A stretch of 64,000 nucleotides of DNA, from positions 1-64,000 of the forward strand of contig JAFTFG010000008.1 in the NCBI GenBank assembly GCA_017449675.1, written 5' to 3'. The stretch is from Prevotella sp. (GTDB lineage: Bacteria > Bacteroidota > Bacteroidia > Bacteroidales > Bacteroidaceae). Position 1 is the stretch's first letter, and each line of letters opens with the position of its first letter. The position numbers and the translations under genes are program-made. Below the pieces are notes generated by a model. That model searched no databases. It saw only the letters and a program-made list of their open reading frames with translations, and was not told where the DNA came from. Shown here in pieces: positions 1 to 64,000 of the stretch.

Positions 1-2
1 CG

Positions 3-98
3 CTCATATACGCAAATGAGGTGCTTGCAGAGACCATGCGAGCCGGAAATCACAAAAATTGCGGCATAGAGACAACTGCGAACACAGAACTACTATAA
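3..98 (+). CDS. Possible 3' end of an upstream gene (partial)
   Basis: Reading frame 3 is open from the window edge to a TAA at 96-98, giving about 31 codons that begin LIYANEVLAETMRAG. It is followed directly by a terminator hairpin that could serve it. I do not recognise the product. The other two plus frames close earlier, at 67-69 and 18-20, so this is the best candidate for a gene entering from outside, but so short an open frame can arise by chance. Confidence 0.3.
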   Translation, partial: LIYANEVLAETMRAGNHKNCGIETTANTELL

Positions 99-141
99 AA
101 AGATAAAAAAAGAGGATGTGCCTATTTTGACACACCCTCTT
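95..141. terminator. Terminator hairpin downstream of the TonB receptor gene
   Basis: AGAGGATGTG (111-120) pairs with CACACCCTCT (131-140) with one G-U wobble in the minus-strand RNA. A run of seven A at 104-110 becomes a U tract on the minus strand. The receptor gene stops 32 nt away, so this is a good intrinsic terminator for it and may also end the gene entering from the left. Confidence 0.7.
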
Positions 142-172
142 CTTGATGATGGCTATATTTTACACTCCGTTT

Positions 173-3100
173 TTAGTTGAAGATATAGCGGAGGCTGAAC
201 TGTATGCTATAGGTTGATGTCATACTGTTGTACGGAGTATATGTAGATGTGTGACGGTAGTTGCCGTCCAACTGATATTGGTAACTGGCCACATTATTAT
301 TAATAGTGGTCTTCAACAGGTCGGTACGGGTTGCATACTGGTAGACACCCCATTTAGAGTTCAGCAGGTTGAGGACGTTCTTGATATCGATACCAAACTG
401 GAGGGTATTGCGATATTTACCCACCTTCAGGTAGAAGTCCTGGTTGAACTTGAAGTCCAGTTGATGATGCCAAGGAGCCACGGCACCACCACGCTCTGCA
501 TACTCACCCTTATGCTCTTTCAGATAATCATCCTGGTTAATGTATGTCCAGAAGTCGTCTTTCTGCATATCGGCAGTATACTCTACAGTCTTACCCATCG
601 TATTACGATAGGTATATGCGGCAAAGTTCCACTCGTCCAGTTCCTCACGAGAAGCGGGGATATAGATCAGTGAACTGGAGCCACCGTCACCCGTCAGGGC
701 TGAAGTCATCGTATAAGAATAACGGGTACCATTATTAATATAAGAGCCACTCTTGAAGTATGCCATGTTCATACCCTCGTAGACGAGACCGACCGTTGAA
801 GCGAAGTGCTTCGCATACTCCTTACGATAAGAAGCAGAGATCAGCAGACGGTGAGGAGCCACATACGTACCGTATCCCAGTTCCATGTCGTTCATACCGT
901 TGACAGAGAAGCGGCGGTTGTTATAGGCTGATGTCACCTGGTCACCCTGTCCCTCACTGTATGCCTTTGACTTAGAATAGGTATAAGAAGCACTCAGGTC
1001 GAGGCCGAAGTCGAACTTCTTCGACAGTGATGCGGTGAGTGAGTAATAGTAAGCCTTGTTACCTGCGTTGGTGATCAGGTAGGCATGGTTATTATTATTC
1101 ACCTTTGTGAACATACGACGAGTATCGTTAGGAGCAATTGCCAGGTCATAGTCGTAGATATAGTTCTCGTTGGTCACGATGGCTGGATTGAACTCACGGC
1201 TATAGATACCCTCCAAGGTCAGGTTGATGTCATGAGGTAGTTTGAAGTCAACAGCCAGTGACGACTTCCATACCGCATTCATCTTCAGGTCTTTGTCGAT
1301 GATAGTCGGTGACTGAGCGGCAGTAACCACAGTAGGATCAATTGTCAACTGAGAGATCTGGTCAGCCACGTTCACGGCGAAGTTAGGCTGGCCACCTGTG
1401 GCATCAGCCACTCTGTTGTAGAAGTACTGCAACTGTCCGCAGTTAGAGTTACCCACAGCAGAGACGAGCCATACGAATGGAAGACGGCCTACGAAGTAGC
1501 CGGTACCACCGCGCAACACGATCTTCTGGTTGCCTAGGATATCCCAGTTGAAACCAATACGTGGCGAAACGGTCAGTTTACTGCTAGGCAACTGGTCGGT
1601 AGAGTACTTCATGCCTCTTGCAAACTCCAACTGAGAATAAGGCTCGTTGAAGTTGTTCTCCAGATCAGGATAGGTAGGAATCTCAAAGCGCAGACCTGCT
1701 GTCAAGCGGAAGCGGTCGGAGAAGTTGATCTGATCTTGCAGATAAATTGAGAACTGATTATACTTCATCTTAGCCAGGAACTGAGAACCGTCGAGGGCTC
1801 TGGAAGTAGTCACGCCATAGGCAGAAGGTTTGTCGCCATTGACGAAAGCACTCCAAGAGGGGAATACATAATAACCGTTACCACCCTGCATGAAGCCGTT
1901 GGTGGCACTATTGGTCTCAAACTGCATACCGGCCAACAGGTTATGGATACCAATAGTCATTGTTGCCTCATCGGTAGCCACGAAGGTCTTCACCTGACGG
2001 AGGTTACCGGGAGTGAAGGGATCAGGACCGAAGGTGGTCAGTACGGAACCGTTGCCGTCGGGCAGGTCTCCATCGAGGATATCCACTGTCGGGAAGGTTC
2101 CACCCTCTACAGAGCGAGGCTCATCCTGATAGGAGTAGGTCATACGCAGGGTATTGTTCACACTACCCCATTTCGCATTCCACTCACCGGCCAGTGAGGT
2201 GAAGTTCTGCTCCTGATAGTAGCGAGAACTCTCGAAAGGCAGTGCATAATAGGTTCCACGACCATTGCCACCAGGATAAATCCTGCTGGTGGTCAGCGGA
2301 GACGTGGAAGCAGAAGGTGAGTTGGAGTACTTAGAGTGTGTCTTCGAGAAACGGAAGTTCACACGGTTGTTATCATCGATATTCCAGTCTAAGCGAGCCA
2401 ACAGACGATAGGCAGGAGTATCCAAGGAGAATCCCTGATAGCGTCCGGGGCTGTAGTTATAAGTGTTCTGCAGGTAATTGGCCATCTCGTCCATCTGTGC
2501 CACCGTAGGACGGTTGAAGGTCGTCGTGCTGCCCCACTCGTCAGCGTCTGAGTTACGGGCATAACGGGTAGGACCGGCAGAGACATTAGACTCATACTCA
2601 CCATTCAGGAAGAAGAACAGTTTGTTCTTGATGATCGGGCCACCGATGGTGGCACCCCATGTCGTGGTGTGGGCACGTTCACGCTCTAGTTCGTCAAACA
2701 CATCCACCTTATTACCACGCAGGTGTACGTTGGTATTGTAGAAGTAAGCACTTCCCTTGAACTCATTGGTACCGCTCTTTGTCGTAGCGTTGATGGCACC
2801 GCCGGTGAAACCGCTTTGGCGGACATCGAAGGGAGAAACAGATACTGTAATCTGATCCAAAGCATCCAAAGAGATAGGAGAACCGTTGGATGGCAGGTTA
2901 GAACCGATACCGAAGGCATTGTTGAATGCAGCACCATCGACAGTCACGTATGACTGGCGGTAGTTACCACCACCTACAGCGAAGCCGCCTACGGTATTAC
3001 CACCCTGAGGAGTCATTTTCAGGATGTCGTTCATCGAACGGCTGACAGTAGGAATCATTGCCATCTCATCGCTGTTCACACTGGTCACGGCACCTGCACG

Positions 3101-3493
3101 GTCTGTGCGCATGTTGTTCTTACCACCAGTAGAGAAAACCTGAACCTCTCCCAACATCTGGGTGTCCTCATCGAGCCATACATCCAGTACGGAGTTCTGA
3201 CCCAGTACAAGGTTCATGTCGGTGAATTTCTTGGACTGGTATCCGATATAAGATACCTCTACCTCATAAGGGCCACCGGCACGCAGACCGGTCAGCGTGT
3301 AGCGACCATTGACATTGGTAATGCCGCGATAGACCGTTCCTGAGGGAACGTGTGTAGCGGTGATGGTAGCACCGATGACTTCCTCACTGTTGGCAGTCAC
3401 GATACCGCTGATACCTGATGTGGTCACCTGGGCCTTGATGGTCAGCACTGCTGACAACATAAAAGCCACGAGAAGAAATAATTTTTTGTTCAT
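173..3493 (-). CDS. TonB-dependent receptor, Oar-like, with carboxypeptidase-regulatory N domain
   Basis: Outer-membrane beta-barrel receptor of 1106 residues, expected to import a ligand using TonB energy. Residues 1-21 are a signal peptide ending KAQ. Residues about 23-111 form a carboxypeptidase-regulatory-like (CnaB-type) domain with NVNGRYTLTGL and YEVEVSYIGY. A plug domain follows at about 130-245, containing SMNDILKMTPQGG and VTVDGAAFNN. The rest is barrel with many alternating aromatic strands, ending in YSIQFSLRYIFN. The order regulatory domain, plug, barrel and the length match Oar-like receptors of Bacteroidota. No SusD partner lies beside it, so it is probably not a SusC of a polysaccharide locus, and the ligand cannot be read from sequence. 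It has its own -7 box and terminator, and the phosphate symporter lies upstream on the same strand. Confidence 0.88.
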   Translation of the reverse strand: MNKKLFLLVAFMLSAVLTIKAQVTTSGISGIVTANSEEVIGATITATHVPSGTVYRGITNVNGRYTLTGLRAGGPYEVEVSYIGYQSKKFTDMNLVLGQNSVLDVWLDEDTQMLGEVQVFSTGGKNNMRTDRAGAVTSVNSDEMAMIPTVSRSMNDILKMTPQGGNTVGGFAVGGGNYRQSYVTVDGAAFNNAFGIGSNLPSNGSPISLDALDQITVSVSPFDVRQSGFTGGAINATTKSGTNEFKGSAYFYNTNVHLRGNKVDVFDELERERAHTTTWGATIGGPIIKNKLFFFLNGEYESNVSAGPTRYARNSDADEWGSTTTFNRPTVAQMDEMANYLQNTYNYSPGRYQGFSLDTPAYRLLARLDWNIDDNNRVNFRFSKTHSKYSNSPSASTSPLTTSRIYPGGNGRGTYYALPFESSRYYQEQNFTSLAGEWNAKWGSVNNTLRMTYSYQDEPRSVEGGTFPTVDILDGDLPDGNGSVLTTFGPDPFTPGNLRQVKTFVATDEATMTIGIHNLLAGMQFETNSATNGFMQGGNGYYVFPSWSAFVNGDKPSAYGVTTSRALDGSQFLAKMKYNQFSIYLQDQINFSDRFRLTAGLRFEIPTYPDLENNFNEPYSQLEFARGMKYSTDQLPSSKLTVSPRIGFNWDILGNQKIVLRGGTGYFVGRLPFVWLVSAVGNSNCGQLQYFYNRVADATGGQPNFAVNVADQISQLTIDPTVVTAAQSPTIIDKDLKMNAVWKSSLAVDFKLPHDINLTLEGIYSREFNPAIVTNENYIYDYDLAIAPNDTRRMFTKVNNNNHAYLITNAGNKAYYYSLTASLSKKFDFGLDLSASYTYSKSKAYSEGQGDQVTSAYNNRRFSVNGMNDMELGYGTYVAPHRLLISASYRKEYAKHFASTVGLVYEGMNMAYFKSGSYINNGTRYSYTMTSALTGDGGSSSLIYIPASREELDEWNFAAYTYRNTMGKTVEYTADMQKDDFWTYINQDDYLKEHKGEYAERGGAVAPWHHQLDFKFNQDFYLKVGKYRNTLQFGIDIKNVLNLLNSKWGVYQYATRTDLLKTTINNNVASYQYQLDGNYRHTSTYTPYNSMTSTYSIQFSLRYIFN

Positions 3494-3521
3494 ATTTGTT
3501 AGATAAGTTTTAATCTGGGTG

Positions 3522-3529
3522 CAAATATA
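3522..3529 (-). promoter_or_regulatory. Bacteroides-type -7 box for the TonB receptor
   Basis: On the minus strand this reads TATATTTG, matching TAnnTTTG, about 29 nt before the ATG at 3493. No clear -33 TTG lies at the usual distance, so this rests on the -7 element and position only. Confidence 0.45.
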
Positions 3530-3568
3530 CTTAAAAAATCTTAATCGACCTAATGATTTTGCGAAAAT

Positions 3569-5320
3569 CTACAAATCTTTTTGGCGTGTTCCCATACGGG
3601 CTTCCACGACATTGACCACGTAGTCGCCCAGTTTCTCACACTCGTTGACGATATCCATGTAAATCGTACCTACGGCATAGGTATACTCATGGTTGTTGAC
3701 ATCGTTAATATTCTGTGATTTCAACTGGTTACGGTAGTTATTGATCTCGTTCTCGATATTGAACGTGCGGTTGACATCGTAGGAATCCTTACGACCGGCC
3801 ATCAGGCGGTTCATCTGTGAAAGGGCCTCGTCAGTAAGTTCCATCATCTGATGGATGTGTTCATACTGTTTCTCACTGAAGTGGTCTTGCTTCCCCTGAT
3901 ACTTACGGGCGATGGTACGGGCGATATTGTAGTTGGCATCACCAATACTCTCCAACTCGGAGATCTCACGCAGCATAGCACGAATCTTGGCCTTGGTATC
4001 ATCACTGAGGTGGGCATCACCTACCTGATCGAGGTAATTGGCAATCTCGAGTTCCATATTGTCGGAGATACCCTCGTATTTCTCTATGCGGGTGAAGAGT
4101 TTGTTGAAGTCACCTGTCTGTGCATTGTTCTTCTTGGCTGTCTCACTACTGCTGAGGGTCAGCAACTCACGTACCATTCCGAACATACGCTGCATACGCT
4201 CGGAGAAGGCTTGTATCTCTTTCTGGGCTTCCAACACAGAGAGTTCGGGGGTTTTCATGAAGCCTGCCGTAATGAAATGCAGACGGAAGTCTTCTTCCTC
4301 GTCGACCTTCTTGGGTTTGATGACCCAGCATACCAATTTCTCTATCTGAGGGATAAACCAGATAAGGATGAAAGTATTCACCACATTAAAGCAGGTGTGG
4401 AAGGCGGCCAGTACGAAACTCAGTTTGGCGGCATTGGCCAGGAAGGCCTGTGCGCCTACTAACTCCTTAGTCATCGTGACATCATAGCCTACGAAGCCAC
4501 AGACCATATCCACGAAAGGACGGAAGATAAACAGGATCCACACCACACCGAACACATTGAAGAACATATGTGCGAGGGCTGCCCTTCGCGCAGGTGTATT
4601 GGCCGACATTGCTGCCAGATTGGAGGTGACGGTGGTTCCGATATTCTCACCCATGACCAAGGCGATACCTTGATAGATGGGTAATACACCACTCGAACAG
4701 AGAATCATCGTGATAGCCATCACTGCGGCACTCGACTGCACGCAGAACGTCAGTATACCACCTAATATCAGGAAGATAAGTGTGGTGCCGAATGAGTTAG
4801 GGTCGAAAGAAGCGAAGAAGTCCAAGACGGCCTGATTCTCTCCCAGATGCATGTCGATGCCTGTCTGACGTAAGGTCCCCAGTCCGAGGAACATGAAGGA
4901 GATACCAAACAGGAAGTCACCGATGTAACGTTTTTGTTTATAGTAGATGAGGATAATGGCAATGAAAAAGGCCGGATAGACGAAATCGGTGATATTGAAT
5001 GAGAAACCGGCTGACATGATCCACGCTGTGAGTGTTGTTCCGATATTCGCTCCCATGATGACGGAGATGGCTTGAGCAAGGGTCAAAAGACCAGCATTCA
5101 CGAACGAGACGGTCATCACGGTGGTGGCTGTACTGGATTGCACACTGGCGGTGACGAGCATACCCGTCAGCATTCCCATGAAACGATTCGTGGTCATGGC
5201 ACCGAGAACGTGACGCAGTTGCGGTCCTGCCATTTTCTGCAATGACTCACTCATCGACTTCATACCGAACATCAACAATGCCAGCGATCCTAACAGTTTG
5301 AAGATAATCCAAATAGACAT
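3569..5320 (-). CDS. Na+/phosphate cotransporter with C-terminal PhoU-like domain
   Basis: Inner-membrane sodium-dependent phosphate symporter of 583 residues (Na/Pi-cotransporter II, NptA type). The two inverted halves each carry the family QSS signature: QSSTATTVM at residues 61-69 and QSSAAVMAI in the second half, with multiple glycine-rich membrane segments in the first 330 residues. After about residue 350 the chain becomes soluble, helical and charged, as in the PhoU-like regulatory domains fused to bacterial NptA proteins. ATG at 5320 gives MSIWIIFKLLG. It is divergent from the kinase gene at 5393 and upstream of the TonB receptor with a 75-nt gap that holds the receptor's -7 box. Function is well supported at family level; the affinity for phosphate versus other anions is not shown. 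Confidence 0.88.
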   Translation of the reverse strand: MSIWIIFKLLGSLALLMFGMKSMSESLQKMAGPQLRHVLGAMTTNRFMGMLTGMLVTASVQSSTATTVMTVSFVNAGLLTLAQAISVIMGANIGTTLTAWIMSAGFSFNITDFVYPAFFIAIILIYYKQKRYIGDFLFGISFMFLGLGTLRQTGIDMHLGENQAVLDFFASFDPNSFGTTLIFLILGGILTFCVQSSAAVMAITMILCSSGVLPIYQGIALVMGENIGTTVTSNLAAMSANTPARRAALAHMFFNVFGVVWILFIFRPFVDMVCGFVGYDVTMTKELVGAQAFLANAAKLSFVLAAFHTCFNVVNTFILIWFIPQIEKLVCWVIKPKKVDEEEDFRLHFITAGFMKTPELSVLEAQKEIQAFSERMQRMFGMVRELLTLSSSETAKKNNAQTGDFNKLFTRIEKYEGISDNMELEIANYLDQVGDAHLSDDTKAKIRAMLREISELESIGDANYNIARTIARKYQGKQDHFSEKQYEHIHQMMELTDEALSQMNRLMAGRKDSYDVNRTFNIENEINNYRNQLKSQNINDVNNHEYTYAVGTIYMDIVNECEKLGDYVVNVVEARMGTRQKDL

Positions 5321-5335
5321 TTTTTTGATTTTTAT

Positions 5336-5365
5336 TTGTTATTTCTCTTTTTATTCGTATCTTTG
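5336..5365 (+). promoter_or_regulatory. Promoter for the nucleoside-kinase-like gene
   Basis: TTG at 5336-5338 and TATCTTTG at 5358-5365 with a 19-nt spacer match the Bacteroides -33/-7 pattern. The start codon chosen for the gene (5393) lies 28 nt downstream of the box, which rules out the upstream in-frame ATG at 5336 as start. Confidence 0.7.
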
Positions 5366-5392
5366 TCCAACGATTACCAATACAGCAGTCTT

Positions 5393-7054
5393 ATGGAACA
5401 GAAAATCAGAATCCGTTGCAAAAATAATAAAAAAACTCTAAATATCAACATCGGAAGCACACTTTCTGAAATTTTTTCTCAGACAGGTCTTCAGATGGAG
5501 TATGGTCCTGTCAACGCGCGAGTGAATAATAAGGTGGAGGGAATGCACTTCCGTGTATACAAACCCAAAGATATTGAATTCTTGGATATGCATGACGGTT
5601 CAGCACTGCGTACCTATACGCGCAGTTTGTTCTTTGTGCTCAATAAGACGGCCCACGAACTCTATCCCGATTGTACAGTGGTGATTGATATTCCTGTGTC
5701 CAATGGCTATTATGTGGACCTCCGGCTGGACCGTCCAGTGACGACAGCAGACGTGGAGGCGATACGTCAGAGGATGAAGGAAATCATCGCCGCTGCAATC
5801 CCCATCCATCGCCATGAGACGACGACGGAGGAGGCTATCCAGATGTTCCGTGCGTCGAAATCGTTCTCGAAGGTCAGACTATTGGAGGCATCGGGAAGTC
5901 TCTATACCACCTATTATGATATTGACGGCTATGTGGATTATTACTACGGGAGTCTGTTGACAAATACCTCTCAGTTATATTTATTCGGACTGGAACCTTA
6001 TTACGACGGGATGCTGTTGCGTATCCCCTCCGCACATGACCCCTCCCGGTTGGGTGAACTGGTCAGACAGGATAAGATGTTTGAGATATTCAAGGAACAT
6101 CATCGTTGGCAGTCGATCCTCGGTCTGCGGACGGTGGGTGATCTGAACAGGGCCATCTTGGGAGGACACACGGCAGAACTCATTCAGGTGAGTGAGGCCT
6201 TGCAAGAGAAGAAAATCGCACAGATCGCAGATGAGATCGCTTCACGGAAAGGGGTGAAGATGGTGTTGATAGCAGGCCCGTCGAGCAGTGGTAAGACGAC
6301 CACGTGCAAGCGTCTGTCCGTACAGTTGGCGGTCAACGGTCTGCAACCAGTGGGTATCTCCCTGGATGATTATTTCGTCAGTCGTAACGAGACACCTCGT
6401 GATGAGAAAGGGGATTATGACTATGAACACCTGCATGCCTTGAATATCCCGCTGTTGAACCAACAGATGAATGCCCTCCTTCGTGGGGAGGAGGTGGAAC
6501 TACCTCGCTATGACTTTCAGAAGGGAGTCAGTGTAGCGAGTGGCAGGAAGTTGCAACTGAAGGGTAATGAGATTCTGGTGGTGGAGGGTATCCATGCCTT
6601 GAATCCGGAACTGACGGCACAGATTCCCGAGGAGCAGAAATACAGGGTCTATGCCTCAGCCCTGACTACTATCCTGTTGGATAACCATAACTATATCCCT
6701 ACCACCGACAACCGACTGCTGCGCCGTATCATCCGTGACTATAAATATCGGGGTGTATCGGCGCAGGAGACCATCCGTCGCTGGCCTTCCGTTCGACGTG
6801 GCGAGAACCGTTGGATATTCCCCTATCAGGAGAATGCGGATGCGATGTTCAATTCTGCCATGCTTTTTGAACTGGCTGTCATCCGTGGGCAGGCCATCCC
6901 TATGCTGGAACAGGTTCCCGAGAGTTGTGTGGAGTATGCGGAGGCCTATCGCCTGTTGAAATTCCTGAGGTATATCCGACCGATTCCCGAAGACCAGATA
7001 CCTCCCACCTCTTTATTAAGAGAGTTTCTGGGTGGCTCCTCCTTTGAATATTAA
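5393..7054 (+). CDS. Uridine kinase-like P-loop protein with N-terminal TGS/ThrRS-like region
   Basis: A 553-residue member of the nucleoside kinase group common in Bacteroidota, in which a phosphoribulokinase/uridine kinase domain follows an N-terminal half related to the TGS and second additional domains of threonyl-tRNA synthetase. Visible are the ThrRS-like HELYP near residue 88 and the Walker A motif GPSSSGKTT at 295-303, followed by SLDDYFVSR, typical of uridine kinases. Start at 5393 (MEQKIRIR) is preferred because the -7 box overlaps the longer version. The substrate is not proven: uridine or cytidine is the family guess, but the synthetase-like half has no known role. The YARHG gene follows after 22 nt and may be co-transcribed. 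Confidence 0.82.
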   Translation: MEQKIRIRCKNNKKTLNINIGSTLSEIFSQTGLQMEYGPVNARVNNKVEGMHFRVYKPKDIEFLDMHDGSALRTYTRSLFFVLNKTAHELYPDCTVVIDIPVSNGYYVDLRLDRPVTTADVEAIRQRMKEIIAAAIPIHRHETTTEEAIQMFRASKSFSKVRLLEASGSLYTTYYDIDGYVDYYYGSLLTNTSQLYLFGLEPYYDGMLLRIPSAHDPSRLGELVRQDKMFEIFKEHHRWQSILGLRTVGDLNRAILGGHTAELIQVSEALQEKKIAQIADEIASRKGVKMVLIAGPSSSGKTTTCKRLSVQLAVNGLQPVGISLDDYFVSRNETPRDEKGDYDYEHLHALNIPLLNQQMNALLRGEEVELPRYDFQKGVSVASGRKLQLKGNEILVVEGIHALNPELTAQIPEEQKYRVYASALTTILLDNHNYIPTTDNRLLRRIIRDYKYRGVSAQETIRRWPSVRRGENRWIFPYQENADAMFNSAMLFELAVIRGQAIPMLEQVPESCVEYAEAYRLLKFLRYIRPIPEDQIPPTSLLREFLGGSSFEY

Positions 7055-7076
7055 CAATCATTATAAAAGAAGTGAT

Positions 7077-8024
7077 ATGAAAAAAGTATTGTTTGTATTA
7101 ATAACCGTCCTACTGTGTTTGTTCACCACACTTGGCGTACAGGCACAGATTGCTGGCGGCAACTGGTATAACGGTTGGCTCGTGTATTCAGCAGACCAGC
7201 AGGCAGGCGGCAAGATAGTGATGAATGCCATGGCAGAGGGGGAGGAACATGAGTTCGTACTCGTACCTGTGGAAGGAAAGAAGGACACCTATCGGGTGAC
7301 TGACGGCACTAACCATTATGTCAATGAGTATGGGAATATCAGTACGGTGCGCCATCTGAGACAAGGCAGGTTGGACGTGCTCTGCTTCTATAACCAGAAA
7401 AGCCAGTTGGAGGCTGTGATGTCGAAAGAGTCGGAATGGGATGCTGAGAAAATCAACAAGAAGCGTTGGCTAGGACATTTCTATGGCAATTACACCTCTG
7501 CAAAAGACGATCTGCAGATGTCGTGGGACGCTTATAACATCACTGCTGACGATGTAGCGTCAAGTTTTGAGGTTGTGACCTTCAACGGACTTGTAATGGG
7601 CTATGTGACCGTTGCTCCTGCCAAGGAGGGTACCCATAGACTGGAGGGAACGTGGGAAGTAGAACCCACCTTGGAGGGAATCACCCTCCATAGTGCTGCT
7701 TTCGACTCAGAAGCATTCATGTGGGTACGTGACGGTATTGATATCTCGCTCAAGAGAACCATTTATGATGACGGTCGCTTCCCCTTTACCAGTCAGATTC
7801 TGCTCAACACCCAGACACTCGGCAAGTATGATAAGAAGACCCTCCGCATCATGCGCAACGAGATTCTTGCCCGTCATGGCTACCGCTTCCAGTCGAAGGA
7901 CTTGCAGGAGTATTTTGGAAAGCAGTCGTGGTACCATCCTGCGGCATCGAACGACCAAGTGAAACCCACCTTCTTGGAGCAACTGAATATTGATTTAATC
8001 AAAAGTGCGGAGAATTCGAAATAA
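7077..8024 (+). CDS. Secreted YARHG-domain protein
   Basis: A 315-residue exported protein. Residues 1-22 are a signal peptide (MKKVLFVLIT to VQAQ). The C-terminal part contains RNEILARHGYRF followed by WYHPA, the signature of the YARHG domain, a small extracellular module of unknown biochemical role found in peptidoglycan-associated or surface proteins. The middle part has no recognisable motif. The ATG at 7077 is chosen over an upstream in-frame ATG because it begins a canonical signal peptide. It lies 22 nt after the kinase gene, probably in the same transcript. Confidence 0.75.
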   Translation: MKKVLFVLITVLLCLFTTLGVQAQIAGGNWYNGWLVYSADQQAGGKIVMNAMAEGEEHEFVLVPVEGKKDTYRVTDGTNHYVNEYGNISTVRHLRQGRLDVLCFYNQKSQLEAVMSKESEWDAEKINKKRWLGHFYGNYTSAKDDLQMSWDAYNITADDVASSFEVVTFNGLVMGYVTVAPAKEGTHRLEGTWEVEPTLEGITLHSAAFDSEAFMWVRDGIDISLKRTIYDDGRFPFTSQILLNTQTLGKYDKKTLRIMRNEILARHGYRFQSKDLQEYFGKQSWYHPAASNDQVKPTFLEQLNIDLIKSAENSK

Positions 8025-8026
8025 AT

Positions 8027-8057
8027 TTGGTACTTTGCTTATTAATTCGTAAATTTG
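8027..8057 (+). promoter_or_regulatory. Promoter for the small lipoprotein
   Basis: TTG at 8027-8029 and TAAATTTG at 8050-8057, spacer 20 nt, an excellent match to the Bacteroides consensus. It starts just after the YARHG stop codon, so the next gene has its own promoter. Confidence 0.75.
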
Positions 8058-8093
8058 CCACGAACTAAAAGTCTAAACAAAATAAGGAATGTT

Positions 8094-8645
8094 ATGAGAA
8101 GGAGTATTATAGTGGTTTCCGCCTTGATGATGCTTATGGCATGCGGAAGCAAGAAGACCCAAGCGGAAAGTGCTGACGCAGCAGTTCTTGACTCGACGGT
8201 GATATTGGCACAGGAAGAAATGACTGGCGTTATCAAGGAACTGTATGCAGCAGAGGCTAAGAACGAAGGAGACGTTGACCAACTTTACGCATGTCATGTA
8301 TGGCAGGAGACAGTGGCTGCTGTTGAAAAGAAGGACTCGCATGTGGCTGAGATCGGCTTTTTCAACGAAAACTATTGGACACAGATGCAGGACAGTAACC
8401 CGGCAGACCTGGAGGCTCGTGACATCAAGTTTGAGCAGGTGGACGTAGAGAAGGGTAGAGCAGTGGTCAGTTTCATTCTCCACAGTTCGGTACAGACTGT
8501 CCGTCAGAAGTTCGAATTCTGCCATGAGGATGGTAACTGGCGTGTACACAACATCATCGTGTACTTCAAAAACGCCGATGGGAAAGAAGAGGAATCCAAC
8601 TTGCTGGAAGGCATGCGAAGTTATCTTGGTGAGCCGCTGGAGTAG
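8094..8645 (+). CDS. Small lipoprotein of unknown function
   Basis: A 183-residue predicted lipoprotein: signal segment MRRSIIVVSALMMLMACGS with the lipobox cysteine at residue 17. The rest is an alpha/beta fold with alternating charged strands (DLEARDIKFEQVDVEKGRAVVSF) ending in a region rich in acidic residues. The arrangement (a helix, then antiparallel strands such as VRQKFEFCHEDGNWRVHNI) recalls DUF3828/NTF2-like secreted proteins, but I would not assign a family. ATG at 8094 fits both the signal peptide and the promoter at 8050-8057. A terminator follows at 8687-8725. Confidence 0.7.
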   Translation: MRRSIIVVSALMMLMACGSKKTQAESADAAVLDSTVILAQEEMTGVIKELYAAEAKNEGDVDQLYACHVWQETVAAVEKKDSHVAEIGFFNENYWTQMQDSNPADLEARDIKFEQVDVEKGRAVVSFILHSSVQTVRQKFEFCHEDGNWRVHNIIVYFKNADGKEEESNLLEGMRSYLGEPLE

Positions 8646-8686
8646 TCAGAGGTTAAGTAGTGTACTACCTTTGCGGCGAATGATTA

Positions 8687-8725
8687 TTCAGTTCCGGTCT
8701 GAAGCAAGGCCGGAACTGAATTTTT
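8687..8725 (+). terminator. Rho-independent terminator after the lipoprotein gene
   Basis: TTCAGTTCCGG (8687-8697) and CCGGAACTGAA (8710-8720) form a perfect 11-bp stem with a 12-nt loop, followed by TTTTT. Strong intrinsic terminator. Confidence 0.85.
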
Positions 8726-8737
8726 ATGGAAAAATGT

Positions 8738-8768
8738 TTGGTATATTGCACACGAAATAGTAACTTTG
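8738..8768 (+). promoter_or_regulatory. Promoter for korAB
   Basis: TTG at 8738-8740 and TAACTTTG at 8761-8768, spacer 20 nt, matching the Bacteroides consensus. The ATG of korA lies 37 nt downstream of the box. Confidence 0.8.
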
Positions 8769-8805
8769 CAGTCGTTTTAACGGAATCGATTTCATTAATA
8801 TAGTT

Positions 8806-10650
8806 ATGGCTGAATTAGAAGTAAAAGAACTCGAACAGGTTGTTGTTCGTTTCTCAGGTGACTCCGGCGATGGCATGCAACTTGCCGGTAACATCTTCTC
8901 CACAGTGAGTGCTACTGTGGGTAATAGTATTTCCACTTTTCCAGACTATCCCGCTGATATCCGTGCCCCGCAAGGATCACTGACGGGTGTGTCAGGCTTC
9001 CAGGTACATATCGGAGCAGGAAAGGTGTATACTCCTGGTGACTTATGTGATGTTCTGGTGGCGATGAATGCTGCTGCGTTGAAGACGCAATATCGCTATG
9101 CCAAACCTCAGGCTACCATCATCATTGACACTGACTCTTTCGGACCCAAAGACTTGGAGAAGGCTCAGTTCAAGAGCGAGGACTATCTGGGTGAGATGAA
9201 TATCGACCCGGACCGTGTCATCCAGTGTCCGTTGACCACGATGGTAAAGGACTGTCTGGCAGAGTCGGGAATGGACAACAAGGCTATTCTTAAATGCCGC
9301 AATATGTTTGCGCTGGGTCTGGTGTGCTGGCTCTTCGATCGTGACTTGAACCTGGTGTTTAACTTCTTGAAAGACAAGTTTGCCAAGAAACCGGCTATTG
9401 CAGAGAATAATATCAAGGTCGTACAGGCCGGCTATGACTATGGTCATAATACCCACTCCAGTGCCGTGAACGTATATCGTATCGAGACCAAGGAGAAGGT
9501 GCCCGGACGTTATATGGATATCACTGGTAACAAGGCGACAGCCTATGGCTTTATCGCTGCGGCAGAAAAAGCGGGACTACGTCTCTATCTGGGTTCTTAT
9601 CCGATCACTCCCGCTACCGATGTGCTGCATGAGTTGTCAAAGCATAAGTCACTGGGAGTGACTACCGTTCAGTGTGAGGATGAGATTTCCGGCTGTGCCT
9701 CAGCACTTGGTGCTTCGTTTGCAGGAGCACTGGGTGTGACCTCTACGTCAGGTCCCGGTATCTGTCTGAAGTCCGAGGCCATGAACCTCGCCGTCATCAT
9801 GGAACTGCCGCTGGTGGTATTGGACGTACAGCGCGGTGGTCCTGCTACAGGTCTTCCCACGAAGTCTGAACAGACCGACTTGCTACAGGCTCTCTTCGGT
9901 CGTAATGGTGAGAGCCCTATGCCTGTCTTGGCAGCCCTCAGTCCTGCTGACTGTTTTGATGCCGCTTATCAGGCTTGTAAGATCGCTTTGGAGCATATGA
10001 CACCAGTGGTATTGCTGACGGATGCCTATATCGCTAATGGCTCAGGGGCTTTCAAGTTGCCAGAGATCGCAAAACTCGATGCCATCAACCCACCATATGT
10101 TCCTGAGGAACTGAAGGGTAAATGGACACCTTATATGCGTGCCGAGAACGGTACCCGCTATTGGGCTGTACCCGGTCGTGAGGGCTTTACCCATATCCTT
10201 GGCGGATTGGAGAAAGACTCAGAGACAGGTGCTATCTCGACGAATCCGGAGAATCATGACCTGATGACGCGCCTGCGTCAACAGAAGATTGACAATATCC
10301 AGGTGCCTGATCTGGAAGTGGAAGGTGATGTGGACGATGCAGACCTGCTGGTTGTTGGTTTCGGGTCTACCTATGGTCATTTGCATGCTGCTATGGATGA
10401 GTTACGTGCGGCTGGTAAGAAGGTGGCTCAGGCACAGTTCAAATACTTGAATCCATTGCCCAAGAATACTGCCGATGTACTCAAGAGATACAAGAAGGTG
10501 GTAGTGGCTGAGCAGAATATGGGTCAACTTGCAGCCTATCTGCGTATGAAGGTCGACGGTTTTGTACCTTATCAGTTTAATCAAGTGAAAGGGCAGCCGT
10601 TTGTGGTAGAGGAGTTAGTCAACGCATTCGAGGATATTTTAAAGAAGTAA
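8806..10650 (+). CDS. korA: 2-oxoacid:ferredoxin oxidoreductase, fused gamma-alpha subunit
   Basis: A 614-residue fused subunit of a 2-oxoglutarate (or related 2-oxoacid) ferredoxin oxidoreductase, which makes acyl-CoA, CO2 and reduced ferredoxin in the cytoplasm. The N-terminal ~190 residues are the gamma domain (RFSGDSGDGMQL, then SYGSLT-type SFPDYPADIRAPQG). From about residue 235 comes the alpha subunit pyrimidine-binding domain (GSYPITPATDVLHELSKH, QCEDEISG, TSTSGPGICLKSEA). The C-terminal part holds the transketolase-C-like domain. Order and length match the fused KorA of Bacteroidota. korB follows after 4 nt. No delta ferredoxin subunit gene is adjacent; an external ferredoxin is presumably used. 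The kor assignment rests on family resemblance; substrate preference needs enzymology. Confidence 0.9.
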   Translation: MAELEVKELEQVVVRFSGDSGDGMQLAGNIFSTVSATVGNSISTFPDYPADIRAPQGSLTGVSGFQVHIGAGKVYTPGDLCDVLVAMNAAALKTQYRYAKPQATIIIDTDSFGPKDLEKAQFKSEDYLGEMNIDPDRVIQCPLTTMVKDCLAESGMDNKAILKCRNMFALGLVCWLFDRDLNLVFNFLKDKFAKKPAIAENNIKVVQAGYDYGHNTHSSAVNVYRIETKEKVPGRYMDITGNKATAYGFIAAAEKAGLRLYLGSYPITPATDVLHELSKHKSLGVTTVQCEDEISGCASALGASFAGALGVTSTSGPGICLKSEAMNLAVIMELPLVVLDVQRGGPATGLPTKSEQTDLLQALFGRNGESPMPVLAALSPADCFDAAYQACKIALEHMTPVVLLTDAYIANGSGAFKLPEIAKLDAINPPYVPEELKGKWTPYMRAENGTRYWAVPGREGFTHILGGLEKDSETGAISTNPENHDLMTRLRQQKIDNIQVPDLEVEGDVDDADLLVVGFGSTYGHLHAAMDELRAAGKKVAQAQFKYLNPLPKNTADVLKRYKKVVVAEQNMGQLAAYLRMKVDGFVPYQFNQVKGQPFVVEELVNAFEDILKK

Positions 10651-10654
10651 AGCA

Positions 10655-11659
10655 ATGAGTTATACAGCACAAGATTATAAGAAAGGACAGCCACGTTGGT
10701 GTCCGGGTTGCGGTGATCACTTCTTCTTGGCATCGCTTCATAAAGCATTGGCAGAAATAGGGGTCGCTCCTTATGATACTGCGGTTATCAGTGGTATCGG
10801 ATGCTCCAGTCGTCTGCCTCACTATATGGCGACCTATGGTATGAACACCATTCATGGTCGTGCCGCCGCTATTGCGACAGGCGCAAAGGTGGCTAATCCC
10901 AATCTGACAGTATGGCAGGTGTCTGGAGACGGTGACGGACTGGCTATTGGCGGTAACCACTTTATTCATGCCAATCGTCGTAATATCAACCTGAACATGA
11001 TCCTGCTGAACAACCGTATCTATGGTTTGACGAAGGGTCAGTATTCTCCGACTTCGCCTCGTGGTTTCGTATCGAAGTCGTCACCCTATGGTACAGTAGA
11101 GGATCCTTTCCGCCCTGCAGAACTGTGCTTTGGTGCTCGTGGTCATTTCTTTGCCCGTTGCGTCGCTACTGATCAGAAAGGTACGGTGGAGGTTTTGAAG
11201 GCTACCTATGGACATAAGGGCACTGCTGTTACGGAAGTATTACAGAACTGTGTGATCTTCAACGACCACTGCCATGATGTTGTTTATAATAACGAGGGCA
11301 GAAAAAAGAATGCGATTTACGTTCGGCATGGGGAGAAACTCGTGTTTGGTGAGAACAATGAGTTCGGACTTGTGCAGCAGGGCTTCGGACTGAAGGTGGT
11401 GACCATCGGACAAGATGGTTATACCCTTGATGATGTCCTTGTGCATGATGCTCATTGCGAGGATAATACCTTGCAACTGAAGTTGGCCATGATGTCGCCG
11501 GAAGACGGATTCCCCATTGCCCTAGGTGTTATTCGTGATGTGGAGGCACCTACTTATGATGAGGCCGTCCACGCACAACTCGCAGAGGTTGGTGCACAGA
11601 AGAAATACCATAACTTCACGGAGTTGTTGGAAACCAACGATATCTGGGAAGTAAAGTAA
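10655..11659 (+). CDS. korB: 2-oxoacid:ferredoxin oxidoreductase beta subunit
   Basis: A 334-residue beta subunit that binds thiamine diphosphate and an iron-sulfur cluster. CPGCGDHFF is near residue 16 and GIGCSS near residue 49, giving cluster cysteines. The TPP-binding motif SGDGDGLAIGGNH, ending in the NN of LLNNRIYGLTKGQYSPTS, is intact. It pairs with the fused gamma-alpha subunit immediately upstream (4-nt gap), so the two form one operon ending at the shared terminator at 11687-11719. Confidence 0.92.
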   Translation: MSYTAQDYKKGQPRWCPGCGDHFFLASLHKALAEIGVAPYDTAVISGIGCSSRLPHYMATYGMNTIHGRAAAIATGAKVANPNLTVWQVSGDGDGLAIGGNHFIHANRRNINLNMILLNNRIYGLTKGQYSPTSPRGFVSKSSPYGTVEDPFRPAELCFGARGHFFARCVATDQKGTVEVLKATYGHKGTAVTEVLQNCVIFNDHCHDVVYNNEGRKKNAIYVRHGEKLVFGENNEFGLVQQGFGLKVVTIGQDGYTLDDVLVHDAHCEDNTLQLKLAMMSPEDGFPIALGVIRDVEAPTYDEAVHAQLAEVGAQKKYHNFTELLETNDIWEVK

Positions 11660-11686
11660 CGTTTAAAGTTGAGTGTATATTGCATA

Positions 11687-11719
11687 AAGAAAAGGCATCC
11701 ACATCGGATGCCTTTTCTT
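11687..11719. terminator. Bidirectional terminator between korB and upp
   Basis: AAGAAAAGGCATCC (11687-11700) pairs perfectly with GGATGCCTTTTCTT (11706-11719) around a 5-nt loop. A and T tracts within and beside the stem suit termination of both convergent genes. Confidence 0.85.
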
Positions 11720-11722
11720 ATT

Positions 11723-12406
11723 CTATTTGTCTGCAATCTTACGGAAACTCTGTAGTTTCTCTCCATAACAGAGGTCACCACAGTCGCCAAAGCCAGGGAC
11801 GATATACTTCTGTTCGTTCATACCTTCATCGATGGCGGCACACCAGATGGTAGAACCCTCAGGTAGGGCTGCCTTCACCACCTCAATACCCTCGGGGGCG
11901 GCAATAACGCAACAGAGGTGAATCTTCTTGGGTTTTCCTGCCTGCATCAATGACTCTATGGCTGCGGCAAGGCTACCGCCTGTAGCCAGCATGGGATCGA
12001 CAATCAACAAGGTCTTGTTCTTGACACTCTGTGTAGCGATATATTCTGTATGTATACCTACCTCGGTATGTTCACGGTTGATATACATGCGGAAAGCAGA
12101 GACAAAACCGTTGTCTGCCTTGTCGAACACATTCAGGAATCCCTCATGGAAAGGCAGTCCTGCACGAAGTACGGTGGCAACCACGATATCGTCCTTCGGT
12201 AAGGGGATGTCAATCGTTCCCAGTGGGGTGGTGATGGTCTTGGGTTTATAATCCAGGGTCTTGGAAATCTCATAGGCCATCATCTCTCCGATGCGCTTGA
12301 TGTTATGGCGGAACAGCAAACGGTTCTTTTGGAAATTCTTGTCACGTAACTCCGACATGTATTGGTTAATGATGGAGTTCGTCTTGCTGAAATCAATTAC
12401 TTGCAT
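11723..12406 (-). CDS. upp: Uracil phosphoribosyltransferase
   Basis: A 227-residue enzyme of pyrimidine salvage that makes UMP from uracil and PRPP. The PRPP-binding motif is LIVDPMLATGGSLAAA (residues about 134-149), and the uracil-binding C-terminal loop GFGDCGDLCYG is present. The N-terminus MQVIDFSKTNSIINQ resembles the upp of other Bacteroidota. ATG at 12406 is 23 nt downstream of a -7 box. It is convergent with korB and divergent from pckA. Confidence 0.9.
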   Translation of the reverse strand: MQVIDFSKTNSIINQYMSELRDKNFQKNRLLFRHNIKRIGEMMAYEISKTLDYKPKTITTPLGTIDIPLPKDDIVVATVLRAGLPFHEGFLNVFDKADNGFVSAFRMYINREHTEVGIHTEYIATQSVKNKTLLIVDPMLATGGSLAAAIESLMQAGKPKKIHLCCVIAAPEGIEVVKAALPEGSTIWCAAIDEGMNEQKYIVPGFGDCGDLCYGEKLQSFRKIADK

Positions 12407-12429
12407 AGTCTTGTATTTTTAGTTTGCTG

Positions 12430-12437
12430 CAAAGATA
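12430..12437 (-). promoter_or_regulatory. -7 box for upp
   Basis: Minus strand TATCTTTG, a full TAnnTTTG match, 23 nt before the upp start. The -33 element is not clear: candidate TTG triplets lie 11 or 24 nt upstream. Confidence 0.55.
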
Positions 12438-12565
12438 AACATTTTTGTCAACTCTGCGTTACAAAAGTATTGAGCACACACGGTTTTTTAAATACTTTAA
12501 CTCAAAAACGTGAGCGGGAAAGTAAATAAATCTTAATTACGGACAAATTATTCTCATTTTCTTCG

Positions 12566-12573
12566 TACCTTTG
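12566..12573 (+). promoter_or_regulatory. -7 box for pckA
   Basis: TACCTTTG lies 53 nt before the pckA start. No TTG sits at the usual -33 distance. The 220-nt divergent spacer to upp (12407-12626) otherwise shows only AT-rich sequence. Confidence 0.5.
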
Positions 12574-12626
12574 CAGCGGTTTAGAAAATAGGTAATAGTA
12601 AATTCACAATAAAAAAGATTAGTATT

Positions 12627-14240
12627 ATGGCAAATTTAGATTTGACTAAGTATGGTATCACCGGTTCTAAGGTGATTGCACACAATCCGTCGTATGAGTT
12701 CCTGTTTGAGGAGGAGACCAAGGCCGGTCTCGAGGGCTACGACAAGGGCGTAAACACGGAGTTGAACGCTGTTAATGTAATGACAGGTATCTATACCGGT
12801 CGTTCGCCTAAGGATAAGTATATCGTGAAGGATGCCCAGAGCGAGGATAAGGTATGGTGGACTACTGAGGAATATAAGAACGACAACCACCCCATGAGTG
12901 AAGAGGTATGGGGTAAGGTAAAGGATATTGCCATCAAAGAACTCTCTAACAAGGAGTTGTATGTTGTGGATGCTTTCTGTGGTGCCAATGAGGCTACCCG
13001 TCTGGCTGTCCGCTTCATTGTGGAGGTTGCTTGGCAGGCTCACTTCGTGAAGAACATGTTCATCCAGCCTACTGCTGAGGAGTTGGAGAAGTTCGAGCCG
13101 AACTTCGTCATCTATAACGCTTCTAAGGCTAAGGTTGAGGACTATAAGGAGTTAGGTCTGAACTCAGAGACCTGTGTCGCCTTCAATACTACCAGCCGTG
13201 AGCAGGTGATCATTAACACTTGGTATGGTGGTGAGATGAAGAAGGGTATGTTCTCTATGCAGAACTACTACCTGCCTCTGCAGGGTATCGCTTCCATGCA
13301 CTGCTCTGCCAACACCGACATGGAGGGTAAGAATACCGCTATCTTCTTCGGTCTCTCTGGTACTGGTAAGACCACGTTGTCTACCGACCCGAAGCGTCTG
13401 CTGATTGGTGACGACGAGCACGGATGGGATGATGAGGGTGTATTCAACCTCGAGGGTGGCTGCTATGCTAAGGTAATCAACCTTGACAAGGAGAGCGAGC
13501 CTGACATCTACAATGCTATTCGTCGCGATGCCCTGTTGGAGAATGTTACAGTTGCTGCTGATGGTAAGATCGACTTCGCAGACAAGAGTGTTACTGAGAA
13601 TACCCGTGTCAGTTATCCTATCGATCACATCGAGAAGATTGCCCAGAAGGTGAACGGTAAGAGTGCCGGTCCTGACGCTAAGAACGTCATCTTCCTGAGT
13701 GCAGACGCATTCGGTGTACTGCCTCCCGTCAGCATTCTGACTCCGGAGCAGACCAAGTACTACTTCCTCTCTGGTTTCACCGCTAAGTTGGCTGGTACAG
13801 AGCGTGGTATCACTGAGCCTACGCCTACATTCTCTGCTTGCTTCGGTCAGGCATTCCTCGAGTTGCATCCCACGAAGTATGCTGAGGAGTTGGTAAAGAA
13901 GATGGAGAAGAGCGGTGCCAAGGCTTACCTCGTAAATACTGGTTGGAACGGTACCGGCAAGCGTATCTCTATCAAGGATACACGTGGTATCATCGATGCC
14001 ATCCTGGGCGGTGCTATCCTGAAGGCTCCTACCAAGAAGATTCCTTACTTCGACTTCGAGGTTCCCACAGAGTTGGAGGGCGTAGACACCAATATTCTTG
14101 ATCCTCGTGACACCTATGCTGATGCAGCAGAGTGGAACAAGAAGGCTGAGGATCTGGCTGGTCGCTTCATTAAGAACTTCAAGAAATACGAGGGTAACGA
14201 GGCAGGTAAGGCACTCGTCGCTGCAGGACCGAAGTTGTAA
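12627..14240 (+). CDS. pckA: Phosphoenolpyruvate carboxykinase (ATP)
   Basis: A 537-residue ATP-type PEP carboxykinase, interconverting oxaloacetate plus ATP and PEP plus CO2; in anaerobic Bacteroidales it usually runs toward carboxylation for succinate production. The kinase-1a P-loop GLSGTGKTT is at residues 242-250 and the kinase-2 motif GDDEHGWDD follows. Near residue 56 is the substrate-binding TGRSPKDKY. Length is standard. Codon usage is strongly biased to frequent codons, as expected for a highly expressed gene. It is monocistronic, with its own -7 box and a terminator at 14265-14301. Confidence 0.95.
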
Positions 14241-14264
14241 TCGTATTTGACTTACATCAAAAAT

Positions 14265-14301
14265 AGGGGGCGGTTTCGAAGGAAATCGCCCTCCTTTTTT
14301 T
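14265..14301 (+). terminator. Terminator of pckA
   Basis: GGGGGCGGTTTC (14266-14277) pairs with GGAAATCGCCCTCC (14281-14294), followed by seven T. The T tract ends in the TTG that may serve as -33 element of the next unit, so the two units are packed edge to edge. Confidence 0.85.
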
Positions 14302-14328
14302 GCTTGGCGAAAGAAATGCCTACCTTTG
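14300..14328 (+). promoter_or_regulatory. Promoter of the small membrane peptide unit
   Basis: TACCTTTG at 14321-14328, with TTG at 14300-14302 (18-nt spacer). A perfect 7-bp hairpin, GTAATCG/CGATTAC around GGTG (14334-14351), lies at the start of the predicted 5' leader. Confidence 0.6.
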
Positions 14329-14395
14329 CATATGTAATCGGGTGCGATTACAATGTTTCATTAGGTTAGTAGTTAATAGATTTAAGGTAAAGATT

Positions 14396-14491
14396 ATGTT
14401 ATTAGATTTTCAAACTACGGCTATGTTGGTATCTGTCGCTATTGTGACAATTCTGAGTATTATTACATTGATGAATACCGACATCCGTTAG
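14396..14491 (+). CDS. 31-residue single-span membrane peptide
   Basis: A short open frame encoding MLLDFQTTAMLVSVAIVTIL followed by SIITLMNTDIR, i.e. one hydrophobic helix with a short acidic N-tail and polar C-tail. Upstream is TAAGGTAAAG, a plausible ribosome site. It is framed by its own promoter (14300-14328), a hairpin leader and a strong terminator (14492-14528), which is unusual for a chance frame. I do not recognise a family. The alternative is that the ~200-nt transcript acts as an RNA; the peptide would then be incidental. Confidence 0.55.
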   Translation: MLLDFQTTAMLVSVAIVTILSIITLMNTDIR

Positions 14492-14528
14492 AAAGAGTGC
14501 GGAGTGAGTGATCATACCGCACTCTTTT
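14492..14528 (+). terminator. Terminator of the small membrane peptide unit
   Basis: AAAGAGTGCGG (14492-14502) pairs with CCGCACTCTTT (14517-14527), followed by further T residues. It begins directly after the peptide's TAG stop. Confidence 0.85.
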
Positions 14529-14616
14529 TTTGTTTACAAAATCTAAAATATGACATTTTATCATATATTTTACTTAATAAAAAGGAGAAAAATGTCGGTA
14601 TTTGCGGAAATGTGAG

Positions 14617-14624
14617 TAAATTTG
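14617..14624 (+). promoter_or_regulatory. -7 box upstream of the envelope operon
   Basis: TAAATTTG lies 23 nt before the ATG at 14648. There is no TTG at the standard spacing. It is the only box match found ahead of the six-gene envelope operon. Confidence 0.5.
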
Positions 14625-14647
14625 CACCCAAAATTGAACGTAATCAG

Positions 14648-16006
14648 ATGAAGAAACTAACGAAGGTCATGTTTGGACTGCTGGCAACAGTGTGTTTGCT
14701 GGCATCGTGCATGAAGTCAGATGATAGTACTATAACACTTTATAGTGATACTGCCATAACGGCATTCACCTTGGGTACCCTGAACAGATATGTACACACC
14801 ACCTCCTCAACGGGAACGGACTCTGTCTATAAACAGACGATAACCGGCAGTAACTATAAGTTTAGTATTGATCAGGAGAATCATCGTATATTTAATGTTG
14901 ACTCCCTGCCTGTCGGTACGGATGTAGAACATGTGATCTGTTCTGTCTCTGCACTGAATAACGGCAGTGTCTACATGGAGGATTTAGAGAGTGATGACTT
15001 GCTCTATATCTCTGACAGTATCGATTTCTCTACTCCCCGTGTGTTTCGTGTTTATGCCAGTGACGGTTCTGCCTATCAGTCTTATACCGTCAGTGTCAAC
15101 GTACATCAGGAGGAGGGAAATCAGTTCAACTGGGCTCAGCATGAAAAGAATAGCGATATTGCCGCATTGGAAGGTATCAAGGCTGTTGTTTTGGATGCGA
15201 ACCTCTGTGTCTATGGCGCTAAGGACGGTAAGACCCTTGGCTATATGACGACAGACGGCATATCCTGGACAACGCTTGCAGAAATAGATGATGCGAATGC
15301 CTACCAGAATATCCTGGTTAGCCAGGATCAACTCTATACCCTCGTGAATGGGACCTTACAGAAGTCTGCCGACGGAGAGACATGGACAGAACTTAATGCT
15401 ACGGTGGATATTGTCAAACTGGTAGCAGCAAGTTATGATGAGTTATATGGTCTGACAGCCGATGGTACTTTATTGGTGTCTGAGGACGAAGGTCAGACAT
15501 GGGAGGAAGATGCTTTGGATACGGACAAGACATGGTTACCACAGACGGATGTAGCCTATGTGTGCTACCCCGCAGAGATGACTGCCTATGCCGATTATGT
15601 ACTGATGGCCGGTATGTCTGCCGGTGTGTCTGAGATATCCTCTGTATGGCGGAAAATAGTGGAATATGATCTTCAGGGTCTGGAAGACAAGTGGGTCTAT
15701 ATGGATCGTTCAGACAAGAATCGTTTTGCACTGCCACAGTTGGAGAATCTGGTGATGATGCGTTATGATGACGGTATCTTGGCATGGGGTATCAAGGATG
15801 GTGCCTTCTCACCCATTTACCAGAGTCGTGACAACGGACTGGTTTGGAAGACCAACTCACTTTATCCTCTGCCAGAGGATTTTGAGAATGGTACCGTCTC
15901 CCCGTTTGCGGCAACGACTGATGGAAAGGAGATATGGCTTATCAGTGGTCAAGGAGAAGTATGGCAAGGTCATCTGAATAGAATAGCCTGGGAAAAGTCA
16001 GAATAA
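14648..16006 (+). CDS. Beta-propeller lipoprotein with Asp-box-like repeats
   Basis: A 452-residue predicted lipoprotein. MKKLTKVMFG starts the signal and ASC places the lipid cysteine at residue 20. The body contains repeated BNR/Asp-box-like stretches, S-x-D-x-G-x-T-W or close variants: KSADGETWTE, SEDEGQTWEE and SRDNGLVWK. This suggests a sialidase-like propeller fold, but no sialidase active-site arginine set is evident. It resembles proteins annotated DUF6242 in Bacteroidota (recollection, not tested). Start at 14648 is chosen for the signal peptide; the frame is open further upstream, through the terminator. It heads an operon with DUF6089, uppS and bamA, so an envelope role is likely but undefined. 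Confidence 0.75.
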   Translation: MKKLTKVMFGLLATVCLLASCMKSDDSTITLYSDTAITAFTLGTLNRYVHTTSSTGTDSVYKQTITGSNYKFSIDQENHRIFNVDSLPVGTDVEHVICSVSALNNGSVYMEDLESDDLLYISDSIDFSTPRVFRVYASDGSAYQSYTVSVNVHQEEGNQFNWAQHEKNSDIAALEGIKAVVLDANLCVYGAKDGKTLGYMTTDGISWTTLAEIDDANAYQNILVSQDQLYTLVNGTLQKSADGETWTELNATVDIVKLVAASYDELYGLTADGTLLVSEDEGQTWEEDALDTDKTWLPQTDVAYVCYPAEMTAYADYVLMAGMSAGVSEISSVWRKIVEYDLQGLEDKWVYMDRSDKNRFALPQLENLVMMRYDDGILAWGIKDGAFSPIYQSRDNGLVWKTNSLYPLPEDFENGTVSPFAATTDGKEIWLISGQGEVWQGHLNRIAWEKSE

Positions 16007-16011
16007 GATTG

Positions 16012-16689
16012 ATGTTGAGAAAGAACCTGTTTACCATCCTGCTGTTCTTCGTAACGGCATCACTCAGTGCTCAGGACGCTCCTGAATATCGTGCTGAGGT
16101 AGGAGGAGGACTAGGTCTCGTGTCCTACCAAGGAGACTTCAATGGAAATCTGTTTAAGAATATGCAGCCGATGTTTACGCTATTGGGACGTTATAAGTTC
16201 AATCCGCGTATGGCATTGGCTTTGAACATCAGTTACGGGAAGATCAAAGGATCGTCACAGAATGCCAAGACATTCTACCCAGACGTTCCTGTGACAGAGT
16301 TTAATCATGGGCTTGTGGACGTAGGTATAAGGTATGAGTATAACTTCTGGCCCTTTGGGACAGGAAGGGAATATCGTGGAGCACAGCGTCTGACACCGTA
16401 TATCTTCTTAGGGTTGGGGGCCACCATTGCCAAGCCTGACAAGACAGAGGCTGCCCTAAACATACCGATTGGTGTGGGTGCGAAGTATAAGGTGGGTGAG
16501 CGTTGGAACCTGGCCTTGGAATGGGCCATGCATTTCACGACAACAGACATGTTGGATGGTGTGAAGGACCCCTATGGTATCCAGAGTAGCGGACTCTTCA
16601 AGAACACCGATTGCTATAGCCATCTGCGTTTGTCATTGACCTATGATATATGGGCAAAATGCAAAACCTGTCATAATGACAGGGAATGA
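16012..16689 (+). CDS. DUF6089-type outer-membrane protein
   Basis: A 225-residue exported protein, signal peptide MLRKNLFTIL to LSAQ. The remainder alternates hydrophobic and polar residues as in a small beta-barrel (RAEVGGGLGLVSYQGDF, PYIFLGLGATIAKPDK, WNLALEWAMHFT). Genes of this type are commonly found just before uppS and bamA in Bacteroidota, as here. ATG at 16012 is preferred to the TTG immediately before. The role is unknown; position points to outer-membrane assembly. Confidence 0.78.
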   Translation: MLRKNLFTILLFFVTASLSAQDAPEYRAEVGGGLGLVSYQGDFNGNLFKNMQPMFTLLGRYKFNPRMALALNISYGKIKGSSQNAKTFYPDVPVTEFNHGLVDVGIRYEYNFWPFGTGREYRGAQRLTPYIFLGLGATIAKPDKTEAALNIPIGVGAKYKVGERWNLALEWAMHFTTTDMLDGVKDPYGIQSSGLFKNTDCYSHLRLSLTYDIWAKCKTCHNDRE

Positions 16690-16707
16690 TAGGATAAAAG
16701 ACGAGAT

Positions 16708-17451
16708 ATGAGTACAACAATAGATATGACACGGATACCACAGCACATTGCCATTATTATGGATGGCAACGGACGCTGGGCCATGGATCGTGGACTGGAC
16801 CGTACATTTGGCCATAAAGCAGGACTTGATAATTTGGAGACTGTTACCACCCTATGCTCTAACCTGGGTGTGAAGTACTTGACCGTTTATGCCTTCTCTA
16901 TTGAGAACTTCAACAGACCGGCCTATGAGGTGGAGGCACTGATGGGACTGGTGCTCAGTTTTATCAAGATGGATCTGTTCCACAATAATAACGTGAGTTT
17001 CCATGTGGTGGGTGATCGTGACAGGTTGCCACAGAGCGTACAGGATAAACTGCGTTCTATGGAGGAAGAGACGGCGCAATACGATGGCATGGCGCTGACC
17101 ATCGCCATGAGTTATTCTTCCAAGCAGGAGATAGTACATGCTGCCAAGGTGATTGCACGGAAGGTACAAAATGGTGAGATGAGTGCTGACGATATTAATG
17201 AAGATACGATGAAGGAGAACCTGTGGACATCATGGATGCCGGATCCTGACCTGCTCATTCGTACGGGAGGTGAGATCCGTATTTCCAACTATCTGCTTTG
17301 GCAGTGTGCCTACTCAGAGTTCTATTTCTGCGATATCTATTGGCCCGACTTTGACGAGGAGACTCTTCATCAGGCGATAGCCAGTTATCAGCGTCGGCAG
17401 CGCCGTTTTGGAAAGACAGAAGAACAAGTAGAAAACGAAGAAAAGTTATGA
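16708..17451 (+). CDS. uppS: Isoprenyl transferase (undecaprenyl diphosphate synthase)
   Basis: A 247-residue cis-prenyltransferase producing the C55 lipid carrier for peptidoglycan and O-antigen. The catalytic aspartate is D19 in IAIIMDGNGRWA. Also present are the signature SNYLLWQCAYSEFYF with its conserved Ser/Tyr and the C-terminal DLLIRTGGEIRISN. It overlaps bamA by 4 nt (ATGA), so translation is coupled. Confidence 0.93.
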   Translation: MSTTIDMTRIPQHIAIIMDGNGRWAMDRGLDRTFGHKAGLDNLETVTTLCSNLGVKYLTVYAFSIENFNRPAYEVEALMGLVLSFIKMDLFHNNNVSFHVVGDRDRLPQSVQDKLRSMEEETAQYDGMALTIAMSYSSKQEIVHAAKVIARKVQNGEMSADDINEDTMKENLWTSWMPDPDLLIRTGGEIRISNYLLWQCAYSEFYFCDIYWPDFDEETLHQAIASYQRRQRRFGKTEEQVENEEKL

Positions 17452-20108
17452 AATATATCAATAAGGTAGCCCTGTTGTTGATGGTCATGCTCACGGTGGG
17501 CATGCAGATGAAGGCTCAAGATGTTATTGTCAATCCAGACATCTCCTATGCCGGAACGCCTAGGACTTGTGAGATCGCCGGTCTTGCCGTCAAGGGTGTT
17601 GAGGGATATGAGGACTATGTACTGACAGGTCTTTCCGGTCTTTCGGTGGGTCAGGTCATTACCATCCCCGGTTCTGAGATTACGGAAGCGGTGAAGCGTT
17701 ACTGGAAGCATGGACTGTTTTCCAGAGTTTCGATTACTGCCGACTCTATCGTAGGTTCTAAGATATATCTGTGTATTCATCTGGCTACTCGTCCGCGAGT
17801 CAGTACCATTAATTATCATGGTATCAAGAAGTCGGAGCGTGAGGATATGGAGGCTAAACTCGGTATCATGCGCGGCAGTCAGATCACGCCTAATATGATC
17901 GACCGTGCCAAGATATTGGCTAAGCGTTACTTCGATGATAAAGGTTATAAGAATGCGGATATCCAGATTCTTCAGCGTGACGATGTGACGGATAAGGACA
18001 TGGTTATCCTGGATGTTGTCATCGACAAGAAAGATAAGATGAAGGTGCGCCAGATTATCATTGACGGTAACCAGCAACTCTCTTCCAGGAAGATCAAAGG
18101 TTCGCTGTTTAAGAAGGGTGCTTTTGGCAAGATCAACGAAGCCGGTAAGTTGAGTAATATCTTCAAGGCCAAGAAGTTTACGCCGGAACGTTATGAGGAG
18201 GCTAAAAAGGCTTTGATTGACAAATATAATGAACTGGGTTTCCGTGATGCTGTCATAGAGGAGGATTCGGTATGGAACAATGATGAGAAACACGTCAATG
18301 TCTATGTGAAGATTGACGAGGGACAGAAATATTACCTCCGTAATATCACATGGGTCGGTAATACGGTGGTTACCACAGACTATCTGAATACCGTTCTGGG
18401 TATGAAGAAAGGGGATGTGTATAACCAGAAACTGATGAACAAACGACTGTCGGAGGACGAGGATGCTGTGGGTAACTACTATTGGAACAACGGTTACCTC
18501 TTCTATAACCTCCAACCTACTGAGGTGAATATCGTAGGTGACTCCATCGATCTGGAGATGCGTATCCAGGAGGGCACACAGGCACATATCAGTAATGTAC
18601 GAATCTATGGTAATGACCGCCTCTACGAAGAGGTCGTACGCCGTGAACTCCGTACGAAGCCGGGTGACCTATTCTCGAAGGAAGCCATCCAGCGTTCCGC
18701 CCGTGAGATTGCCTCTATGGGTTATTTCGACCCAGAGAAGGTGAATCCTGATATCAAACCCAATTATGAGGATGGTACGGTGGATATCAACTGGGAACTG
18801 GAACAGAAGTCCAATGATCAGTTGGAGTTCTCGCTCGGTTGGGGACAGACGGGTGTGATTGGCCGTGTGGGAATCAAGTTGAATAACTTCTCCATGCGTA
18901 ACCTCTTTGGTAAGAACAAAATGCACCGTGGTATCATGCCGATTGGTGATGGTGAGCAACTGTCACTCTCCGTACAGACCAACGGTCGCTATTATAGTTC
19001 TATCTCTACAGGATATAGCACCGGCTGGTTTGGTGGCAAGCGTCCGAATGCCCTGAACATCAGTGCCTTCTATTCCAAGCAGAGTGATATCTCCAGCAGT
19101 TATCGCAACAATAGTCTTTACAACAACTATTATAATTATATGTATGGCTATGGTTCTACGGGCTATGGCTATAACTATGATGCGATGCTGGATGACGACA
19201 AGTATATCAAGATGTTCGGACTGTCTATCGGATGGGGTAAACGTCTGCGCTGGCCTGATGACTACTTCCAGTTGTCCGTACAGTTATCATATACTCGCTA
19301 TATGCTGCGTGACTGGAACTACTTCATCATCAGCAATGGTAATTGTAATAACATCAACCTGGGTGTGACCCTGTCACGTACCTCTACAGATAACCAACTG
19401 TTCCCGCGTCGCGGTTCTGAGTTCGTGGCTTCTGTGACGTTAACACCGCCTTGGTCGCTCTTCGATAAGAAGGATTATCAGAACCTGGCGAATGATCGTA
19501 CCTCTGCCACCTTTGAGCAAGAGCAGCAGGACAAGTACCGTTGGATTGAGTATCATAAGTGGAAGTTTAAGTCACGTACCTTCACGTCTCTGACGAATGG
19601 TCAGAAGTGTCTGGTGCTGATGACGCGTGTGGAGTTTGGACTGTTGGGTTCCTACAACCAATATAAGAAATCACCGTTCGAGACCTTCTATGTGGGTGGT
19701 GACGGTATGAGTGGCTATTCTACCGGATATGCTGAGGAGACTATCGGACTGCGTGGTTATGACAATGGCTCTATCTCTAATACGGCAGCCTATCAGGCTG
19801 GAACGAGTGCCTATTATAATGCTTATGCCTATGACCGCTTCACACTCGAACTCCGGTATCCGTTTATGTTGGGTAATACCACCATCTATGGACTCGGATT
19901 CTTGGAAGGAGGTAATGCATGGGTGGATACCAAGAAGTTCAATCCGTTCGACATGAAGCGTTCTGCCGGTGTTGGTGTACGTATCTTCCTGCCGATGGTT
20001 GGTCTGATGGGTATTGACTGGGCCTATGGTTTCGATAAGGTATATACCGGTAACGGCTATAATAAAGGTGGTAGCCAGTTCCACTTTATCTTAGGTCAGG
20101 AGTTCTAG
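17448..20108 (+). CDS. bamA: Outer membrane protein assembly factor BamA
   Basis: An 886-residue Omp85 protein that inserts beta-barrels into the outer membrane. Signal peptide (1-24, ending MKAQ), then tandem POTRA domains (e.g. ISTINYHGIKKSEREDME, VRQIIIDGNQQLSS, AHISNVRIYGNDRL), then the D15/surface-antigen barrel, ending HFILGQEF with a C-terminal aromatic residue as required for assembly. A tyrosine/asparagine-rich insertion (SLYNNYYNYMYGYGSTGYGY) of the barrel region is lineage-specific. The operon context with uppS upstream and two Skp chaperones downstream is classic. Confidence 0.95.
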   Translation: MKYINKVALLLMVMLTVGMQMKAQDVIVNPDISYAGTPRTCEIAGLAVKGVEGYEDYVLTGLSGLSVGQVITIPGSEITEAVKRYWKHGLFSRVSITADSIVGSKIYLCIHLATRPRVSTINYHGIKKSEREDMEAKLGIMRGSQITPNMIDRAKILAKRYFDDKGYKNADIQILQRDDVTDKDMVILDVVIDKKDKMKVRQIIIDGNQQLSSRKIKGSLFKKGAFGKINEAGKLSNIFKAKKFTPERYEEAKKALIDKYNELGFRDAVIEEDSVWNNDEKHVNVYVKIDEGQKYYLRNITWVGNTVVTTDYLNTVLGMKKGDVYNQKLMNKRLSEDEDAVGNYYWNNGYLFYNLQPTEVNIVGDSIDLEMRIQEGTQAHISNVRIYGNDRLYEEVVRRELRTKPGDLFSKEAIQRSAREIASMGYFDPEKVNPDIKPNYEDGTVDINWELEQKSNDQLEFSLGWGQTGVIGRVGIKLNNFSMRNLFGKNKMHRGIMPIGDGEQLSLSVQTNGRYYSSISTGYSTGWFGGKRPNALNISAFYSKQSDISSSYRNNSLYNNYYNYMYGYGSTGYGYNYDAMLDDDKYIKMFGLSIGWGKRLRWPDDYFQLSVQLSYTRYMLRDWNYFIISNGNCNNINLGVTLSRTSTDNQLFPRRGSEFVASVTLTPPWSLFDKKDYQNLANDRTSATFEQEQQDKYRWIEYHKWKFKSRTFTSLTNGQKCLVLMTRVEFGLLGSYNQYKKSPFETFYVGGDGMSGYSTGYAEETIGLRGYDNGSISNTAAYQAGTSAYYNAYAYDRFTLELRYPFMLGNTTIYGLGFLEGGNAWVDTKKFNPFDMKRSAGVGVRIFLPMVGLMGIDWAYGFDKVYTGNGYNKGGSQFHFILGQEF

Positions 20109-20110
20109 CA

Positions 20111-20134
20111 AAGGTAAAAAAGTAAAAAGGTAAA
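20111..20134 (+). repeat. AGGTAAAAA-type repeat, left arm of a long inverted repeat
   Basis: A purine-rich 24-nt segment just after the bamA stop. Its reverse complement matches 20261-20284, inside the signal-peptide codons of the next gene, at 22 of 24 positions. RNA spanning both could fold into a long stem with a ~126-nt loop holding the start codon of skp1. Confidence 0.7.
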
Positions 20135-20192
20135 AATAGAAAAGCGAAAACCTTTAAACCTTGCTGAAGTTTTTACGTCATAGAGATGTAAC

Positions 20193-20762
20193 ATGAAAAA
20201 GAGTACGATTATGAAAAGTCAGAGTTTTAAAAATAAGGTAATGGGTATGGTGAAATGGGTTTTACCTTTTTACCTCTTTACCTTGTTACCTTTAAACGCT
20301 TCTGCACAGAAGTTTGCCCTGTTGGATATGGATTATATCCTGAAGAATATTCCGGCTTACGAACGTGCTAATGAGCAGTTGTCACAGGTCTCCAAGAAAT
20401 GGCAGGCCGAGGTGGAGGCTCTTCAGACGGAGGCACAGACCATGTATAAAGACTACCAGAAAGAGGTGGTCTTCCTCTCTCAGGAGCAGAAAAAGGCCCG
20501 TCAGGATGCCATCATGGAGAAGGAGCGTGAGGCTTCTGAACTCAAGAAGAAGTACTTCGGTCCAGAAGGTGAACTGTTTAAGAAGCGTACGGCCTTGATC
20601 ACACCTATCCAAGAGGAGATATATAATGCCGTGAGCGAACTGGCCGACCTGCGTGGTTATCAACTGGTGCTCGACCGTGCCAGTGACAGTGGTATCATCT
20701 TCGGCTCTCCCAAGGTGGATATCTCCAGCGAGGTATTGAGCCGCCTAGGCTACTCCAACTAA
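20193..20762 (+). CDS. Skp/OmpH family periplasmic chaperone 1
   Basis: A 189-residue exported coiled-coil chaperone that shields unfolded outer-membrane proteins on the way to BamA. After the signal peptide (ending NASAQ, about residue 33) comes KFALLDMDYILKNIPAYERANEQL, the typical OmpH start. Next is a long Lys/Glu/Gln helical region (about 60-130) forming the tentacles. The C-terminal RGYQLVLDRASDSGIIFGSPKVDIS closes the body domain. The signal peptide is encoded by out-of-frame TTTTTACC-type repeats (20260-20290). ATG at 20193 or 20211 could be the start; the former is annotated. Confidence 0.88.
   Translation: MKKSTIMKSQSFKNKVMGMVKWVLPFYLFTLLPLNASAQKFALLDMDYILKNIPAYERANEQLSQVSKKWQAEVEALQTEAQTMYKDYQKEVVFLSQEQKKARQDAIMEKEREASELKKKYFGPEGELFKKRTALITPIQEEIYNAVSELADLRGYQLVLDRASDSGIIFGSPKVDISSEVLSRLGYSN
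20260..20290 (+). repeat. 8-nt tandem repeats within a signal-peptide coding region
   Basis: Four consecutive units ending TTACC (TTTTACC, TTTTTACC, TCTTTACC, TTGTTACC) cover codons for PFYLFTLL. The period of 8 is not a multiple of 3, so each unit is read in a different frame. The segment is also the right arm of the inverted repeat with 20111-20134. Confidence 0.7.
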
Positions 20763-20765
20763 TTC

Positions 20766-20820
20766 GGAATATCGCAACCTCGTAATCTCGTAATATCGAT
20801 ATATCGAATATCAAGATATC
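20766..20820. repeat. ATATCGATAT-type palindromic spacer repeat, copy 1
   Basis: The spacer between the two Skp genes is built from degenerate ATATCG/CGATAT motifs, including AATATCGATATATCGAATATC and AAGATATCGAAT, which can fold back on themselves. A closely related block lies before argH (59801-59838). Confidence 0.6.
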
Positions 20821-20852
20821 GAATAACAACAAAAATAAAAAAAAGAACAACA

Positions 20853-21353
20853 ATGAAAAAAATGATTCTTTGCGCTATTTGCGCAATCTGCGGTTTCACT
20901 ACCGCCAATGCACAGAAGTTTGGTCATGTCAATGCCCAAGAGATTATCCAGGCTATGCCCGAGTTCACCAAGGCTCGTGCAGACATCGAGGCACTGACGA
21001 AGACTTATGAGGCAGACCTGAAGAGCATGCAGGATGAACTGCAGAAGAAGGCTGAGGCTTATGAGAAGGAGCAGGCTACGCTGCCCGCAAATATCAAGGA
21101 GCGTCGTGAGAAGGAGTTGCAGGATATGTATCAGAAGATCCAGCAGACTTATCAGGACAACCAGCAGGCCCTTGCTAAGGAGCAGTCTGAGAAGATGCAG
21201 GTCATCCAGACCAAGGTAATCGATGCTATCAAACAGGTAGGACAGGCCGGTAATTATGTTTATATCATGGATATCGCAGGCGGTGTTCCTTATATCAGCA
21301 CAACCCTCTCTACCGACGTTACCGCCGAAGTCAAGAAGAAACTTGGTTTGTAA
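20853..21353 (+). CDS. Skp/OmpH family periplasmic chaperone 2
   Basis: A 166-residue paralogue of the preceding chaperone. Signal peptide MKKMILCAICAICGFTTANAQ (cleavage after about residue 21), then KFGHVNAQEIIQAMPEFTKA. A long helical arm of Glu/Lys/Gln heptads covers about 40-125, and the closing domain is YVYIMDIAGGVPYIS. Tandem OmpH genes downstream of bamA are common in Bacteroidales. The signal peptide shows a 9-nt in-frame repeat (CAI-CAI-C). The operon ends at the terminator at 21391-21427. Confidence 0.9.
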   Translation: MKKMILCAICAICGFTTANAQKFGHVNAQEIIQAMPEFTKARADIEALTKTYEADLKSMQDELQKKAEAYEKEQATLPANIKERREKELQDMYQKIQQTYQDNQQALAKEQSEKMQVIQTKVIDAIKQVGQAGNYVYIMDIAGGVPYISTTLSTDVTAEVKKKLGL

Positions 21354-21390
21354 TAGTGGAACACATTGTTCCTACGAATAGGACAAAATG

Positions 21391-21427
21391 AAAGGTGGCA
21401 CCTTCCAGATCAGGAGGTGCCACCTTT
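21391..21427. terminator. Bidirectional terminator between skp2 and the C10 protease
   Basis: AAAGGTGGCACCT (21391-21403) and AGGTGCCACCTTT (21415-21427) form a perfect 13-bp stem with an 11-nt loop between convergent genes. Confidence 0.85.
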
Positions 21428-21434
21428 GTCTGTT

Positions 21435-24104
21435 TTAGTGGGAACTCATGATGATATTCACCATCATCACGATGTCCGTCACGTTGATTTCACCGTCACC
21501 GTTCACATCGGCCGCTGTCTCGTTGAACGACGCATCCGCCTGCCCCATGATCTTATTCACGGTAGCCACGATATCCGTCACGTTCACCTCACCGTCCGTA
21601 TTGGCATCACCGGCGACAGCAGGCTTGAAGGTGAAGTAATAAGTGCTGAGATAAGCCGTGCTTGTACTTGTGAAGGTCGGGAAGTAATTCAGTAGGATAC
21701 GGTAATCCCTTCCAGTCTCCAGTCCTTCATAGGTCACAGAAACCTCTTTGGTCTCTCCTGTCCCAATCTGCACTTTGGGTGTTGCCTGATAACTGTTGTA
21801 TTGGTAAGAATCGTTTTCCTTGACATACAGCCACGAACGGATCTCACGATAGTTGGTAGTGCCACCAGTATTGTTGATAGCCATGGTATATGTCGCCTTA
21901 TTGCCTGTACACTTGATATCACTGCTTGCCAGTTTCAGTGTGACCTCTCCTGTGGGAGGCTCTGTCACCGCTACCGTTGTCTGACCGATGACATTCTCTC
22001 CATTCTCGTCAGTCGCAATATAAATCGTCCAAGTTCCCGTCTCAGTAGGAGTGAAGTAGAAGGTGATATCCTCACTGCTTCCGCTCTTGATGGCAGCACC
22101 TGCTGCATAGGCAAAACTCTTGGAGCCGCTCTTACCCGCAAACAGGTAAAGTGGGGTGGCAAAGTCACCAGCATGATTCTCTACCGTAGCGTTCACCTTG
22201 ATATCACTGTTGGTGAATCGGGGTTCTCCGATATCGAATTGCGTGGCACGCAAGTCTTGGGCGATGGTGATTTCTGTCTGAGCAAGAACTACATCCCCAT
22301 TATAACTGTTCAGTAGTCGTATGGTATGATTTCCTGCCTCTTTGCCACTAATGGTGAAACGGTATTCCTTAGTATTGCCTGATGCAATACAGATCTGTCG
22401 GCCAGACGCATAAGAACCGATGTCTTCTGGCGTACCGATATACAGATAGAGGTATTTCTTCAGATGGTCACCCAGGTTGGTGATATTGAGAAGGATACTC
22501 TGATAGTTACCCGGAGTACCGCCAGTGACCATTTCAAACTTATTGACCTGAAGATTCTCTACAGGATGGGCAACGATAGACTTGGCTCCACTAGTGACAT
22601 TCACCTCGAAGTAGATATCAGCCGGTTTACAGCGTCTCCACTCCGACTCGTCTCTGAGAAGACTGATAGGTACAAGGGTATGTTTGCCGTCGGAAAGATT
22701 GTAGGATGAGAAATCAAAGGTAATACTAGACCATCCGTAATTTTTTGGGAGATCTGTAGCCTTATAACCTTCTTTTGTATCGATAGGAGTGATTGTCCCG
22801 TCAGCGTTGAGTTCTCCGATACCGAATCCGAAACCGTAGGTTTCCTCATTGCCGTTGTACAAGCGCATCGTTACTTTCAGATCCTCCATTCTCACATTGC
22901 TGGCTGAGGCCACAATACCCTCAATAGTCGGTACGTCCCAAGTGTCATCGACATTCGGGTCTTCGATATTGGGCCAGGAAGAGGGTTGCAGCCCAATGAT
23001 ACAGTGGTTATCACGGATATATCCCATCTTGGAAGTGTTGTTCTCTCCATAAGGGTTGGTGGCCTGTAGTTTGAAGTATCCGTTGTAACTGCCACCCCAT
23101 CCCCAGTTGAAGTGGTACATGCCGGCTCCGTCATAACCGTCGCAGATAAAGGCATGTCCTCCTGTATAGGATCCGCTATAGATAATCGGACGACCGTTGG
23201 CCAGTTCATTGTAGACCAGTTCATCCCATTCACTGATAGAATAGTTAGAGCGGGAAACATCCTTCCAGGTGTTGGGGTTATAGTCGAAATATTTACTCAT
23301 GCCGTCAGCCAATGTACTTGTTGAGGCACCAGACTCGTTGACTCCATAGTTCATATGAGCCGCATAGCCGCAATACAGCATGAGGTCAGCCACGGCAGCC
23401 TCCTCCTCAGTCAAGGCAGTCCCATCCTCAATAGAACTATATACAGACTTCATCTTATCCCATTGGAAGGTGATGGAAGGGAGGTCTGCCTTCGTGTCGG
23501 CACTAGTGGCTTTGTCGTCATAGCCAGGTACTACTTGGGTAGGCTCTTTCGGCCAGCGATAGTAGTACATCACCTGCGCACCAGCCGTTGCCACACACCC
23601 AGTGACAGGCAGTTTTCCGTCAATTCGGGGCAGGTGGGCATTGAACACATTACTACTCTGGTTCCATTTCGTGATAATTAGCGGTGCGATGGCTCCATGG
23701 ATGGCAGCCCGCTGTGCTGTGGGCTGTGGACCGGCAGCATTACCAGTCTGTTCTGGAGTGTTCTTGACGGCTTCTATCTCTGCCGCAGTCTGTTCCAGCC
23801 ATGCACGGAAGTTTTCCGGAAGGTTACGATCCTCGAAGTTGCCTTGGGTGGTATATCCGATAATCGGTTCTACCCGGTCGTCTCCAGCCACGATGACGAA
23901 CCCACCGTTGTTCTCGACATTAAAGACATAGTAGGCTTTGCCCTGGCCACTCTTTGAAGCAGCGCGCCGCAAGGTCTGTTGCTTGAACTGTTTACCCTGT
24001 AGAAACTGCTGGGCCTTCTGGAAAGCCATGGACTCTGAGATCTCTCCTGCGAACATCGTCAGGCAAGAGATGAAGGAAAGCAATAGTAAAACTTGTTTTT
24101 TCAT
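21435..24104 (-). CDS. C10 (streptopain-like) cysteine protease with C-terminal dockerin
   Basis: An 889-residue secreted protease. Residues 1-19 are a signal peptide. Residues 20-135 resemble the Spi/streptopain propeptide (AYYVFNVENNGGFVIVAGDD). The catalytic domain runs about 140-375, with nucleophile Cys170 in PVTGCVATAGAQ and His317 in GGHAFICDGY, followed by the conserved NWGWGG. Several Ig-like beta-sandwich segments fill about 390-825. Residues 831-889 are a complete type-I-like dockerin with two calcium loops (DANTDGEVNVTD and DVNGDGEINVTD). There is no type IX tail, so surface retention may depend on the dockerin. The gene has its own promoter and is convergent with skp2. Substrate proteins are unknown. 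Confidence 0.9.
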   Translation of the reverse strand: MKKQVLLLLSFISCLTMFAGEISESMAFQKAQQFLQGKQFKQQTLRRAASKSGQGKAYYVFNVENNGGFVIVAGDDRVEPIIGYTTQGNFEDRNLPENFRAWLEQTAAEIEAVKNTPEQTGNAAGPQPTAQRAAIHGAIAPLIITKWNQSSNVFNAHLPRIDGKLPVTGCVATAGAQVMYYYRWPKEPTQVVPGYDDKATSADTKADLPSITFQWDKMKSVYSSIEDGTALTEEEAAVADLMLYCGYAAHMNYGVNESGASTSTLADGMSKYFDYNPNTWKDVSRSNYSISEWDELVYNELANGRPIIYSGSYTGGHAFICDGYDGAGMYHFNWGWGGSYNGYFKLQATNPYGENNTSKMGYIRDNHCIIGLQPSSWPNIEDPNVDDTWDVPTIEGIVASASNVRMEDLKVTMRLYNGNEETYGFGFGIGELNADGTITPIDTKEGYKATDLPKNYGWSSITFDFSSYNLSDGKHTLVPISLLRDESEWRRCKPADIYFEVNVTSGAKSIVAHPVENLQVNKFEMVTGGTPGNYQSILLNITNLGDHLKKYLYLYIGTPEDIGSYASGRQICIASGNTKEYRFTISGKEAGNHTIRLLNSYNGDVVLAQTEITIAQDLRATQFDIGEPRFTNSDIKVNATVENHAGDFATPLYLFAGKSGSKSFAYAAGAAIKSGSSEDITFYFTPTETGTWTIYIATDENGENVIGQTTVAVTEPPTGEVTLKLASSDIKCTGNKATYTMAINNTGGTTNYREIRSWLYVKENDSYQYNSYQATPKVQIGTGETKEVSVTYEGLETGRDYRILLNYFPTFTSTSTAYLSTYYFTFKPAVAGDANTDGEVNVTDIVATVNKIMGQADASFNETAADVNGDGEINVTDIVMMVNIIMSSH

Positions 24105-24160
24105 ACTTATCGTTTAGATTACTGATTATCTGTTCTATTGTGGTTTCTCCACCCAAATTG

Positions 24161-24189
24161 CAAAGATACTGTTTTATTTTCAAAGACAA
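24161..24189 (-). promoter_or_regulatory. Promoter of the C10 protease gene
   Basis: Minus strand TATCTTTG at 24161-24168 with TTG at 24187-24189 (18-nt spacer). The start codon at 24104 lies 56 nt downstream, so the gene is transcribed apart from the cohesin-dockerin operon upstream. Confidence 0.65.
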
Positions 24190-24319
24190 AAGAGTTGATG
24201 AAGAATAATTCCTTTCTTTTTTGACTTTTAACCAAATGCGACTACTCGCCACCATATACAACAGACTGGACAGTGCTGTTGTTTGGGGCTTTATGGTCAT
24301 TAAATGGCTTCTCTTTGCT

Positions 24320-24402
24320 CAATTCTCTAGAGAATTCATCCGAAAAGAGGCACCTTTCACCCCATCAGGTGCCTTCAAACGCTCCAATTCTCGAGAGAAT
24401 TG
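24320..24402. repeat. Nested palindrome cluster
   Basis: CAATTCTCTAGAGAATTC (24320-24337) contains a perfect 16-bp palindrome. CAATTCTCGAGAGAATTG (24385-24402) is its near copy and the two can also pair with each other. Between them AGGCACCT (24348-24355) pairs with AGGTGCCT (24367-24374). The whole 83 bp could extrude as a cruciform or fold as one RNA hairpin. Function unknown: terminator, protein-binding site or a small mobile repeat are all possible. Confidence 0.6.
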
Positions 24403-24571
24403 AGTGACTATCCCGTCTCTGATGACAACGTTGTGCCAACCTTGACGACCTTGAAAAGGTTGCAAAGCCAGTGGTTATCGGTGTTTTGTCAACCTGACAA
24501 CCTTTTTCTCGAAAATTACTACTATGATATTTCATGATAAAGGTCTCATCGAACTCATGTTACATGACGAC

Positions 24572-24606
24572 AAAAGGGCAGTTTCCTTACGAGAAACTAC
24601 CCTTTT
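24572..24606 (-). terminator. Terminator of the S8/scaffoldin/BspA/cohesin-dockerin operon
   Basis: AAAAGGGCAGTTTC (24572-24585) and GAAACTACCCTTTT (24593-24606) form a 14-bp stem with one mismatched position and a 7-nt loop. It lies 28 nt past the stop codon of the last gene on the minus strand, with the T-rich arm last in the transcript. Confidence 0.7.
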
Positions 24607-24634
24607 GGTCACGAGTAAGTATTCAGATATCGTT

Positions 24635-25426
24635 CTACTTTTCTCCTTTGAAGATAAAGCCATACTCCTTGAGGATGGCCTTCACCTCCTGTTGGTCTTG
24701 TCTGGAACCGCCAGTCATGATGATATTCACCATCATCACGATGTCCGTCACGTTGATCTCACCGTCGTTGTTCACGTCAGCCGCCGTCTCGTTGAAGGAA
24801 GCATCCGCATGGCCCATGATCTTATTCACGGTAGCCACGATATCCGTCACGTTCACCTCACCGTCCTGGTTGGCATCACCCTTAACGACTTTTGTATCAA
24901 CAATACCGCTTGCATTTGGCAACGCAATCTCTTTGCGATCGCTAGCCCTGGTAAACAAGATGTCCTTCACCTCGATGGTTGCCTCGCCGTCAAACGTAGG
25001 CTCCGAAACGATGTCTATGTAGAACAAGTCACCGGAATTACCCGTCAGACTTGTGTTGCCCATTGAATAGGACAGCAGTTTCAGACCACCGTCACTGACC
25101 TCGTTGGCAGTAATGGAATGGGTGGTTCCTCTAGAGGAGAGGGAGACGATATATTTACCTTCGCTGGTCTTGGCAGGCTTTATTCCCTCAGGGAAATAGA
25201 ACTCCGCCTGAAAAGCGACATATGCCTCTTCGTTCACCAGTTGGACGGCCAACTGCTGGGTCGTACCCGGTTTGATATTCAATTTAGGAATCACCAGTTT
25301 GTCTTCTGCCATCGAGTAGGTGACAGCAAACAGTTGAAGTACGAAAAGCAGAACGGTAACCCGCAGACACCTTCCATATGAAGATGTCTGCAAGTTCCAG
25401 TTGTTATCTATTCTCATAGTCATCAT
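24635..25426 (-). CDS. Small secreted cohesin-like plus dockerin protein
   Basis: A 263-residue exported protein with a long N-region and hydrophobic signal core (about 22-40). Residues about 43-182 look like one cohesin-type beta-sandwich: LNIKPGTTQQLAVQLVN, VAFQAEFYFPEGI, then the conserved TTHSIT...DGGLKLLSYSMGN and GDLFYIDI. Residues 183-238 are a dockerin with calcium loops DANQDGEVNVTD and DVNNDGEINVTD. A short charged tail follows. Its first ATG overlaps the TAA of the LRR giant by one base (TAATG), implying coupled translation. The dockerin DNA is about 91% identical to that of the C10 protease. A protein made of only one cohesin-like and one dockerin domain suggests an adaptor. The cohesin call is by fold pattern, not by search. 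Confidence 0.75.
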   Translation of the reverse strand: MMTMRIDNNWNLQTSSYGRCLRVTVLLFVLQLFAVTYSMAEDKLVIPKLNIKPGTTQQLAVQLVNEEAYVAFQAEFYFPEGIKPAKTSEGKYIVSLSSRGTTHSITANEVSDGGLKLLSYSMGNTSLTGNSGDLFYIDIVSEPTFDGEATIEVKDILFTRASDRKEIALPNASGIVDTKVVKGDANQDGEVNVTDIVATVNKIMGHADASFNETAADVNNDGEINVTDIVMMVNIIMTGGSRQDQQEVKAILKEYGFIFKGEK

Positions 25427-28400
25427 TATTTAATCAGTACCTTCTTACCACAGATGATGTATACACCAGGCTGTTCGATATAGAGTCTGTTCTCACCGGT
25501 ATGAACCTTGATGTTCTTGGTGATACCGCTCATAGAGACAACCTGTAGGTTGCCGTCCTCAGCAGCATTGATGATGAGGTAGTGTCCATCTGCTCTCAGT
25601 GCCATACCCTCAGCATTCAGGACATTGTCGATACCCGTTGCCCCCTTGAAGGTCATAGCGGTAGACTCATCAGGTGCCAGATACTCACTGTTGTCTGCTC
25701 TGACGAGACGGATGTCACGGATGTCAACCATCTCGCCCTCGGCCATACCATCAGTGGTAATTGCCAAGTTGATGATGTTGTTCTCTGCAACATTGAAATG
25801 CTCGTTCTGCGGAGAGAATACAATCACTCTCAGTGCTCCGTTATCGAGGAGACGGGAAGAGATAGAGTGCGTACCGTTGACACCACCAGCGAGACTTACT
25901 ATCGGCTTGTCGTTCTCGTCGAGGGCTATCTTCATTGCCTCAGGCAGGTAGACATCGCACTGTAGGGCAATGAAGTTGGAAGCATTCTCCATCTTCATAC
26001 TAATCGTCTGTTGGTCACCGCTTGTCGTCACTACCTGATTCATATAGAGTCGGCCTTGGGCATCGTTTGCGATGTTGCCGGTTGCTCTGCTGGCACTTGG
26101 ACGCTCCAGAATGATGTCAACCGTTGCCGTCACGTCAGCCACTGTGATTTGGTTGTCCTTATTGACATCGGCAGCCTTCTTGATGAAGCGGTCTTGGTAG
26201 TACTGCAGGATATTGTCCACCGTATGGACGGCATCATTGATCGTAATATCACCATCACCATTACTGTCACCCAACGGATAGTCCTTCAGGTTGAAGTGGA
26301 TGGTATGGTCAGGTGCTGCAAAGTCGAAGTTATTCGGACCAGAGATATGGATATTCTTGATGGTCACATCGAAACTACCCGTCTCCTCACCAGTGGTAAA
26401 CGGCAGGAGAAGCAGGTCGCCATCAGTCTCTTGGAACTGACTTCCACCCAACGAATAGACGATGACACGTACACCACCATCCATCAGGCGGGCTGCCGAT
26501 ACCTGGTGTGCACTGGCACGTCCACTCAACTGAATGCCGAAGTCGCCATAAGCATCATTCATATTGATACCGTCAGGCATGTATACATCAAACTGGATGT
26601 CACGGGCCTCACCCTCGTTATGGAGTGCAAGAGGTATCTGGATGGTGTTCTCCACATATTCCTCTACCGTGTTCTCCATCACAATCCAGTAGTCGTTCGA
26701 CATGACGACAATCTCACATTTCTGTTCGAGTTCGGGGTTGTCAACCGACTTGGCTGTGATCTCTGCACGACCGGGAGCCACACCGCTGATGATACCCTCG
26801 CTGTTTACTGTTGCCACGTCGTTGTTGCTGCTCGTCCACTCAATGCTCTTATTGGTGGCATTGGTGGGATAGACAGCAAATCTCAACTGACGGTTCTCAC
26901 CCTTCTTCACAGCCACCTCGTCGTCAAGCATACGAAGTTCCTTCACGTGGATGTCGCCAACCACCTTCACCTGTACCTCAAATGAAGAGGCTTTAGTGAC
27001 ATTAGGTGTCTGGTAAGTACCGTCTACCATCTGAGCGGTCACATCTTCACCATTGTAGAGCACCTTCTCAATGACAACGTTCTCCTCAGGATTGACCTTG
27101 AAGGTTGCGGTCTCGTTCTCCTGTACATACAGGCTGGATCCGTCCTTCACCTTCGAACCCTGTTGCTCAGTGGCAGCGGCTCGGTTGGCACCACGGGCAG
27201 CATCTGCACCGTTATTGTAGAAGTAGAGGTTAGCACCCTCTCCGACAGTCACGTCAATGTTCTTACGCATGGAGACGAATGCACCCCATTGCGCTGCTGA
27301 CAGGTAGTCTTCGAAGGTACCTGTAGGAATAGAGAGGACGCAGCGGTCGGTGTGTACATGGTGGAACACATACTCACCGAGGTCAGCAGGTGTAAGGGCC
27401 TCCACCGTGATGTTGGCCAGTTTGCGGCAATCACCGAATACGTAGTCACGGATCCAGTTCATACTCTTCGGCAGGTAGACTGTCTCCAGATTAGAGCAGT
27501 TATTGAAAGCATAACCCTCAAGGGTACCCAGGTTCTTACAGTCGCTCAGATCAATAGAACTCAGTGACGTACAGTTCTGGAAAGCGTAGTAGTTGATTAC
27601 CTTCATCGAGGTGGGGAACTCGATGCCGTCCAGACTGGAGCAGTTAGCGAATGCTCCGTCGTCGATGCGCTCCAGGTAAGGAGGCAAGATGACCGTCTTC
27701 AGTGACGTACAGCCTGCAAAGGTATGGAAAGGAATCTCATCGAGGAAGTCGGGTTCCGACATGTCTATCTTCTCAATCTTCGAGCAGTTCTCGAAACTGG
27801 AGCCTGCTGAAGAGCCATAGCCCTCCGTTCCCATGAACATATCGAAGTCACGGTTGAACTTCACGGTACCATAGAGGCTGCTACAGTTAGCAAAGGCACT
27901 CTCACCCAGTGACTGGAAGTTACGAGGCAGGGTGATTTCCTGAGCCAGTGTAGAACATCCCTCGAAGGCATAGCCCTGGATGACCGTCAGATTCTCGTTG
28001 ATCACCACCTCTTCCAGTGATGTACAGCCTTGGAAGGCTCCATATCCGATGAACTTCAGTCCTGTTGGCAAAGTCAGTTGCCCCTTCAGGGACGAACAGC
28101 CACGGAAGGCACCCTGCTCAATGCGTAACAGTGATTGAGGCAGTTTCACGTTCATCAGTACCTTCTTGTCGAGGAAGGCATTATCTGGAATAATAGTTAC
28201 GTCTGCATCCTCCATGTCGAGGTCGTAAAGCAGTGTCATGTTCGAACGCATGATGGCGAAGTCCTGTACACCCAGTTTTCCGTTCACTTTCAGGTGAGTG
28301 ATGGTAGCAGGAGCAATACCCACTTGCTCGTTGATGTCAACAGCGAGGTTGCCCTCTCTGGTGACCGTGACTTCAGCATGCAACTCCTTGTCGAGGATGA

Positions 28401-31400
28401 CTTTGTCACCCCAGACGGCAGCATCCTTATAGGCGTTAGCGCATCCTTCAGGTACAAAGGCGGCTATCCAGGCATCAGACATCGTGTTTTCTTTTAGTGT
28501 AGGAGGCACCGTTGCCTCACTCTTGATAATGGAAATCTGCGTGCCGTTAAAGGCATACTCGCCCAAACTGGTAAAGCCGGCTCCCAATTCCAGGACACCA
28601 CCCAATTTGTTGTTCCATGCAAAGGCATAACTGTCAATCGTCTCCAGGGTCTTCGGCAACTTAAAACTCTCCAAAGCCTCACAACTTCCGAATGCCCTTT
28701 CTGGAATCGTTGTCAGTTTGGTCTTCGACAGGTCGATAGAGGTCAGTTTGCGACAACTGCTGAAAGCGGAATTGCCTAACTGTTCCAATGAGGCTGGGAT
28801 TAGTACCTCTGTCAGTTCCTGACAATTATTGAAGGCATACTCGCCAATACTCTGCAACTCGGTCAGACCACTCAAGTCCACTTTCTGAATCTTTGTATAA
28901 GCGAAAGCACTATACCCTATCATTTGCAGACTCTTTGGGAAGTTGAACGTCGTCAAAGCCTCGCAGTTTCCGAAAGCATTGCTGGTAATAGATGTCAGCC
29001 CTTCTGGTAAGGTCACTTTTACCAGGTTCTTACAATTGTAGAAGGTGCCATCCAATGTTTTCAGGTTGGTATATGCTGAGAGATCAATCTCTGATATCGT
29101 GCTTTGATAGAATACACCATACAATTTAGTAATTGTCTGTGGGAATTTGATATTCTCTAAGTTCTTTACGCCTCTGAATGCATCTCCCACTTCCGTCATC
29201 TTTGTCTGACTGAGGTCTATCACCTGCAAATTGGTATTCTCAAAAGCATTTGAATATATGTTCTCTAGGTTCTTCAATTCTGTGAAATTCACCTCTTTTA
29301 AGTTGGTACAACCTGCAAATGCAAAGTCGGAAATCCAGCGTGTCATCTCAGGAAGACGGACACTGGTCAGCGACTTCTTACCTACAGAAGTGCCACTCCA
29401 ACTCGTAGAAGTACAGAAGGCCTGAGAGGGGAAATACTCGACCTGCGCTTTCCAGAGGTCAAGAACACTCAGTTGTGGCATCTCATCACGCATGGTGTAG
29501 AAGTCCTGTTCTGACAGAGGACCGCTGATGGTGAGTTTGGTCGCATTCTGCTTCTGAGTGGCTGACAGCATGTTCTTGAGGTTGCCGGCATCTTCCATGA
29601 CTACTGTAAGTTCTGCATTCACACGGAAGGTGACCTCCAGGGTGGCATCGTCACTGACATTCTCAATGGTCAGTTGACCCGCGTCATCCAGTTGGGCAGT
29701 AACGGTATTGCCATTAAGTGTGACCGCATCCACTACATAATACTGGTCGGGTTTCATGGCTAATACGGCAGGCTGTCCTTTGGGTAACTGAATCGTGGTC
29801 TCAGGCAATAGGGTGGTGTTCTTATATTCCACCGTACCGCCTTCACTCGTTGTTACGGTATAAGTAGCCACATCACCACTTGCACCGGCCGTACCGAAGG
29901 TGATGGCCAGCGTAGAGTTGGCTGTGATGGCTGGTGTTACGTAGGTAGTTCCACCATTCTGCACCACACTCTCCTGACCGTTGAAGACGATGGCACTGAC
30001 TACCTGACCTTCTGCTGGTTCCAAGGTGAAGTTCAGTGTGGAAAGATTATCAACGGTCAAAGTCTGATTAGTGGTATATTCTAAGGAACCGAGTTTCACC
30101 TTACCGTTGCCAGAAATCTGTAGGTCTAACTTATACTGATTGACGGCAAAGGTGACTGTCAGTTTTCCATTGAGTTGATTGCTGTTAAGCGTGAACTTGT
30201 TGTCGGCAAAAGGAATATCTACGCCATCCAATTTCACAGCATTAGCATGCCAACCCTCATTTGGAATAATCTCGAACAAAACTGTGCTTCCACTGGGGAA
30301 GAATGTGGTTGTTCCCATCAGGGTCTGTCCACTTACACGCACTTTACCTTCTTCGCCAATAGTAACCTGCAGGCCATATTCCTTTACTTTAGTGAAGTCT
30401 GACCATTTTGGTGCATCAGCATAGGCCTTCGTTGAACCAATAGGAACATACAGTGTACAATTGTCAAAATCAATATTACTAAAGGAAGAATTGTCGTTCA
30501 CATCAAACGGTGTAGAACGGCTTACATATAAGCGCTCCAATGTGGTTGGAAGAACTTTCTCACCATAGATGGAGGAGAGGGCTGCAGGAAGCCGAAGTTC
30601 TGTCAGTTGTGCATCTTTTAATGCCTCATAGCCCATCTGGTAGTCTCCCTTTTCTGGTAGCAGCAGTGAAGTACAACTGCCAAAAGTGTTGTAGGCAAAT
30701 CCTCCTGTCAGTGTACACTGGCTCAGGTCAAAACTGCGGACAGACGACTCAGTAAAGACATTAGACCAACCGAGTGTTGTCAAAGAAGCGGGCATCACCA
30801 ACGAAGCAGGTAGAGAACTGCAACCGTTAAATGCGTCATAATCGATTTTCTGTATTTTATCACCAAAGGGGAAGACAGACAACTTGCTACAAGATCTGAA
30901 GGCAGAATATTCTATTTCCTTCACATTTTCACATCCGTCTATTGTTGTCAGTTTCTGACAATTGGAGTATGCATTGCTGCCGATAATGGTAACCGTTGAC
31001 GGCAGATGGACGATGGTTATATTCTGATGATCCTGAAATGCCTGAGACGGAATCGTCTTTACATCCGTCTCACGGATGTCAAATTCCTTAAGCGCTGTCA
31101 GGCTGCCTCTTACGTAACTCCAGTCCTTGGCAGTCATCTTACCCGTTACTTTTAACACGTTGATGGAGTTGATACTTCTGCCTGATGCTGTAATCAGGTC
31201 TTTCAACTCACCACCATTGGGATTGGCAATCGTGAATGGGTTGGCAGTAAATGCTACGTTCAATGTTCCTACTGTGCTACCCGCAGGAATGGTAAAGTTT
31301 CCGTCAGCATCCACATCCAAGGTATTGTTATCGAGAGTTACGGAAATCAGTTCACATCCCGTCTCAGGTATGGCTGTCAATGTAGTTGCAGCACCCTGGT

Positions 31401-33477
31401 TAGCAAAGAAGACATCACCATTTCCATAGGTAATACTACCTTGTTGCACGGTTCCGTATCCACTGATGTCTACCTTGAACCCTGATTCCTTGATATTACT
31501 AAACCCTGACCAGCCTGTAGCATCCTCATAGGTTTCTTTAGATCCGATAGGCACATACAACGTACAATTGTCCAGATCAAGGTTGGTAAAGGATCTGCTT
31601 TCTGCACTGATAGGTTGTATGGTGCTAACATAAAGTCGCTCCAGTGTGGTGGGGAAAATACCATCGCCCCAAATAGATGAAACGACTGCTGGTAGGCGAA
31701 GTTCTGTCAGTTGTGCATCGCCCAGTGCATTCCAACTTAAAGTATAATTTCCTTTCTCCGGTAATAATAGATAGGTACATTTACCAAAGGCATTATAGGA
31801 AATATTAGTATCCTTAAACGTACACTGGCTCAAGTCGAAACTGCGGACGGAAGACCCGTTGAAAACATAGTTATTAATCGATGTTAGGGAGGCTGGCATC
31901 ACCAAGGAAGCAGGCAACGAGGTACAGTTTTCAAATGCCGAACTGCCTATTTCCCAAATAGCATTGCCAAAAGGGAATACAGACAATGTCGAACAACTGG
32001 CGAAGGCGGAAGAACCTATCGTTGTGACATTGTCACATCCGTCAATTATGTTCAACTTCTCGCAATAATAGAATGCATTGCTTCCAATGATAGTCACAGT
32101 GGAAGGCAGATGCACAGTTGTCAAACTTCCTTTGTTGCTAAATACTTCTTCGGGAACACTCTTCACGTCCGTCTCACTGATATCGAACTCCTCCAATGCC
32201 GTCAGGTTGTTCTTGATGAAGTTCCAGTCTTTTGCCGCAAGTGTACCCGTCACCCTCAGTGTGGTGATGGAACTGGCACTTTTGCCAGAAGCAGCAATCA
32301 GGTCTCTTAATTCTCCGCCGTTGGGATTGTCGATGGTGAAGGCCTTGGAGGTGAAGACAATGTCCAATGTACCTGTCGTATTGCCGGCAGGAATGGTAAA
32401 GGTGCCGTCAGATGCCACATTCACGGCACTGCCGTTAAGGGTGACGGAAATCAGTTCATTGTCTCCTTCTGGTACGACTTTCAAGGTTGTAGCAGCATTC
32501 TGGTTGGCAAAAAATACATTGCCGTTTAAATAAGTTCTGTTTCCCAACTGCAATGCGCCGTAACCAGAGATGTTAACTTGGAAGCCCATCTCCTCCATAT
32601 ATTGATAGAGGCTGCCCCAGCCGTCGGCAATGGCATAACTACGCTTTGATCCCTTCGCAATGTAGACCTTGAGGGATAGGTTGTCTGTTTCTAAGATGTT
32701 CTTGAAGGTTTCCTCTTGACAAGTTGGAGGTGTAGCAGACTCCACATATAATGTTTTCAGCGTTCGTGGCAGACAATAGCCACTTAAATATGTCACGGCT
32801 TGTGTCAGTGTCAGATTCTCTAATCCCTTATAAATCCATTGCTGGGTAGTCTCGTCCCAACTCTGATCTACATTAAAGCATGACCATTCAAGACGCAGGT
32901 TACCCTGAGAAGGGAAGAGAACTTCTTGGAGGTTGAATAAGTTTGCAAATGCAGAACTACCCAAAGTCTCCAAACTGGTACATGCGGAAAAATCTAAATG
33001 AGTGAGTTTTTTACAATTATAAAAGGCATTAGTGTCCACAATGCGCAGACTGGCAGGAAAAACGATCTTCCCTGTCACTGCAGCCTTATTGCCAAATGTT
33101 ACTGATTCCAACAGTTGACAACCGCTGAAGGCCTCATAATTGATGTTTGTGATTCCCTCTGGCAGTCTTACTGTCTTGAGTGTTTCCTTACCATAGAAAG
33201 CCCTGTTGGGAACCTTTGTGACATTGGTTCCCGAGACATCAAGAATTTCCAACTGTGACATCTGGTTCTTGATGAGTTGGAAATCACTATCTCCAATAAC
33301 ACCCGTCACTTTCAAGTTCTTGATGGCAGAGAAATTGGTGACACCCTGTGCTTCCAGCGCATCCCACAGACCACCTGCCGTGTTCACTTGTACAGTCACT
33401 GTCTGCGCCATCGCACGGATGACGAATACTGATGTCAATAGCATCAGCCATGCTGTAGTTAGTAATCGTTTTTTCAT
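25426..33477 (-). CDS. Giant BspA-like LRR_5 surface protein with Big2, two cohesin-like domains, dockerin and T9SS tail
   Basis: A 2683-residue secreted protein. Signal peptide 1-24. LRR_5 (BspA/TpLRR) blocks lie at about 50-290, 400-665, 770-1040, 1310-1690 and 1730-2070, recognised by repeats such as IGSNAFYYCEKL and IEQGAFRGCSSL. InlB-B-like beta segments separate them (e.g. about 300-375, 668-750, 1040-1290). Residues 2175-2260 are a Big2 Ig-like domain (VAVKKGENRQLRF, ATVNSEGIISGVAPG). Then come cohesin-like 1 (about 2262-2398), a dockerin (2402-2460; DSNGDGDITIND and DVNKDNQITVAD), cohesin-like 2 (about 2475-2612) and a type IX sorting tail ending GVYIICGKKVLIK. Residues 300-667 and 668-1040 are a tandem duplication. 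BspA proteins bind host proteins or other bacteria; here the domain mix suggests an anchoring adhesin of the assembly. Confidence 0.85.
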   Translation of the reverse strand: MKKRLLTTAWLMLLTSVFVIRAMAQTVTVQVNTAGGLWDALEAQGVTNFSAIKNLKVTGVIGDSDFQLIKNQMSQLEILDVSGTNVTKVPNRAFYGKETLKTVRLPEGITNINYEAFSGCQLLESVTFGNKAAVTGKIVFPASLRIVDTNAFYNCKKLTHLDFSACTSLETLGSSAFANLFNLQEVLFPSQGNLRLEWSCFNVDQSWDETTQQWIYKGLENLTLTQAVTYLSGYCLPRTLKTLYVESATPPTCQEETFKNILETDNLSLKVYIAKGSKRSYAIADGWGSLYQYMEEMGFQVNISGYGALQLGNRTYLNGNVFFANQNAATTLKVVPEGDNELISVTLNGSAVNVASDGTFTIPAGNTTGTLDIVFTSKAFTIDNPNGGELRDLIAASGKSASSITTLRVTGTLAAKDWNFIKNNLTALEEFDISETDVKSVPEEVFSNKGSLTTVHLPSTVTIIGSNAFYYCEKLNIIDGCDNVTTIGSSAFASCSTLSVFPFGNAIWEIGSSAFENCTSLPASLVMPASLTSINNYVFNGSSVRSFDLSQCTFKDTNISYNAFGKCTYLLLPEKGNYTLSWNALGDAQLTELRLPAVVSSIWGDGIFPTTLERLYVSTIQPISAESRSFTNLDLDNCTLYVPIGSKETYEDATGWSGFSNIKESGFKVDISGYGTVQQGSITYGNGDVFFANQGAATTLTAIPETGCELISVTLDNNTLDVDADGNFTIPAGSTVGTLNVAFTANPFTIANPNGGELKDLITASGRSINSINVLKVTGKMTAKDWSYVRGSLTALKEFDIRETDVKTIPSQAFQDHQNITIVHLPSTVTIIGSNAYSNCQKLTTIDGCENVKEIEYSAFRSCSKLSVFPFGDKIQKIDYDAFNGCSSLPASLVMPASLTTLGWSNVFTESSVRSFDLSQCTLTGGFAYNTFGSCTSLLLPEKGDYQMGYEALKDAQLTELRLPAALSSIYGEKVLPTTLERLYVSRSTPFDVNDNSSFSNIDFDNCTLYVPIGSTKAYADAPKWSDFTKVKEYGLQVTIGEEGKVRVSGQTLMGTTTFFPSGSTVLFEIIPNEGWHANAVKLDGVDIPFADNKFTLNSNQLNGKLTVTFAVNQYKLDLQISGNGKVKLGSLEYTTNQTLTVDNLSTLNFTLEPAEGQVVSAIVFNGQESVVQNGGTTYVTPAITANSTLAITFGTAGASGDVATYTVTTSEGGTVEYKNTTLLPETTIQLPKGQPAVLAMKPDQYYVVDAVTLNGNTVTAQLDDAGQLTIENVSDDATLEVTFRVNAELTVVMEDAGNLKNMLSATQKQNATKLTISGPLSEQDFYTMRDEMPQLSVLDLWKAQVEYFPSQAFCTSTSWSGTSVGKKSLTSVRLPEMTRWISDFAFAGCTNLKEVNFTELKNLENIYSNAFENTNLQVIDLSQTKMTEVGDAFRGVKNLENIKFPQTITKLYGVFYQSTISEIDLSAYTNLKTLDGTFYNCKNLVKVTLPEGLTSITSNAFGNCEALTTFNFPKSLQMIGYSAFAYTKIQKVDLSGLTELQSIGEYAFNNCQELTEVLIPASLEQLGNSAFSSCRKLTSIDLSKTKLTTIPERAFGSCEALESFKLPKTLETIDSYAFAWNNKLGGVLELGAGFTSLGEYAFNGTQISIIKSEATVPPTLKENTMSDAWIAAFVPEGCANAYKDAAVWGDKVILDKELHAEVTVTREGNLAVDINEQVGIAPATITHLKVNGKLGVQDFAIMRSNMTLLYDLDMEDADVTIIPDNAFLDKKVLMNVKLPQSLLRIEQGAFRGCSSLKGQLTLPTGLKFIGYGAFQGCTSLEEVVINENLTVIQGYAFEGCSTLAQEITLPRNFQSLGESAFANCSSLYGTVKFNRDFDMFMGTEGYGSSAGSSFENCSKIEKIDMSEPDFLDEIPFHTFAGCTSLKTVILPPYLERIDDGAFANCSSLDGIEFPTSMKVINYYAFQNCTSLSSIDLSDCKNLGTLEGYAFNNCSNLETVYLPKSMNWIRDYVFGDCRKLANITVEALTPADLGEYVFHHVHTDRCVLSIPTGTFEDYLSAAQWGAFVSMRKNIDVTVGEGANLYFYNNGADAARGANRAAATEQQGSKVKDGSSLYVQENETATFKVNPEENVVIEKVLYNGEDVTAQMVDGTYQTPNVTKASSFEVQVKVVGDIHVKELRMLDDEVAVKKGENRQLRFAVYPTNATNKSIEWTSSNNDVATVNSEGIISGVAPGRAEITAKSVDNPELEQKCEIVVMSNDYWIVMENTVEEYVENTIQIPLALHNEGEARDIQFDVYMPDGINMNDAYGDFGIQLSGRASAHQVSAARLMDGGVRVIVYSLGGSQFQETDGDLLLLPFTTGEETGSFDVTIKNIHISGPNNFDFAAPDHTIHFNLKDYPLGDSNGDGDITINDAVHTVDNILQYYQDRFIKKAADVNKDNQITVADVTATVDIILERPSASRATGNIANDAQGRLYMNQVVTTSGDQQTISMKMENASNFIALQCDVYLPEAMKIALDENDKPIVSLAGGVNGTHSISSRLLDNGALRVIVFSPQNEHFNVAENNIINLAITTDGMAEGEMVDIRDIRLVRADNSEYLAPDESTAMTFKGATGIDNVLNAEGMALRADGHYLIINAAEDGNLQVVSMSGITKNIKVHTGENRLYIEQPGVYIICGKKVLIK
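30360..32580 (-). repeat. Tandem 1.1-kb duplication inside the LRR giant
   Basis: Residues about 300-667 (DNA 32580-31477) and 668-1040 (31476-30360) repeat the same order: VxISGYG, FFANQ.AATTL, an NPNGGEL linker, an LRR block with the shared VHLPSTVTIIGSNA and SSVRSFDLSQCT, then PTTLERLYVS and DNCTLYVPIGS. The DNA has diverged but many stretches stay alignable. The second copy lacks a following InlB-like unit of the same type. Confidence 0.8.
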
Positions 33478-33504
33478 AATATCGTTCTTTTATAGTTTTT
33501 ATTA

Positions 33505-35586
33505 TTATTGCAAAATAGCATGTATGATCTGAACCACATCAGTAACGGTGATCCTTCCGTCCTGATTCATGTCTGCCTGCGACTTTGTGAACTCAGAAGA
33601 GTCTCTTTCCAAGATGTAATCGACGACACAGGAGATGTCCGTAACGGAAACGTGTCCGTCATTATTGGCATCACCCATGAGTCCGGACAGGCCACCCACT
33701 TGTAGCGTGGCGGTAGGTGACGATGCGCAGTCGCGTCCCTCAGCGGTACTCAGGATAATTTGATCGGCTAGGATGTTCGTCTTGTCGTAACTGGCCAGTC
33801 CTTCCACCTTATTATATATAAGGGTGATGACGGAACCGTCGCCCACAGTAATGGGTGTGTTATGCTCCGAATAGACATATACCCGGTAGCAGTCATCGGA
33901 TTGCTTCGTGATTTCTACCTGATAGTCTGTTGCACGAGAGGAGAAAGTAAACTCCTCCTTTACAGGCACCATACCGGCTATCCAATGCAGGTCGAACTGC
34001 ATGCCGGCAACGGGTAGGGTGTTCTTCATGGTGATTGTTATCGCATATTGACCAGGCTTTCCGCTCACAGGTTGTCCGCTCAACGCAATCTCGTTGACGG
34101 CGTATGTCGTACCGCTCAGTACAACGGTCTGCATCTTGTTTTCCGGGTCATTACTGTAGATATTCATGAAACCGTCAAAGGCCTCTTCACCGGCAGGATG
34201 ATAGCAGACCTCTATCTCTGTGGTCTCCCCTGCTGCAATGGTTGGCAGGTTGGCAGCCTCCGTCAGTGTGAATGCCTCCTTGGAGAAGTCTACACGCTGT
34301 ATGACGAGTGGTGCCTCACCCGTATTCTTGATAGCAAACTTCTTTTTGAGGATATCCTCCAGAGGTATTCTGCCAAACTCCAGTTCAGAGGCACATGTTA
34401 TCTTGGGGGCAGCGATACGGATGGTGGTACCGTTGACCTCAGAGGTCATATCCTGTCCATCCGCATTGCTTAAGAGAACATCAATAGGGTCTAGACGGTA
34501 GTCGCCTCCCGTTCCGTTCAACAGGAGTTTGAATGTGAACAGTTCTCCCTCGTTGCCAGACAAAACGGCATTGGTAGAGGAATGGATATAGAACGACAGT
34601 TTATCGCCCAGCATCGTCCCGGATATCTCATGGGATCCATTTGTAGTCCTTCCCGACAGCGTCGCACTGCCTTCCACATATTTCAGTGCATCAGGCAAGG
34701 TGAAACAGCATTGTGTGGCGACAATCGGCTCCATATTCTGCATACTGACACGTACCGTCACTTCATCGCCTGATTGTCCGGAGGCTCCTGTGACAGATAA
34801 CGTGTTCACGGAGAAGGGGGCAGCAGTGACGTGAATGGTTTGACGACCGTTTGACGCATCGGAAAGGAGTGTGATGTCCGTCTGGTCGCTTCCATATTGC
34901 GTCGGACTGTATTCTATGGTCAACGTCTTCTGCTGTCCGGCGGCGATGGTCATGGATGTCGGACTGACCTTGAACAATGCCGATGTACTTGTAATCTCAG
35001 AAACATTTAGAGGCTCATTGCCGATATTGTTGACAGACACCTCTTTTTTATGGGTGCTTCGAATAGGTACACTACCATAGTCAATCTCCGACATGCCAAG
35101 GGATATCTTCGGACAGAGGATCGTGACTGTGCCGCCCTGTGCACTGACGGACAGCGATTGTGCTGCTGCGTCGCTTAACATCGCCTCAGGACTGAGTGCA
35201 TAGGTGCCCGGCTCATTCCCCAGTTTCAGACGGAAGGTCATCAAGGCTCCTTTGCCCTCTTTGAAGGTGTTGAGGGAGACATCGTAGACATACAGGTTCA
35301 GTTTGTTGTCCTCATCAGAGACAGAGAAGGTGTGGCTTTCAGAAACCCGTTGGGCGTTCAGTACAGCCGATCCCTCCACATAACTGACATAAGGAGTATG
35401 GGGAATATTGATCTGCAAGGCTGTTGCAGACTGTGCACCACTAAGCATCACACTCACTTCCACCTCCTCGCCCGGATGTCCGGATACCGAGGTGAGGGAA
35501 ACGGCGCTTTGGGCGCTCATCGGCATTGCCGCCATCAGCGACAATGCCATGCACAGGATGAATACGTATGGTTGCAGACGTATCAT
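33505..35586 (-). CDS. Scaffoldin-like protein: three cohesin-like domains, two Hydin-type Ig domains, one dockerin
   Basis: A 693-residue exported protein, signal peptide 1-26 (ending MSAQS). Domain order as read: cohesin-like 1 (27-156; VSGHPGEEVEVSVMLSGAQ), ASPM/SPD-2/Hydin-type sandwich 1 (158-256; EIDYGSVPIRSTHKKEVSV), cohesin-like 2 (259-392; ASGQSGDEVTVRVSMQN), Hydin-type 2 (395-493; ELEFGRIPLEDILKKKF), cohesin-like 3 (497-632) and dockerin (637-693; loops DANNDGHVSVTD and DMNQDGRITVTD). There are no catalytic motifs. Multiple cohesin-like modules with a terminal dockerin is the architecture of a scaffoldin. It starts 9 nt after the S8 stop codon and ends 27 nt before the LRR giant, so all are one operon. 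There is no type IX tail, so it must be held by another component. Confidence 0.78.
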   Translation of the reverse strand: MIRLQPYVFILCMALSLMAAMPMSAQSAVSLTSVSGHPGEEVEVSVMLSGAQSATALQINIPHTPYVSYVEGSAVLNAQRVSESHTFSVSDEDNKLNLYVYDVSLNTFKEGKGALMTFRLKLGNEPGTYALSPEAMLSDAAAQSLSVSAQGGTVTILCPKISLGMSEIDYGSVPIRSTHKKEVSVNNIGNEPLNVSEITSTSALFKVSPTSMTIAAGQQKTLTIEYSPTQYGSDQTDITLLSDASNGRQTIHVTAAPFSVNTLSVTGASGQSGDEVTVRVSMQNMEPIVATQCCFTLPDALKYVEGSATLSGRTTNGSHEISGTMLGDKLSFYIHSSTNAVLSGNEGELFTFKLLLNGTGGDYRLDPIDVLLSNADGQDMTSEVNGTTIRIAAPKITCASELEFGRIPLEDILKKKFAIKNTGEAPLVIQRVDFSKEAFTLTEAANLPTIAAGETTEIEVCYHPAGEEAFDGFMNIYSNDPENKMQTVVLSGTTYAVNEIALSGQPVSGKPGQYAITITMKNTLPVAGMQFDLHWIAGMVPVKEEFTFSSRATDYQVEITKQSDDCYRVYVYSEHNTPITVGDGSVITLIYNKVEGLASYDKTNILADQIILSTAEGRDCASSPTATLQVGGLSGLMGDANNDGHVSVTDISCVVDYILERDSSEFTKSQADMNQDGRITVTDVVQIIHAILQ

Positions 35587-35595
35587 AAGCAGGTC

Positions 35596-38500
35596 TTAAT
35601 AGATCACTTTCTTTCCGTTGCTGATATAAACACCCTTAGAGGGTTTGGTGACACGACGACCATTCAGGTCGTACATACCCTTTGGCTCGGATGTCTGGTC
35701 TGGGGTAATCTTCTCGATACCGGTAGGCACCCTCAGGGTAACCTCCACTTCATTGCCCCATTTGTCACTCAGTACGATATTAATGAGGGAGGTATTACCT
35801 ACATACATGATGGGATGGCGACCGGCAGGAATGGTGCGGCCTGCCATAGAGTAGGCCATCATCAGACTGGTGTCGCTATCCTTCTCTTTATAAGTCATAT
35901 ACTCCATACCCTCCAAGGCTTTGAGCGGGGTGAACTGAACTTGTTCAGGAGAGGTCAGGTGGAACTGGATACCACCCAGTTCTACAGGACTGTCGAGGTA
36001 GAGAATACCGTCTTCAACAATAAACTCAGCACTGTTCAGTGACTGTGCCATCTGTCTGGAACCTGTGTTGTTCAGAGCCAGATTGATGGTTCCTACCACA
36101 TCCAGGATATTGATGTGTTCATCACCGTTGATATCCGCAGCCTCGAAGATAAACGGCTGTGGGTTCTGGTTGGTGAGGTAGTCAATCAAGGTAACCACGT
36201 CGCTGACGGTGATCTTGTTATCACCGTTGGGATCACCCTTGGCAGAAGTCAACGGAGTGGCTGCTACGGTAAGTGACGGCTCAGAAGAGTCGAGGTTCGA
36301 GCGCAGAGAGCGGTAGAAGTAATAATAGGTGGTGCCAGGAGTCACATCGTAATCGGTGAAGGTCATCTCTGTTCCTTCTCCTTCTTCGATAATACCTTGG
36401 TTCACAAGGGTGGTGTCAGATGACGTACCATCCTCTTTCAGGATGTAACGATACATGTTATAGCCCATCACATCCTCTACTTCCTCAGGATCAACAGCAT
36501 CCCATGATAGTTTGACAAGTCCCATACCAGGTTCTGCCATGAAGCCTAAACTCTTGCTGCCTGCGGCACCGATAGGTACGTTGAAGCGGGCACGTTCTAC
36601 AGGGATGACGAAGTGCTCCAAGTCCTGGGCATCGGCCACATAGAAGCGGTTGATTCCATCGAAGGCACTCTTTGCCGTGATAGTGATTTCTGCGGAGTAA
36701 ACGGTACCTGCTTCATTCCAGGTGGGATTCTCGTTGATGAAGGTCTGTGTATAGGGAGGACGTACACCCATGGCCAGATAAGGCAGTATCGTCTTATCCA
36801 TCGGACGGTTGAAGTAGACATCCACCTTATGCGTACCAACACCCAGTGGTGGTATCTCATCATAGTTGTCCTGTGCATCGATACCGTCAACCAGTATCTT
36901 CCAGACGATACCATGTGCCTGTTCATTGGGTTGGGTCAGCATGTTCGTTAGGTTTACGGCAGCAAAGGAGTGATAGAGAACATCATTCGCCTCATTGTTA
37001 TAATCCATTACAGACAGACCTGCAATATCTTTTCTGGCAGTTCCTAGATAGGAGGGATAATCATAATACTCCACCTTCGGCTCTAAGTCTACGTTAGCGA
37101 TATTGGCATAACAGTTCAGATAGTTGGAAGAGTTACCATAGACATTACATGCATTGAGGTTTGACCATTTTGTTGCGAAGTTATACCAGGGACCCATGTT
37201 GTGTGGGCAATATTCCTTATAACTTGTGGTCAGGTTACCTACGATATTGGTGTTCTTGTGAGTGTTGCCGAATTCGTAACCGACTTCACCTGTATTATTG
37301 ATGATATTACATCTGGTAGTGGTGACACCCGTCATACCAAGGCAGCCCATGAAACAGTCTTGGAAGATGCAATCAGTGAATAATCCACCTGTGATGAGGT
37401 TGGGAGAATCTGTCGAGAGCATCTGGAACTGGCAGTATTCAAACCGACAATAACTGTTGAAAGCCATAGTGGGGACGATACCTTGACTGAGATCTCCTTT
37501 AGTAAAGATAATAGGTTGGTCTGGTGTACCGATGGCTCTGATGCGTCCTCGTTCTGAAACTTTGAGTAACGCATTGTCATGGAACTTGATGGTGGTACCA
37601 GCAGGAATCGTCAGGACAATACCATTAGGAATAGCCAGCGACTTGGTGACAATGTAATGCTTGCCTGCCACCAGTTCCTTACTCTCTCCCAGGATACCAC
37701 CGAGTTCCTCACCATTCTCCACCGTAATCATAAAGTCTTGACCAATGGTCTCACCAGTTCCGTTCTCACAGGTCGAGTTAATCCTCAGGCGGATATGGCG
37801 ACCATCCACACAATTCTCACTGATCTTGAAGCGGATGGGGTTCACGCTCTGTTCCTTGCCATAACTATGCAGGGTACGGCCGAAGTCCACATTATTCTCC
37901 AATACTTCGATAATCTCCGTATCTTCGTTCTCACTGGTGGTCAACGAGCACTTAATACCAACAGCCTCACCCCAAGAGTTGCGCATGATAGGGTAGAGTT
38001 CAATGATCTCACCTGCATCGAAGCGTCCGTCGCCATCACCGCCCTCTACGTCACTCATGACATAGTTTACCAGCATCAGTGAAGGCTTGCGGTCGGCATC
38101 CGTCAAATTATAGGCAGCCATCACGTCCATGACCCCTGACTCCGGATTGGCAGTGGCAATCAAATCACCAAAGAGCAGTTCCTTGCTGGAGTATTCTTTC
38201 GTCTCCAACAGGCGACTGATGGCTCCTGCTGCCAGAGGCGTGGCCATCGACGTACCATTCATGGACTTATAACGACCTCCTGGATAGGTACTCAGGATAT
38301 TCGTACCGGGAACCATCAACTCGTAGTTGTAGAGTTTCTCCTCGTCGAAGATGGCCAAATCGGTATAGATGGGACCGTCATCGTCCAAGTTACTGAAACA
38401 GGCTCGCCAGGGATTGGCTCTATAGGGGTCTGTTCCTTTGCCGCAATTACTATAACATGTTCCGTAATAGTCCTTACTGGCCTCTACGCCCAGTACGAAG

Positions 38501-39670
38501 GTAAAGGCACCAGGGTACATGGGCTTTGAACAGCAAGAGTGTCCGGGGTAGAGGCAGAGCCCGTCATTACCGGCTGCCGCTACAATCACACTGTAATGGT
38601 AAGCCTTGCCCAGTGCCAGTTCCTCGGCCATGGAGTAGCCATAACTACCCAGACTCATGGAGATGACATCTACCTCGTGGCTCATGGCATATTCGATACC
38701 ACGGATGATGGTACCTACATCGCCAGTACCATCACTCTGCAAGACGGTAACCGGCATGATAAGTGCATCGGGATTGGCTCCTACGACACCGATTCCATTA
38801 CCTTGTACGGCGGCTGCAATACCGGCACAGTGGGTTCCATGTCCGTTCCAGTCACCCAGACGGCCTGTCTGGTTCACACAGTCCCATCCATGCAGGTCGT
38901 CCAGATAACCGTTCTGGTCATCGTCCGCACCTTCTACACCGTTGGCCTCTTTCTCATTGGTCCAGATATTGGCTTCCAGATCGGGGTGAGCGATATCAAC
39001 ACCGGTATCAAGGATCGCAATGACTGGACGATGGCCTAGTACATTCTGGGTCGAGGTGGCCCAGAATTCTGGCAGTTTGATGACTGCAGGTCCCCACTGC
39101 TGTGAATACATCGGATCGTTGGGAGTGAATGTTGCGGGAGGCGTTGCCGTCCTGCGGCTCTGCTGAACAGCCGGTGTGGGGGGGGGCAAGACTGCCTAAG
39201 GCATATACCACATAGTTGGGTTCTGCAAACTCCACCTCGTCCAGTTGCTTGAAAGCGTTTACAGCCTCACGGACACCAACGGCGTTCTCTGCGTCATATT
39301 CTACCAGATACAATTTCGACAGGTCACGATCCTCGATTGGTTTGCCATTGGCATAGCGTACACGAGAGGAATTCTGTACCTTGATCTTACCGGCTACAGG
39401 CATCAACTGTTCCATATTAGTGACTCCCAGTTGATTAATAATGCTCTGTACGCGTGAGGAACTGGCTCTCACTCGTCCGGAAGCACTCCGGAGGCTAATA
39501 GAACTGTCATCCTTGAACTTCACTAGAACCTGACCGGCACGGAAAGGTTTGTTGACGGTGTCCAGTTTGACGACATCGTAGTCCTCGGTGCCATGTGATA
39601 CATGAGCGGACATGGACATAGTACCTGCAAACAGCAGTGCCATTGCCAATAGGTAATGATTTGCTTTCAT
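35596..39670 (-). CDS. S8 subtilisin-like protease with dockerin, cohesin-like domain and T9SS tail; frameshifted at a C9 tract
   Basis: The gene starts at 39670 (MKANHYLLAM, signal peptide) and encodes a fervidolysin/I9-like propeptide (GQVLVKFKDD to EFAEPNYVVYAL). Frame is lost at nine C (plus-strand G run 39178-39186). With C9 the first frame runs on to a stop at 39008, giving a ~220-residue propeptide-only product; with C8 it joins the downstream 1197-codon frame. Numbering that part from its first codon: Asp61 (ILDTG), His117 (NGHGTH), Asn208 (AGND) and Ser314 (NGTSMATP), so the triad is intact. Then come a beta-helix-like region (about 505-700), a fibronectin-III-like segment (880-980), a dockerin (985-1040), a cohesin-like domain (about 1050-1150) and a type IX tail ending GVYISNGKKVIY. 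Upstream TTG as a second start is unlikely since it would lack a signal peptide. Sequencing error is the main alternative. Confidence 0.82.
39178..39186 (-). repeat. Poly-C (C9) tract at the S8 frameshift
   Basis: Nine G on the plus strand, i.e. nine C in the coding strand, between the propeptide codons (GSLA) and the catalytic-domain codons (TPAVQQ). Counting codons, C8 or C11 restores one open frame and C9 does not. It lies in a linker, where Pro-number variation would be tolerated. Confidence 0.85.
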
Positions 39671-39751
39671 AGCGATATTTCTTATTTGGTTAGTATCAAT
39701 TTCACGCAGGGGCGAAGCCTTGCTGAGGGGAAGACATACTCTCCCCGTCTG

Positions 39752-39782
39752 CAAAGATATGCTTTTTATTTGAAATGACCAA
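39752..39782 (-). promoter_or_regulatory. Promoter of the S8/scaffoldin/BspA operon
   Basis: Minus strand TATCTTTG at 39752-39759 and TTG at 39780-39782 with a 20-nt spacer, an ideal match. The ATG at 39670 lies 81 nt downstream. No other full -33/-7 match was noticed ahead of the three following genes, so the ~15-kb operon probably depends on it. Confidence 0.75.
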
Positions 39783-39801
39783 GAAATTGTCCTATTTTCT
39801 T

Positions 39802-42800
39802 CTATCTCTGGTAATCGGCAATCAGTTTTGCAAACAATGGATTGGCAGAAAGCACTTGTACATTACCTGTCATGAGCAACTGTTTTCTCGCCCTCGTCAT
39901 GGCGACATTCAGTTTACGGTCAATGGTCTTACCGTCTTCCTCAAAACAGTTGGCAGTCAGGAAATCGAGTTGATAGGGTTGTTGGATGGTGAAACTATAG
40001 ATGATGACATCACGCTGAGAGCCTTGGTAGCGTTCCACCGTGTCGATAGAGATGTCCAGGAGAACGGGGATGTTTAATCGTTCTATCTCCCTGCGTATCA
40101 TCGCAATCTGATTGCGATAAGGGACAATGACTCCCACCGTTTTGTCGGCATCAAAGCGGTCGCCATACTGTCGGTAGATACGGCGTAACAGGTCGGCAAC
40201 GATGCCGGCCTCACTGCTGTTCACCTTGTCGCTGATGCCGATGGTGTGGCAGGGCTCTGAGGGAAAGAAGATGACCCGTCGCTGTTTCAATAGGTCGTCT
40301 AACGTATCCTCTGAGGGTTGTAGGTAGTTGAGTTGTTCTTCTTCCTGGTGGGGTAACGGAACCGGTTGTAACTGTTCATGGGCATAGAACATCCTATTGG
40401 GGAAGGCAGCGATGTCGGGGTGCATGCGTCCCTGTCGCTGAAGGATGGCGGTAAAAGTAGTGCGCTTTGCTTTTCGCTCGTTTTGTAACAGACGTTCAAA
40501 CAACGAAAGTCTGCATTCGGAGAGCGACGGGATATCGTCAGGCTGTTGCACTACCGCAGGCAGTTGTTTATGGTCGCCAATCAAGATGAAACGGTCAATC
40601 TTAGAGGAGGCCAGTAGTCCGATGATATGGGGCTCCAGGATTTGTGAGGCCTCATCGATGACGCATAAAGAGAAATGTTGGAGTTCAAAGAGATAGGGGC
40701 GTGACTGCATCGTGGAGGTCGTACCTACCATCACCCTTGTGTTTTTCAATTGTTGGCGAACAGTTTCCAAACGGGGATGCCGACAGATTTCCTTGTCGGG
40801 GAGATGCGAGGTATAGCGGGGGGCACAGGAGGTCTCTGTCCCCAAACGGGTATAGTCAATACCTGCTTCCTCCAGCATCCCGCAAATCTCATCCACAGCA
40901 CGGTTGGTATAGGCCATCAACAATACATGCGAGGTTGTCTCTTGTAGTTCCTCTTCCACTAGAAATCTTAAGGCCATGGATGTCTTACCTGTTCCTGGTG
41001 GACCTTGCAGCAGGAAATAGTCCCGTGCCTGTTTGGTCTTCAGAAGGATATCGTCATAGAAAGGATGATAACTTCGGGAGAGTTGGAGGGAAGTGTCACA
41101 TCGAGGAACTCGTTGTCCCAGTAACAAGGCCCGACGGTCAGGGTCGGCGGCACAAAAAGCATGTATCGAACGGATGGCGGAGGTCGTACCCATATCAGAA
41201 GCGGAGGGCTCAACGGCATAAGTGGTATCCTCAAATACCTCAGGGTTCTGCTGTCCGTCATTCAGTCGGATGGTAATCTCGTGATCTGTCAGTCGTTCAA
41301 TGACACCTTTGTATAAGATAGCCCCACAGATTGACGGCTCGTCCTCATAGGCATAGAGGTATACCATGTCATTCCGGCGGAAGTTAGGAAGGAAGTCATC
41401 TCCCCTATCGGGAATTGATAAGATCAAACGATCATAGCCACTATAGTCAGATGACTGTTCTTTATGAATGATACGCAGTCCTAAGAAGATACTGCCGGTA
41501 TCACGCTTCTGCGTCAGCGGCATATTCCATAGGTTGGCCACAGCGCCACCCTGTCCTTCCTGTGTTCCTACTTTCTGTGCCAGTTGCTCACGATAGACAA
41601 ATGTCAGCATTCGCTCCACATAGGTATGTTCCTTTTCTGACAGGTTGTTGAGAGGAGCCAGTATCTGTTCTGTCTGAGGCCGTATGAAACGTTCGAAGAG
41701 CGGTGACTGGACATGACGTTCGTTGAGACTGTCTGCTCTTAGTTGTTCTTTGATACTGTCGAAGCCATAGCGGGCAATCTGTATCTCCTGCGCCACGATA
41801 CGGTTACGCAGTCGGATGGCCTCATGGAAAAGTTTTTGATAGTAGTTGACGACCAACAATCCTTGTTTGGCGGGATAGCGGGAATAGAGCAGACGGATAT
41901 CCACACGGTCGACAGCAAGGTGGAAGTTATGGCGCAGGATACCGAAATAGAGTAGTAACTGCACATAATGGGACTCTGCATAGAGATGAGAGGCCTGTGG
42001 GGTAGGACAGGCAGAAGAGCGTTCGATACTCCAGTTCTTACCTGATTTCTGCTCCACCAGGAGTCTCTTGTCACTCGTCATCAGGTCGACACGTCCCTGT
42101 AGTCCCAGTGCCTCACATACGAAAGAAGGTTCGAGAAGAGGTTTGATGTCTGAGGTCTGACGACTGATGTCTAATAGTTGGACTACCGCTTCTTTGATAT
42201 TTGCTACCTGTCGGTAGGCCTCCTCCTTGAATGCCTGTGGGTTGAATTCCGTGCAAGTACAGAACTGGAGTGCTTGTTCCCTAAAGGTGTTACGTATCGT
42301 CGTGATTGGTGTATAGTCCGACTGGTTGATAATATCGTCCAAGGCAGCACCTGCAAAGTTTCCCAATAAGATGGGTTGTGTGTTGGCTACGGGTTTCAGC
42401 CGCCCTAAGGTGTATGCTATCGGATGATGGCCGTAGTCAGAGAAACAAGCAGCCAGGGAGGAGATATCCAAAAGGAAGTCTGGTTCTACCACAACGAGTT
42501 TAGGACGGACGGTCTGTCCCTCACGATGGCAGTCAAGCAGATTGAGTTGCATCCCTTCTGTCAACAGGGGGCGCAGGGTCTCATCCTCTGTCTCGATGCA
42601 CACGTTCCCCTCATCTGTCGTGGCGTAGATATACTCCTCGTCCCAATAGGCTACAACACAGTGGAGGTAACGCTGGTTGACAGGCAGGGTAAGACTGGTA
42701 GGTCGTCCAATGGTGGGGATGTGTGTGACCAGTTCATGGGGGATGTCTTCTTGGAAGACGGCAGAGATGAAAAGTGCTAAGGCACGTACATCATAACGTA

Positions 42801-43062
42801 GGTCCTGGCGTGTCAGTATGTGGTCTTTCCTATTAGAATGCCGTCGCATGGCCTGGATGGCGATACGGTCAGCCACCCCGATACCGGCCTGTTTACACAG
42901 ATAGTCTGTCTGTGCCATGAGGTTGCCAAACCCTTGACCGCTTCCTTTTAGCGCTTCCGCACAGGCCAGTACCAGTGTTTCATGCATATAGCGTAGTACG
43001 GTCGGCGAAGGCTCTGCCTTCACCAGTTCCACGCAGCGGTCGAAGAGTTCATGAACCCTCAT
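39802..43062 (-). CDS. Dna2-like nuclease-helicase
   Basis: A 1086-residue protein joining a Cas4/RecB-type PD-(D/E)xK nuclease with a superfamily 1 helicase. In the nuclease region the motif is Asp326 (GRVDLM) and Glu337/Lys339 (LLVEQKSGK). The helicase Walker A is GPPGTGKT at 687-694, the Walker B/DEAx motif VIDEAS at 801-806, then GDHKQLPAV. Near the C-terminus are DTVERYQGSQRDV and the arginine-rich NVAMTRARKQLL. This is the Dna2-like layout. The iron-sulfur cysteine set of eukaryotic Dna2 is not fully visible. It is the last gene of an operon, starting 6 nt after the DUF3108 stop, among envelope genes with no evident DNA-repair partner. It acts on DNA in the cytoplasm; biological role unknown. 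Confidence 0.8.
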   Translation of the reverse strand: MRVHELFDRCVELVKAEPSPTVLRYMHETLVLACAEALKGSGQGFGNLMAQTDYLCKQAGIGVADRIAIQAMRRHSNRKDHILTRQDLRYDVRALALFISAVFQEDIPHELVTHIPTIGRPTSLTLPVNQRYLHCVVAYWDEEYIYATTDEGNVCIETEDETLRPLLTEGMQLNLLDCHREGQTVRPKLVVVEPDFLLDISSLAACFSDYGHHPIAYTLGRLKPVANTQPILLGNFAGAALDDIINQSDYTPITTIRNTFREQALQFCTCTEFNPQAFKEEAYRQVANIKEAVVQLLDISRQTSDIKPLLEPSFVCEALGLQGRVDLMTSDKRLLVEQKSGKNWSIERSSACPTPQASHLYAESHYVQLLLYFGILRHNFHLAVDRVDIRLLYSRYPAKQGLLVVNYYQKLFHEAIRLRNRIVAQEIQIARYGFDSIKEQLRADSLNERHVQSPLFERFIRPQTEQILAPLNNLSEKEHTYVERMLTFVYREQLAQKVGTQEGQGGAVANLWNMPLTQKRDTGSIFLGLRIIHKEQSSDYSGYDRLILSIPDRGDDFLPNFRRNDMVYLYAYEDEPSICGAILYKGVIERLTDHEITIRLNDGQQNPEVFEDTTYAVEPSASDMGTTSAIRSIHAFCAADPDRRALLLGQRVPRCDTSLQLSRSYHPFYDDILLKTKQARDYFLLQGPPGTGKTSMALRFLVEEELQETTSHVLLMAYTNRAVDEICGMLEEAGIDYTRLGTETSCAPRYTSHLPDKEICRHPRLETVRQQLKNTRVMVGTTSTMQSRPYLFELQHFSLCVIDEASQILEPHIIGLLASSKIDRFILIGDHKQLPAVVQQPDDIPSLSECRLSLFERLLQNERKAKRTTFTAILQRQGRMHPDIAAFPNRMFYAHEQLQPVPLPHQEEEQLNYLQPSEDTLDDLLKQRRVIFFPSEPCHTIGISDKVNSSEAGIVADLLRRIYRQYGDRFDADKTVGVIVPYRNQIAMIRREIERLNIPVLLDISIDTVERYQGSQRDVIIYSFTIQQPYQLDFLTANCFEEDGKTIDRKLNVAMTRARKQLLMTGNVQVLSANPLFAKLIADYQR

Positions 43063-43068
43063 GAGCCC

Positions 43069-43875
43069 CTATTCTACTTTCGATTCCAGTTCGTTGCGGA
43101 TCCCCTTCATACCTGTCAGATAACACTTGGCCGAGCCAAAGGAGAGGAAGAGGTCAAGACGGACAGGCAGGTGGTTTTTGTCGTCTGTAATAAAAAAGCG
43201 GATCAGTTCCTTGTTCTTTCCATCCTCACGTTCTATGAATGAGAAGACAAGACAGCGGAATTTCATATTACTGTTACGCATTTTGATCGTCGTCTTACCA
43301 GTATATTTCAACCAGGAGTTAGTGAGGTGGCGGGCATCACTGATAGGCATGGGGATATTCTCACCCACCTTCATCTTCGAGGCATCGAAGTTACGAGCAC
43401 GGAGGAAGATACTCATCATGTCATAGATACAGTCTTTGTATTCCGCGTCTTTCCAGTGTACGTCACCGTCATGGTCGATACGATGCATCTTCAGATGACA
43501 GTTACCGTTAGGATAGGTATACCACAACTCATCCACATAGTAACGCTTACCTTCCCGGGCTCCCTTACGGAAATAGAGGGGGGCGATATTCAAGTCGGTA
43601 TAGCATAACAGGGTGTCACGCATCACGAAATAGTTGTCAAGTTTGCTGTTACCACGGGTGATCAGACTACTGCGGAAAGCAGGTTTTCCGTTGCGGGTCG
43701 ACTGAACGGTAGACATGGAGGCCGTACCCACCTTCATCCAGACAAACTTCCAGTTGAAATATAGGTCGTAGGAGAGATATTCCCCAGACTTGAATGCTGT
43801 ATTCTCGATGCCGCACTGGGCATGGGCCGTCATCAGACTACATGAGGCGATGAGGATAAATAACAGTCGTTTCAT
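43069..43875 (-). CDS. DUF3108 domain exported protein
   Basis: A 268-residue protein with signal peptide MKRLLFILIASCSLMTAHAQ, followed by the DUF3108 pattern FKSGEYLSYDLYFNWKFVWMKVGTA in pieces: GEYLSYDLYF, KVGTASM, TDLNIAPLYFRKGA and PVRLDLFLSFGSAKCYL. DUF3108 proteins are predicted periplasmic or outer-membrane-associated beta-rich proteins of unknown function. It sits 9 nt after the Ig-like lipoprotein stop codon and 6 nt before the helicase start, in one operon. Confidence 0.82.
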   Translation of the reverse strand: MKRLLFILIASCSLMTAHAQCGIENTAFKSGEYLSYDLYFNWKFVWMKVGTASMSTVQSTRNGKPAFRSSLITRGNSKLDNYFVMRDTLLCYTDLNIAPLYFRKGAREGKRYYVDELWYTYPNGNCHLKMHRIDHDGDVHWKDAEYKDCIYDMMSIFLRARNFDASKMKVGENIPMPISDARHLTNSWLKYTGKTTIKMRNSNMKFRCLVFSFIEREDGKNKELIRFFITDDKNHLPVRLDLFLSFGSAKCYLTGMKGIRNELESKVE

Positions 43876-43884
43876 CGTTCTATT

Positions 43885-45837
43885 CTATTTGATCACTGAT
43901 TCTTTCTTAATATACTCAATACCCAATTGACGGGCTCGCTCCGCATTACGGTTGCGTAGTTTCTGTTGTTCCTTGTCAGGTTTCTGCTTCGTGATAGCAT
44001 CCGGTTTCTGTTGGGTGCGTGGCATACCTGTCAGGCTCCAGGGGAGGGTAATGTCAAACTTGGCCTTACACTCAATACTTCTGGGATAGTAATATACCTC
44101 CTCAGCCTGTAGGTCATCGTCATAACTGCCGGTATCCCATTTCCCATTTCCGTTACGGTCGACAAAGGCACGTACATAATAGGTGCCTGGTGAGAGGTAG
44201 AAGAACTCGGCATTACCATTTTCCACCCTAACTTGTTTGATGGGGAGGTCACTCCTGTCCAACAGTTCCACGACCACTGTGGTGTCATTGATTCCGCTGA
44301 GTTGTAGGAGGAGGGTGGCATATTCGTCCATCGAACGCACCTTGATACCTTGTTTATACGACTTCGAGGCCAGTCCATAGATATCGACAAAAGCCGCCGA
44401 GTCGATTTCCAAACTATATTCTGTATCGGGCTGCCACTCTGCGATAAACTCATACGTTCGAAGCATCGAGTCTTTCTGATGGAAGTCGAAGGGGGTGTTA
44501 TACCATAGGGAGTCGATCTTCGTATAGAGATGGATTGCTGTCGTATCACAGTGTGTCAAGGGCGACGGCATCACAAAGGTCGTCAGATAGTCGGGATCCA
44601 TCTGTTGCTTGACATTATAGTTCACCTGTAGGGGTTTAGGTGGCATGATGCTGTCATACTCCTCTCCCTGTTTCTTTAGTTTTTCCTGTTTCTTCTCCCA
44701 TTCCTCCATCTCCTTCTTCAGGTCCTTTTGCCGTTTCTCATAACTTCTCTTGGCCAGGACATCGACGGTATCCACTTGTGTATACAGGATTCCTGCTGTG
44801 TCCGTCATCAGGTAACTCAGTTCCATGCGCAACGTGTCCTGGTTGATGAGTGTCGTGTCACGTAACCAATAGGTCAGTGTGTCTTTCTTGGCACTGGCTT
44901 CCAGGATAAAGGCTTCCTCTTCATTGAAATTCAGTCCTCGTATTTGGGGCAGTTGCGGATGACCATAACTGAAATAGAGCGTAAAGCGGTTGGGCTCCGA
45001 GCGCTCCGGCTGCTTCAGCAGATAACGCTCTGTCTGTATCTCCTGGAAGGCCAACAGTACAATATCGTCAGGATAGAAATGGGTATAGGGTACCTGTATG
45101 ATATTGTCAATATGCAGCGTGTCTTTCCAGATTGTATCTTGTCGGATATCGGGTTTTGAAGAGGGCTGATACGTCTGATGTGAGAAAGCGATCATCTCGC
45201 TCTTCTGGTTGAAGAGATAGTTGCCATCGACATCCTGAAGGGCATAGACACGATACTCACCGGGAGCAACGCCCTTGATGACGAAGCGGCCCCGTCCGTC
45301 CGTCCTTGACACACGGAGTAGCGGCTTCTTCCTGAATGCGGAGTCACTCAGGTCATCATACAGTCCTACTAAGATACCCTTGACGGGTTCTAGGTTAGAG
45401 GCATCCAGTACGTTACCGGCAACCTCGAAGGTGTCTATCTGCTCTCCTGTCGAGAAAGTAAAGGTGTAGTTGCCCAGGGGATTTCCTTCATTATTATCGC
45501 TGATGGCATCACTGAAGTCGATGGTATAGGTCATATTAGGCTTCAAACTATCTTTCAACTCCACCACGATCTTCTTACCAGCCTCCTTGATCTCAGGCAT
45601 CTCCAATTGTGGCGGTGACACAATGACCTTCTGGGTGGCATCGGTCAATTTGATATACTCATCAAACTGAATGGTCACCTTCTTGGTCGTTACTCCGGTG
45701 GCACCATCCGCCGGGGTAGAGCCAAGGATTCGTGGCGGGTCGTCGTCATACCATCCTCCGTCAGGCTGTCCCATACGGGCACATCCTATAGCCAATAGCC
45801 AACAGCCAACAACCAACAGCCAAAAATACTTCCTCAT
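43885..45837 (-). CDS. Large Ig-like domain lipoprotein
   Basis: A 650-residue predicted lipoprotein. The lipobox LAIGC places the lipid cysteine at residue 19. Residues about 33-130 are a Big_5/SbsA-type Ig-like domain (PRILGSTPADGATGVTTKKV, TYTIDFSDAI, NYTFTFSTG). A carboxypeptidase-regulatory-type domain follows at about 138-225 (GNVLDASNLEPVKGI, YRVYALQDVDGNYLF). A Lys/Glu-rich coiled segment lies near 370-395. The C-terminal part repeats the regulatory motif (YYVRAFVDRNGNGKWD) and ends in a basic, Gln-rich tail. This matches widespread Bacteroidota lipoproteins of unknown function. The start overlaps the GH3 gene by 4 nt (ATGA). The signal peptide is encoded by a 7-nt tandem repeat. Confidence 0.8.
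   Translation of the reverse strand: MRKYFWLLVVGCWLLAIGCARMGQPDGGWYDDDPPRILGSTPADGATGVTTKKVTIQFDEYIKLTDATQKVIVSPPQLEMPEIKEAGKKIVVELKDSLKPNMTYTIDFSDAISDNNEGNPLGNYTFTFSTGEQIDTFEVAGNVLDASNLEPVKGILVGLYDDLSDSAFRKKPLLRVSRTDGRGRFVIKGVAPGEYRVYALQDVDGNYLFNQKSEMIAFSHQTYQPSSKPDIRQDTIWKDTLHIDNIIQVPYTHFYPDDIVLLAFQEIQTERYLLKQPERSEPNRFTLYFSYGHPQLPQIRGLNFNEEEAFILEASAKKDTLTYWLRDTTLINQDTLRMELSYLMTDTAGILYTQVDTVDVLAKRSYEKRQKDLKKEMEEWEKKQEKLKKQGEEYDSIMPPKPLQVNYNVKQQMDPDYLTTFVMPSPLTHCDTTAIHLYTKIDSLWYNTPFDFHQKDSMLRTYEFIAEWQPDTEYSLEIDSAAFVDIYGLASKSYKQGIKVRSMDEYATLLLQLSGINDTTVVVELLDRSDLPIKQVRVENGNAEFFYLSPGTYYVRAFVDRNGNGKWDTGSYDDDLQAEEVYYYPRSIECKAKFDITLPWSLTGMPRTQQKPDAITKQKPDKEQQKLRNRNAERARQLGIEYIKKESVIK
45791..45825 (-). 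repeat. Five tandem 7-nt repeats in a lipoprotein signal peptide
   Basis: On the plus strand GCCAATA, GCCAACA, GCCAACA, ACCAACA, GCCAAAA in direct succession. They encode the hydrophobic WLLVVGCWLLAIG part of the signal. Gain or loss of one unit would shift the reading frame. Confidence 0.85.
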
Positions 45838-47327
45838 ACGTTTAGTTTCAGTAATTGTTCGATATGCTCACGGGTATTGCTGAGTCGCGGCACTTTGTGC
45901 TGACCACCCAGTTTCCCACGTAGTTTCAACCAGTCGGTAAAGAGTCCTTGACGGGCAGTAACAAGTTCCAATGGTTGCAAGGTGATATCCTTGAAGCGTT
46001 TGGCCTCATAATCGCTGTTAACTTCCTGTAGTTTCTGATCGAGTAAGGCGGCAAACTGTTGCAGGTCCTGGGGAGGCTTGGCAAACTCTATCAGCCATTG
46101 GTGGCGACATTTGGCATTGGCATCCATGAAAACAGGGGCTGCCGTGTATTCCAAGATCTCTGCACCAGTCTCCTGGCAAGCATAGGCGAGTCCTTGCTCG
46201 GCATTGTCCACGATCAGTTCTTCACCAAAGGCATTGATAAAACTCTTTGTTCGTCCTGAGATAACAAACTTATAGGGATTGGTAGAGGTGAATCGTACCG
46301 TATCGCCTATCCGATAACGCCACAGACCACACGATGTGGAGATCAGCATGGCATAGTTCTTGTCTTTCTCTACAGCCCAGAGAGGAACGACGGTGCCACC
46401 GTCCATCGGTTCGAACTCATAGAATACCCCATAGTCAAGCATCAACAGCATAGCCTTATCAGCAGGATCGTCTTGAAGGCCGAAGAAACCCTCCGATGCA
46501 TTATAGGTCTCCATATAATGCATATTGGGTGAGGTGATCAGTTGCTCATACTGTTTCCGATAGGGCGTAAAGGCCACACCACCGTGAAAGAACACCTCAA
46601 TATTGGGCCAGACCTCTTCCAGATAGGTCTTACCTGTCAGTTCCATCATACAGTTGAGGACAGACAGCATCCAGGAAGGAACTCCTGAGATGTTGGTCAC
46701 ATTCTTGTTCATGGCCTCCCGGGCGATACGTTCCCGTTTCACCTCAAAGTCAGAGAGTAAGGCTGTCGATTTCTTAGGTACACGTACCAGATTGGCTAGC
46801 GGATTGATATTTTCAATCAAGATGGCACTGAGATCGCCCACCAATGAACCAGGCAGATTGTAGTTGGGAGCATGACTGCCTCCCAAGATGAGAGCACGGC
46901 CGTCGAACAAGCGTGACTTGGGGTTGTTACGCAGATAGAGGGCTACAGAATCGAAACCACCGGCATAGTGGATTTTCTGCAAACCTTCCGGACTGACAGG
47001 GATGAATTTCGACTTGTCGTTAGTCGTCCCGCTAGACTTGGCATACCAGCCCACTCGTCCTTTCCATAAGATATCACGTTCTCCATGACGCATACGGTCT
47101 ATCTGCTCTTTCAATTCCTCATAGGTATTGACAGGGCAATGTTTCACGAAGTCGTCATAACCTCTCATGGCGGCAAAAGCATATTTCCGCCCGTATTCCG
47201 TATCCTTAGCCGAATGCAGCAGATGTTGCAAGACCTGACGCTGTAATAGTTCTCCCTGCGTCTGATACTTCTCCAACGCTTTCATTCGAGGCTCGAAAAT
47301 ATATCTTACTAAACCTGTAATGCTCAT
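45834..47327 (-). CDS. GH3 auxin-responsive-promoter family acyl-adenylate enzyme
   Basis: A 497-residue cytoplasmic enzyme of the GH3 family, the ANL-like adenylating enzymes known in plants for joining amino acids to carboxylic acids. ATP-binding motifs fit the family: YAKSSGTTNDKSKFIPVS in pieces (KSSGTTNDKSKF, residues about 105-116), YNASEGFFG, LWRYRIGDTVRF. Bacterial members have no assigned substrate. Start at 47327 (MSITGLVRYIF) is favoured because the -7 box lies just upstream, overlapping the extended version. It heads the operon leading to the Dna2-like gene. Confidence 0.85.
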   Translation of the reverse strand: MSITGLVRYIFEPRMKALEKYQTQGELLQRQVLQHLLHSAKDTEYGRKYAFAAMRGYDDFVKHCPVNTYEELKEQIDRMRHGERDILWKGRVGWYAKSSGTTNDKSKFIPVSPEGLQKIHYAGGFDSVALYLRNNPKSRLFDGRALILGGSHAPNYNLPGSLVGDLSAILIENINPLANLVRVPKKSTALLSDFEVKRERIAREAMNKNVTNISGVPSWMLSVLNCMMELTGKTYLEEVWPNIEVFFHGGVAFTPYRKQYEQLITSPNMHYMETYNASEGFFGLQDDPADKAMLLMLDYGVFYEFEPMDGGTVVPLWAVEKDKNYAMLISTSCGLWRYRIGDTVRFTSTNPYKFVISGRTKSFINAFGEELIVDNAEQGLAYACQETGAEILEYTAAPVFMDANAKCRHQWLIEFAKPPQDLQQFAALLDQKLQEVNSDYEAKRFKDITLQPLELVTARQGLFTDWLKLRGKLGGQHKVPRLSNTREHIEQLLKLNV

Positions 47328-47347
47328 TTTTTCTATTATACAACCTG

Positions 47348-47378
47348 CAAAAGTAATGTAATTTGTGGAAATCACCAA
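47348..47378 (-). promoter_or_regulatory. Promoter of the GH3 operon
   Basis: Minus strand TACTTTTG at 47348-47355 and TTG at 47376-47378, spacer 20 nt. The leader to the ATG at 47327 is about 20 nt. Divergent with the O-acetylation cluster promoter. Confidence 0.75.
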
Positions 47379-47437
47379 ATTTATTTAAGCATTTTGAGAA
47401 ATTCAGAAAACATGGACTCTTTTTCATAAATAATGTG

Positions 47438-47445
47438 TACCTTTG
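47438..47445 (+). promoter_or_regulatory. -7 box of the SGNH/MBOAT cluster
   Basis: TACCTTTG lies 25 nt before the ATG at 47471. No -33 TTG at the usual spacing. Confidence 0.55.
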
Positions 47446-47470
47446 CACCGTCATACGAAAAAATGGTGTT

Positions 47471-48820
47471 ATGAACACAACAAGAAAAGTCTTTTTACTG
47501 ATTCTCGGAGTGGTTCTGTGCCTATTGCTGATGCACCATCTACCTACTTTTAGCATCAACGGCATGGAAAGTCGTCCTGTCGATCTGTTAAGTGATTTGC
47601 GTCCTACACCCAAGAAGACGGAGAAGAAAACACAATCCATAGGGCCGAAGAAGAAGGCTCCCGTTGCATTATATCGTCCTAAAGGGGTCGTACTCATTGA
47701 AGACTTCTCACACGGGAAGGCTGGTGGTATGAATCATTTCTATGAGCGGCTGCTTCATGCAAAGAACTCATCGAAACCCATCCGTATCGCCTATTTTGGT
47801 GACTCTTTTGTCGAAGGTGATATCCTGACTTGTGACCTGCGTGAGCAACTGCAGACGAAATATGGTGGAGAAGGCCCTGGATGGGCTGATGCCGGTGGAG
47901 GTACGGGAAGTAATCGCGGAACCCTGCTGACTCGTTTTCAGAATATCAAGGAGAATGTGGTTACCAAGAAGCCCTTTGACAACCAGTTGCAGGCGATTAA
48001 TCAGCGTTACTACTATGCCACCGATGGAGCCTCTCTGAAACTAACGGGTACGAAGTTCCGTCCACATGCTGCCAACTGGCAGACGGCGACTCTCTTTTTC
48101 CGTACGGCAGGTGGACTGACCGTTGAGACGACTACCGATAATGGAACGACAGACCGTCAGATGGTTACGGGCAGTGATTCTGTACAGGTGGTCACAACGA
48201 AGGGTCCCATGACTCAGGTGTCCTATCGTTTCCCGCATATCAACAGGCAAACACAACTTTTCGGTGTTGCTCTTGATGGTACCCGAGGGGTCGCCTTGGA
48301 TAATTTCAGTATGCGTGGTGTACCGGGTTTCTCTCTGGCTAACATTCCTGTCAGGACCCTTAAAGAGATAGGGACATGCCGTCCGTATGACCTCATTGTG
48401 CTGCATTTTGGCTTGAACGTGTGTACGGAAAAGACTACTGATGCGATGTGCCGTCATTATATCAACAGGATGAAAAATGTCATTGCAACCATGCGTGAGG
48501 CTTTCCCTGAGGCCAGTATTGTGGTGTTCAGTGTCCCTGACCGTGTACAACGCTCTGCCGACGGTTTTCATTCTATCAGTGGTGTCCTACGACTGGTGGA
48601 ATATCAGCGTGTGCTCGCCTCCGAATGTGATGTGGCTTACTTGAATATCCATCAGATAATGGGAGGAAAAGACAGTATGAAAGGTTTCGTCGACAAAGGA
48701 CTTGCCGCTAAGGACTATACCCATCTCAACTACAAGGGCGGCAAACTGATAGCCGGGCATATCTTCCAGTCAATCCTTGCCGGTGTGGAGAATTACCGTA
48801 GAGAACAGAACGCCAAATAA
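47471..48820 (+). CDS. Membrane-anchored SGNH/GDSL hydrolase-fold protein
   Basis: A 449-residue protein with an N-terminal membrane segment (VFLLILGVVLCLLLM) and an extracytoplasmic SGNH fold. Block I is IAYFGDSFVEGD (about residues 109-120) with the nucleophile Ser, block III is LHFGLNVC and block V is the DYTHLNYKGG near the end with Asp and His. It is followed after 6 nt by an MBOAT acyltransferase. In PatA/PatB-type and alginate systems an SGNH-fold protein receives acetyl groups exported by the MBOAT partner, so this is a candidate transferase on the periplasmic side. An esterase role cannot be excluded. Confidence 0.78.
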   Translation: MNTTRKVFLLILGVVLCLLLMHHLPTFSINGMESRPVDLLSDLRPTPKKTEKKTQSIGPKKKAPVALYRPKGVVLIEDFSHGKAGGMNHFYERLLHAKNSSKPIRIAYFGDSFVEGDILTCDLREQLQTKYGGEGPGWADAGGGTGSNRGTLLTRFQNIKENVVTKKPFDNQLQAINQRYYYATDGASLKLTGTKFRPHAANWQTATLFFRTAGGLTVETTTDNGTTDRQMVTGSDSVQVVTTKGPMTQVSYRFPHINRQTQLFGVALDGTRGVALDNFSMRGVPGFSLANIPVRTLKEIGTCRPYDLIVLHFGLNVCTEKTTDAMCRHYINRMKNVIATMREAFPEASIVVFSVPDRVQRSADGFHSISGVLRLVEYQRVLASECDVAYLNIHQIMGGKDSMKGFVDKGLAAKDYTHLNYKGGKLIAGHIFQSILAGVENYRREQNAK

Positions 48821-48826
48821 GTACAG

Positions 48827-50323
48827 ATGAACGAACTCTTAGACAAGATACTCTATCAGTTGACCTATCATGCCAACGAACCGCTGATATTCAGTACGTC
48901 GTTGTTCTTGTTCCTGTTCCTGGGATTCACCCTTGTGTATTCTCTGCTGGAGCGTCGACTGATAGCCCGACTGTGTTTTGTCACGCTGTTCTCTTATTTC
49001 TTCTACTACAAGAGCAGTGGGTTCTATTTCTTCCTTTTGGCAGTAGTCACTGTCAGCGACTACCTGATAGCGGGAGTTATCTATCGACATAGTCAAAAGC
49101 ATCCGGAGCGACTTACCCCTCGTAAGTGGCTGTTGTTACTCAGTCTGGTCATTGATCTTGGACTGTTGGGCTATTTTAAATACACTAATTTCTTTGCGAA
49201 GATGGTCGCTGACTGCTTGGGACATAACTTCCAACCGATGGATATCTTCCTGCCTGTAGGTATCAGTTTCTTCACGTTCCAGAGTCTGAGTTATACCATT
49301 GATATATACAGGGGACAGTTGAAACCGATGCACTCGTTACTCGACTATGCTTTCTACGTTTCTTTCTTCCCTCAGTTGGTGGCCGGCCCTATCGTTCGAG
49401 CCCGTGACTTCGCCCCGCAGATCCGTCGTGTCCCTGTCGTGACACGGGAGATGATGGGACAGGGGGTCTACTATATCGCTATCGGTCTCTTTAAAAAATG
49501 CGTGATCAGCGACTATATCAGTCTGAACTTCGTCGACCGTGTCTTCGATGACCCAAGCATCTATTCTGGTGTCGAGAACCTATTGGGAGCCTATGGCTAT
49601 ACCCTCCAGATATATTGTGACTTCAGTGGCTATAGTGATATGGCCATCGGTATGGCCCTGCTTTTGGGATTTCATTTCCCCAAGAACTTCAATTCTCCGT
49701 TTGTCAGTACTAGTGTGACTGAGTTTTGGCACCGTTGGCATATGTCCTTCTCCACATGGATACGAGACTATATCTATATCTCTATGGGAGGAAATAGGAA
49801 GGGAAAGGTCAGAACCTACGTCAACCTTATTGTCACCATGTTGATTGGTGGACTATGGCACGGGGCAAGCCTGAACTTTGTAGCGTGGGGTGGACTGCAT
49901 GGTGTCGCTCTGGCTTGTCATAAGTTTTTCCGTACGAATATCCTCCATCATGACAAACAGTATGTCTCACACGGTATTCGCCGTATACTGGCGATGGTGG
50001 TTACTTTCCATTTCGTCTGTTTCTGTTTTATCTTCTTCCGTAATGTGTCCTTCGAGAAGAGTATCATCATGATACAGCAGATCGGTACCAACTTCCATCC
50101 GGAACTCTTCGGAGAAGTGATGAGCGGCTACCGGTATGTGATGCTTGTGATGCTGTTGGGCTTTATCAGTCACTTCCTACCGGTAAACTGGAAAAACGGA
50201 GCCGTCAAGGTGCTTACCAAGGGAGGTGTCCTCATCGACTGCCTCGTTCTGGTGGCTGCCATCTACCTAGTGATACAGGTGAAGAGCAGTACCATACAGC
50301 CATTTATCTATTTCCAATTCTGA
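48827..50323 (+). CDS. MBOAT family O-acyltransferase (AlgI/PatA-like)
   Basis: A 498-residue polytopic inner-membrane protein with about ten hydrophobic segments. Family hallmarks are PVGISFFTFQSLSY, FFPQLVAGPI, YCDFSGYSDMAIG, EFWHRWHMSFSTWIRDYIY and the presumed catalytic His345 in GGLWHGASLNF. Relatives move acetyl groups from cytoplasmic acetyl-CoA to periplasmic acceptors (alginate AlgI, peptidoglycan PatA, D-alanine DltB). It lies between the SGNH protein and a lytic-transglycosylase-like gene, which favours a wall or exopolysaccharide acceptor. Confidence 0.9.
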   Translation: MNELLDKILYQLTYHANEPLIFSTSLFLFLFLGFTLVYSLLERRLIARLCFVTLFSYFFYYKSSGFYFFLLAVVTVSDYLIAGVIYRHSQKHPERLTPRKWLLLLSLVIDLGLLGYFKYTNFFAKMVADCLGHNFQPMDIFLPVGISFFTFQSLSYTIDIYRGQLKPMHSLLDYAFYVSFFPQLVAGPIVRARDFAPQIRRVPVVTREMMGQGVYYIAIGLFKKCVISDYISLNFVDRVFDDPSIYSGVENLLGAYGYTLQIYCDFSGYSDMAIGMALLLGFHFPKNFNSPFVSTSVTEFWHRWHMSFSTWIRDYIYISMGGNRKGKVRTYVNLIVTMLIGGLWHGASLNFVAWGGLHGVALACHKFFRTNILHHDKQYVSHGIRRILAMVVTFHFVCFCFIFFRNVSFEKSIIMIQQIGTNFHPELFGEVMSGYRYVMLVMLLGFISHFLPVNWKNGAVKVLTKGGVLIDCLVLVAAIYLVIQVKSSTIQPFIYFQF

Positions 50324-50337
50324 CCCATTTCATATAA

Positions 50338-50796
50338 ATGCCTATGCAACGATTAAAAACAACATTGATAGCCCTGTTGATGGCACTGCCCATCATGGCA
50401 CAGCAAGACTCCACAGCAGCGGCTGGTGATTTTGACTGGACTCCGGTCATCGACGCGATAATATGGCATGAAAGCAAGGGGCGTGCCAATGCCGTCAACG
50501 GTCCTTATGTCGGTGTCCTGCAGATATCTCCTATCCTTGTAAGGGAGTGTAATAACATCCTCAAGCAACGTGGTGAGAAAAAGCGTTTCCATCTCAATGA
50601 CCGTAGAAGTCCTGAAAAGTCTAAGGAGATGTTCTTAGTGATTATGTCCAAATATAACCCGGAACATGACATTGACAAGGCTTGCCGTATCTGGCAAGGC
50701 GGTACGCACTATAGTGTCAAAAGGACCCAGCGTTTCGTCAATGAGATACACGTGATTATGAAACAACAAGCGAATGACAAGAAGAAAAAGAATTAG
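50338..50796 (+). CDS. Small lytic-transglycosylase/lysozyme-like exported protein
   Basis: A 152-residue protein with a signal peptide (residues 1-22, ending MAQ). WTPVIDAIIWHESKGRANAV carries a candidate catalytic Glu45, and NGPYVGVLQISPI matches the SLT/goose-lysozyme pattern in which Gly-x-x-Gln lines the peptidoglycan cleft; WQGGTHYS follows near the C-terminus. Short for the family but all core motifs appear. The next gene starts 23 nt before this one ends. Its presence beside O-acyltransfer genes points to peptidoglycan. Confidence 0.68.
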   Translation: MPMQRLKTTLIALLMALPIMAQQDSTAAAGDFDWTPVIDAIIWHESKGRANAVNGPYVGVLQISPILVRECNNILKQRGEKKRFHLNDRRSPEKSKEMFLVIMSKYNPEHDIDKACRIWQGGTHYSVKRTQRFVNEIHVIMKQQANDKKKKN

Positions 50797-51487
50797 TAAT
50801 ATCCTCCTATGGCTCCTGTTGGCACTATGGAATAGTCCCGTTATGGCACAAGGACAACTGTTGTTTACCCGTCATTACAACGACCGTTATGCCCAGTTTG
50901 AATTCTCTTATGATCTGGACAGTACGAAGATTGTCATGCTGGGTAATAGTCTCACGGAGAATGCCGGTGACTGGAATGCCTTGTTGGAAACCAATAATGT
51001 AGTCAATAGGGGTATCTCGGGCGACGATGCCAGAGGTATCCTTCACCGTCTCCATCAGATTCTCCCGAAGAAGCCTAAGGCTATTTTCCTGATGTGTGGC
51101 ATCAACGACCTCAGTCACAACCTCTCTGCCGGTCAGGTGTTCTTGAAGTGTAAGGAGGTGATAGATAGTATCCGTAGCGGAGCACCGGAGACTACGTTAT
51201 ATGTACAGAGCCTGCTACCCTTCAATGAGTCGTTCGGGCGCTGGAAGACATTGGCTGGGCGTACGGACGATGTTCCTGTTATCAACCAGATGCTCTGCGA
51301 CTATTGTGACATCATTGGTGTCACCTATATCAATCTCTTTCCTCGCTTCACACGGGGTGACTCTAATATCCTGATGCCTTCCCTGACCGTTGACGGGTTA
51401 CATCTCTCAAAGACGGGATATAAGATATGGGCACACCTCCTGAATCGGTATGTGTCGGAGATTAACTGGGAGATTCCCCGGCAATAG
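50774..51487 (+). CDS. Secreted SGNH/GDSL esterase
   Basis: A 237-residue exported esterase-fold protein. Signal segment to about residue 25 (ending VMAQ). Block I VMLGNSLTENAG has nucleophile Ser59, GISGDDARG supplies the block II Gly, FLMCGINDLSHN block III Asn, and DGLHLSKTGY near the C-terminus gives Asp and His. All catalytic blocks are intact, so it is probably active, plausibly as an O-acetyl esterase acting on what the MBOAT system modifies. The start overlaps the preceding gene by 23 nt. It is convergent with the esterase at 51499. Confidence 0.83.
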   Translation: MTRRKRISNILLWLLLALWNSPVMAQGQLLFTRHYNDRYAQFEFSYDLDSTKIVMLGNSLTENAGDWNALLETNNVVNRGISGDDARGILHRLHQILPKKPKAIFLMCGINDLSHNLSAGQVFLKCKEVIDSIRSGAPETTLYVQSLLPFNESFGRWKTLAGRTDDVPVINQMLCDYCDIIGVTYINLFPRFTRGDSNILMPSLTVDGLHLSKTGYKIWAHLLNRYVSEINWEIPRQ

Positions 51488-51498
51488 ACAATACGCTG

Positions 51499-52323
51499 TC
51501 ATCGTTCACTGTCCAGTTCACGCTCCAACTGATCGGTACGGCGTTGGAACTCACGATAGGCATTGGAGAGGTCACTCTTGGTGATATCTATCGTCGTATT
51601 GACCGGTCGCCAAGGATCGTAAAGCGTATGTTGAAAGAGCCATTCGTAAGTCTTACTGGTATAGAAGAAACGGGCCAAGGCACCATGGGAGGCTCCTGGT
51701 AGCCAGTCGTAACGTAACCTACTGGTAATACCTAAGGTCTTCATACCTGTCACTACTTTCTGTGACTCCTTGACAGAGACGGCCCGGTCTGCCGTACCAT
51801 GTACAATCCACAGAGGCAACTCTCCCAAACCTCGATAATCTTTCAGCGTGCTACCGCCGCAGAGGGCAATAGCCGCTGCGATCTTCTCCGGATAGGTCCC
51901 TGCGAAATCGAGTGTCCCATAGCCTCCCAGACTCATCCCTAACACATAGACCCTCGATGCATCAAAGACATAGTGTTGCTTCATCCATTCCAAGATCTCA
52001 TTCAGTTTATGGGGATTCCACCATCCGCCCGGATTCTGGGGGGCGACAATCAAAGCAGGTATCATCAGGCCCATCTTCGCTGCGTCAATGGAACCATAGC
52101 GTAACACTCGGTTGAGGTCACGGCCACACAGACTGGCACCGTGCAGGAAAATAATCAGGGGAGTTGTCTCCTGCGTGTAATAGTATTCCTCCGGCGTATA
52201 TACCCAGAAGTTATAATTGTCCTTAATCACGTTCCGTTTCGCTGACAACAAGTCATACTGGGCGAAAGAGGGAAGATGGATAAAGGATAATGTAAGAAGT
52301 ATTAATAGGAGAAATTTTTTCAT
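51499..52323 (-). CDS. Secreted alpha/beta-hydrolase esterase A
   Basis: A 274-residue exported esterase of the feruloyl/PHB-depolymerase-like type. Signal peptide 1-21 (ending SFAQ). Nucleophile Ser131 in GMSLGGYG, Asp179 in HGTADRAV and His213 in GASHGALAR form the triad; LIIFLHGASLCG is the oxyanion region. It overlaps the upstream propeller lipoprotein by 4 nt (ATGA), so the two are coupled. It is a close paralogue of the esterase at 53989-54795, on the other side of the lipoprotein. Substrate unknown; carbohydrate esters are the usual guess. Confidence 0.83.
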   Translation of the reverse strand: MKKFLLLILLTLSFIHLPSFAQYDLLSAKRNVIKDNYNFWVYTPEEYYYTQETTPLIIFLHGASLCGRDLNRVLRYGSIDAAKMGLMIPALIVAPQNPGGWWNPHKLNEILEWMKQHYVFDASRVYVLGMSLGGYGTLDFAGTYPEKIAAAIALCGGSTLKDYRGLGELPLWIVHGTADRAVSVKESQKVVTGMKTLGITSRLRYDWLPGASHGALARFFYTSKTYEWLFQHTLYDPWRPVNTTIDITKSDLSNAYREFQRRTDQLERELDSER

Positions 52324-53891
52324 TTGATGACGAATTTATAGATTTTATTACCACGACAGCCCACGACAGCCGTGTTACCGATGGCGATAGGTGATGACTC
52401 GAAGTTGTAACCTACTACTTTCTGGCAGACTACCTCACCTGTCTTACCACGAATGATACGGATGATACCTGAGGCATCGCCAGCAAAGATGAAAAGTTCG
52501 TTTTTCTCATTATAAAATGGGATAGGTGATGACCATGCGAACTGCCCGTAGGGAACGGTATAGAGGATTTTTCCGTCTTTCGTGCTGAAGGCTGTCAGTT
52601 CACCTGCCGACTTAGCGGCTCCATTGCGACAGATATTGGCAAAGATCATCTCTGAACAGTCGCCGCCACCTATCAGAGGACTGGCATACATACCTCCGTC
52701 AAGTGTCTTCCCGGGTAGATTGATGCGTCTGCATGGAATCTGCTGTTCCCAGATACGTTCTCCGTTCAGACCATTCAGTTTGATAAAGTGACAGAGTCCG
52801 CTATCTCCCTGTTTGTCTACCTCACAGGCAGTATATAAATAAGGTGTACCACCCTCCTCACGACATACCATCGTACCGTCTGAGTCATCATGATTATTGT
52901 AATACCATACAGGTCTCATGGTATTCAGGTTGAGACAGATGACGTTACCCTTGTTGTCGGAGAAATAGCCGTAGTTACGATAGACGCACAAACTAGACTC
53001 GATACCGGGAGCCATTCCTCCCACACGGTAGCGCATCACGCTGACTCTGCGTAATGAGCCTTGACGACGCTCGTATTTATATACACTGCCGTTCTCACCA
53101 CACCAGAATAGGTAACCACCTGCCACGATGGCGTTAGAATCAAAGGCGTTCCATCCTCGCCATGCCTTTGGATCAGGCCCGAAGAAGAAGGTGCGCTCGT
53201 GTTTCAACAGGTCGAAGGCCTGGTGTCCGAAAGGACCGGCCTGCCGGGGTACCCCCTGTCCGACATAGAGATTATAATATTCTGGATCAAGAGAGACGGT
53301 ACCCTTGATGACATTCCCCAAGTCCAGCGGTTCACGTGATGCCTTACCTGTCTGGTAGTTGATAAAATAGCCCTTGCCACAGAGCGATCCCACGATGATC
53401 TCCTCTTCCCCGAAGTCGGGAGTAAGACCTGGTGACTGTTTCTTGAACTGTGCCATCTGCTCATCCGTCCAATGGGCATACAGGGGTTGGCCGGTCCATC
53501 CAGAACCGCCTCCCCATGTTCCAAAACGGGTATGTGAGGTGTCATAGGCTGTCGTAAACTCCCATGCAATCTCTACCTCACTGGGCGTTCCTTTAACACG
53601 ACCTCCAAAACTGGCATCACGACGAAGGTTCTTACGGAATACGAAGATACCATTGACATGCTCATAGCGGTCATCCAGATCTCTCAGGGGACAAGCCACA
53701 GAATCCTCATCCTCTACGATAAATTTGACAGCCTCCACAGAAGCATAGGCGGTATCAGGTAGAAACAACTGTTCGATGGGAATCTCCTCTTTTGTCTCTG
53801 TTGAGTCTTGGGAATCTGCTTGTGGGGCTTTATGACCATTACATCCTATCATGGCGACAGCCAACAAGACAGGAAAAAACTTCTTTAACAT
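52320..53891 (-). CDS. PQQ-type beta-propeller lipoprotein
   Basis: A 523-residue predicted lipoprotein, MLKKFFPVLLAVAMIGCNG with Cys17. The body has recurring PQQ/YncE-like blades: GYFINYQTGK, GKILYTVPYGQFAWSSPIPFY in pieces, SGIIRIIRGKTGEVV, SSPIAIGNTAVVG. No enzyme motif is visible; such propellers bind ligands or proteins. Start at 53891 is chosen for the signal peptide, and the -7 box lies within the extended frame. It is co-transcribed with esterase A. Confidence 0.78.
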   Translation of the reverse strand: MLKKFFPVLLAVAMIGCNGHKAPQADSQDSTETKEEIPIEQLFLPDTAYASVEAVKFIVEDEDSVACPLRDLDDRYEHVNGIFVFRKNLRRDASFGGRVKGTPSEVEIAWEFTTAYDTSHTRFGTWGGGSGWTGQPLYAHWTDEQMAQFKKQSPGLTPDFGEEEIIVGSLCGKGYFINYQTGKASREPLDLGNVIKGTVSLDPEYYNLYVGQGVPRQAGPFGHQAFDLLKHERTFFFGPDPKAWRGWNAFDSNAIVAGGYLFWCGENGSVYKYERRQGSLRRVSVMRYRVGGMAPGIESSLCVYRNYGYFSDNKGNVICLNLNTMRPVWYYNNHDDSDGTMVCREEGGTPYLYTACEVDKQGDSGLCHFIKLNGLNGERIWEQQIPCRRINLPGKTLDGGMYASPLIGGGDCSEMIFANICRNGAAKSAGELTAFSTKDGKILYTVPYGQFAWSSPIPFYNEKNELFIFAGDASGIIRIIRGKTGEVVCQKVVGYNFESSPIAIGNTAVVGCRGNKIYKFVIK

Positions 53892-53914
53892 AGGTTTATT
53901 ATTTGGTTTGTCCG

Positions 53915-53922
53915 CAAAGGTA
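53915..53922 (-). promoter_or_regulatory. -7 box of the propeller lipoprotein/esterase A operon
   Basis: Minus strand TACCTTTG, 23 nt before the ATG at 53891. No -33 TTG at the standard spacing. Confidence 0.55.
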
Positions 53923-53988
53923 CGAATTATTTGATAAAACACCTTGCTATTTTGCAAATTAGCGCAAATGTTAGAGATTTTTTAATAT

Positions 53989-54795
53989 TCATTCGATACG
54001 TAGTTCTTGCTTTCTCTTTTTGATCTTCTGGTAGGCTCCCGCTTTCTCCTCTGCTGTGATCTGAAAAGAAGTATCCACAGGGCGTTGCGGTTCTATGAGT
54101 GTGTGTTGGAACAGCCAGTCATACGTACTGGTCAGGTAGAAATAGCGGGCCAGATCACCATGTGAGGCTCCTTTGATCCATTCATAGCGAAGACGCTGGT
54201 CGCCATGAAGAGACCGCATGCCGTCCACCACTTTTTTCGACTCCTCCACCTTCACGGCACGGTCGGCGGTACCATGAATAATCCACAAGGGCAAATGGCT
54301 CAGTCCTTCGTAGTTGCGAAGTGTACTACCGCCACAGAGGGCGATAGCGGCGGCTATCTGATGAGGATAGGTCCCTGCGAAATCGAGGGTGCCATAACCT
54401 CCCAGGCTCATACCGATCACATAGACACGTTGGGGGTTGAAAACATAGTGCTTGGTCATCCACTCCAAGATATCATGTAATTTCTGAGGGCTCCAATGTC
54501 CTTTGGGATTTTGGGGTGCTACGATCAAGGCAGGTATCTCCAGACCTTTCTTGACGGCATCTAGCGGACCGTATCGCAGGACTCGCTGAAGGTCTGTCCC
54601 ACAGAGACTGGCTCCATGGAGGAAAATGATCAGTGGGGTCGTTTCCCGATACTGTAAGTAATCTTGGGGGGTATATACCCAGAAAGGGTAACCGCCTGAG
54701 GTGATGGCCTTCTTGGATGTGAGAAGATCATCTTGAGCCTGTAGTGGTAACAGGAACAGCCAGCACAGTACACTGATCAGTATTCGTTTTTGCAT
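53989..54795 (-). CDS. Secreted alpha/beta-hydrolase esterase B
   Basis: A 268-residue exported paralogue of esterase A; long runs such as TTPLIIFLHGASLCG, GTLDFAGTYP and HGTADRAV are shared. Signal peptide ends LQAQ (residue 21). Nucleophile Ser130 in GMSLGGYG; Asp and His are in HGTADRAV and GASHGDLAR. ATG at 54795 is preferred to the in-frame ATG at 54810, which overlaps the promoter box. The box ends only 4 nt before this ATG, so the mRNA is predicted to be leaderless. Confidence 0.82.
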   Translation of the reverse strand: MQKRILISVLCWLFLLPLQAQDDLLTSKKAITSGGYPFWVYTPQDYLQYRETTPLIIFLHGASLCGTDLQRVLRYGPLDAVKKGLEIPALIVAPQNPKGHWSPQKLHDILEWMTKHYVFNPQRVYVIGMSLGGYGTLDFAGTYPHQIAAAIALCGGSTLRNYEGLSHLPLWIIHGTADRAVKVEESKKVVDGMRSLHGDQRLRYEWIKGASHGDLARYFYLTSTYDWLFQHTLIEPQRPVDTSFQITAEEKAGAYQKIKKRKQELRIE

Positions 54796-54799
54796 GGGG

Positions 54800-54830
54800 C
54801 AAAGATACAAAATTACAAAAGAAATGCCAA
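54800..54830 (-). promoter_or_regulatory. Promoter of esterase B, positioned for a leaderless mRNA
   Basis: Minus strand TATCTTTG at 54800-54807 and TTG at 54828-54830, spacer 20 nt. The box is followed by CCCC and then ATG. With the -7 box centred near -7, transcription should start at or within a base or two of the A of ATG. Confidence 0.7.
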
Positions 54831-54869
54831 ATTTAACGTAAAAAAGGTGGTGAATCCAAGAGAAATGCG

Positions 54870-54877
54870 TAAATTTG
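54870..54877 (+). promoter_or_regulatory. -7 box of the AsmA-like gene, positioned for a leaderless mRNA
   Basis: TAAATTTG followed by CGAC and the ATG at 54882, the same 4-nt spacing as on the opposite strand for esterase B. No -33 TTG at the usual distance. Confidence 0.55.
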
Positions 54878-54881
54878 CGAC

Positions 54882-56777
54882 ATGAAGCGCATCATACTCA
54901 GAATAGTCACCGTCATAGGGGTGCTCATCATTACCTTATTGTTAATGATGGTCTGTGGTGTGGCACTTCTTAACACAGACGCTATTCAGAATAAGTTGTT
55001 AAAGCGTACCACCAGAATGCTTTCGGAGAAACTGAATACGAAGGTGGACATAGATAGTATCCATATCGGTTTGTTCGAGGACGACATCCGTCTCTTCGGC
55101 CTGGAGATAGAGGACTTGCAGCATCAGAAGATGTTACAAGTCGGTCAGGTGGGAGTGGAGGTCAGACTATTTGACCTTCTTCGTCGGGAAGTGAATATCG
55201 ACGAGATAACTGTCAGGGGTGTGAAGGTGAATATCTATCAATCCGGACCTGACAGTACAGCCAACTACCAGTTTGTCTTGGAGGCTTTCAAGAAAGAGAA
55301 GACCGACTCGACGGCAGAGGCAGAGGAACAACAAAAGAAAGCAACATTGGCGGTAGACCTTCGACGTTTACAAATGGACGAGGTGGAGGTAAGGTATAAT
55401 GATCACCGTTTTTCCTTTGGTCAACTCCTGTATAAGAAAGGTCTGCTGGGCGGTAAGGAGGGAACGCTCCGGGACGTACAGACCTCGTGGGTACATGTGA
55501 AGAAAAAGGATTCTACCCGTGTTGACAATGTGTTGACGGTGGATGCCATCCGTTATGAGGAGAAAGACAACAGCCATTTAGTGGCGATTGACAGTCTTCG
55601 TTGGAAGACAGACAATCATCTGCCCCATAAACGCGAGGGGAAACCAAAACGGGGCTGGTTTGACGATGGTCATCTGGATGTTCTCGCTCGGCTGGAATGT
55701 ACCGTCAGCCATCTTGGTAAAGACAGTATTTGCGGCTCGTTGAAAACTTGTGAGGCGAATGATCTTACATCTGGTTTCCATATCACGGATCTTCACTGTC
55801 TGTTTAAACATCAGGATGGTCATGTCTTGTTGCGTGATGCGACAGTCAGTATGCAGAATACCACCCTGGCGTTTCCCAAAGGGGAGATACAGTTGCCCAG
55901 TAAGAAGAAAAGTATCCCTTTGCGTTTCAGTATTTCCGATATCTCAGGGACAGTCCTGTTGACTGACATCTCACGTCCTTTTGCACCTGTCCTCAAGGAC
56001 TTCAAGATGCCGCTATGGTTGAGTACGAAGTTCAGTGGCTCTGACAGCAACTTCGTATTCAAGGATGTCGTGGTGAGAACACCGGATCACAAACTGGATA
56101 TCAAAGCGTCCGGAGGGATCGAGGGACTGAAAGACAAATATCAACTCAATGTCCATTTCGATGTCCAGCAGGCAGTGATCAAAGGGAACTCCAAGGAACG
56201 CATCATCAGTCAGTTTCCTGTGAAGAAGTTTATGATGAAACAACTTCATGCACTGGGAACGCTCCACTATACCGGTTCTTTCGGGGTCAAATGGAAAAAG
56301 GAAGAGTTTCGTGGCAGACTGGGTACGGCATGTGGCCATCTGCAATTCTATTTTGCGCTTGACGAACTCCATAAATATCTCACGGGTAATGTAAAGAGTC
56401 AGGGCTTCGAATTAGGTAAGGCAATGGACTATCCAGATTTGGGTAAGACAACTTGTAGCGCAGGCTTCCGTTTTGACATATCCAAACCTCGTACGGCACA
56501 GATGCGTCGACAGAAGGGTGGGAAACTACCTATCGGTAAAGTAGATGCCCTCATTGATGAAACGAAACTCAAAGGGGTGAAGTTCACAAATGTCGCTGCC
56601 CATATTGTCAGTGACGGTGCAGTTGCTGAGGGGGAGATCAATATGAAGGGTAAACTGGCTGATATCCTCTGCTCTTTCTCTTTTACGAATACAGACGAGA
56701 TGAGAAAGACGAAAATCAAACCGGGTATCCGTTTCCATCTCTTCGAGAAAAAGAACAAGAAAGACAAATCTAAATAG
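54882..56777 (+). CDS. AsmA/TamB-like inner-membrane-anchored protein
   Basis: A 631-residue protein with one N-terminal membrane helix (about residues 5-28) and a long periplasmic part. NTKVDIDSIHIGLFEDDIRLFGLEIED in pieces (TKVDIDSIHIGLF, RLFGLEIEDL), followed by RREVNIDEITVRGVKVNI, is the pattern of AsmA-like repeating beta-groove proteins proposed to move phospholipids between membranes. A Lys/Glu-rich stretch near 130-150 may be a linker. It ends with a lysine-rich tail. It heads an operon with a sugar kinase and a nucleotidyltransferase. Confidence 0.75.
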   Translation: MKRIILRIVTVIGVLIITLLLMMVCGVALLNTDAIQNKLLKRTTRMLSEKLNTKVDIDSIHIGLFEDDIRLFGLEIEDLQHQKMLQVGQVGVEVRLFDLLRREVNIDEITVRGVKVNIYQSGPDSTANYQFVLEAFKKEKTDSTAEAEEQQKKATLAVDLRRLQMDEVEVRYNDHRFSFGQLLYKKGLLGGKEGTLRDVQTSWVHVKKKDSTRVDNVLTVDAIRYEEKDNSHLVAIDSLRWKTDNHLPHKREGKPKRGWFDDGHLDVLARLECTVSHLGKDSICGSLKTCEANDLTSGFHITDLHCLFKHQDGHVLLRDATVSMQNTTLAFPKGEIQLPSKKKSIPLRFSISDISGTVLLTDISRPFAPVLKDFKMPLWLSTKFSGSDSNFVFKDVVVRTPDHKLDIKASGGIEGLKDKYQLNVHFDVQQAVIKGNSKERIISQFPVKKFMMKQLHALGTLHYTGSFGVKWKKEEFRGRLGTACGHLQFYFALDELHKYLTGNVKSQGFELGKAMDYPDLGKTTCSAGFRFDISKPRTAQMRRQKGGKLPIGKVDALIDETKLKGVKFTNVAAHIVSDGAVAEGEINMKGKLADILCSFSFTNTDEMRKTKIKPGIRFHLFEKKNKKDKSK

Positions 56778-56786
56778 ACAATCATA

Positions 56787-57929
56787 ATGGAACAGTATCA
56801 GTATCACATTTTCTCGCCCTACCGGGTATGTCCCTTGGGGGCTCATGTAGACCACCAGCATGGACTGGTGACTGGTTTTGCCATTGACAAAGGTGTTGAC
56901 CTGTGGTTTAATGTCAGGGAAGACGGTCTTGTCAAATTATCGTCACGGTCGTTTGAGGGGGACGTGGAATTTCATATTGACAGACCGACGCAGGTGAGGG
57001 AACACCACTGGGGTGACTACGCTCGTGGAGCGAAGTACGCACTCAAGAAACGCTTTGAGGTGAAACGGGGTATTGAGGGTGTCCTCCAAGGCTCACTTCC
57101 CGTGGGTGGCCTGTCATCATCGGCTGCCGTACTGATTGCCTATGTGATGGCTTTTGCCAAGGCGAACGACATCACCCTGAAACCGTTTGAGATCGTGAAG
57201 ATCGCTTCCGAGGCCGAACGGGAGTATATCGGGCTGAATAACGGTCTGCTGGACCAGGCATGTATTGCCCTTGGCAAAAAAGATGGGTTGTTGTTTCTGG
57301 ACTGTGACTCTAATGACTATCGCCTCATTAAGCGTAATCCGGAAATGCCCGATTTTGAGATAGGTATCTTCTTCTCGGGTCTGACCCGCAGTCTGGTGAA
57401 CTCCGACTATAACCTTCGTGTGTATGAGTGTAAGACGGCAGCCTGGAATATGCTGGCTTATACCGACCAGCCCTTGAAGACGTTCGACAAGACGTTCCTG
57501 CGGGATATCCCCAAGGCCACTTTTGATAAGACGAAGATAGCGATGCCTAGTCGTTTCGCCCGTCGTGCGGAGCATTTCTATACGGAGTACCGACGGGTAC
57601 GCCAGGGCGTGACAGCCTGGGAGACAGGTAATCTGAAACTCTTCGGGAAACTGTCTTTCGACTCCTGTGAGTCTAGTATTCATAACTATGAGTGTGGAAG
57701 TCCTGAGTTGATAGCGATCTATGAGATTATGCGCAGCCTGCCTGGTATCTATGGTGGCCGTTTCAGCGGTGCCGGTTTCAAAGGGGCATGTATCGCTTTG
57801 GTAGATCCTGTCAGGAAAGAGGAGATAGAGAAGGAACTGACGCGGCGTTATCTGGAGCAGTTCCCTGAATACGAGAAGACCTTCCAGGTATTTTGGGTAA
57901 GACCCGATGATGGAGCCCGGTTTGTTTAG
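56787..57929 (+). CDS. GHMP sugar kinase, galacturonokinase-like
   Basis: A 380-residue GHMP kinase that phosphorylates a sugar at C1. Motif 2, the ATP loop, is PVGGLSSSAA (105-114). Motif 3 is GRFSGAGFKGAC near the C-terminus. The N-terminal signature at residues 10-26 (SPYRVCPLGAHVDHQHG) differs from galactokinase, where the equivalent is R-x-x-L-I-G-E-H-x-D-Y: the Glu that contacts the sugar C6-hydroxyl is Ala here. This resembles plant galacturonokinase as I recall it. Galacturonate is therefore the leading substrate, but other sugars are possible. It starts 9 nt after the AsmA-like gene and is followed after 15 nt by a nucleotidyltransferase. Confidence 0.8.
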   Translation: MEQYQYHIFSPYRVCPLGAHVDHQHGLVTGFAIDKGVDLWFNVREDGLVKLSSRSFEGDVEFHIDRPTQVREHHWGDYARGAKYALKKRFEVKRGIEGVLQGSLPVGGLSSSAAVLIAYVMAFAKANDITLKPFEIVKIASEAEREYIGLNNGLLDQACIALGKKDGLLFLDCDSNDYRLIKRNPEMPDFEIGIFFSGLTRSLVNSDYNLRVYECKTAAWNMLAYTDQPLKTFDKTFLRDIPKATFDKTKIAMPSRFARRAEHFYTEYRRVRQGVTAWETGNLKLFGKLSFDSCESSIHNYECGSPELIAIYEIMRSLPGIYGGRFSGAGFKGACIALVDPVRKEEIEKELTRRYLEQFPEYEKTFQVFWVRPDDGARFV

Positions 57930-57944
57930 TTCAAAGTTCATAGT

Positions 57945-58676
57945 ATGAAGAATATCGTTATTGCGGCAGGTTATGCCACCAGATTGGGGGAACTGACCAA
58001 AAATTTCCCAAAGCCCTTGTTGAAGATGGGGAACAGTACGATCTTAGGTAGAATGCTGGATGATATTGACACGATTCCAGAGGTGACGGAGCATATCATA
58101 GTGACAAACCATAAGTTTGCGCCTGTTTTCGAGGAATGGGCCGCCCGACAGCAGTATCGTAAACCCCTGACTATCGTTGATGACGGCACGGAGACAAATG
58201 AGACCCGTTTGGGAGCCGTCTGTGACTTGTTATTGGCACTGGAAGAGAGACAGGTGGACGACGACCTGTTGGTGGTTGCTGCTGATAATCTCCTTTTCTT
58301 CTCCTTTCAGGAGTTTGTCGACTTTGCCAAAGCCAAGCAAACCTCCTGTATCATGTGCCATGAGCAACCCAGTATCGAGAAACTGCAACGCACAGGGGTT
58401 ATCGTGGTAGACGAGCAGATGAAGGTGCTGAACATGGAGGAGAAACCACAACAGCCAAAGAGTCATTGGGCGGTGCCACCTTTTTATATCTATCTGAGAC
58501 ACGACCTTGATCTGGTACGTCATGCCGTAGAGAACGGGTGTGGCAAGGATGCTCCCGGCAACCTCGCTCACTATATGGTAGAACATACTACGATACATGC
58601 TTGGCCTATGTCTGCCGGTCGTTTTGACATTGGAAGTCTCGATACCTATTATGAGGCCGTAGAGAAATTCGGATGA
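57945..58676 (+). CDS. Sugar-1-phosphate nucleotidyltransferase
   Basis: A 243-residue enzyme of the NTP_transferase family. The nucleotide-binding signature is IAAGYATRLGELT (5-17) with PKPLLKMGN after it; the metal-site region is LVVAADNLLFF, and NMEEKPQQPKS is also typical. Lacks a C-terminal left-handed beta-helix, so it is a stand-alone pyrophosphorylase. Following the C1 sugar kinase in the same operon, it probably converts the sugar-1-phosphate into an NDP-sugar, a salvage pair analogous to the fused FKP of Bacteroides. Confidence 0.85.
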   Translation: MKNIVIAAGYATRLGELTKNFPKPLLKMGNSTILGRMLDDIDTIPEVTEHIIVTNHKFAPVFEEWAARQQYRKPLTIVDDGTETNETRLGAVCDLLLALEERQVDDDLLVVAADNLLFFSFQEFVDFAKAKQTSCIMCHEQPSIEKLQRTGVIVVDEQMKVLNMEEKPQQPKSHWAVPPFYIYLRHDLDLVRHAVENGCGKDAPGNLAHYMVEHTTIHAWPMSAGRFDIGSLDTYYEAVEKFG

Positions 58677-58699
58677 GAAATAGGAACCCTTCCCTTTAT

Positions 58700-58730
58700 T
58701 TGGCGGTTTCAGAAAAAATGCGTACCTTCG
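58700..58730 (+). promoter_or_regulatory. Promoter of pyrE operon
   Basis: TTG at 58700-58702 and TACCTTCG at 58723-58730 (one mismatch to TAnnTTTG), spacer 20 nt; the pyrE ATG is 26 nt downstream. Confidence 0.6.
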
Positions 58731-58756
58731 CAGCCAGAAAGTAAAACAGAGTAATT

Positions 58757-59395
58757 ATGGACACGATCAAGAAACTTTTCGCAAAGAAACTGATGGATAT
58801 CAAAGCCATCAAATTACAGCCTAACGAGCCTTTTACCTGGGCCAGCGGCTGGAAGTCCCCTATCTATACTGACAACCGTAAGACATTAGGTTTTGCGGAC
58901 GTTCGTTCATTTGTTAAACTGGAATTATGTCACCTCATTCAGGAGAACTTTCCGGAGGCTGAGGCCGTCGCCGGTGTGGCCACCGGTGCTATTGCGCAAG
59001 GTGCCTTGGTGGCTGATGAGTTGGGACTGCCCTATGCCTATGTGCGTCCGAAACCCAAAGATCACGGCATGGGAAACCAGGTAGAGGGTGAACTGGAGAA
59101 GGGGACTAAGGTGATTGTCGTCGAAGACCTGATTAGTACGGGAGGCTCTTCCCTGAAGGCTGTTGAGGCCTTGCGCCAGTATGGTGTTGAGGTGATTGGT
59201 ATGGTGGCATCCTTCACCTACGGGTTCCCTGTGGCTGAGGAGGCTTTTCGTGGGGCTGGTGTAAGGCTCATCACCCTCAGCGACTATTCCGCTGTGTTGG
59301 AACAGGCTGCCGAGACAGGATATATCAAACCAGAGGAAATCGAAGTGTTGAACGAGTGGCGTAAGTCACCAAGCACCTGGAAACAGAATGACTAA
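58757..59395 (+). CDS. pyrE: Orotate phosphoribosyltransferase
   Basis: A 212-residue enzyme of de novo pyrimidine synthesis, orotate plus PRPP to OMP. The PRPP-binding motif is VIVVEDLISTGGSSLKA (about residues 117-133). The orotate-binding region is TWASGWKSPIYTDNRK (about 27-42). Also present is YVRPKPKDHGMG with the catalytic Lys residues. Standard length. Overlaps the SRPBCC gene by 8 nt. Confidence 0.94.
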   Translation: MDTIKKLFAKKLMDIKAIKLQPNEPFTWASGWKSPIYTDNRKTLGFADVRSFVKLELCHLIQENFPEAEAVAGVATGAIAQGALVADELGLPYAYVRPKPKDHGMGNQVEGELEKGTKVIVVEDLISTGGSSLKAVEALRQYGVEVIGMVASFTYGFPVAEEAFRGAGVRLITLSDYSAVLEQAAETGYIKPEEIEVLNEWRKSPSTWKQND

Positions 59396-59801
59396 GTTTG
59401 AGAGTAGTGTCAAGCAGATAGCCTATCCTGTAGAGGATGTCTATCGGAATATCAGTGATCTGAGTAATCTGGAGCGTGTCCGTGACCGTGTTCCAGAGGA
59501 TAAATTGTCTGATTTCGCCTTCGACAAGGATACCGTTCAGGTGAACGTAGCCCCTGTAGGACTCTTGAAACTGCGGATCATCGAGCGGGAGGAGAACAAG
59601 TGTGTGAAATTCGAGACTGAGCAGTCGCCGATGCCTTTCAACCTATGGATTCAGGTGCTGCCCGTCACTTCGACGGAGAGTAAGATGAGGATCACCGTCA
59701 AGGCCGATATCCCGTTTATGTTAAAGGGGATGGTCAGTGGTCCCTTGCAGGATGGTGTTGAGAAGATCGCTGATGCTCTGGCTCAGATTCCTTATAAATA
59801 A
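59388..59801 (+). CDS. SRPBCC (START-like) small protein
   Basis: A 137-residue cytoplasmic protein, beginning KFESSVKQIAYPVEDVYRNISDLSN, the usual start of the Bet v 1/START-like helix-grip fold (Polyketide_cyc-type). It ends with the long amphipathic helix QDGVEKIADALAQIPY that covers the ligand cavity. No catalytic residues are identifiable. Its start overlaps the end of pyrE, and this pyrE-SRPBCC-argH order recurs in Bacteroidales, as I recall. Ligand unknown. Confidence 0.78.
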   Translation: MTKFESSVKQIAYPVEDVYRNISDLSNLERVRDRVPEDKLSDFAFDKDTVQVNVAPVGLLKLRIIEREENKCVKFETEQSPMPFNLWIQVLPVTSTESKMRITVKADIPFMLKGMVSGPLQDGVEKIADALAQIPYK

Positions 59802-59840
59802 CGATATACCGAGATCTCGATATATCGATATATCGAAATA
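59801..59840. repeat. ATATCGATAT-type palindromic spacer repeat, copy 2
   Basis: The spacer between the SRPBCC gene and argH is a chain of ATATCGATAT/CGAGATCTCG palindromic motifs that stops about 9 nt before the argH ATG. It shares TATCGATATATCGA with the spacer at 20766-20820. Confidence 0.65.
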
Positions 59841-59848
59841 ATACAACA

Positions 59849-61183
59849 ATGAACAAACTTTGGGAAAAAAACTTCGAGGTCAATGCGGAGATTGAGCGCT
59901 TCACTGTGGGGCGTGACCGTGAGATGGACCTCTATCTGGCTCGTTACGACGTACTGGGTTCTATGGCTCATATCACCATGTTGGAGTCAATCGGTCTTAT
60001 CGGCAAGGATGAGTTGCCGCTACTGCTGACCGAACTGAAGAATATCTATCAGATTTGTGAGCGTGGTGAGTTTGTCATAGAGGAGGGGGTCGAGGATGTC
60101 CACTCACAGGTGGAACTGATGCTGACCCGTAAGTTGGGGGATATCGGTAAGAAGATACATTCCGGCCGCTCTCGTAATGACCAGGTACTTGTTGATCTGA
60201 AGTTGTTTACCCGTCATGAACTGATGGAGGTGGCTGATGCGGTCAACATACTGTTTGATGAACTCATCCAGAAGAGTGAGCAGTATAAGGGTGTCCTGAT
60301 GCCGGGTTATACCCATCTGCAAGTGGCTATGCCATCCTCGTTCGGTCTGTGGTTCGGGGCCTATGCAGAGAGTCTGACCGATGACATGCTGTTCCTGCAA
60401 GCGGCTTATAAGATGACTAATCGCAATCCGTTGGGCTCTGCTGCTGGCTATGGGAGTTCGTTCCCTCTGAACCGTCAGATGACCACTGACTTATTGGGCT
60501 TTGACTCGATGGACTATAATGTGGTCTATGCGCAGATGGGACGCGGTAAGATGGAGCGTAACGTGGGCTTTGCTATTGCCACCATTGCGGGTACGTTGGC
60601 GAAACTGGCTTTTGATGCCTGCTTGTTCAATTCCCAGAATTTCTCCTTTGTACGGTTGCCGAAAGAGTGCACCACAGGAAGCAGTATCATGCCGCATAAG
60701 AAGAACCCTGATGTCTTCGAACTGATCCGTGCCAAGTGTAATAAACTACAGGCCCTGCCGCAGCAGGTGACCCTGATTATGAATAACCTGCCTGTCGGCT
60801 ATTTCCGTGACCTGCAGATTATTAAGGAAGTCTTCCTGCCTGCTTTCGACGAGTTGAAAGACTGTCTCGGAATGGCCGCCTATATCATTAATAAGATAGA
60901 GGTACGTGAGGACATTCTTGACAATCCGATGTACGACCCGATGTTCTCTGTGGAGGAGGTCAACCGCCTGGCAACGGAGGGGATGCCTTTCCGTGATGCT
61001 TATAAGAAGGTGGGGCTTGACATCGAGGCAGGAACCTTCCGTCCTAACAAGAATATCCGCCATACGCATGAGGGTTCTATCGGTAATCTCTGTAACGACC
61101 GTATCCGGGCGTTGATGCAACAGACTCTTGATGGCTTTGGATTCAACCGTGTCCTTGAGGCAGAAAAGAAATTACTGGCATGA
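59849..61183 (+). CDS. argH: Argininosuccinate lyase
   Basis: A 444-residue enzyme splitting argininosuccinate to arginine and fumarate, last step of arginine synthesis. The fumarase/aspartase-superfamily signature GSSIMPHKKNPDVFE is present with its catalytic Ser. Also seen are HSGRSRNDQVLVDLK and GYTHLQVAMPSSFG. Slightly shorter than E. coli ArgH, as usual in Bacteroidota. It overlaps the next gene by 4 nt (ATGA). Confidence 0.93.
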   Translation: MNKLWEKNFEVNAEIERFTVGRDREMDLYLARYDVLGSMAHITMLESIGLIGKDELPLLLTELKNIYQICERGEFVIEEGVEDVHSQVELMLTRKLGDIGKKIHSGRSRNDQVLVDLKLFTRHELMEVADAVNILFDELIQKSEQYKGVLMPGYTHLQVAMPSSFGLWFGAYAESLTDDMLFLQAAYKMTNRNPLGSAAGYGSSFPLNRQMTTDLLGFDSMDYNVVYAQMGRGKMERNVGFAIATIAGTLAKLAFDACLFNSQNFSFVRLPKECTTGSSIMPHKKNPDVFELIRAKCNKLQALPQQVTLIMNNLPVGYFRDLQIIKEVFLPAFDELKDCLGMAAYIINKIEVREDILDNPMYDPMFSVEEVNRLATEGMPFRDAYKKVGLDIEAGTFRPNKNIRHTHEGSIGNLCNDRIRALMQQTLDGFGFNRVLEAEKKLLA

Positions 61184-61773
61184 AGAAACATCTTACATCA
61201 TCCCTCTTCCTTCTTACATCATCCCTCTTCCTTCTTGTAAGTTGTGGAGCAGAGCAGGCCTATTCGTCATGGTCGTGCCGTTTTATCTTCAATAACGCCA
61301 ATTACCTCGACCAGACCTTGGCGGCGGCCATCAACCCCATCATCCCGGGAATATTCTGTAAGGTTACCAGTGAGTCACGGGGCGGTACACAGTATCTCAT
61401 CTTCGAGAACAACCAGGGAGCCACGTCACGCCACCAGATGATGGCCGAGGAGTTGCGGCAGAACCTGCGTATCGGTCAGAATAACGGTATCATTGTGGGG
61501 GTACAGTCGCTGGGAGATCAGACGTTTACAGCCTATGACCTCCAGTGTCCTAACTGTGCCCGCAGAGAGGGTAATATGACCACGCCCCACTATCCTGTCA
61601 CGCTTGATACGAAAGGATCGGCTATCGTGACCTGTAACAAATGTGGTGACCGTTATGACCTCAACAATGGAGGCTTGCTCATTGAGGGGCAGGAGGGTGA
61701 CAAGGCTTTGGAGCGTTACCGTCATGCCACGACAGAAGGTCCTAATGGTAGAGTGGTTGTCCTTTCGCAATAG
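61180..61773 (+). CDS. Four-cysteine (Rieske-derived or zinc-ribbon) lipoprotein
   Basis: A 197-residue predicted lipoprotein with Cys22 after LLVS. The C-terminal half carries two CxxC pairs, C123/C126 (CPNC) and C152/C155 (CNKC), in a context (AYDLQ..., then RYDLNNGG) like the Rieske fold. In a true Rieske protein one residue of each pair is His; here all four are Cys, so a zinc or rubredoxin-like site is more likely than a Rieske cluster. The N-terminal half is not recognised. The signal peptide is encoded by a perfect 21-nt duplication (61193-61213, 61214-61234). Translation is coupled to argH. Confidence 0.7.
   Translation: MKKHLTSSLFLLTSSLFLLVSCGAEQAYSSWSCRFIFNNANYLDQTLAAAINPIIPGIFCKVTSESRGGTQYLIFENNQGATSRHQMMAEELRQNLRIGQNNGIIVGVQSLGDQTFTAYDLQCPNCARREGNMTTPHYPVTLDTKGSAIVTCNKCGDRYDLNNGGLLIEGQEGDKALERYRHATTEGPNGRVVVLSQ
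61193..61234 (+). repeat. Perfect 21-nt tandem duplication in a signal peptide
   Basis: Two identical copies of a 21-nt unit beginning TTACATCATCCC encode LTSSLFL twice. In frame (7 codons), so copy-number change would lengthen or shorten the hydrophobic core without a frameshift. Confidence 0.9.
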
Positions 61774-61805
61774 TGATAGCGAAAAGAAAAAATAACGAAT
61801 TTATT

Positions 61806-61835
61806 TTGTTCTTTGCTCACTTCTTTGTATCTTTG
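61806..61835 (+). promoter_or_regulatory. Promoter of tRNA-Leu
   Basis: TTG at 61806-61808 and TATCTTTG at 61828-61835, spacer 19 nt, 25 nt before the mature tRNA. Confidence 0.75.
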
Positions 61836-61860
61836 CACCCGCAAAGACAGCATGTCTGCC

Positions 61861-61945
61861 GCCGCGATGGTGGAATGGTAGACACGAGGGACTTAAAATC
61901 CCTTGGCCAGTGATGGCTGTGCGGGTTCGAGTCCCGCTCGCGGCA
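61861..61945 (+). tRNA. tRNA-Leu (anticodon UAA)
   Basis: An 85-nt class II tRNA. The acceptor stem GCCGCGA (61861-61867) pairs with TCGCGGC (61938-61944), discriminator A at 61945. The anticodon arm GGGA-CTTAAAA-TCCC gives anticodon TAA. A long variable arm follows, and the T arm is GCGGGTTCGAGTCCCGC. CCA is not encoded. A terminator follows directly. Confidence 0.95.
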
Positions 61946-61950
61946 CAGAG

Positions 61951-61982
61951 AGTCTGACAGTTCCTGTCAGGCTTTCTTGTTT
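61951..61982 (+). terminator. Terminator of tRNA-Leu
   Basis: AGTCTGACAG (61951-61960) pairs with CTGTCAGGCT (61964-61973) with one mismatch, followed by TTCTTGTTTTT. The stop codon of the convergent HAD gene (61967-61969) lies inside the stem. Confidence 0.7.
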
Positions 61983-62671
61983 TTCAGGATCTCCATGATC
62001 TCTCCGAAATGAGTGATTTTATAAAGATGGTCGTGCGAAAACTCCTCTGACTTCTCCAGTGCCCATACCACATGATAGGGAATATGGGCAGCCCAGGCAC
62101 CGGCGGCCAGGGCAGGGGCGATGTCACTGCGGAACGAGTTACCCACCATCAGGGTCTCCTCTGGGGCCACGCCCAGGTTCTCACACAATTGTCGGTATTC
62201 CGCCTCTGTCTTGTTGGATACCGTCTCCATATACGAGAAATAGCCCTCCAGTCCCGACCGTCTCAGTTTGTCCTCTTGGTCCATCAACTCCCCTTTGGTA
62301 AAGACCACCAACCGGTAACGGCGACTCTCAGAGAGAGCGGCCAGTGTCTCTTGAACCTCCGGTAATGGGGTCGTCGGGAAACGTAACAGTTCCTTTCCCA
62401 TATCGATGAGTTGCATCACCTGTTCCCCGCTGATTTTTCCTCCACTGACCCGGATGGCATTCTCGATGAGCGACAAGGTGAAAGCCTTCGTACCATAGCC
62501 CGTCAAGGGCAGGTTACGATGCTCTGTGGCAAATAACCCCTCGCTTACTTCACGGGCTGTCGCCCAAGGCTTCAGTAGTTCACAGCACCGCTGTTCCACC
62601 TCGTCAAACCATGACTGGCAGTCCCATAGCGTATCATCCGCATCGAAAGCAATAACCCTTATCTCTTCCAT
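61967..62671 (-). CDS. HAD family hydrolase
   Basis: A 234-residue phosphatase of the haloacid dehalogenase superfamily. Motif I is FDADDTLWD (8-16) with nucleophile Asp; motif II VVFTKG (Thr); motif IV VGNSFRSDIAPALAAG near residue 176. The cap between motifs I and II is helical (C1 type). Substrate unknown. It starts 6 nt after the symporter stop, in one operon. The last codons overlap the tRNA terminator hairpin. Confidence 0.88.
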   Translation of the reverse strand: MEEIRVIAFDADDTLWDCQSWFDEVEQRCCELLKPWATAREVSEGLFATEHRNLPLTGYGTKAFTLSLIENAIRVSGGKISGEQVMQLIDMGKELLRFPTTPLPEVQETLAALSESRRYRLVVFTKGELMDQEDKLRRSGLEGYFSYMETVSNKTEAEYRQLCENLGVAPEETLMVGNSFRSDIAPALAAGAWAAHIPYHVVWALEKSEEFSHDHLYKITHFGEIMEILKNKKA

Positions 62672-62677
62672 CTCACA

Positions 62678-63637
62678 TCATCCCTTATACCTCTTCAACT
62701 CAATCGAGTTGATAATATTCTGCCATAGCACATAACACCCGGCCCCAATTGAAGCCACAGGGTGCAGATACATATACGCTACCCAGATACTCAGTGCCGT
62801 ATTCTTCTGGAAGAGCGCCTGACCACTATTGATCTCCTCTCCCAGCCAATGACCCGTCAACCGTCCGATACCGAACTGTACCCAACAGAGCAGGAAACTG
62901 GCCATGGCTATCCATAACAGCAAATCAGGGGTGGCCTCGCTATGCATGATATTCTTGACCGTGATACCCGTCGTGATGGATAAGGAGATCGCCCAACAAT
63001 AGAAACTCAGGTTCGGCATAGCGGCGATACGTCGGCACAGTCCCTTCACATGATGCTGCATAATCCACCCCAATACCAAGGGGAGGAGGAGTACATACGA
63101 CACCTTCTCCAGGATAATCAGCGAGGCCTCCACAAACCCTACGCCTGCCGCAGGCTCCAGCATGGGGAATACGAGGGGTATCAGGAGTGATGACACCAGT
63201 GACGAAATCAGTACATACGTCGTCATAGTAGAGATATTACCTCCTAGTTTTCCCACCACCACCGGTGATGCCGAGGCCGCAGGCCCGATGATACACGTCA
63301 GTAGTGACTCCCACAGCAGTTTCTGGTTATTGGTCATCGGATCCTGACTGTCTGTCACATGGAAGATGATAGCGATATTTACGGCTATCAACAGCAGTTG
63401 CGCCACCAGGATACCCAGATGCCACCGATGTGGTCTCATCTGATGGAAGTCCACCTTACAGAATGTCACGAAGAGGGTCAGGAAGACGAACAACGGGAAT
63501 ATCACATCGAATACAGGACTCAACCTGTCTCCTGCCTCATCCAGTTGCGGCACGTAGTAGAAGGTCAGATAACACACCGTTCCCGTAGCGATAGCCACAG
63601 GTAGTGTCCAGTCCTTTAAGAAACGTATCAGGCGCAT
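62678..63637 (-). CDS. Bile acid:sodium symporter family transporter
   Basis: A 319-residue inner-membrane protein with about ten hydrophobic segments, of the SBF/BASS family. Visible family features are QMRPH near the first helices, the GPAASASPVVVGKLGG stretch and the LVLGWIMQHHV helix. Bacterial members carry organic anions with Na+; the substrate here is unknown. Start at 63637 (MRLIRFLKDW) is preferred to an in-frame TTG at 63676 because the -7 box lies between them. Confidence 0.8.
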   Translation of the reverse strand: MRLIRFLKDWTLPVAIATGTVCYLTFYYVPQLDEAGDRLSPVFDVIFPLFVFLTLFVTFCKVDFHQMRPHRWHLGILVAQLLLIAVNIAIIFHVTDSQDPMTNNQKLLWESLLTCIIGPAASASPVVVGKLGGNISTMTTYVLISSLVSSLLIPLVFPMLEPAAGVGFVEASLIILEKVSYVLLLPLVLGWIMQHHVKGLCRRIAAMPNLSFYCWAISLSITTGITVKNIMHSEATPDLLLWIAMASFLLCWVQFGIGRLTGHWLGEEINSGQALFQKNTALSIWVAYMYLHPVASIGAGCYVLWQNIINSIELKRYKG

Positions 63638-63655
63638 AAAATTGAAATTCTGGTG

Positions 63656-63663
63656 CAAAGTTA
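63656..63663 (-). promoter_or_regulatory. -7 box of the symporter/HAD operon
   Basis: Minus strand TAACTTTG, 18 nt before the ATG at 63637. Confidence 0.55.
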
Positions 63664-63685
63664 CGGATTTTTTCAAACTTTTTAT

Positions 63686-63693
63686 TACCTTTG
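63686..63693 (+). promoter_or_regulatory. -7 box of the ComM/YifB gene
   Basis: TACCTTTG, 35 nt before the ATG at 63729, divergent from the symporter box. Confidence 0.55.
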
Positions 63694-63728
63694 CAGCATA
63701 TAATTGTCACATCAATTATTCATTTGAT

Positions 63729-64000
63729 ATGTTGGTAAATACTTTTTGCGCTGCGGTCAACGGACTGGATGTCAATGTTGTCAAGGTAGAAGTGAGCATG
63801 ACACGGGGTGTACAGTTTCACCTGACAGGGTTGGCGGATACTGCTGTTAGGGAAAGCCATGACCGTATCAAGGCCGCCTTACAGAATAATGGGTATAAGA
63901 TACCCGTTATGGATATCACCATCAACCTGTCGCCTGCTGATTTGAAAAAGGAAGGCAGTAGTTATGACCTTCCTTTGGCTATCGGATTATTGGCGGCAAA
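63729..64000 (+). CDS. ComM/YifB-family Mg chelatase-like AAA protein (5' part, cut by window end)
   Basis: The first 90 codons of a gene running past the window. The product starts MLVNTFCAAVNGLDVNVV, then HLTGLADTAVRESHDRIKAAL, NGYKIP, ITINLSPADLKKEG and SSYDLPLAIGLLAA. This is the N-terminal S5-fold ChlI-type domain of the YifB/ComM family, helicases linked to DNA branch migration in transformation. The ATPase domain lies outside the window. Confidence 0.9.
   Translation, partial: MLVNTFCAAVNGLDVNVVKVEVSMTRGVQFHLTGLADTAVRESHDRIKAALQNNGYKIPVMDITINLSPADLKKEGSSYDLPLAIGLLAA

Follow-up and report, generated by a model that had tools for sequence, protein, structure and literature searches.

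Whether cohesin and dockerin modules could build an assembly around proteases on the surface of a Prevotella cell is the question raised by five neighbouring genes in the window (i.e., the whole 64,000-nucleotide stretch of DNA analyzed here). The initial annotation proposed that the encoded proteins, an S8 and a C10 protease, a scaffoldin-like protein, a leucine-rich repeat (LRR) giant and a small adaptor, form such an assembly, termed a 'proteolysome'. This observation was found to be largely right and was partly confirmed by the analyses presented here.

Organization and conservation of the locus

The genes and modules of the locus are:

35596..39754, minus strand: S8 subtilase gene, in two frames (PF00082, 4.7e-43)
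39008-39754, minus strand: S8 frame 1, part of the prodomain (PF16361, 4.2e-9)
35596-39189, minus strand: S8 frame 2, catalytic domain, dockerin, shortened cohesin-like segment and T9SS-type tail
36049..36240, minus strand: S8 dockerin (PF00404, 7.9e-8, residues 984-1031)
33505..35586, minus strand: scaffoldin-like protein, 693 aa (PF00963, 2.8e-12, three stretches; PF00404, 5.3e-12; PF22544, 8e-27)
35113..35508, minus strand: scaffoldin cohesin 1 (profile match)
34408..34806, minus strand: scaffoldin cohesin 2 (profile match)
33691..34089, minus strand: scaffoldin cohesin 3 (profile match)
33508..33678, minus strand: scaffoldin C-terminal dockerin (PF00404, 5.3e-12)
25426..33477, minus strand: BspA-type LRR giant, 2683 aa (PF13306, 1.8e-181; PF02368, 1.1e-15)
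26281..26688, minus strand: LRR giant cohesin 1 (lineage-built profile, no PF00963 match)
26086..26274, minus strand: LRR giant dockerin (23.7 bits in genome search)
25642..26055, minus strand: LRR giant cohesin 2 (lineage-built profile, no PF00963 match)
24635..25426, minus strand: small adaptor, 263 aa (PF00404, 3.1e-10)
24887..25303, minus strand: small adaptor cohesin (profile and PDB fold matches)
24695..24883, minus strand: small adaptor dockerin (PF00404, 3.1e-10)
21435..24104, minus strand: C10 protease, 889 aa (PF01640, 1.8e-60; PF13734, 2.7e-23; PF07705, 1.7e-6; PF00404, 1.6e-10)
21438..21614, minus strand: C10 protease dockerin (PF00404, 1.6e-10)

In the scaffoldin, two ASH/choice-of-anchor-D domains lie between the three cohesins, followed by the C-terminal dockerin, and there is no T9SS tail. 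The LRR giant consists of LRRs, Big_2, a cohesin-dockerin-cohesin unit and a T9SS-type C-terminal tail, while the small adaptor has a cohesin, a linker of about 2 aa, a dockerin of the cargo class and an additional C-terminal helix. The C10 protease is composed of an I69 prodomain, the C10 domain, CARDB and a C-terminal dockerin, with the T9SS tail absent. The S8 gene changes frame at a run of nine C (39178-39186) and is one intact frame in three Prevotella relatives.

The S8, scaffoldin, LRR giant and small adaptor genes form a tight operon, with intergenic gaps of 9, 27 and -1 bp. The C10 gene is set apart from these four by a gap of 530 bp, a distance that ruled out a five-gene operon, and is likely a separate transcription unit; by eye, a TTTG...TATCTTTG box, which we take to be of the Bacteroides type, lies ahead of it. 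Promoter and terminator scans gave counts near or little above the means of shuffled sequence (29 versus 23.1, sd 4.7, and 16 versus 13.9, sd 3.9, respectively).

The order of the four genes is kept in Prevotella sp. tf2-5, Tb.RUG.517 and UBA2755, and in a Paludibacteraceae MAG the S8 gene adjoins that of a three-cohesin protein. Relatives of the scaffoldin, found by a profile scan of genome contigs with an alignment of three scaffoldins, include orthologues with 63-69% identity in three Prevotella and a protein with 35% identity in one Paludibacteraceae MAG. Aligned cohesin-dockerin-cohesin units were too variable for a contig scan. The locus is kept in relatives, the check initially suggested for the five-gene set, but the ordered unit comprises four genes, with the C10 gene outside it.

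Identification of the dockerin and cohesin modules

Dockerins had been proposed on all five proteins, and each was recovered. PF00404 exceeded its curated cut-off in the C10 protease, small adaptor, scaffoldin and S8 protease, with the values given above. Hmmscan scored the LRR giant dockerin at 11.7 bits (cut-off 22.9); the score was 23.7 bits when the genome was searched and 80.3 bits with a lineage profile of which this dockerin was itself a member. Among 14 control genomes, family searches gave dockerin matches in two and a cohesin match in one, which places the modules seen here above what chance would give.

By Pfam, PF00963 was found only in the scaffoldin in this genome (E 2.8e-12, three stretches), and no match at E<=1 was obtained in the LRR giant. 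A lineage cohesin profile was built of 31 modules found in this genome and in related ones, 6 of them in the window; PF00963 matched 21 of the 31 at E<=1, and among PDB cohesins the profile matched 5n5p (5.6e-12), 6kgc (1.6e-6) and NagJ 2jh2 (1e-3). The AlphaFold model of the small adaptor (pLDDT 92.1, pTM 0.69) had 50 listed PDB fold matches, 46 titled cohesin and 4 scaffoldin complexes of C. thermocellum, with a TM-score to 6kgd_A of 0.78 by target length and 0.52 by query length. The proposed comparison with the cohesin fold was hence upheld both by the profile and, among the matches listed, by this model. The C-terminal model of the LRR giant (pLDDT 81.9) gave mixed multi-sandwich matches, with the cohesin dyad 3l8q first, followed by integrins, Ig chains and more cohesins, and as a prediction adds little beyond cohesin.

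The cohesin-like segment of the S8 protease (residues 1049-1165) is shortened to about 100 aa. It matched the 31-module profile weakly (E 0.0025 for the sequence, with seven sequences searched), and a profile-profile comparison gave 80.5% probability and E 1.3e-5 over 86 columns; a 52-residue piece was uninformative as a query, and the longer alignment was better. Of the cohesins initially proposed, the three of the scaffoldin, the two of the LRR giant and the one of the small adaptor stand by profile, but the S8 segment, with its weak matches, is uncertain as a seventh.

Co-occurrence of modules and alternation of dockerins and T9SS tails

Among 248 genomes of the same genus, both modules were found in 114, only dockerins in 2, only cohesins in 9 and neither in 123 (Fisher p 9e-57, ignoring relatedness). 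This co-occurrence, counted by comparing dockerin and cohesin listings with profiles partly built from genomes under survey, is partly trivial, because many surveyed proteins carry both modules.

T9SS tails were called with a terminal motif of our own; among 50 tails so called, 19 were matched by TIGR04183 (best 1.1e-5) and 11 by PF18962, both at E<=10. The S8 tail has no NCBIfam family match, with neither TIGR04183 nor PF18962 recovered, and neither model matched the full-length S8 protease or LRR giant. The type IX tails initially ascribed to these two proteins are thus seen by terminal motif, but the full proteins match neither tail model. In the LRR giant model, residues 365-421 contain seven predicted strands of low to middling confidence. 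The translocon search covered SprA (TIGR04189), which is present in the genome at 2600.9 bits, and a 224-aa cohesin with a T9SS-type tail, encoded at another site in this genome, adjoins a C10 protease.

The tail motif was found in none of 74 proteins with a terminal dockerin and in 34 of 41 others among 115 distinct dockerin or cohesin proteins, a contrast that follows in part from how the classes are defined, as there is no room for a tail behind a terminal dockerin. Cohesin proteins mostly carry a T9SS tail or themselves end in a dockerin. In genome G195, of which 19 regions surrounding the stronger ones among 31 dockerin matches were covered, the tail was absent in all 20 terminal-dockerin proteins and present in both cohesin proteins, its only two.

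The most telling point, which goes beyond the initial annotation, is that the dockerin sits where a T9SS sorting domain would. The 16 genomes that were searched in full contain 64 C10 proteins, of which 15 have a dockerin, 28 have a strict tail, 21 have neither of these and none has both (Fisher p 4.4e-5), and the 35 from four dockerin genomes gave p 4.9e-6, relatedness being ignored in both tests. The tail is also absent in five further dockerin C10 proteins from dockerin-chosen loci (three from the window's genome and one each from G018 and G025), which were kept out of the 64. This comparison stays within one family, yet dockerin and tail both sit C-terminally. In dockerin-free genomes, 16 of 29 C10 proteins fail the strict tail motif. 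On a C10 tree made by a quick method from 68 rows (one short row of 69 was omitted), the dockerin requires 10 changes, and well-supported branches force at least 4. As judged from these sequences, dockerin and T9SS tail are C-terminal alternatives within the C10 family, between which the tree shows repeated switches.

Cargo proteins

In three genomes of the clade, 27 dockerin proteins without a cohesin include 11 C10 and 3 S8 proteases and one glycosidase (GH53), with one match to CBM_3. For two further genomes of this genus, the 28 cargo proteins scanned (one short G009 protein of the 29 was omitted) include seven C10 proteases, one M6 protease and one member each of GH53, GH26, GH28, GH43, an arabinofuranosidase domain and a pectate lyase. 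Since the cargo of other genomes includes glycosidases, the assembly principle appears to be general. Proteases form the biggest recognised cargo group in the clade, as far as domain matches indicate; the protease-rich cargo initially proposed is supported there, but glycosidases and a pectate lyase are found in relatives, and the name 'proteolysome' fits only locally.

Mean identity of the cargo dockerins is 0.63 within genomes, 0.42 between genomes and 0.64 within a genome across cargo families; they are thus alike by genome more than by enzyme, as expected if receptors are shared. It is improbable that the cohesin-dockerin pairs are calcium-stabilised intramolecular stalks and the terminal dockerins serve as caps for protection, so that different proteins would not assemble. 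While the linkers, which measure 2-7 aa in most of the adjacent pairs, and the confident single-chain model of a pair, whose pTM of 0.69 leaves mutual placement unsure, would suit such stalks, 57 of the 74 terminal-dockerin proteins have no cohesin in their own chain, cargo dockerins within a genome are alike across different enzymes, and dockerin presence tracks cohesin presence genome by genome.

By a crude signal-peptide rule of our own, 70 of the 74 terminal-dockerin proteins resemble Sec type I precursors, and we know of no outer-membrane export signal in such cargo. Lipoprotein export was ruled out as a general cargo route, with a weak lipobox pattern in 1 of 74. The Sec-like precursors could point to a periplasmic system, in which tail-less cargo would not leave the periplasm and would encounter cohesin proteins only transiently; however, the cargo includes C10 proteases, pectate lyase and GH53, families expected to be extracellular, and related C10 proteases use T9SS-type tails, which makes this explanation about equally unlikely. 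Least probable, by a small step, is that dockerin enzymes attach to substrate, to glycan or to other cells instead of to cohesins, an idea raised for genomes that have dockerins but lack cohesins: some genomes are dockerin-rich and cohesin-poor (G195, 31 matches versus 2) and passages of PMC9763041 leave room for a different means of immobilisation, of the kind in Ruminococcus albus 8, but cohesins are present in 114 of 116 dockerin genomes, both G195 cohesin proteins are T9SS-tailed, which would suit a small number of anchors serving many cargoes, and passages of PMC6118326 suggest that a single cohesin anchors isolated dockerin enzymes in R. albus.

Proposed assembly

The locus is probably the core of a Bacteroidota cell-surface cohesin-dockerin assembly, in which T9SS-tailed cohesins would anchor dockerin cargo. 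This reading is built on evidence taken from sequence, namely the modules, the conserved operon, the co-occurrence and the C10 alternation. T9SS-tailed cohesin proteins, such as the LRR giant and the 224-aa cohesin, would be exported and fixed on the surface, and secreted enzymes, chiefly C10 proteases, would bear a C-terminal dockerin in place of a T9SS tail. This cargo would plug into the tailed cohesins directly, or via the scaffoldin, which has three cohesins and no tail, and the adaptor with its single cohesin. Binding would presumably depend on calcium and on matching of dockerins to cohesins, the complex would lie on the cell surface, and a rumen or gut commensal may use it to capture and break down proteins. 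The suggestion that T9SS-tailed members could anchor the others is supported by this domain anatomy, as a prediction of a cohesin-dockerin assembly. More tentatively, and with the chances rather against it, dockerin cargo may already bind a T9SS-tailed cohesin while it is periplasmic, and then cross the translocon as a passenger.

Relationship to known systems

As in cellulosomes, several cohesins stand in one scaffoldin (three in 33505-35586), the enzymes bear type I dockerins whose calcium loops are paired, and the small adaptor model has the cohesin beta-sandwich fold. Among the five proteins of the locus, domain searches found neither cellulases nor other enzymes for plant polysaccharides, and no CBM, the scaffoldin and the LRR giant included. 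A cellulosome in the strict sense was ruled out, as the scaffoldin lacks a CBM and only one glycosidase is found among the 27 clade cargo proteins. Non-cellulosomal cohesins of Clostridium perfringens NagJ and Archaeoglobus fulgidus are among the profile and fold matches here; such cohesins are single modules on glycosidases or in archaea and, unlike those of this locus, are not known to belong to a scaffoldin set bearing T9SS anchors. C10 proteases that are T9SS cargo belong to the same catalytic family, in which the C-terminus carries tail or dockerin, but in the Prevotella dockerin C10 the dockerin replaces the tail.

The cellulosome of Ruminococcus flavefaciens, a Gram-positive bacterium, is similar in having dockerins on peptidases, LRR proteins and scaffoldins and in its distinct dockerin groups. 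According to passages of PMC2930009, FD-1 dockerin proteins include 16 peptidase and 28 LRR modules. By comparison, the Prevotella anchors have T9SS-type tails, and proteases lead the recognised cargo in the clade. Passages of PMC7480376 describe dockerins of Prevotella ERACg_55 and _56 on GH, DUF and CBM modules, name peptidases as the commonest catalytic partners of dockerins across the whole metagenome and state that what dockerins do in PULs of rumen Bacteroidetes is 'not defined yet'. Such reports on MAGs from rumen Bacteroidetes and Prevotella concern the same phylum and genus, but the passages contain no anchors, T9SS link or partner set. As excerpted, other studies report cohesins in certain Bacteroidetes (PMC6071333), dockerins in some cockroach Bacteroidales (PMC10266427), neither module in the Bacteroidetes genome of PMC5831590 and cohesins in Firmicutes_A only (PMC9177762). 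No dockerin-T9SS assembly of this kind was described in the titles and abstract openings of the literature searched.

For Bacteroidetes dockerins, the locus offers a partner set and an anchoring logic in the form of T9SS-tailed cohesins, and Prevotella sp. tf2-5, a named strain with the whole operon, makes direct testing possible. It raises the question of whether T9SS can export cargo without a sorting domain of its own. If passenger export occurs, a single sorting domain would serve many enzymes, cohesin-dockerin pairing would be both secretion ticket and anchor, and a species could enlarge its set of surface enzymes just by adding dockerins. The proposed assembly would extend the cellulosome principle to the Gram-negative surface and to protein breakdown.

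Modules and architecture of the locus

The source assembly is incomplete (1.80 Mb, 54% complete), and the window corresponds to positions 1-64000 of its contig C19; named close relatives of the scaffoldin gene are from Prevotella. The genes for the S8 subtilase, scaffoldin, LRR giant and small adaptor are spaced by 9, 27 and -1 bp, with the C10 protease gene 530 bp further on. Three of the products are built as follows:

Scaffoldin, minus strand: cohesin, ASH-like, cohesin, ASH-like, cohesin, dockerin
LRR giant, minus strand, C-terminal end: cohesin-dockerin-cohesin-tail
Small adaptor, minus strand: cohesin-dockerin

The initial annotation placed dockerins in all five neighbouring proteins, which was borne out: in hmmscan four exceeded the curated Pfam cut-off, and that of the LRR giant fell under it there and slightly over it in the genome search. 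Cohesins, claimed for four proteins, were matched by Pfam within the locus only in the scaffoldin. Starting from eight segments, a profile search picked up many further cohesin-like modules in related genomes, and a 31-member alignment, six members being from the window, matched cohesins among solved structures (top 5n5p, 5.6e-12; also 6kgc, NagJ and an Archaeoglobus cohesin), with 21 of its members matching PF00963 at E<=1. The structure model of the small adaptor (pLDDT 92.1, pTM 0.69) agreed with the proposed fold, as among the 50 PDB entries listed of 111 matches (E<=0.001), 46 titles name cohesin and the remaining four are C. thermocellum scaffoldin complexes. The S8 segment, left out of the alignment, may be a shortened cohesin relative, and here the claim is uncertain.

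The S8 gene is split into two frames at a nine-C run (window 39178-39186, C on the minus strand) and is single-frame in three Prevotella relatives; the run could reflect either an error of assembly or phase variation by strand slippage. In genome G014 (locus L055) an S8 relative is likewise in two frames, broken at a different place. The interval that separates the small adaptor gene from the C10 gene contains two short, near-identical inverted repeats, AATTCTC-NN-GAGAATT, spaced by about 50 bp (window 24321-24336 and 24386-24401). A common tail of about 24 aa with GFIF follows the dockerin in several proteins of this genome (window 24635-24700; loci L015, L016, L017 and L018); in the small adaptor it is predicted to form an extra helix (model residues 202-214). 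Two genes adjoining the locus on the opposite strand (window 20193-21353) presumably encode OmpH/Skp-like periplasmic chaperones, judged by eye.

Conservation and distribution

The four genes recur in this order, and with these modules, in Prevotella sp. tf2-5 (loci L061 and L169, identical), Tb.RUG.517 and UBA2755, where unread bases interrupt the LRR gene; in a Paludibacteraceae MAG, S8 adjoins a three-cohesin protein. Of the proposed five-gene set, four genes are conserved in order. A C10-dockerin gene adjoins a tailed cohesin gene in this genome (L018), tf2-5 and Tb.RUG.517.

Across 248 same-genus genomes, dockerins were found in 116 and cohesins in 123: both in 114, dockerin only in 2 (one match each), cohesin only in 9 and neither in 123, counts that ignore relatedness, include proteins with both modules and come from profiles partly derived from the genomes surveyed. 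Cohesins occurred in 31 of 295 genomes drawn from the order, in some as arrays. Single frames of 1728 aa (G305:C85:22780-27183; seven cohesin modules listed) and 2467 aa (G038:C25:211542-215552; six listed), from other families of the order, are by their sequence multi-cohesin scaffoldin-like proteins. Genomes G195 and G165 each combine at least 25 matches for dockerin with just two for cohesin, a pattern like that of ruminococci with few cohesins.

Dockerins are reported from rumen Prevotella MAGs, their role in Bacteroidetes PULs being "not defined yet" (PMC7480376), cohesins are published for certain Bacteroidetes (PMC6071333), with absence reported in other work (PMC5831590, PMC9177762), and Ruminococcus and Clostridium are known to have dockerin proteases (PMC2930009, PMC12484212). 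The literature searched, whose coverage leaves out most subscription journals, yielded no account of dockerin cargo together with T9SS-tailed cohesins.

Cargo and dockerin specificity

The enzymes of the locus had been read as proteases only. C10 or S8 proteases make up 14 of the 27 dockerin proteins without cohesin in three genomes of this clade, which also include one GH53 and one CBM_3 match; the 28 cargo proteins of genomes G009 and G102 comprise seven C10, one M6 and several pectin or hemicellulose enzymes, and four carry CotH domains. The protease emphasis therefore holds for the clade, and the exclusivity does not.

Among 48 cargo dockerins from five genomes, identity was 0.63 within and 0.42 between genomes; it was 0.64 across cargo families of one genome and 0.44 between C10 proteins of different genomes, so that similarity goes by genome, whatever the enzyme. 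The window's genome, tf2-5 and Tb.RUG.517 form one dockerin set (0.67-0.70 between them), and G009 and G102 each have a separate one. By eye, in the same listing, the adaptor dockerin falls in the cargo class, and those of the scaffoldin, LRR giant and S8 are unlike it, being similar to the corresponding dockerins of the other two species. These classes suggest a layered assembly, which would be as in ruminococci.

Dockerins, T9SS-type tails and export

The loci retrieved gave 115 distinct proteins, in which the T9SS-type tail motif was present in 0 of 74 terminal-dockerin proteins versus 34 of 41 others. This contrast follows in part from the classes themselves, since a dockerin at the very end takes up the place of any tail. 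Seven proteins had neither: two C10 proteases with the dockerin 55-56 aa from the end, three with tail-like ends outside the motif and two without evident tail. In G195, added later and chosen for its many dockerins and two cohesins, the tail was absent from 20 of 20 terminal-dockerin proteins and present in both cohesin proteins.

The C10 family poses the question within one enzyme. Twelve dockerin-free genomes gave 29 C10 proteins (13 with a strict tail, 16 other, no dockerin) and four dockerin genomes gave 35 (15 dockerin, 15 tail, 5 other); none of the 64 carried both (Fisher p 4.4e-5 for all 64 and 4.9e-6 for the 35, ignoring relatedness). On a C10 tree built by a quick method, with weak inner branches (25/64), the dockerin label requires 10 changes, a minimum of four being imposed by strongly supported branches, and its clustering exceeds all 500 shuffles.

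SprA is present in the genome. By a crude rule, 70 of the 74 terminal-dockerin proteins look like ordinary Sec precursors. For their passage across the outer membrane, the most economical idea is that dockerin cargo would travel with, or be retained by, the tailed cohesins.
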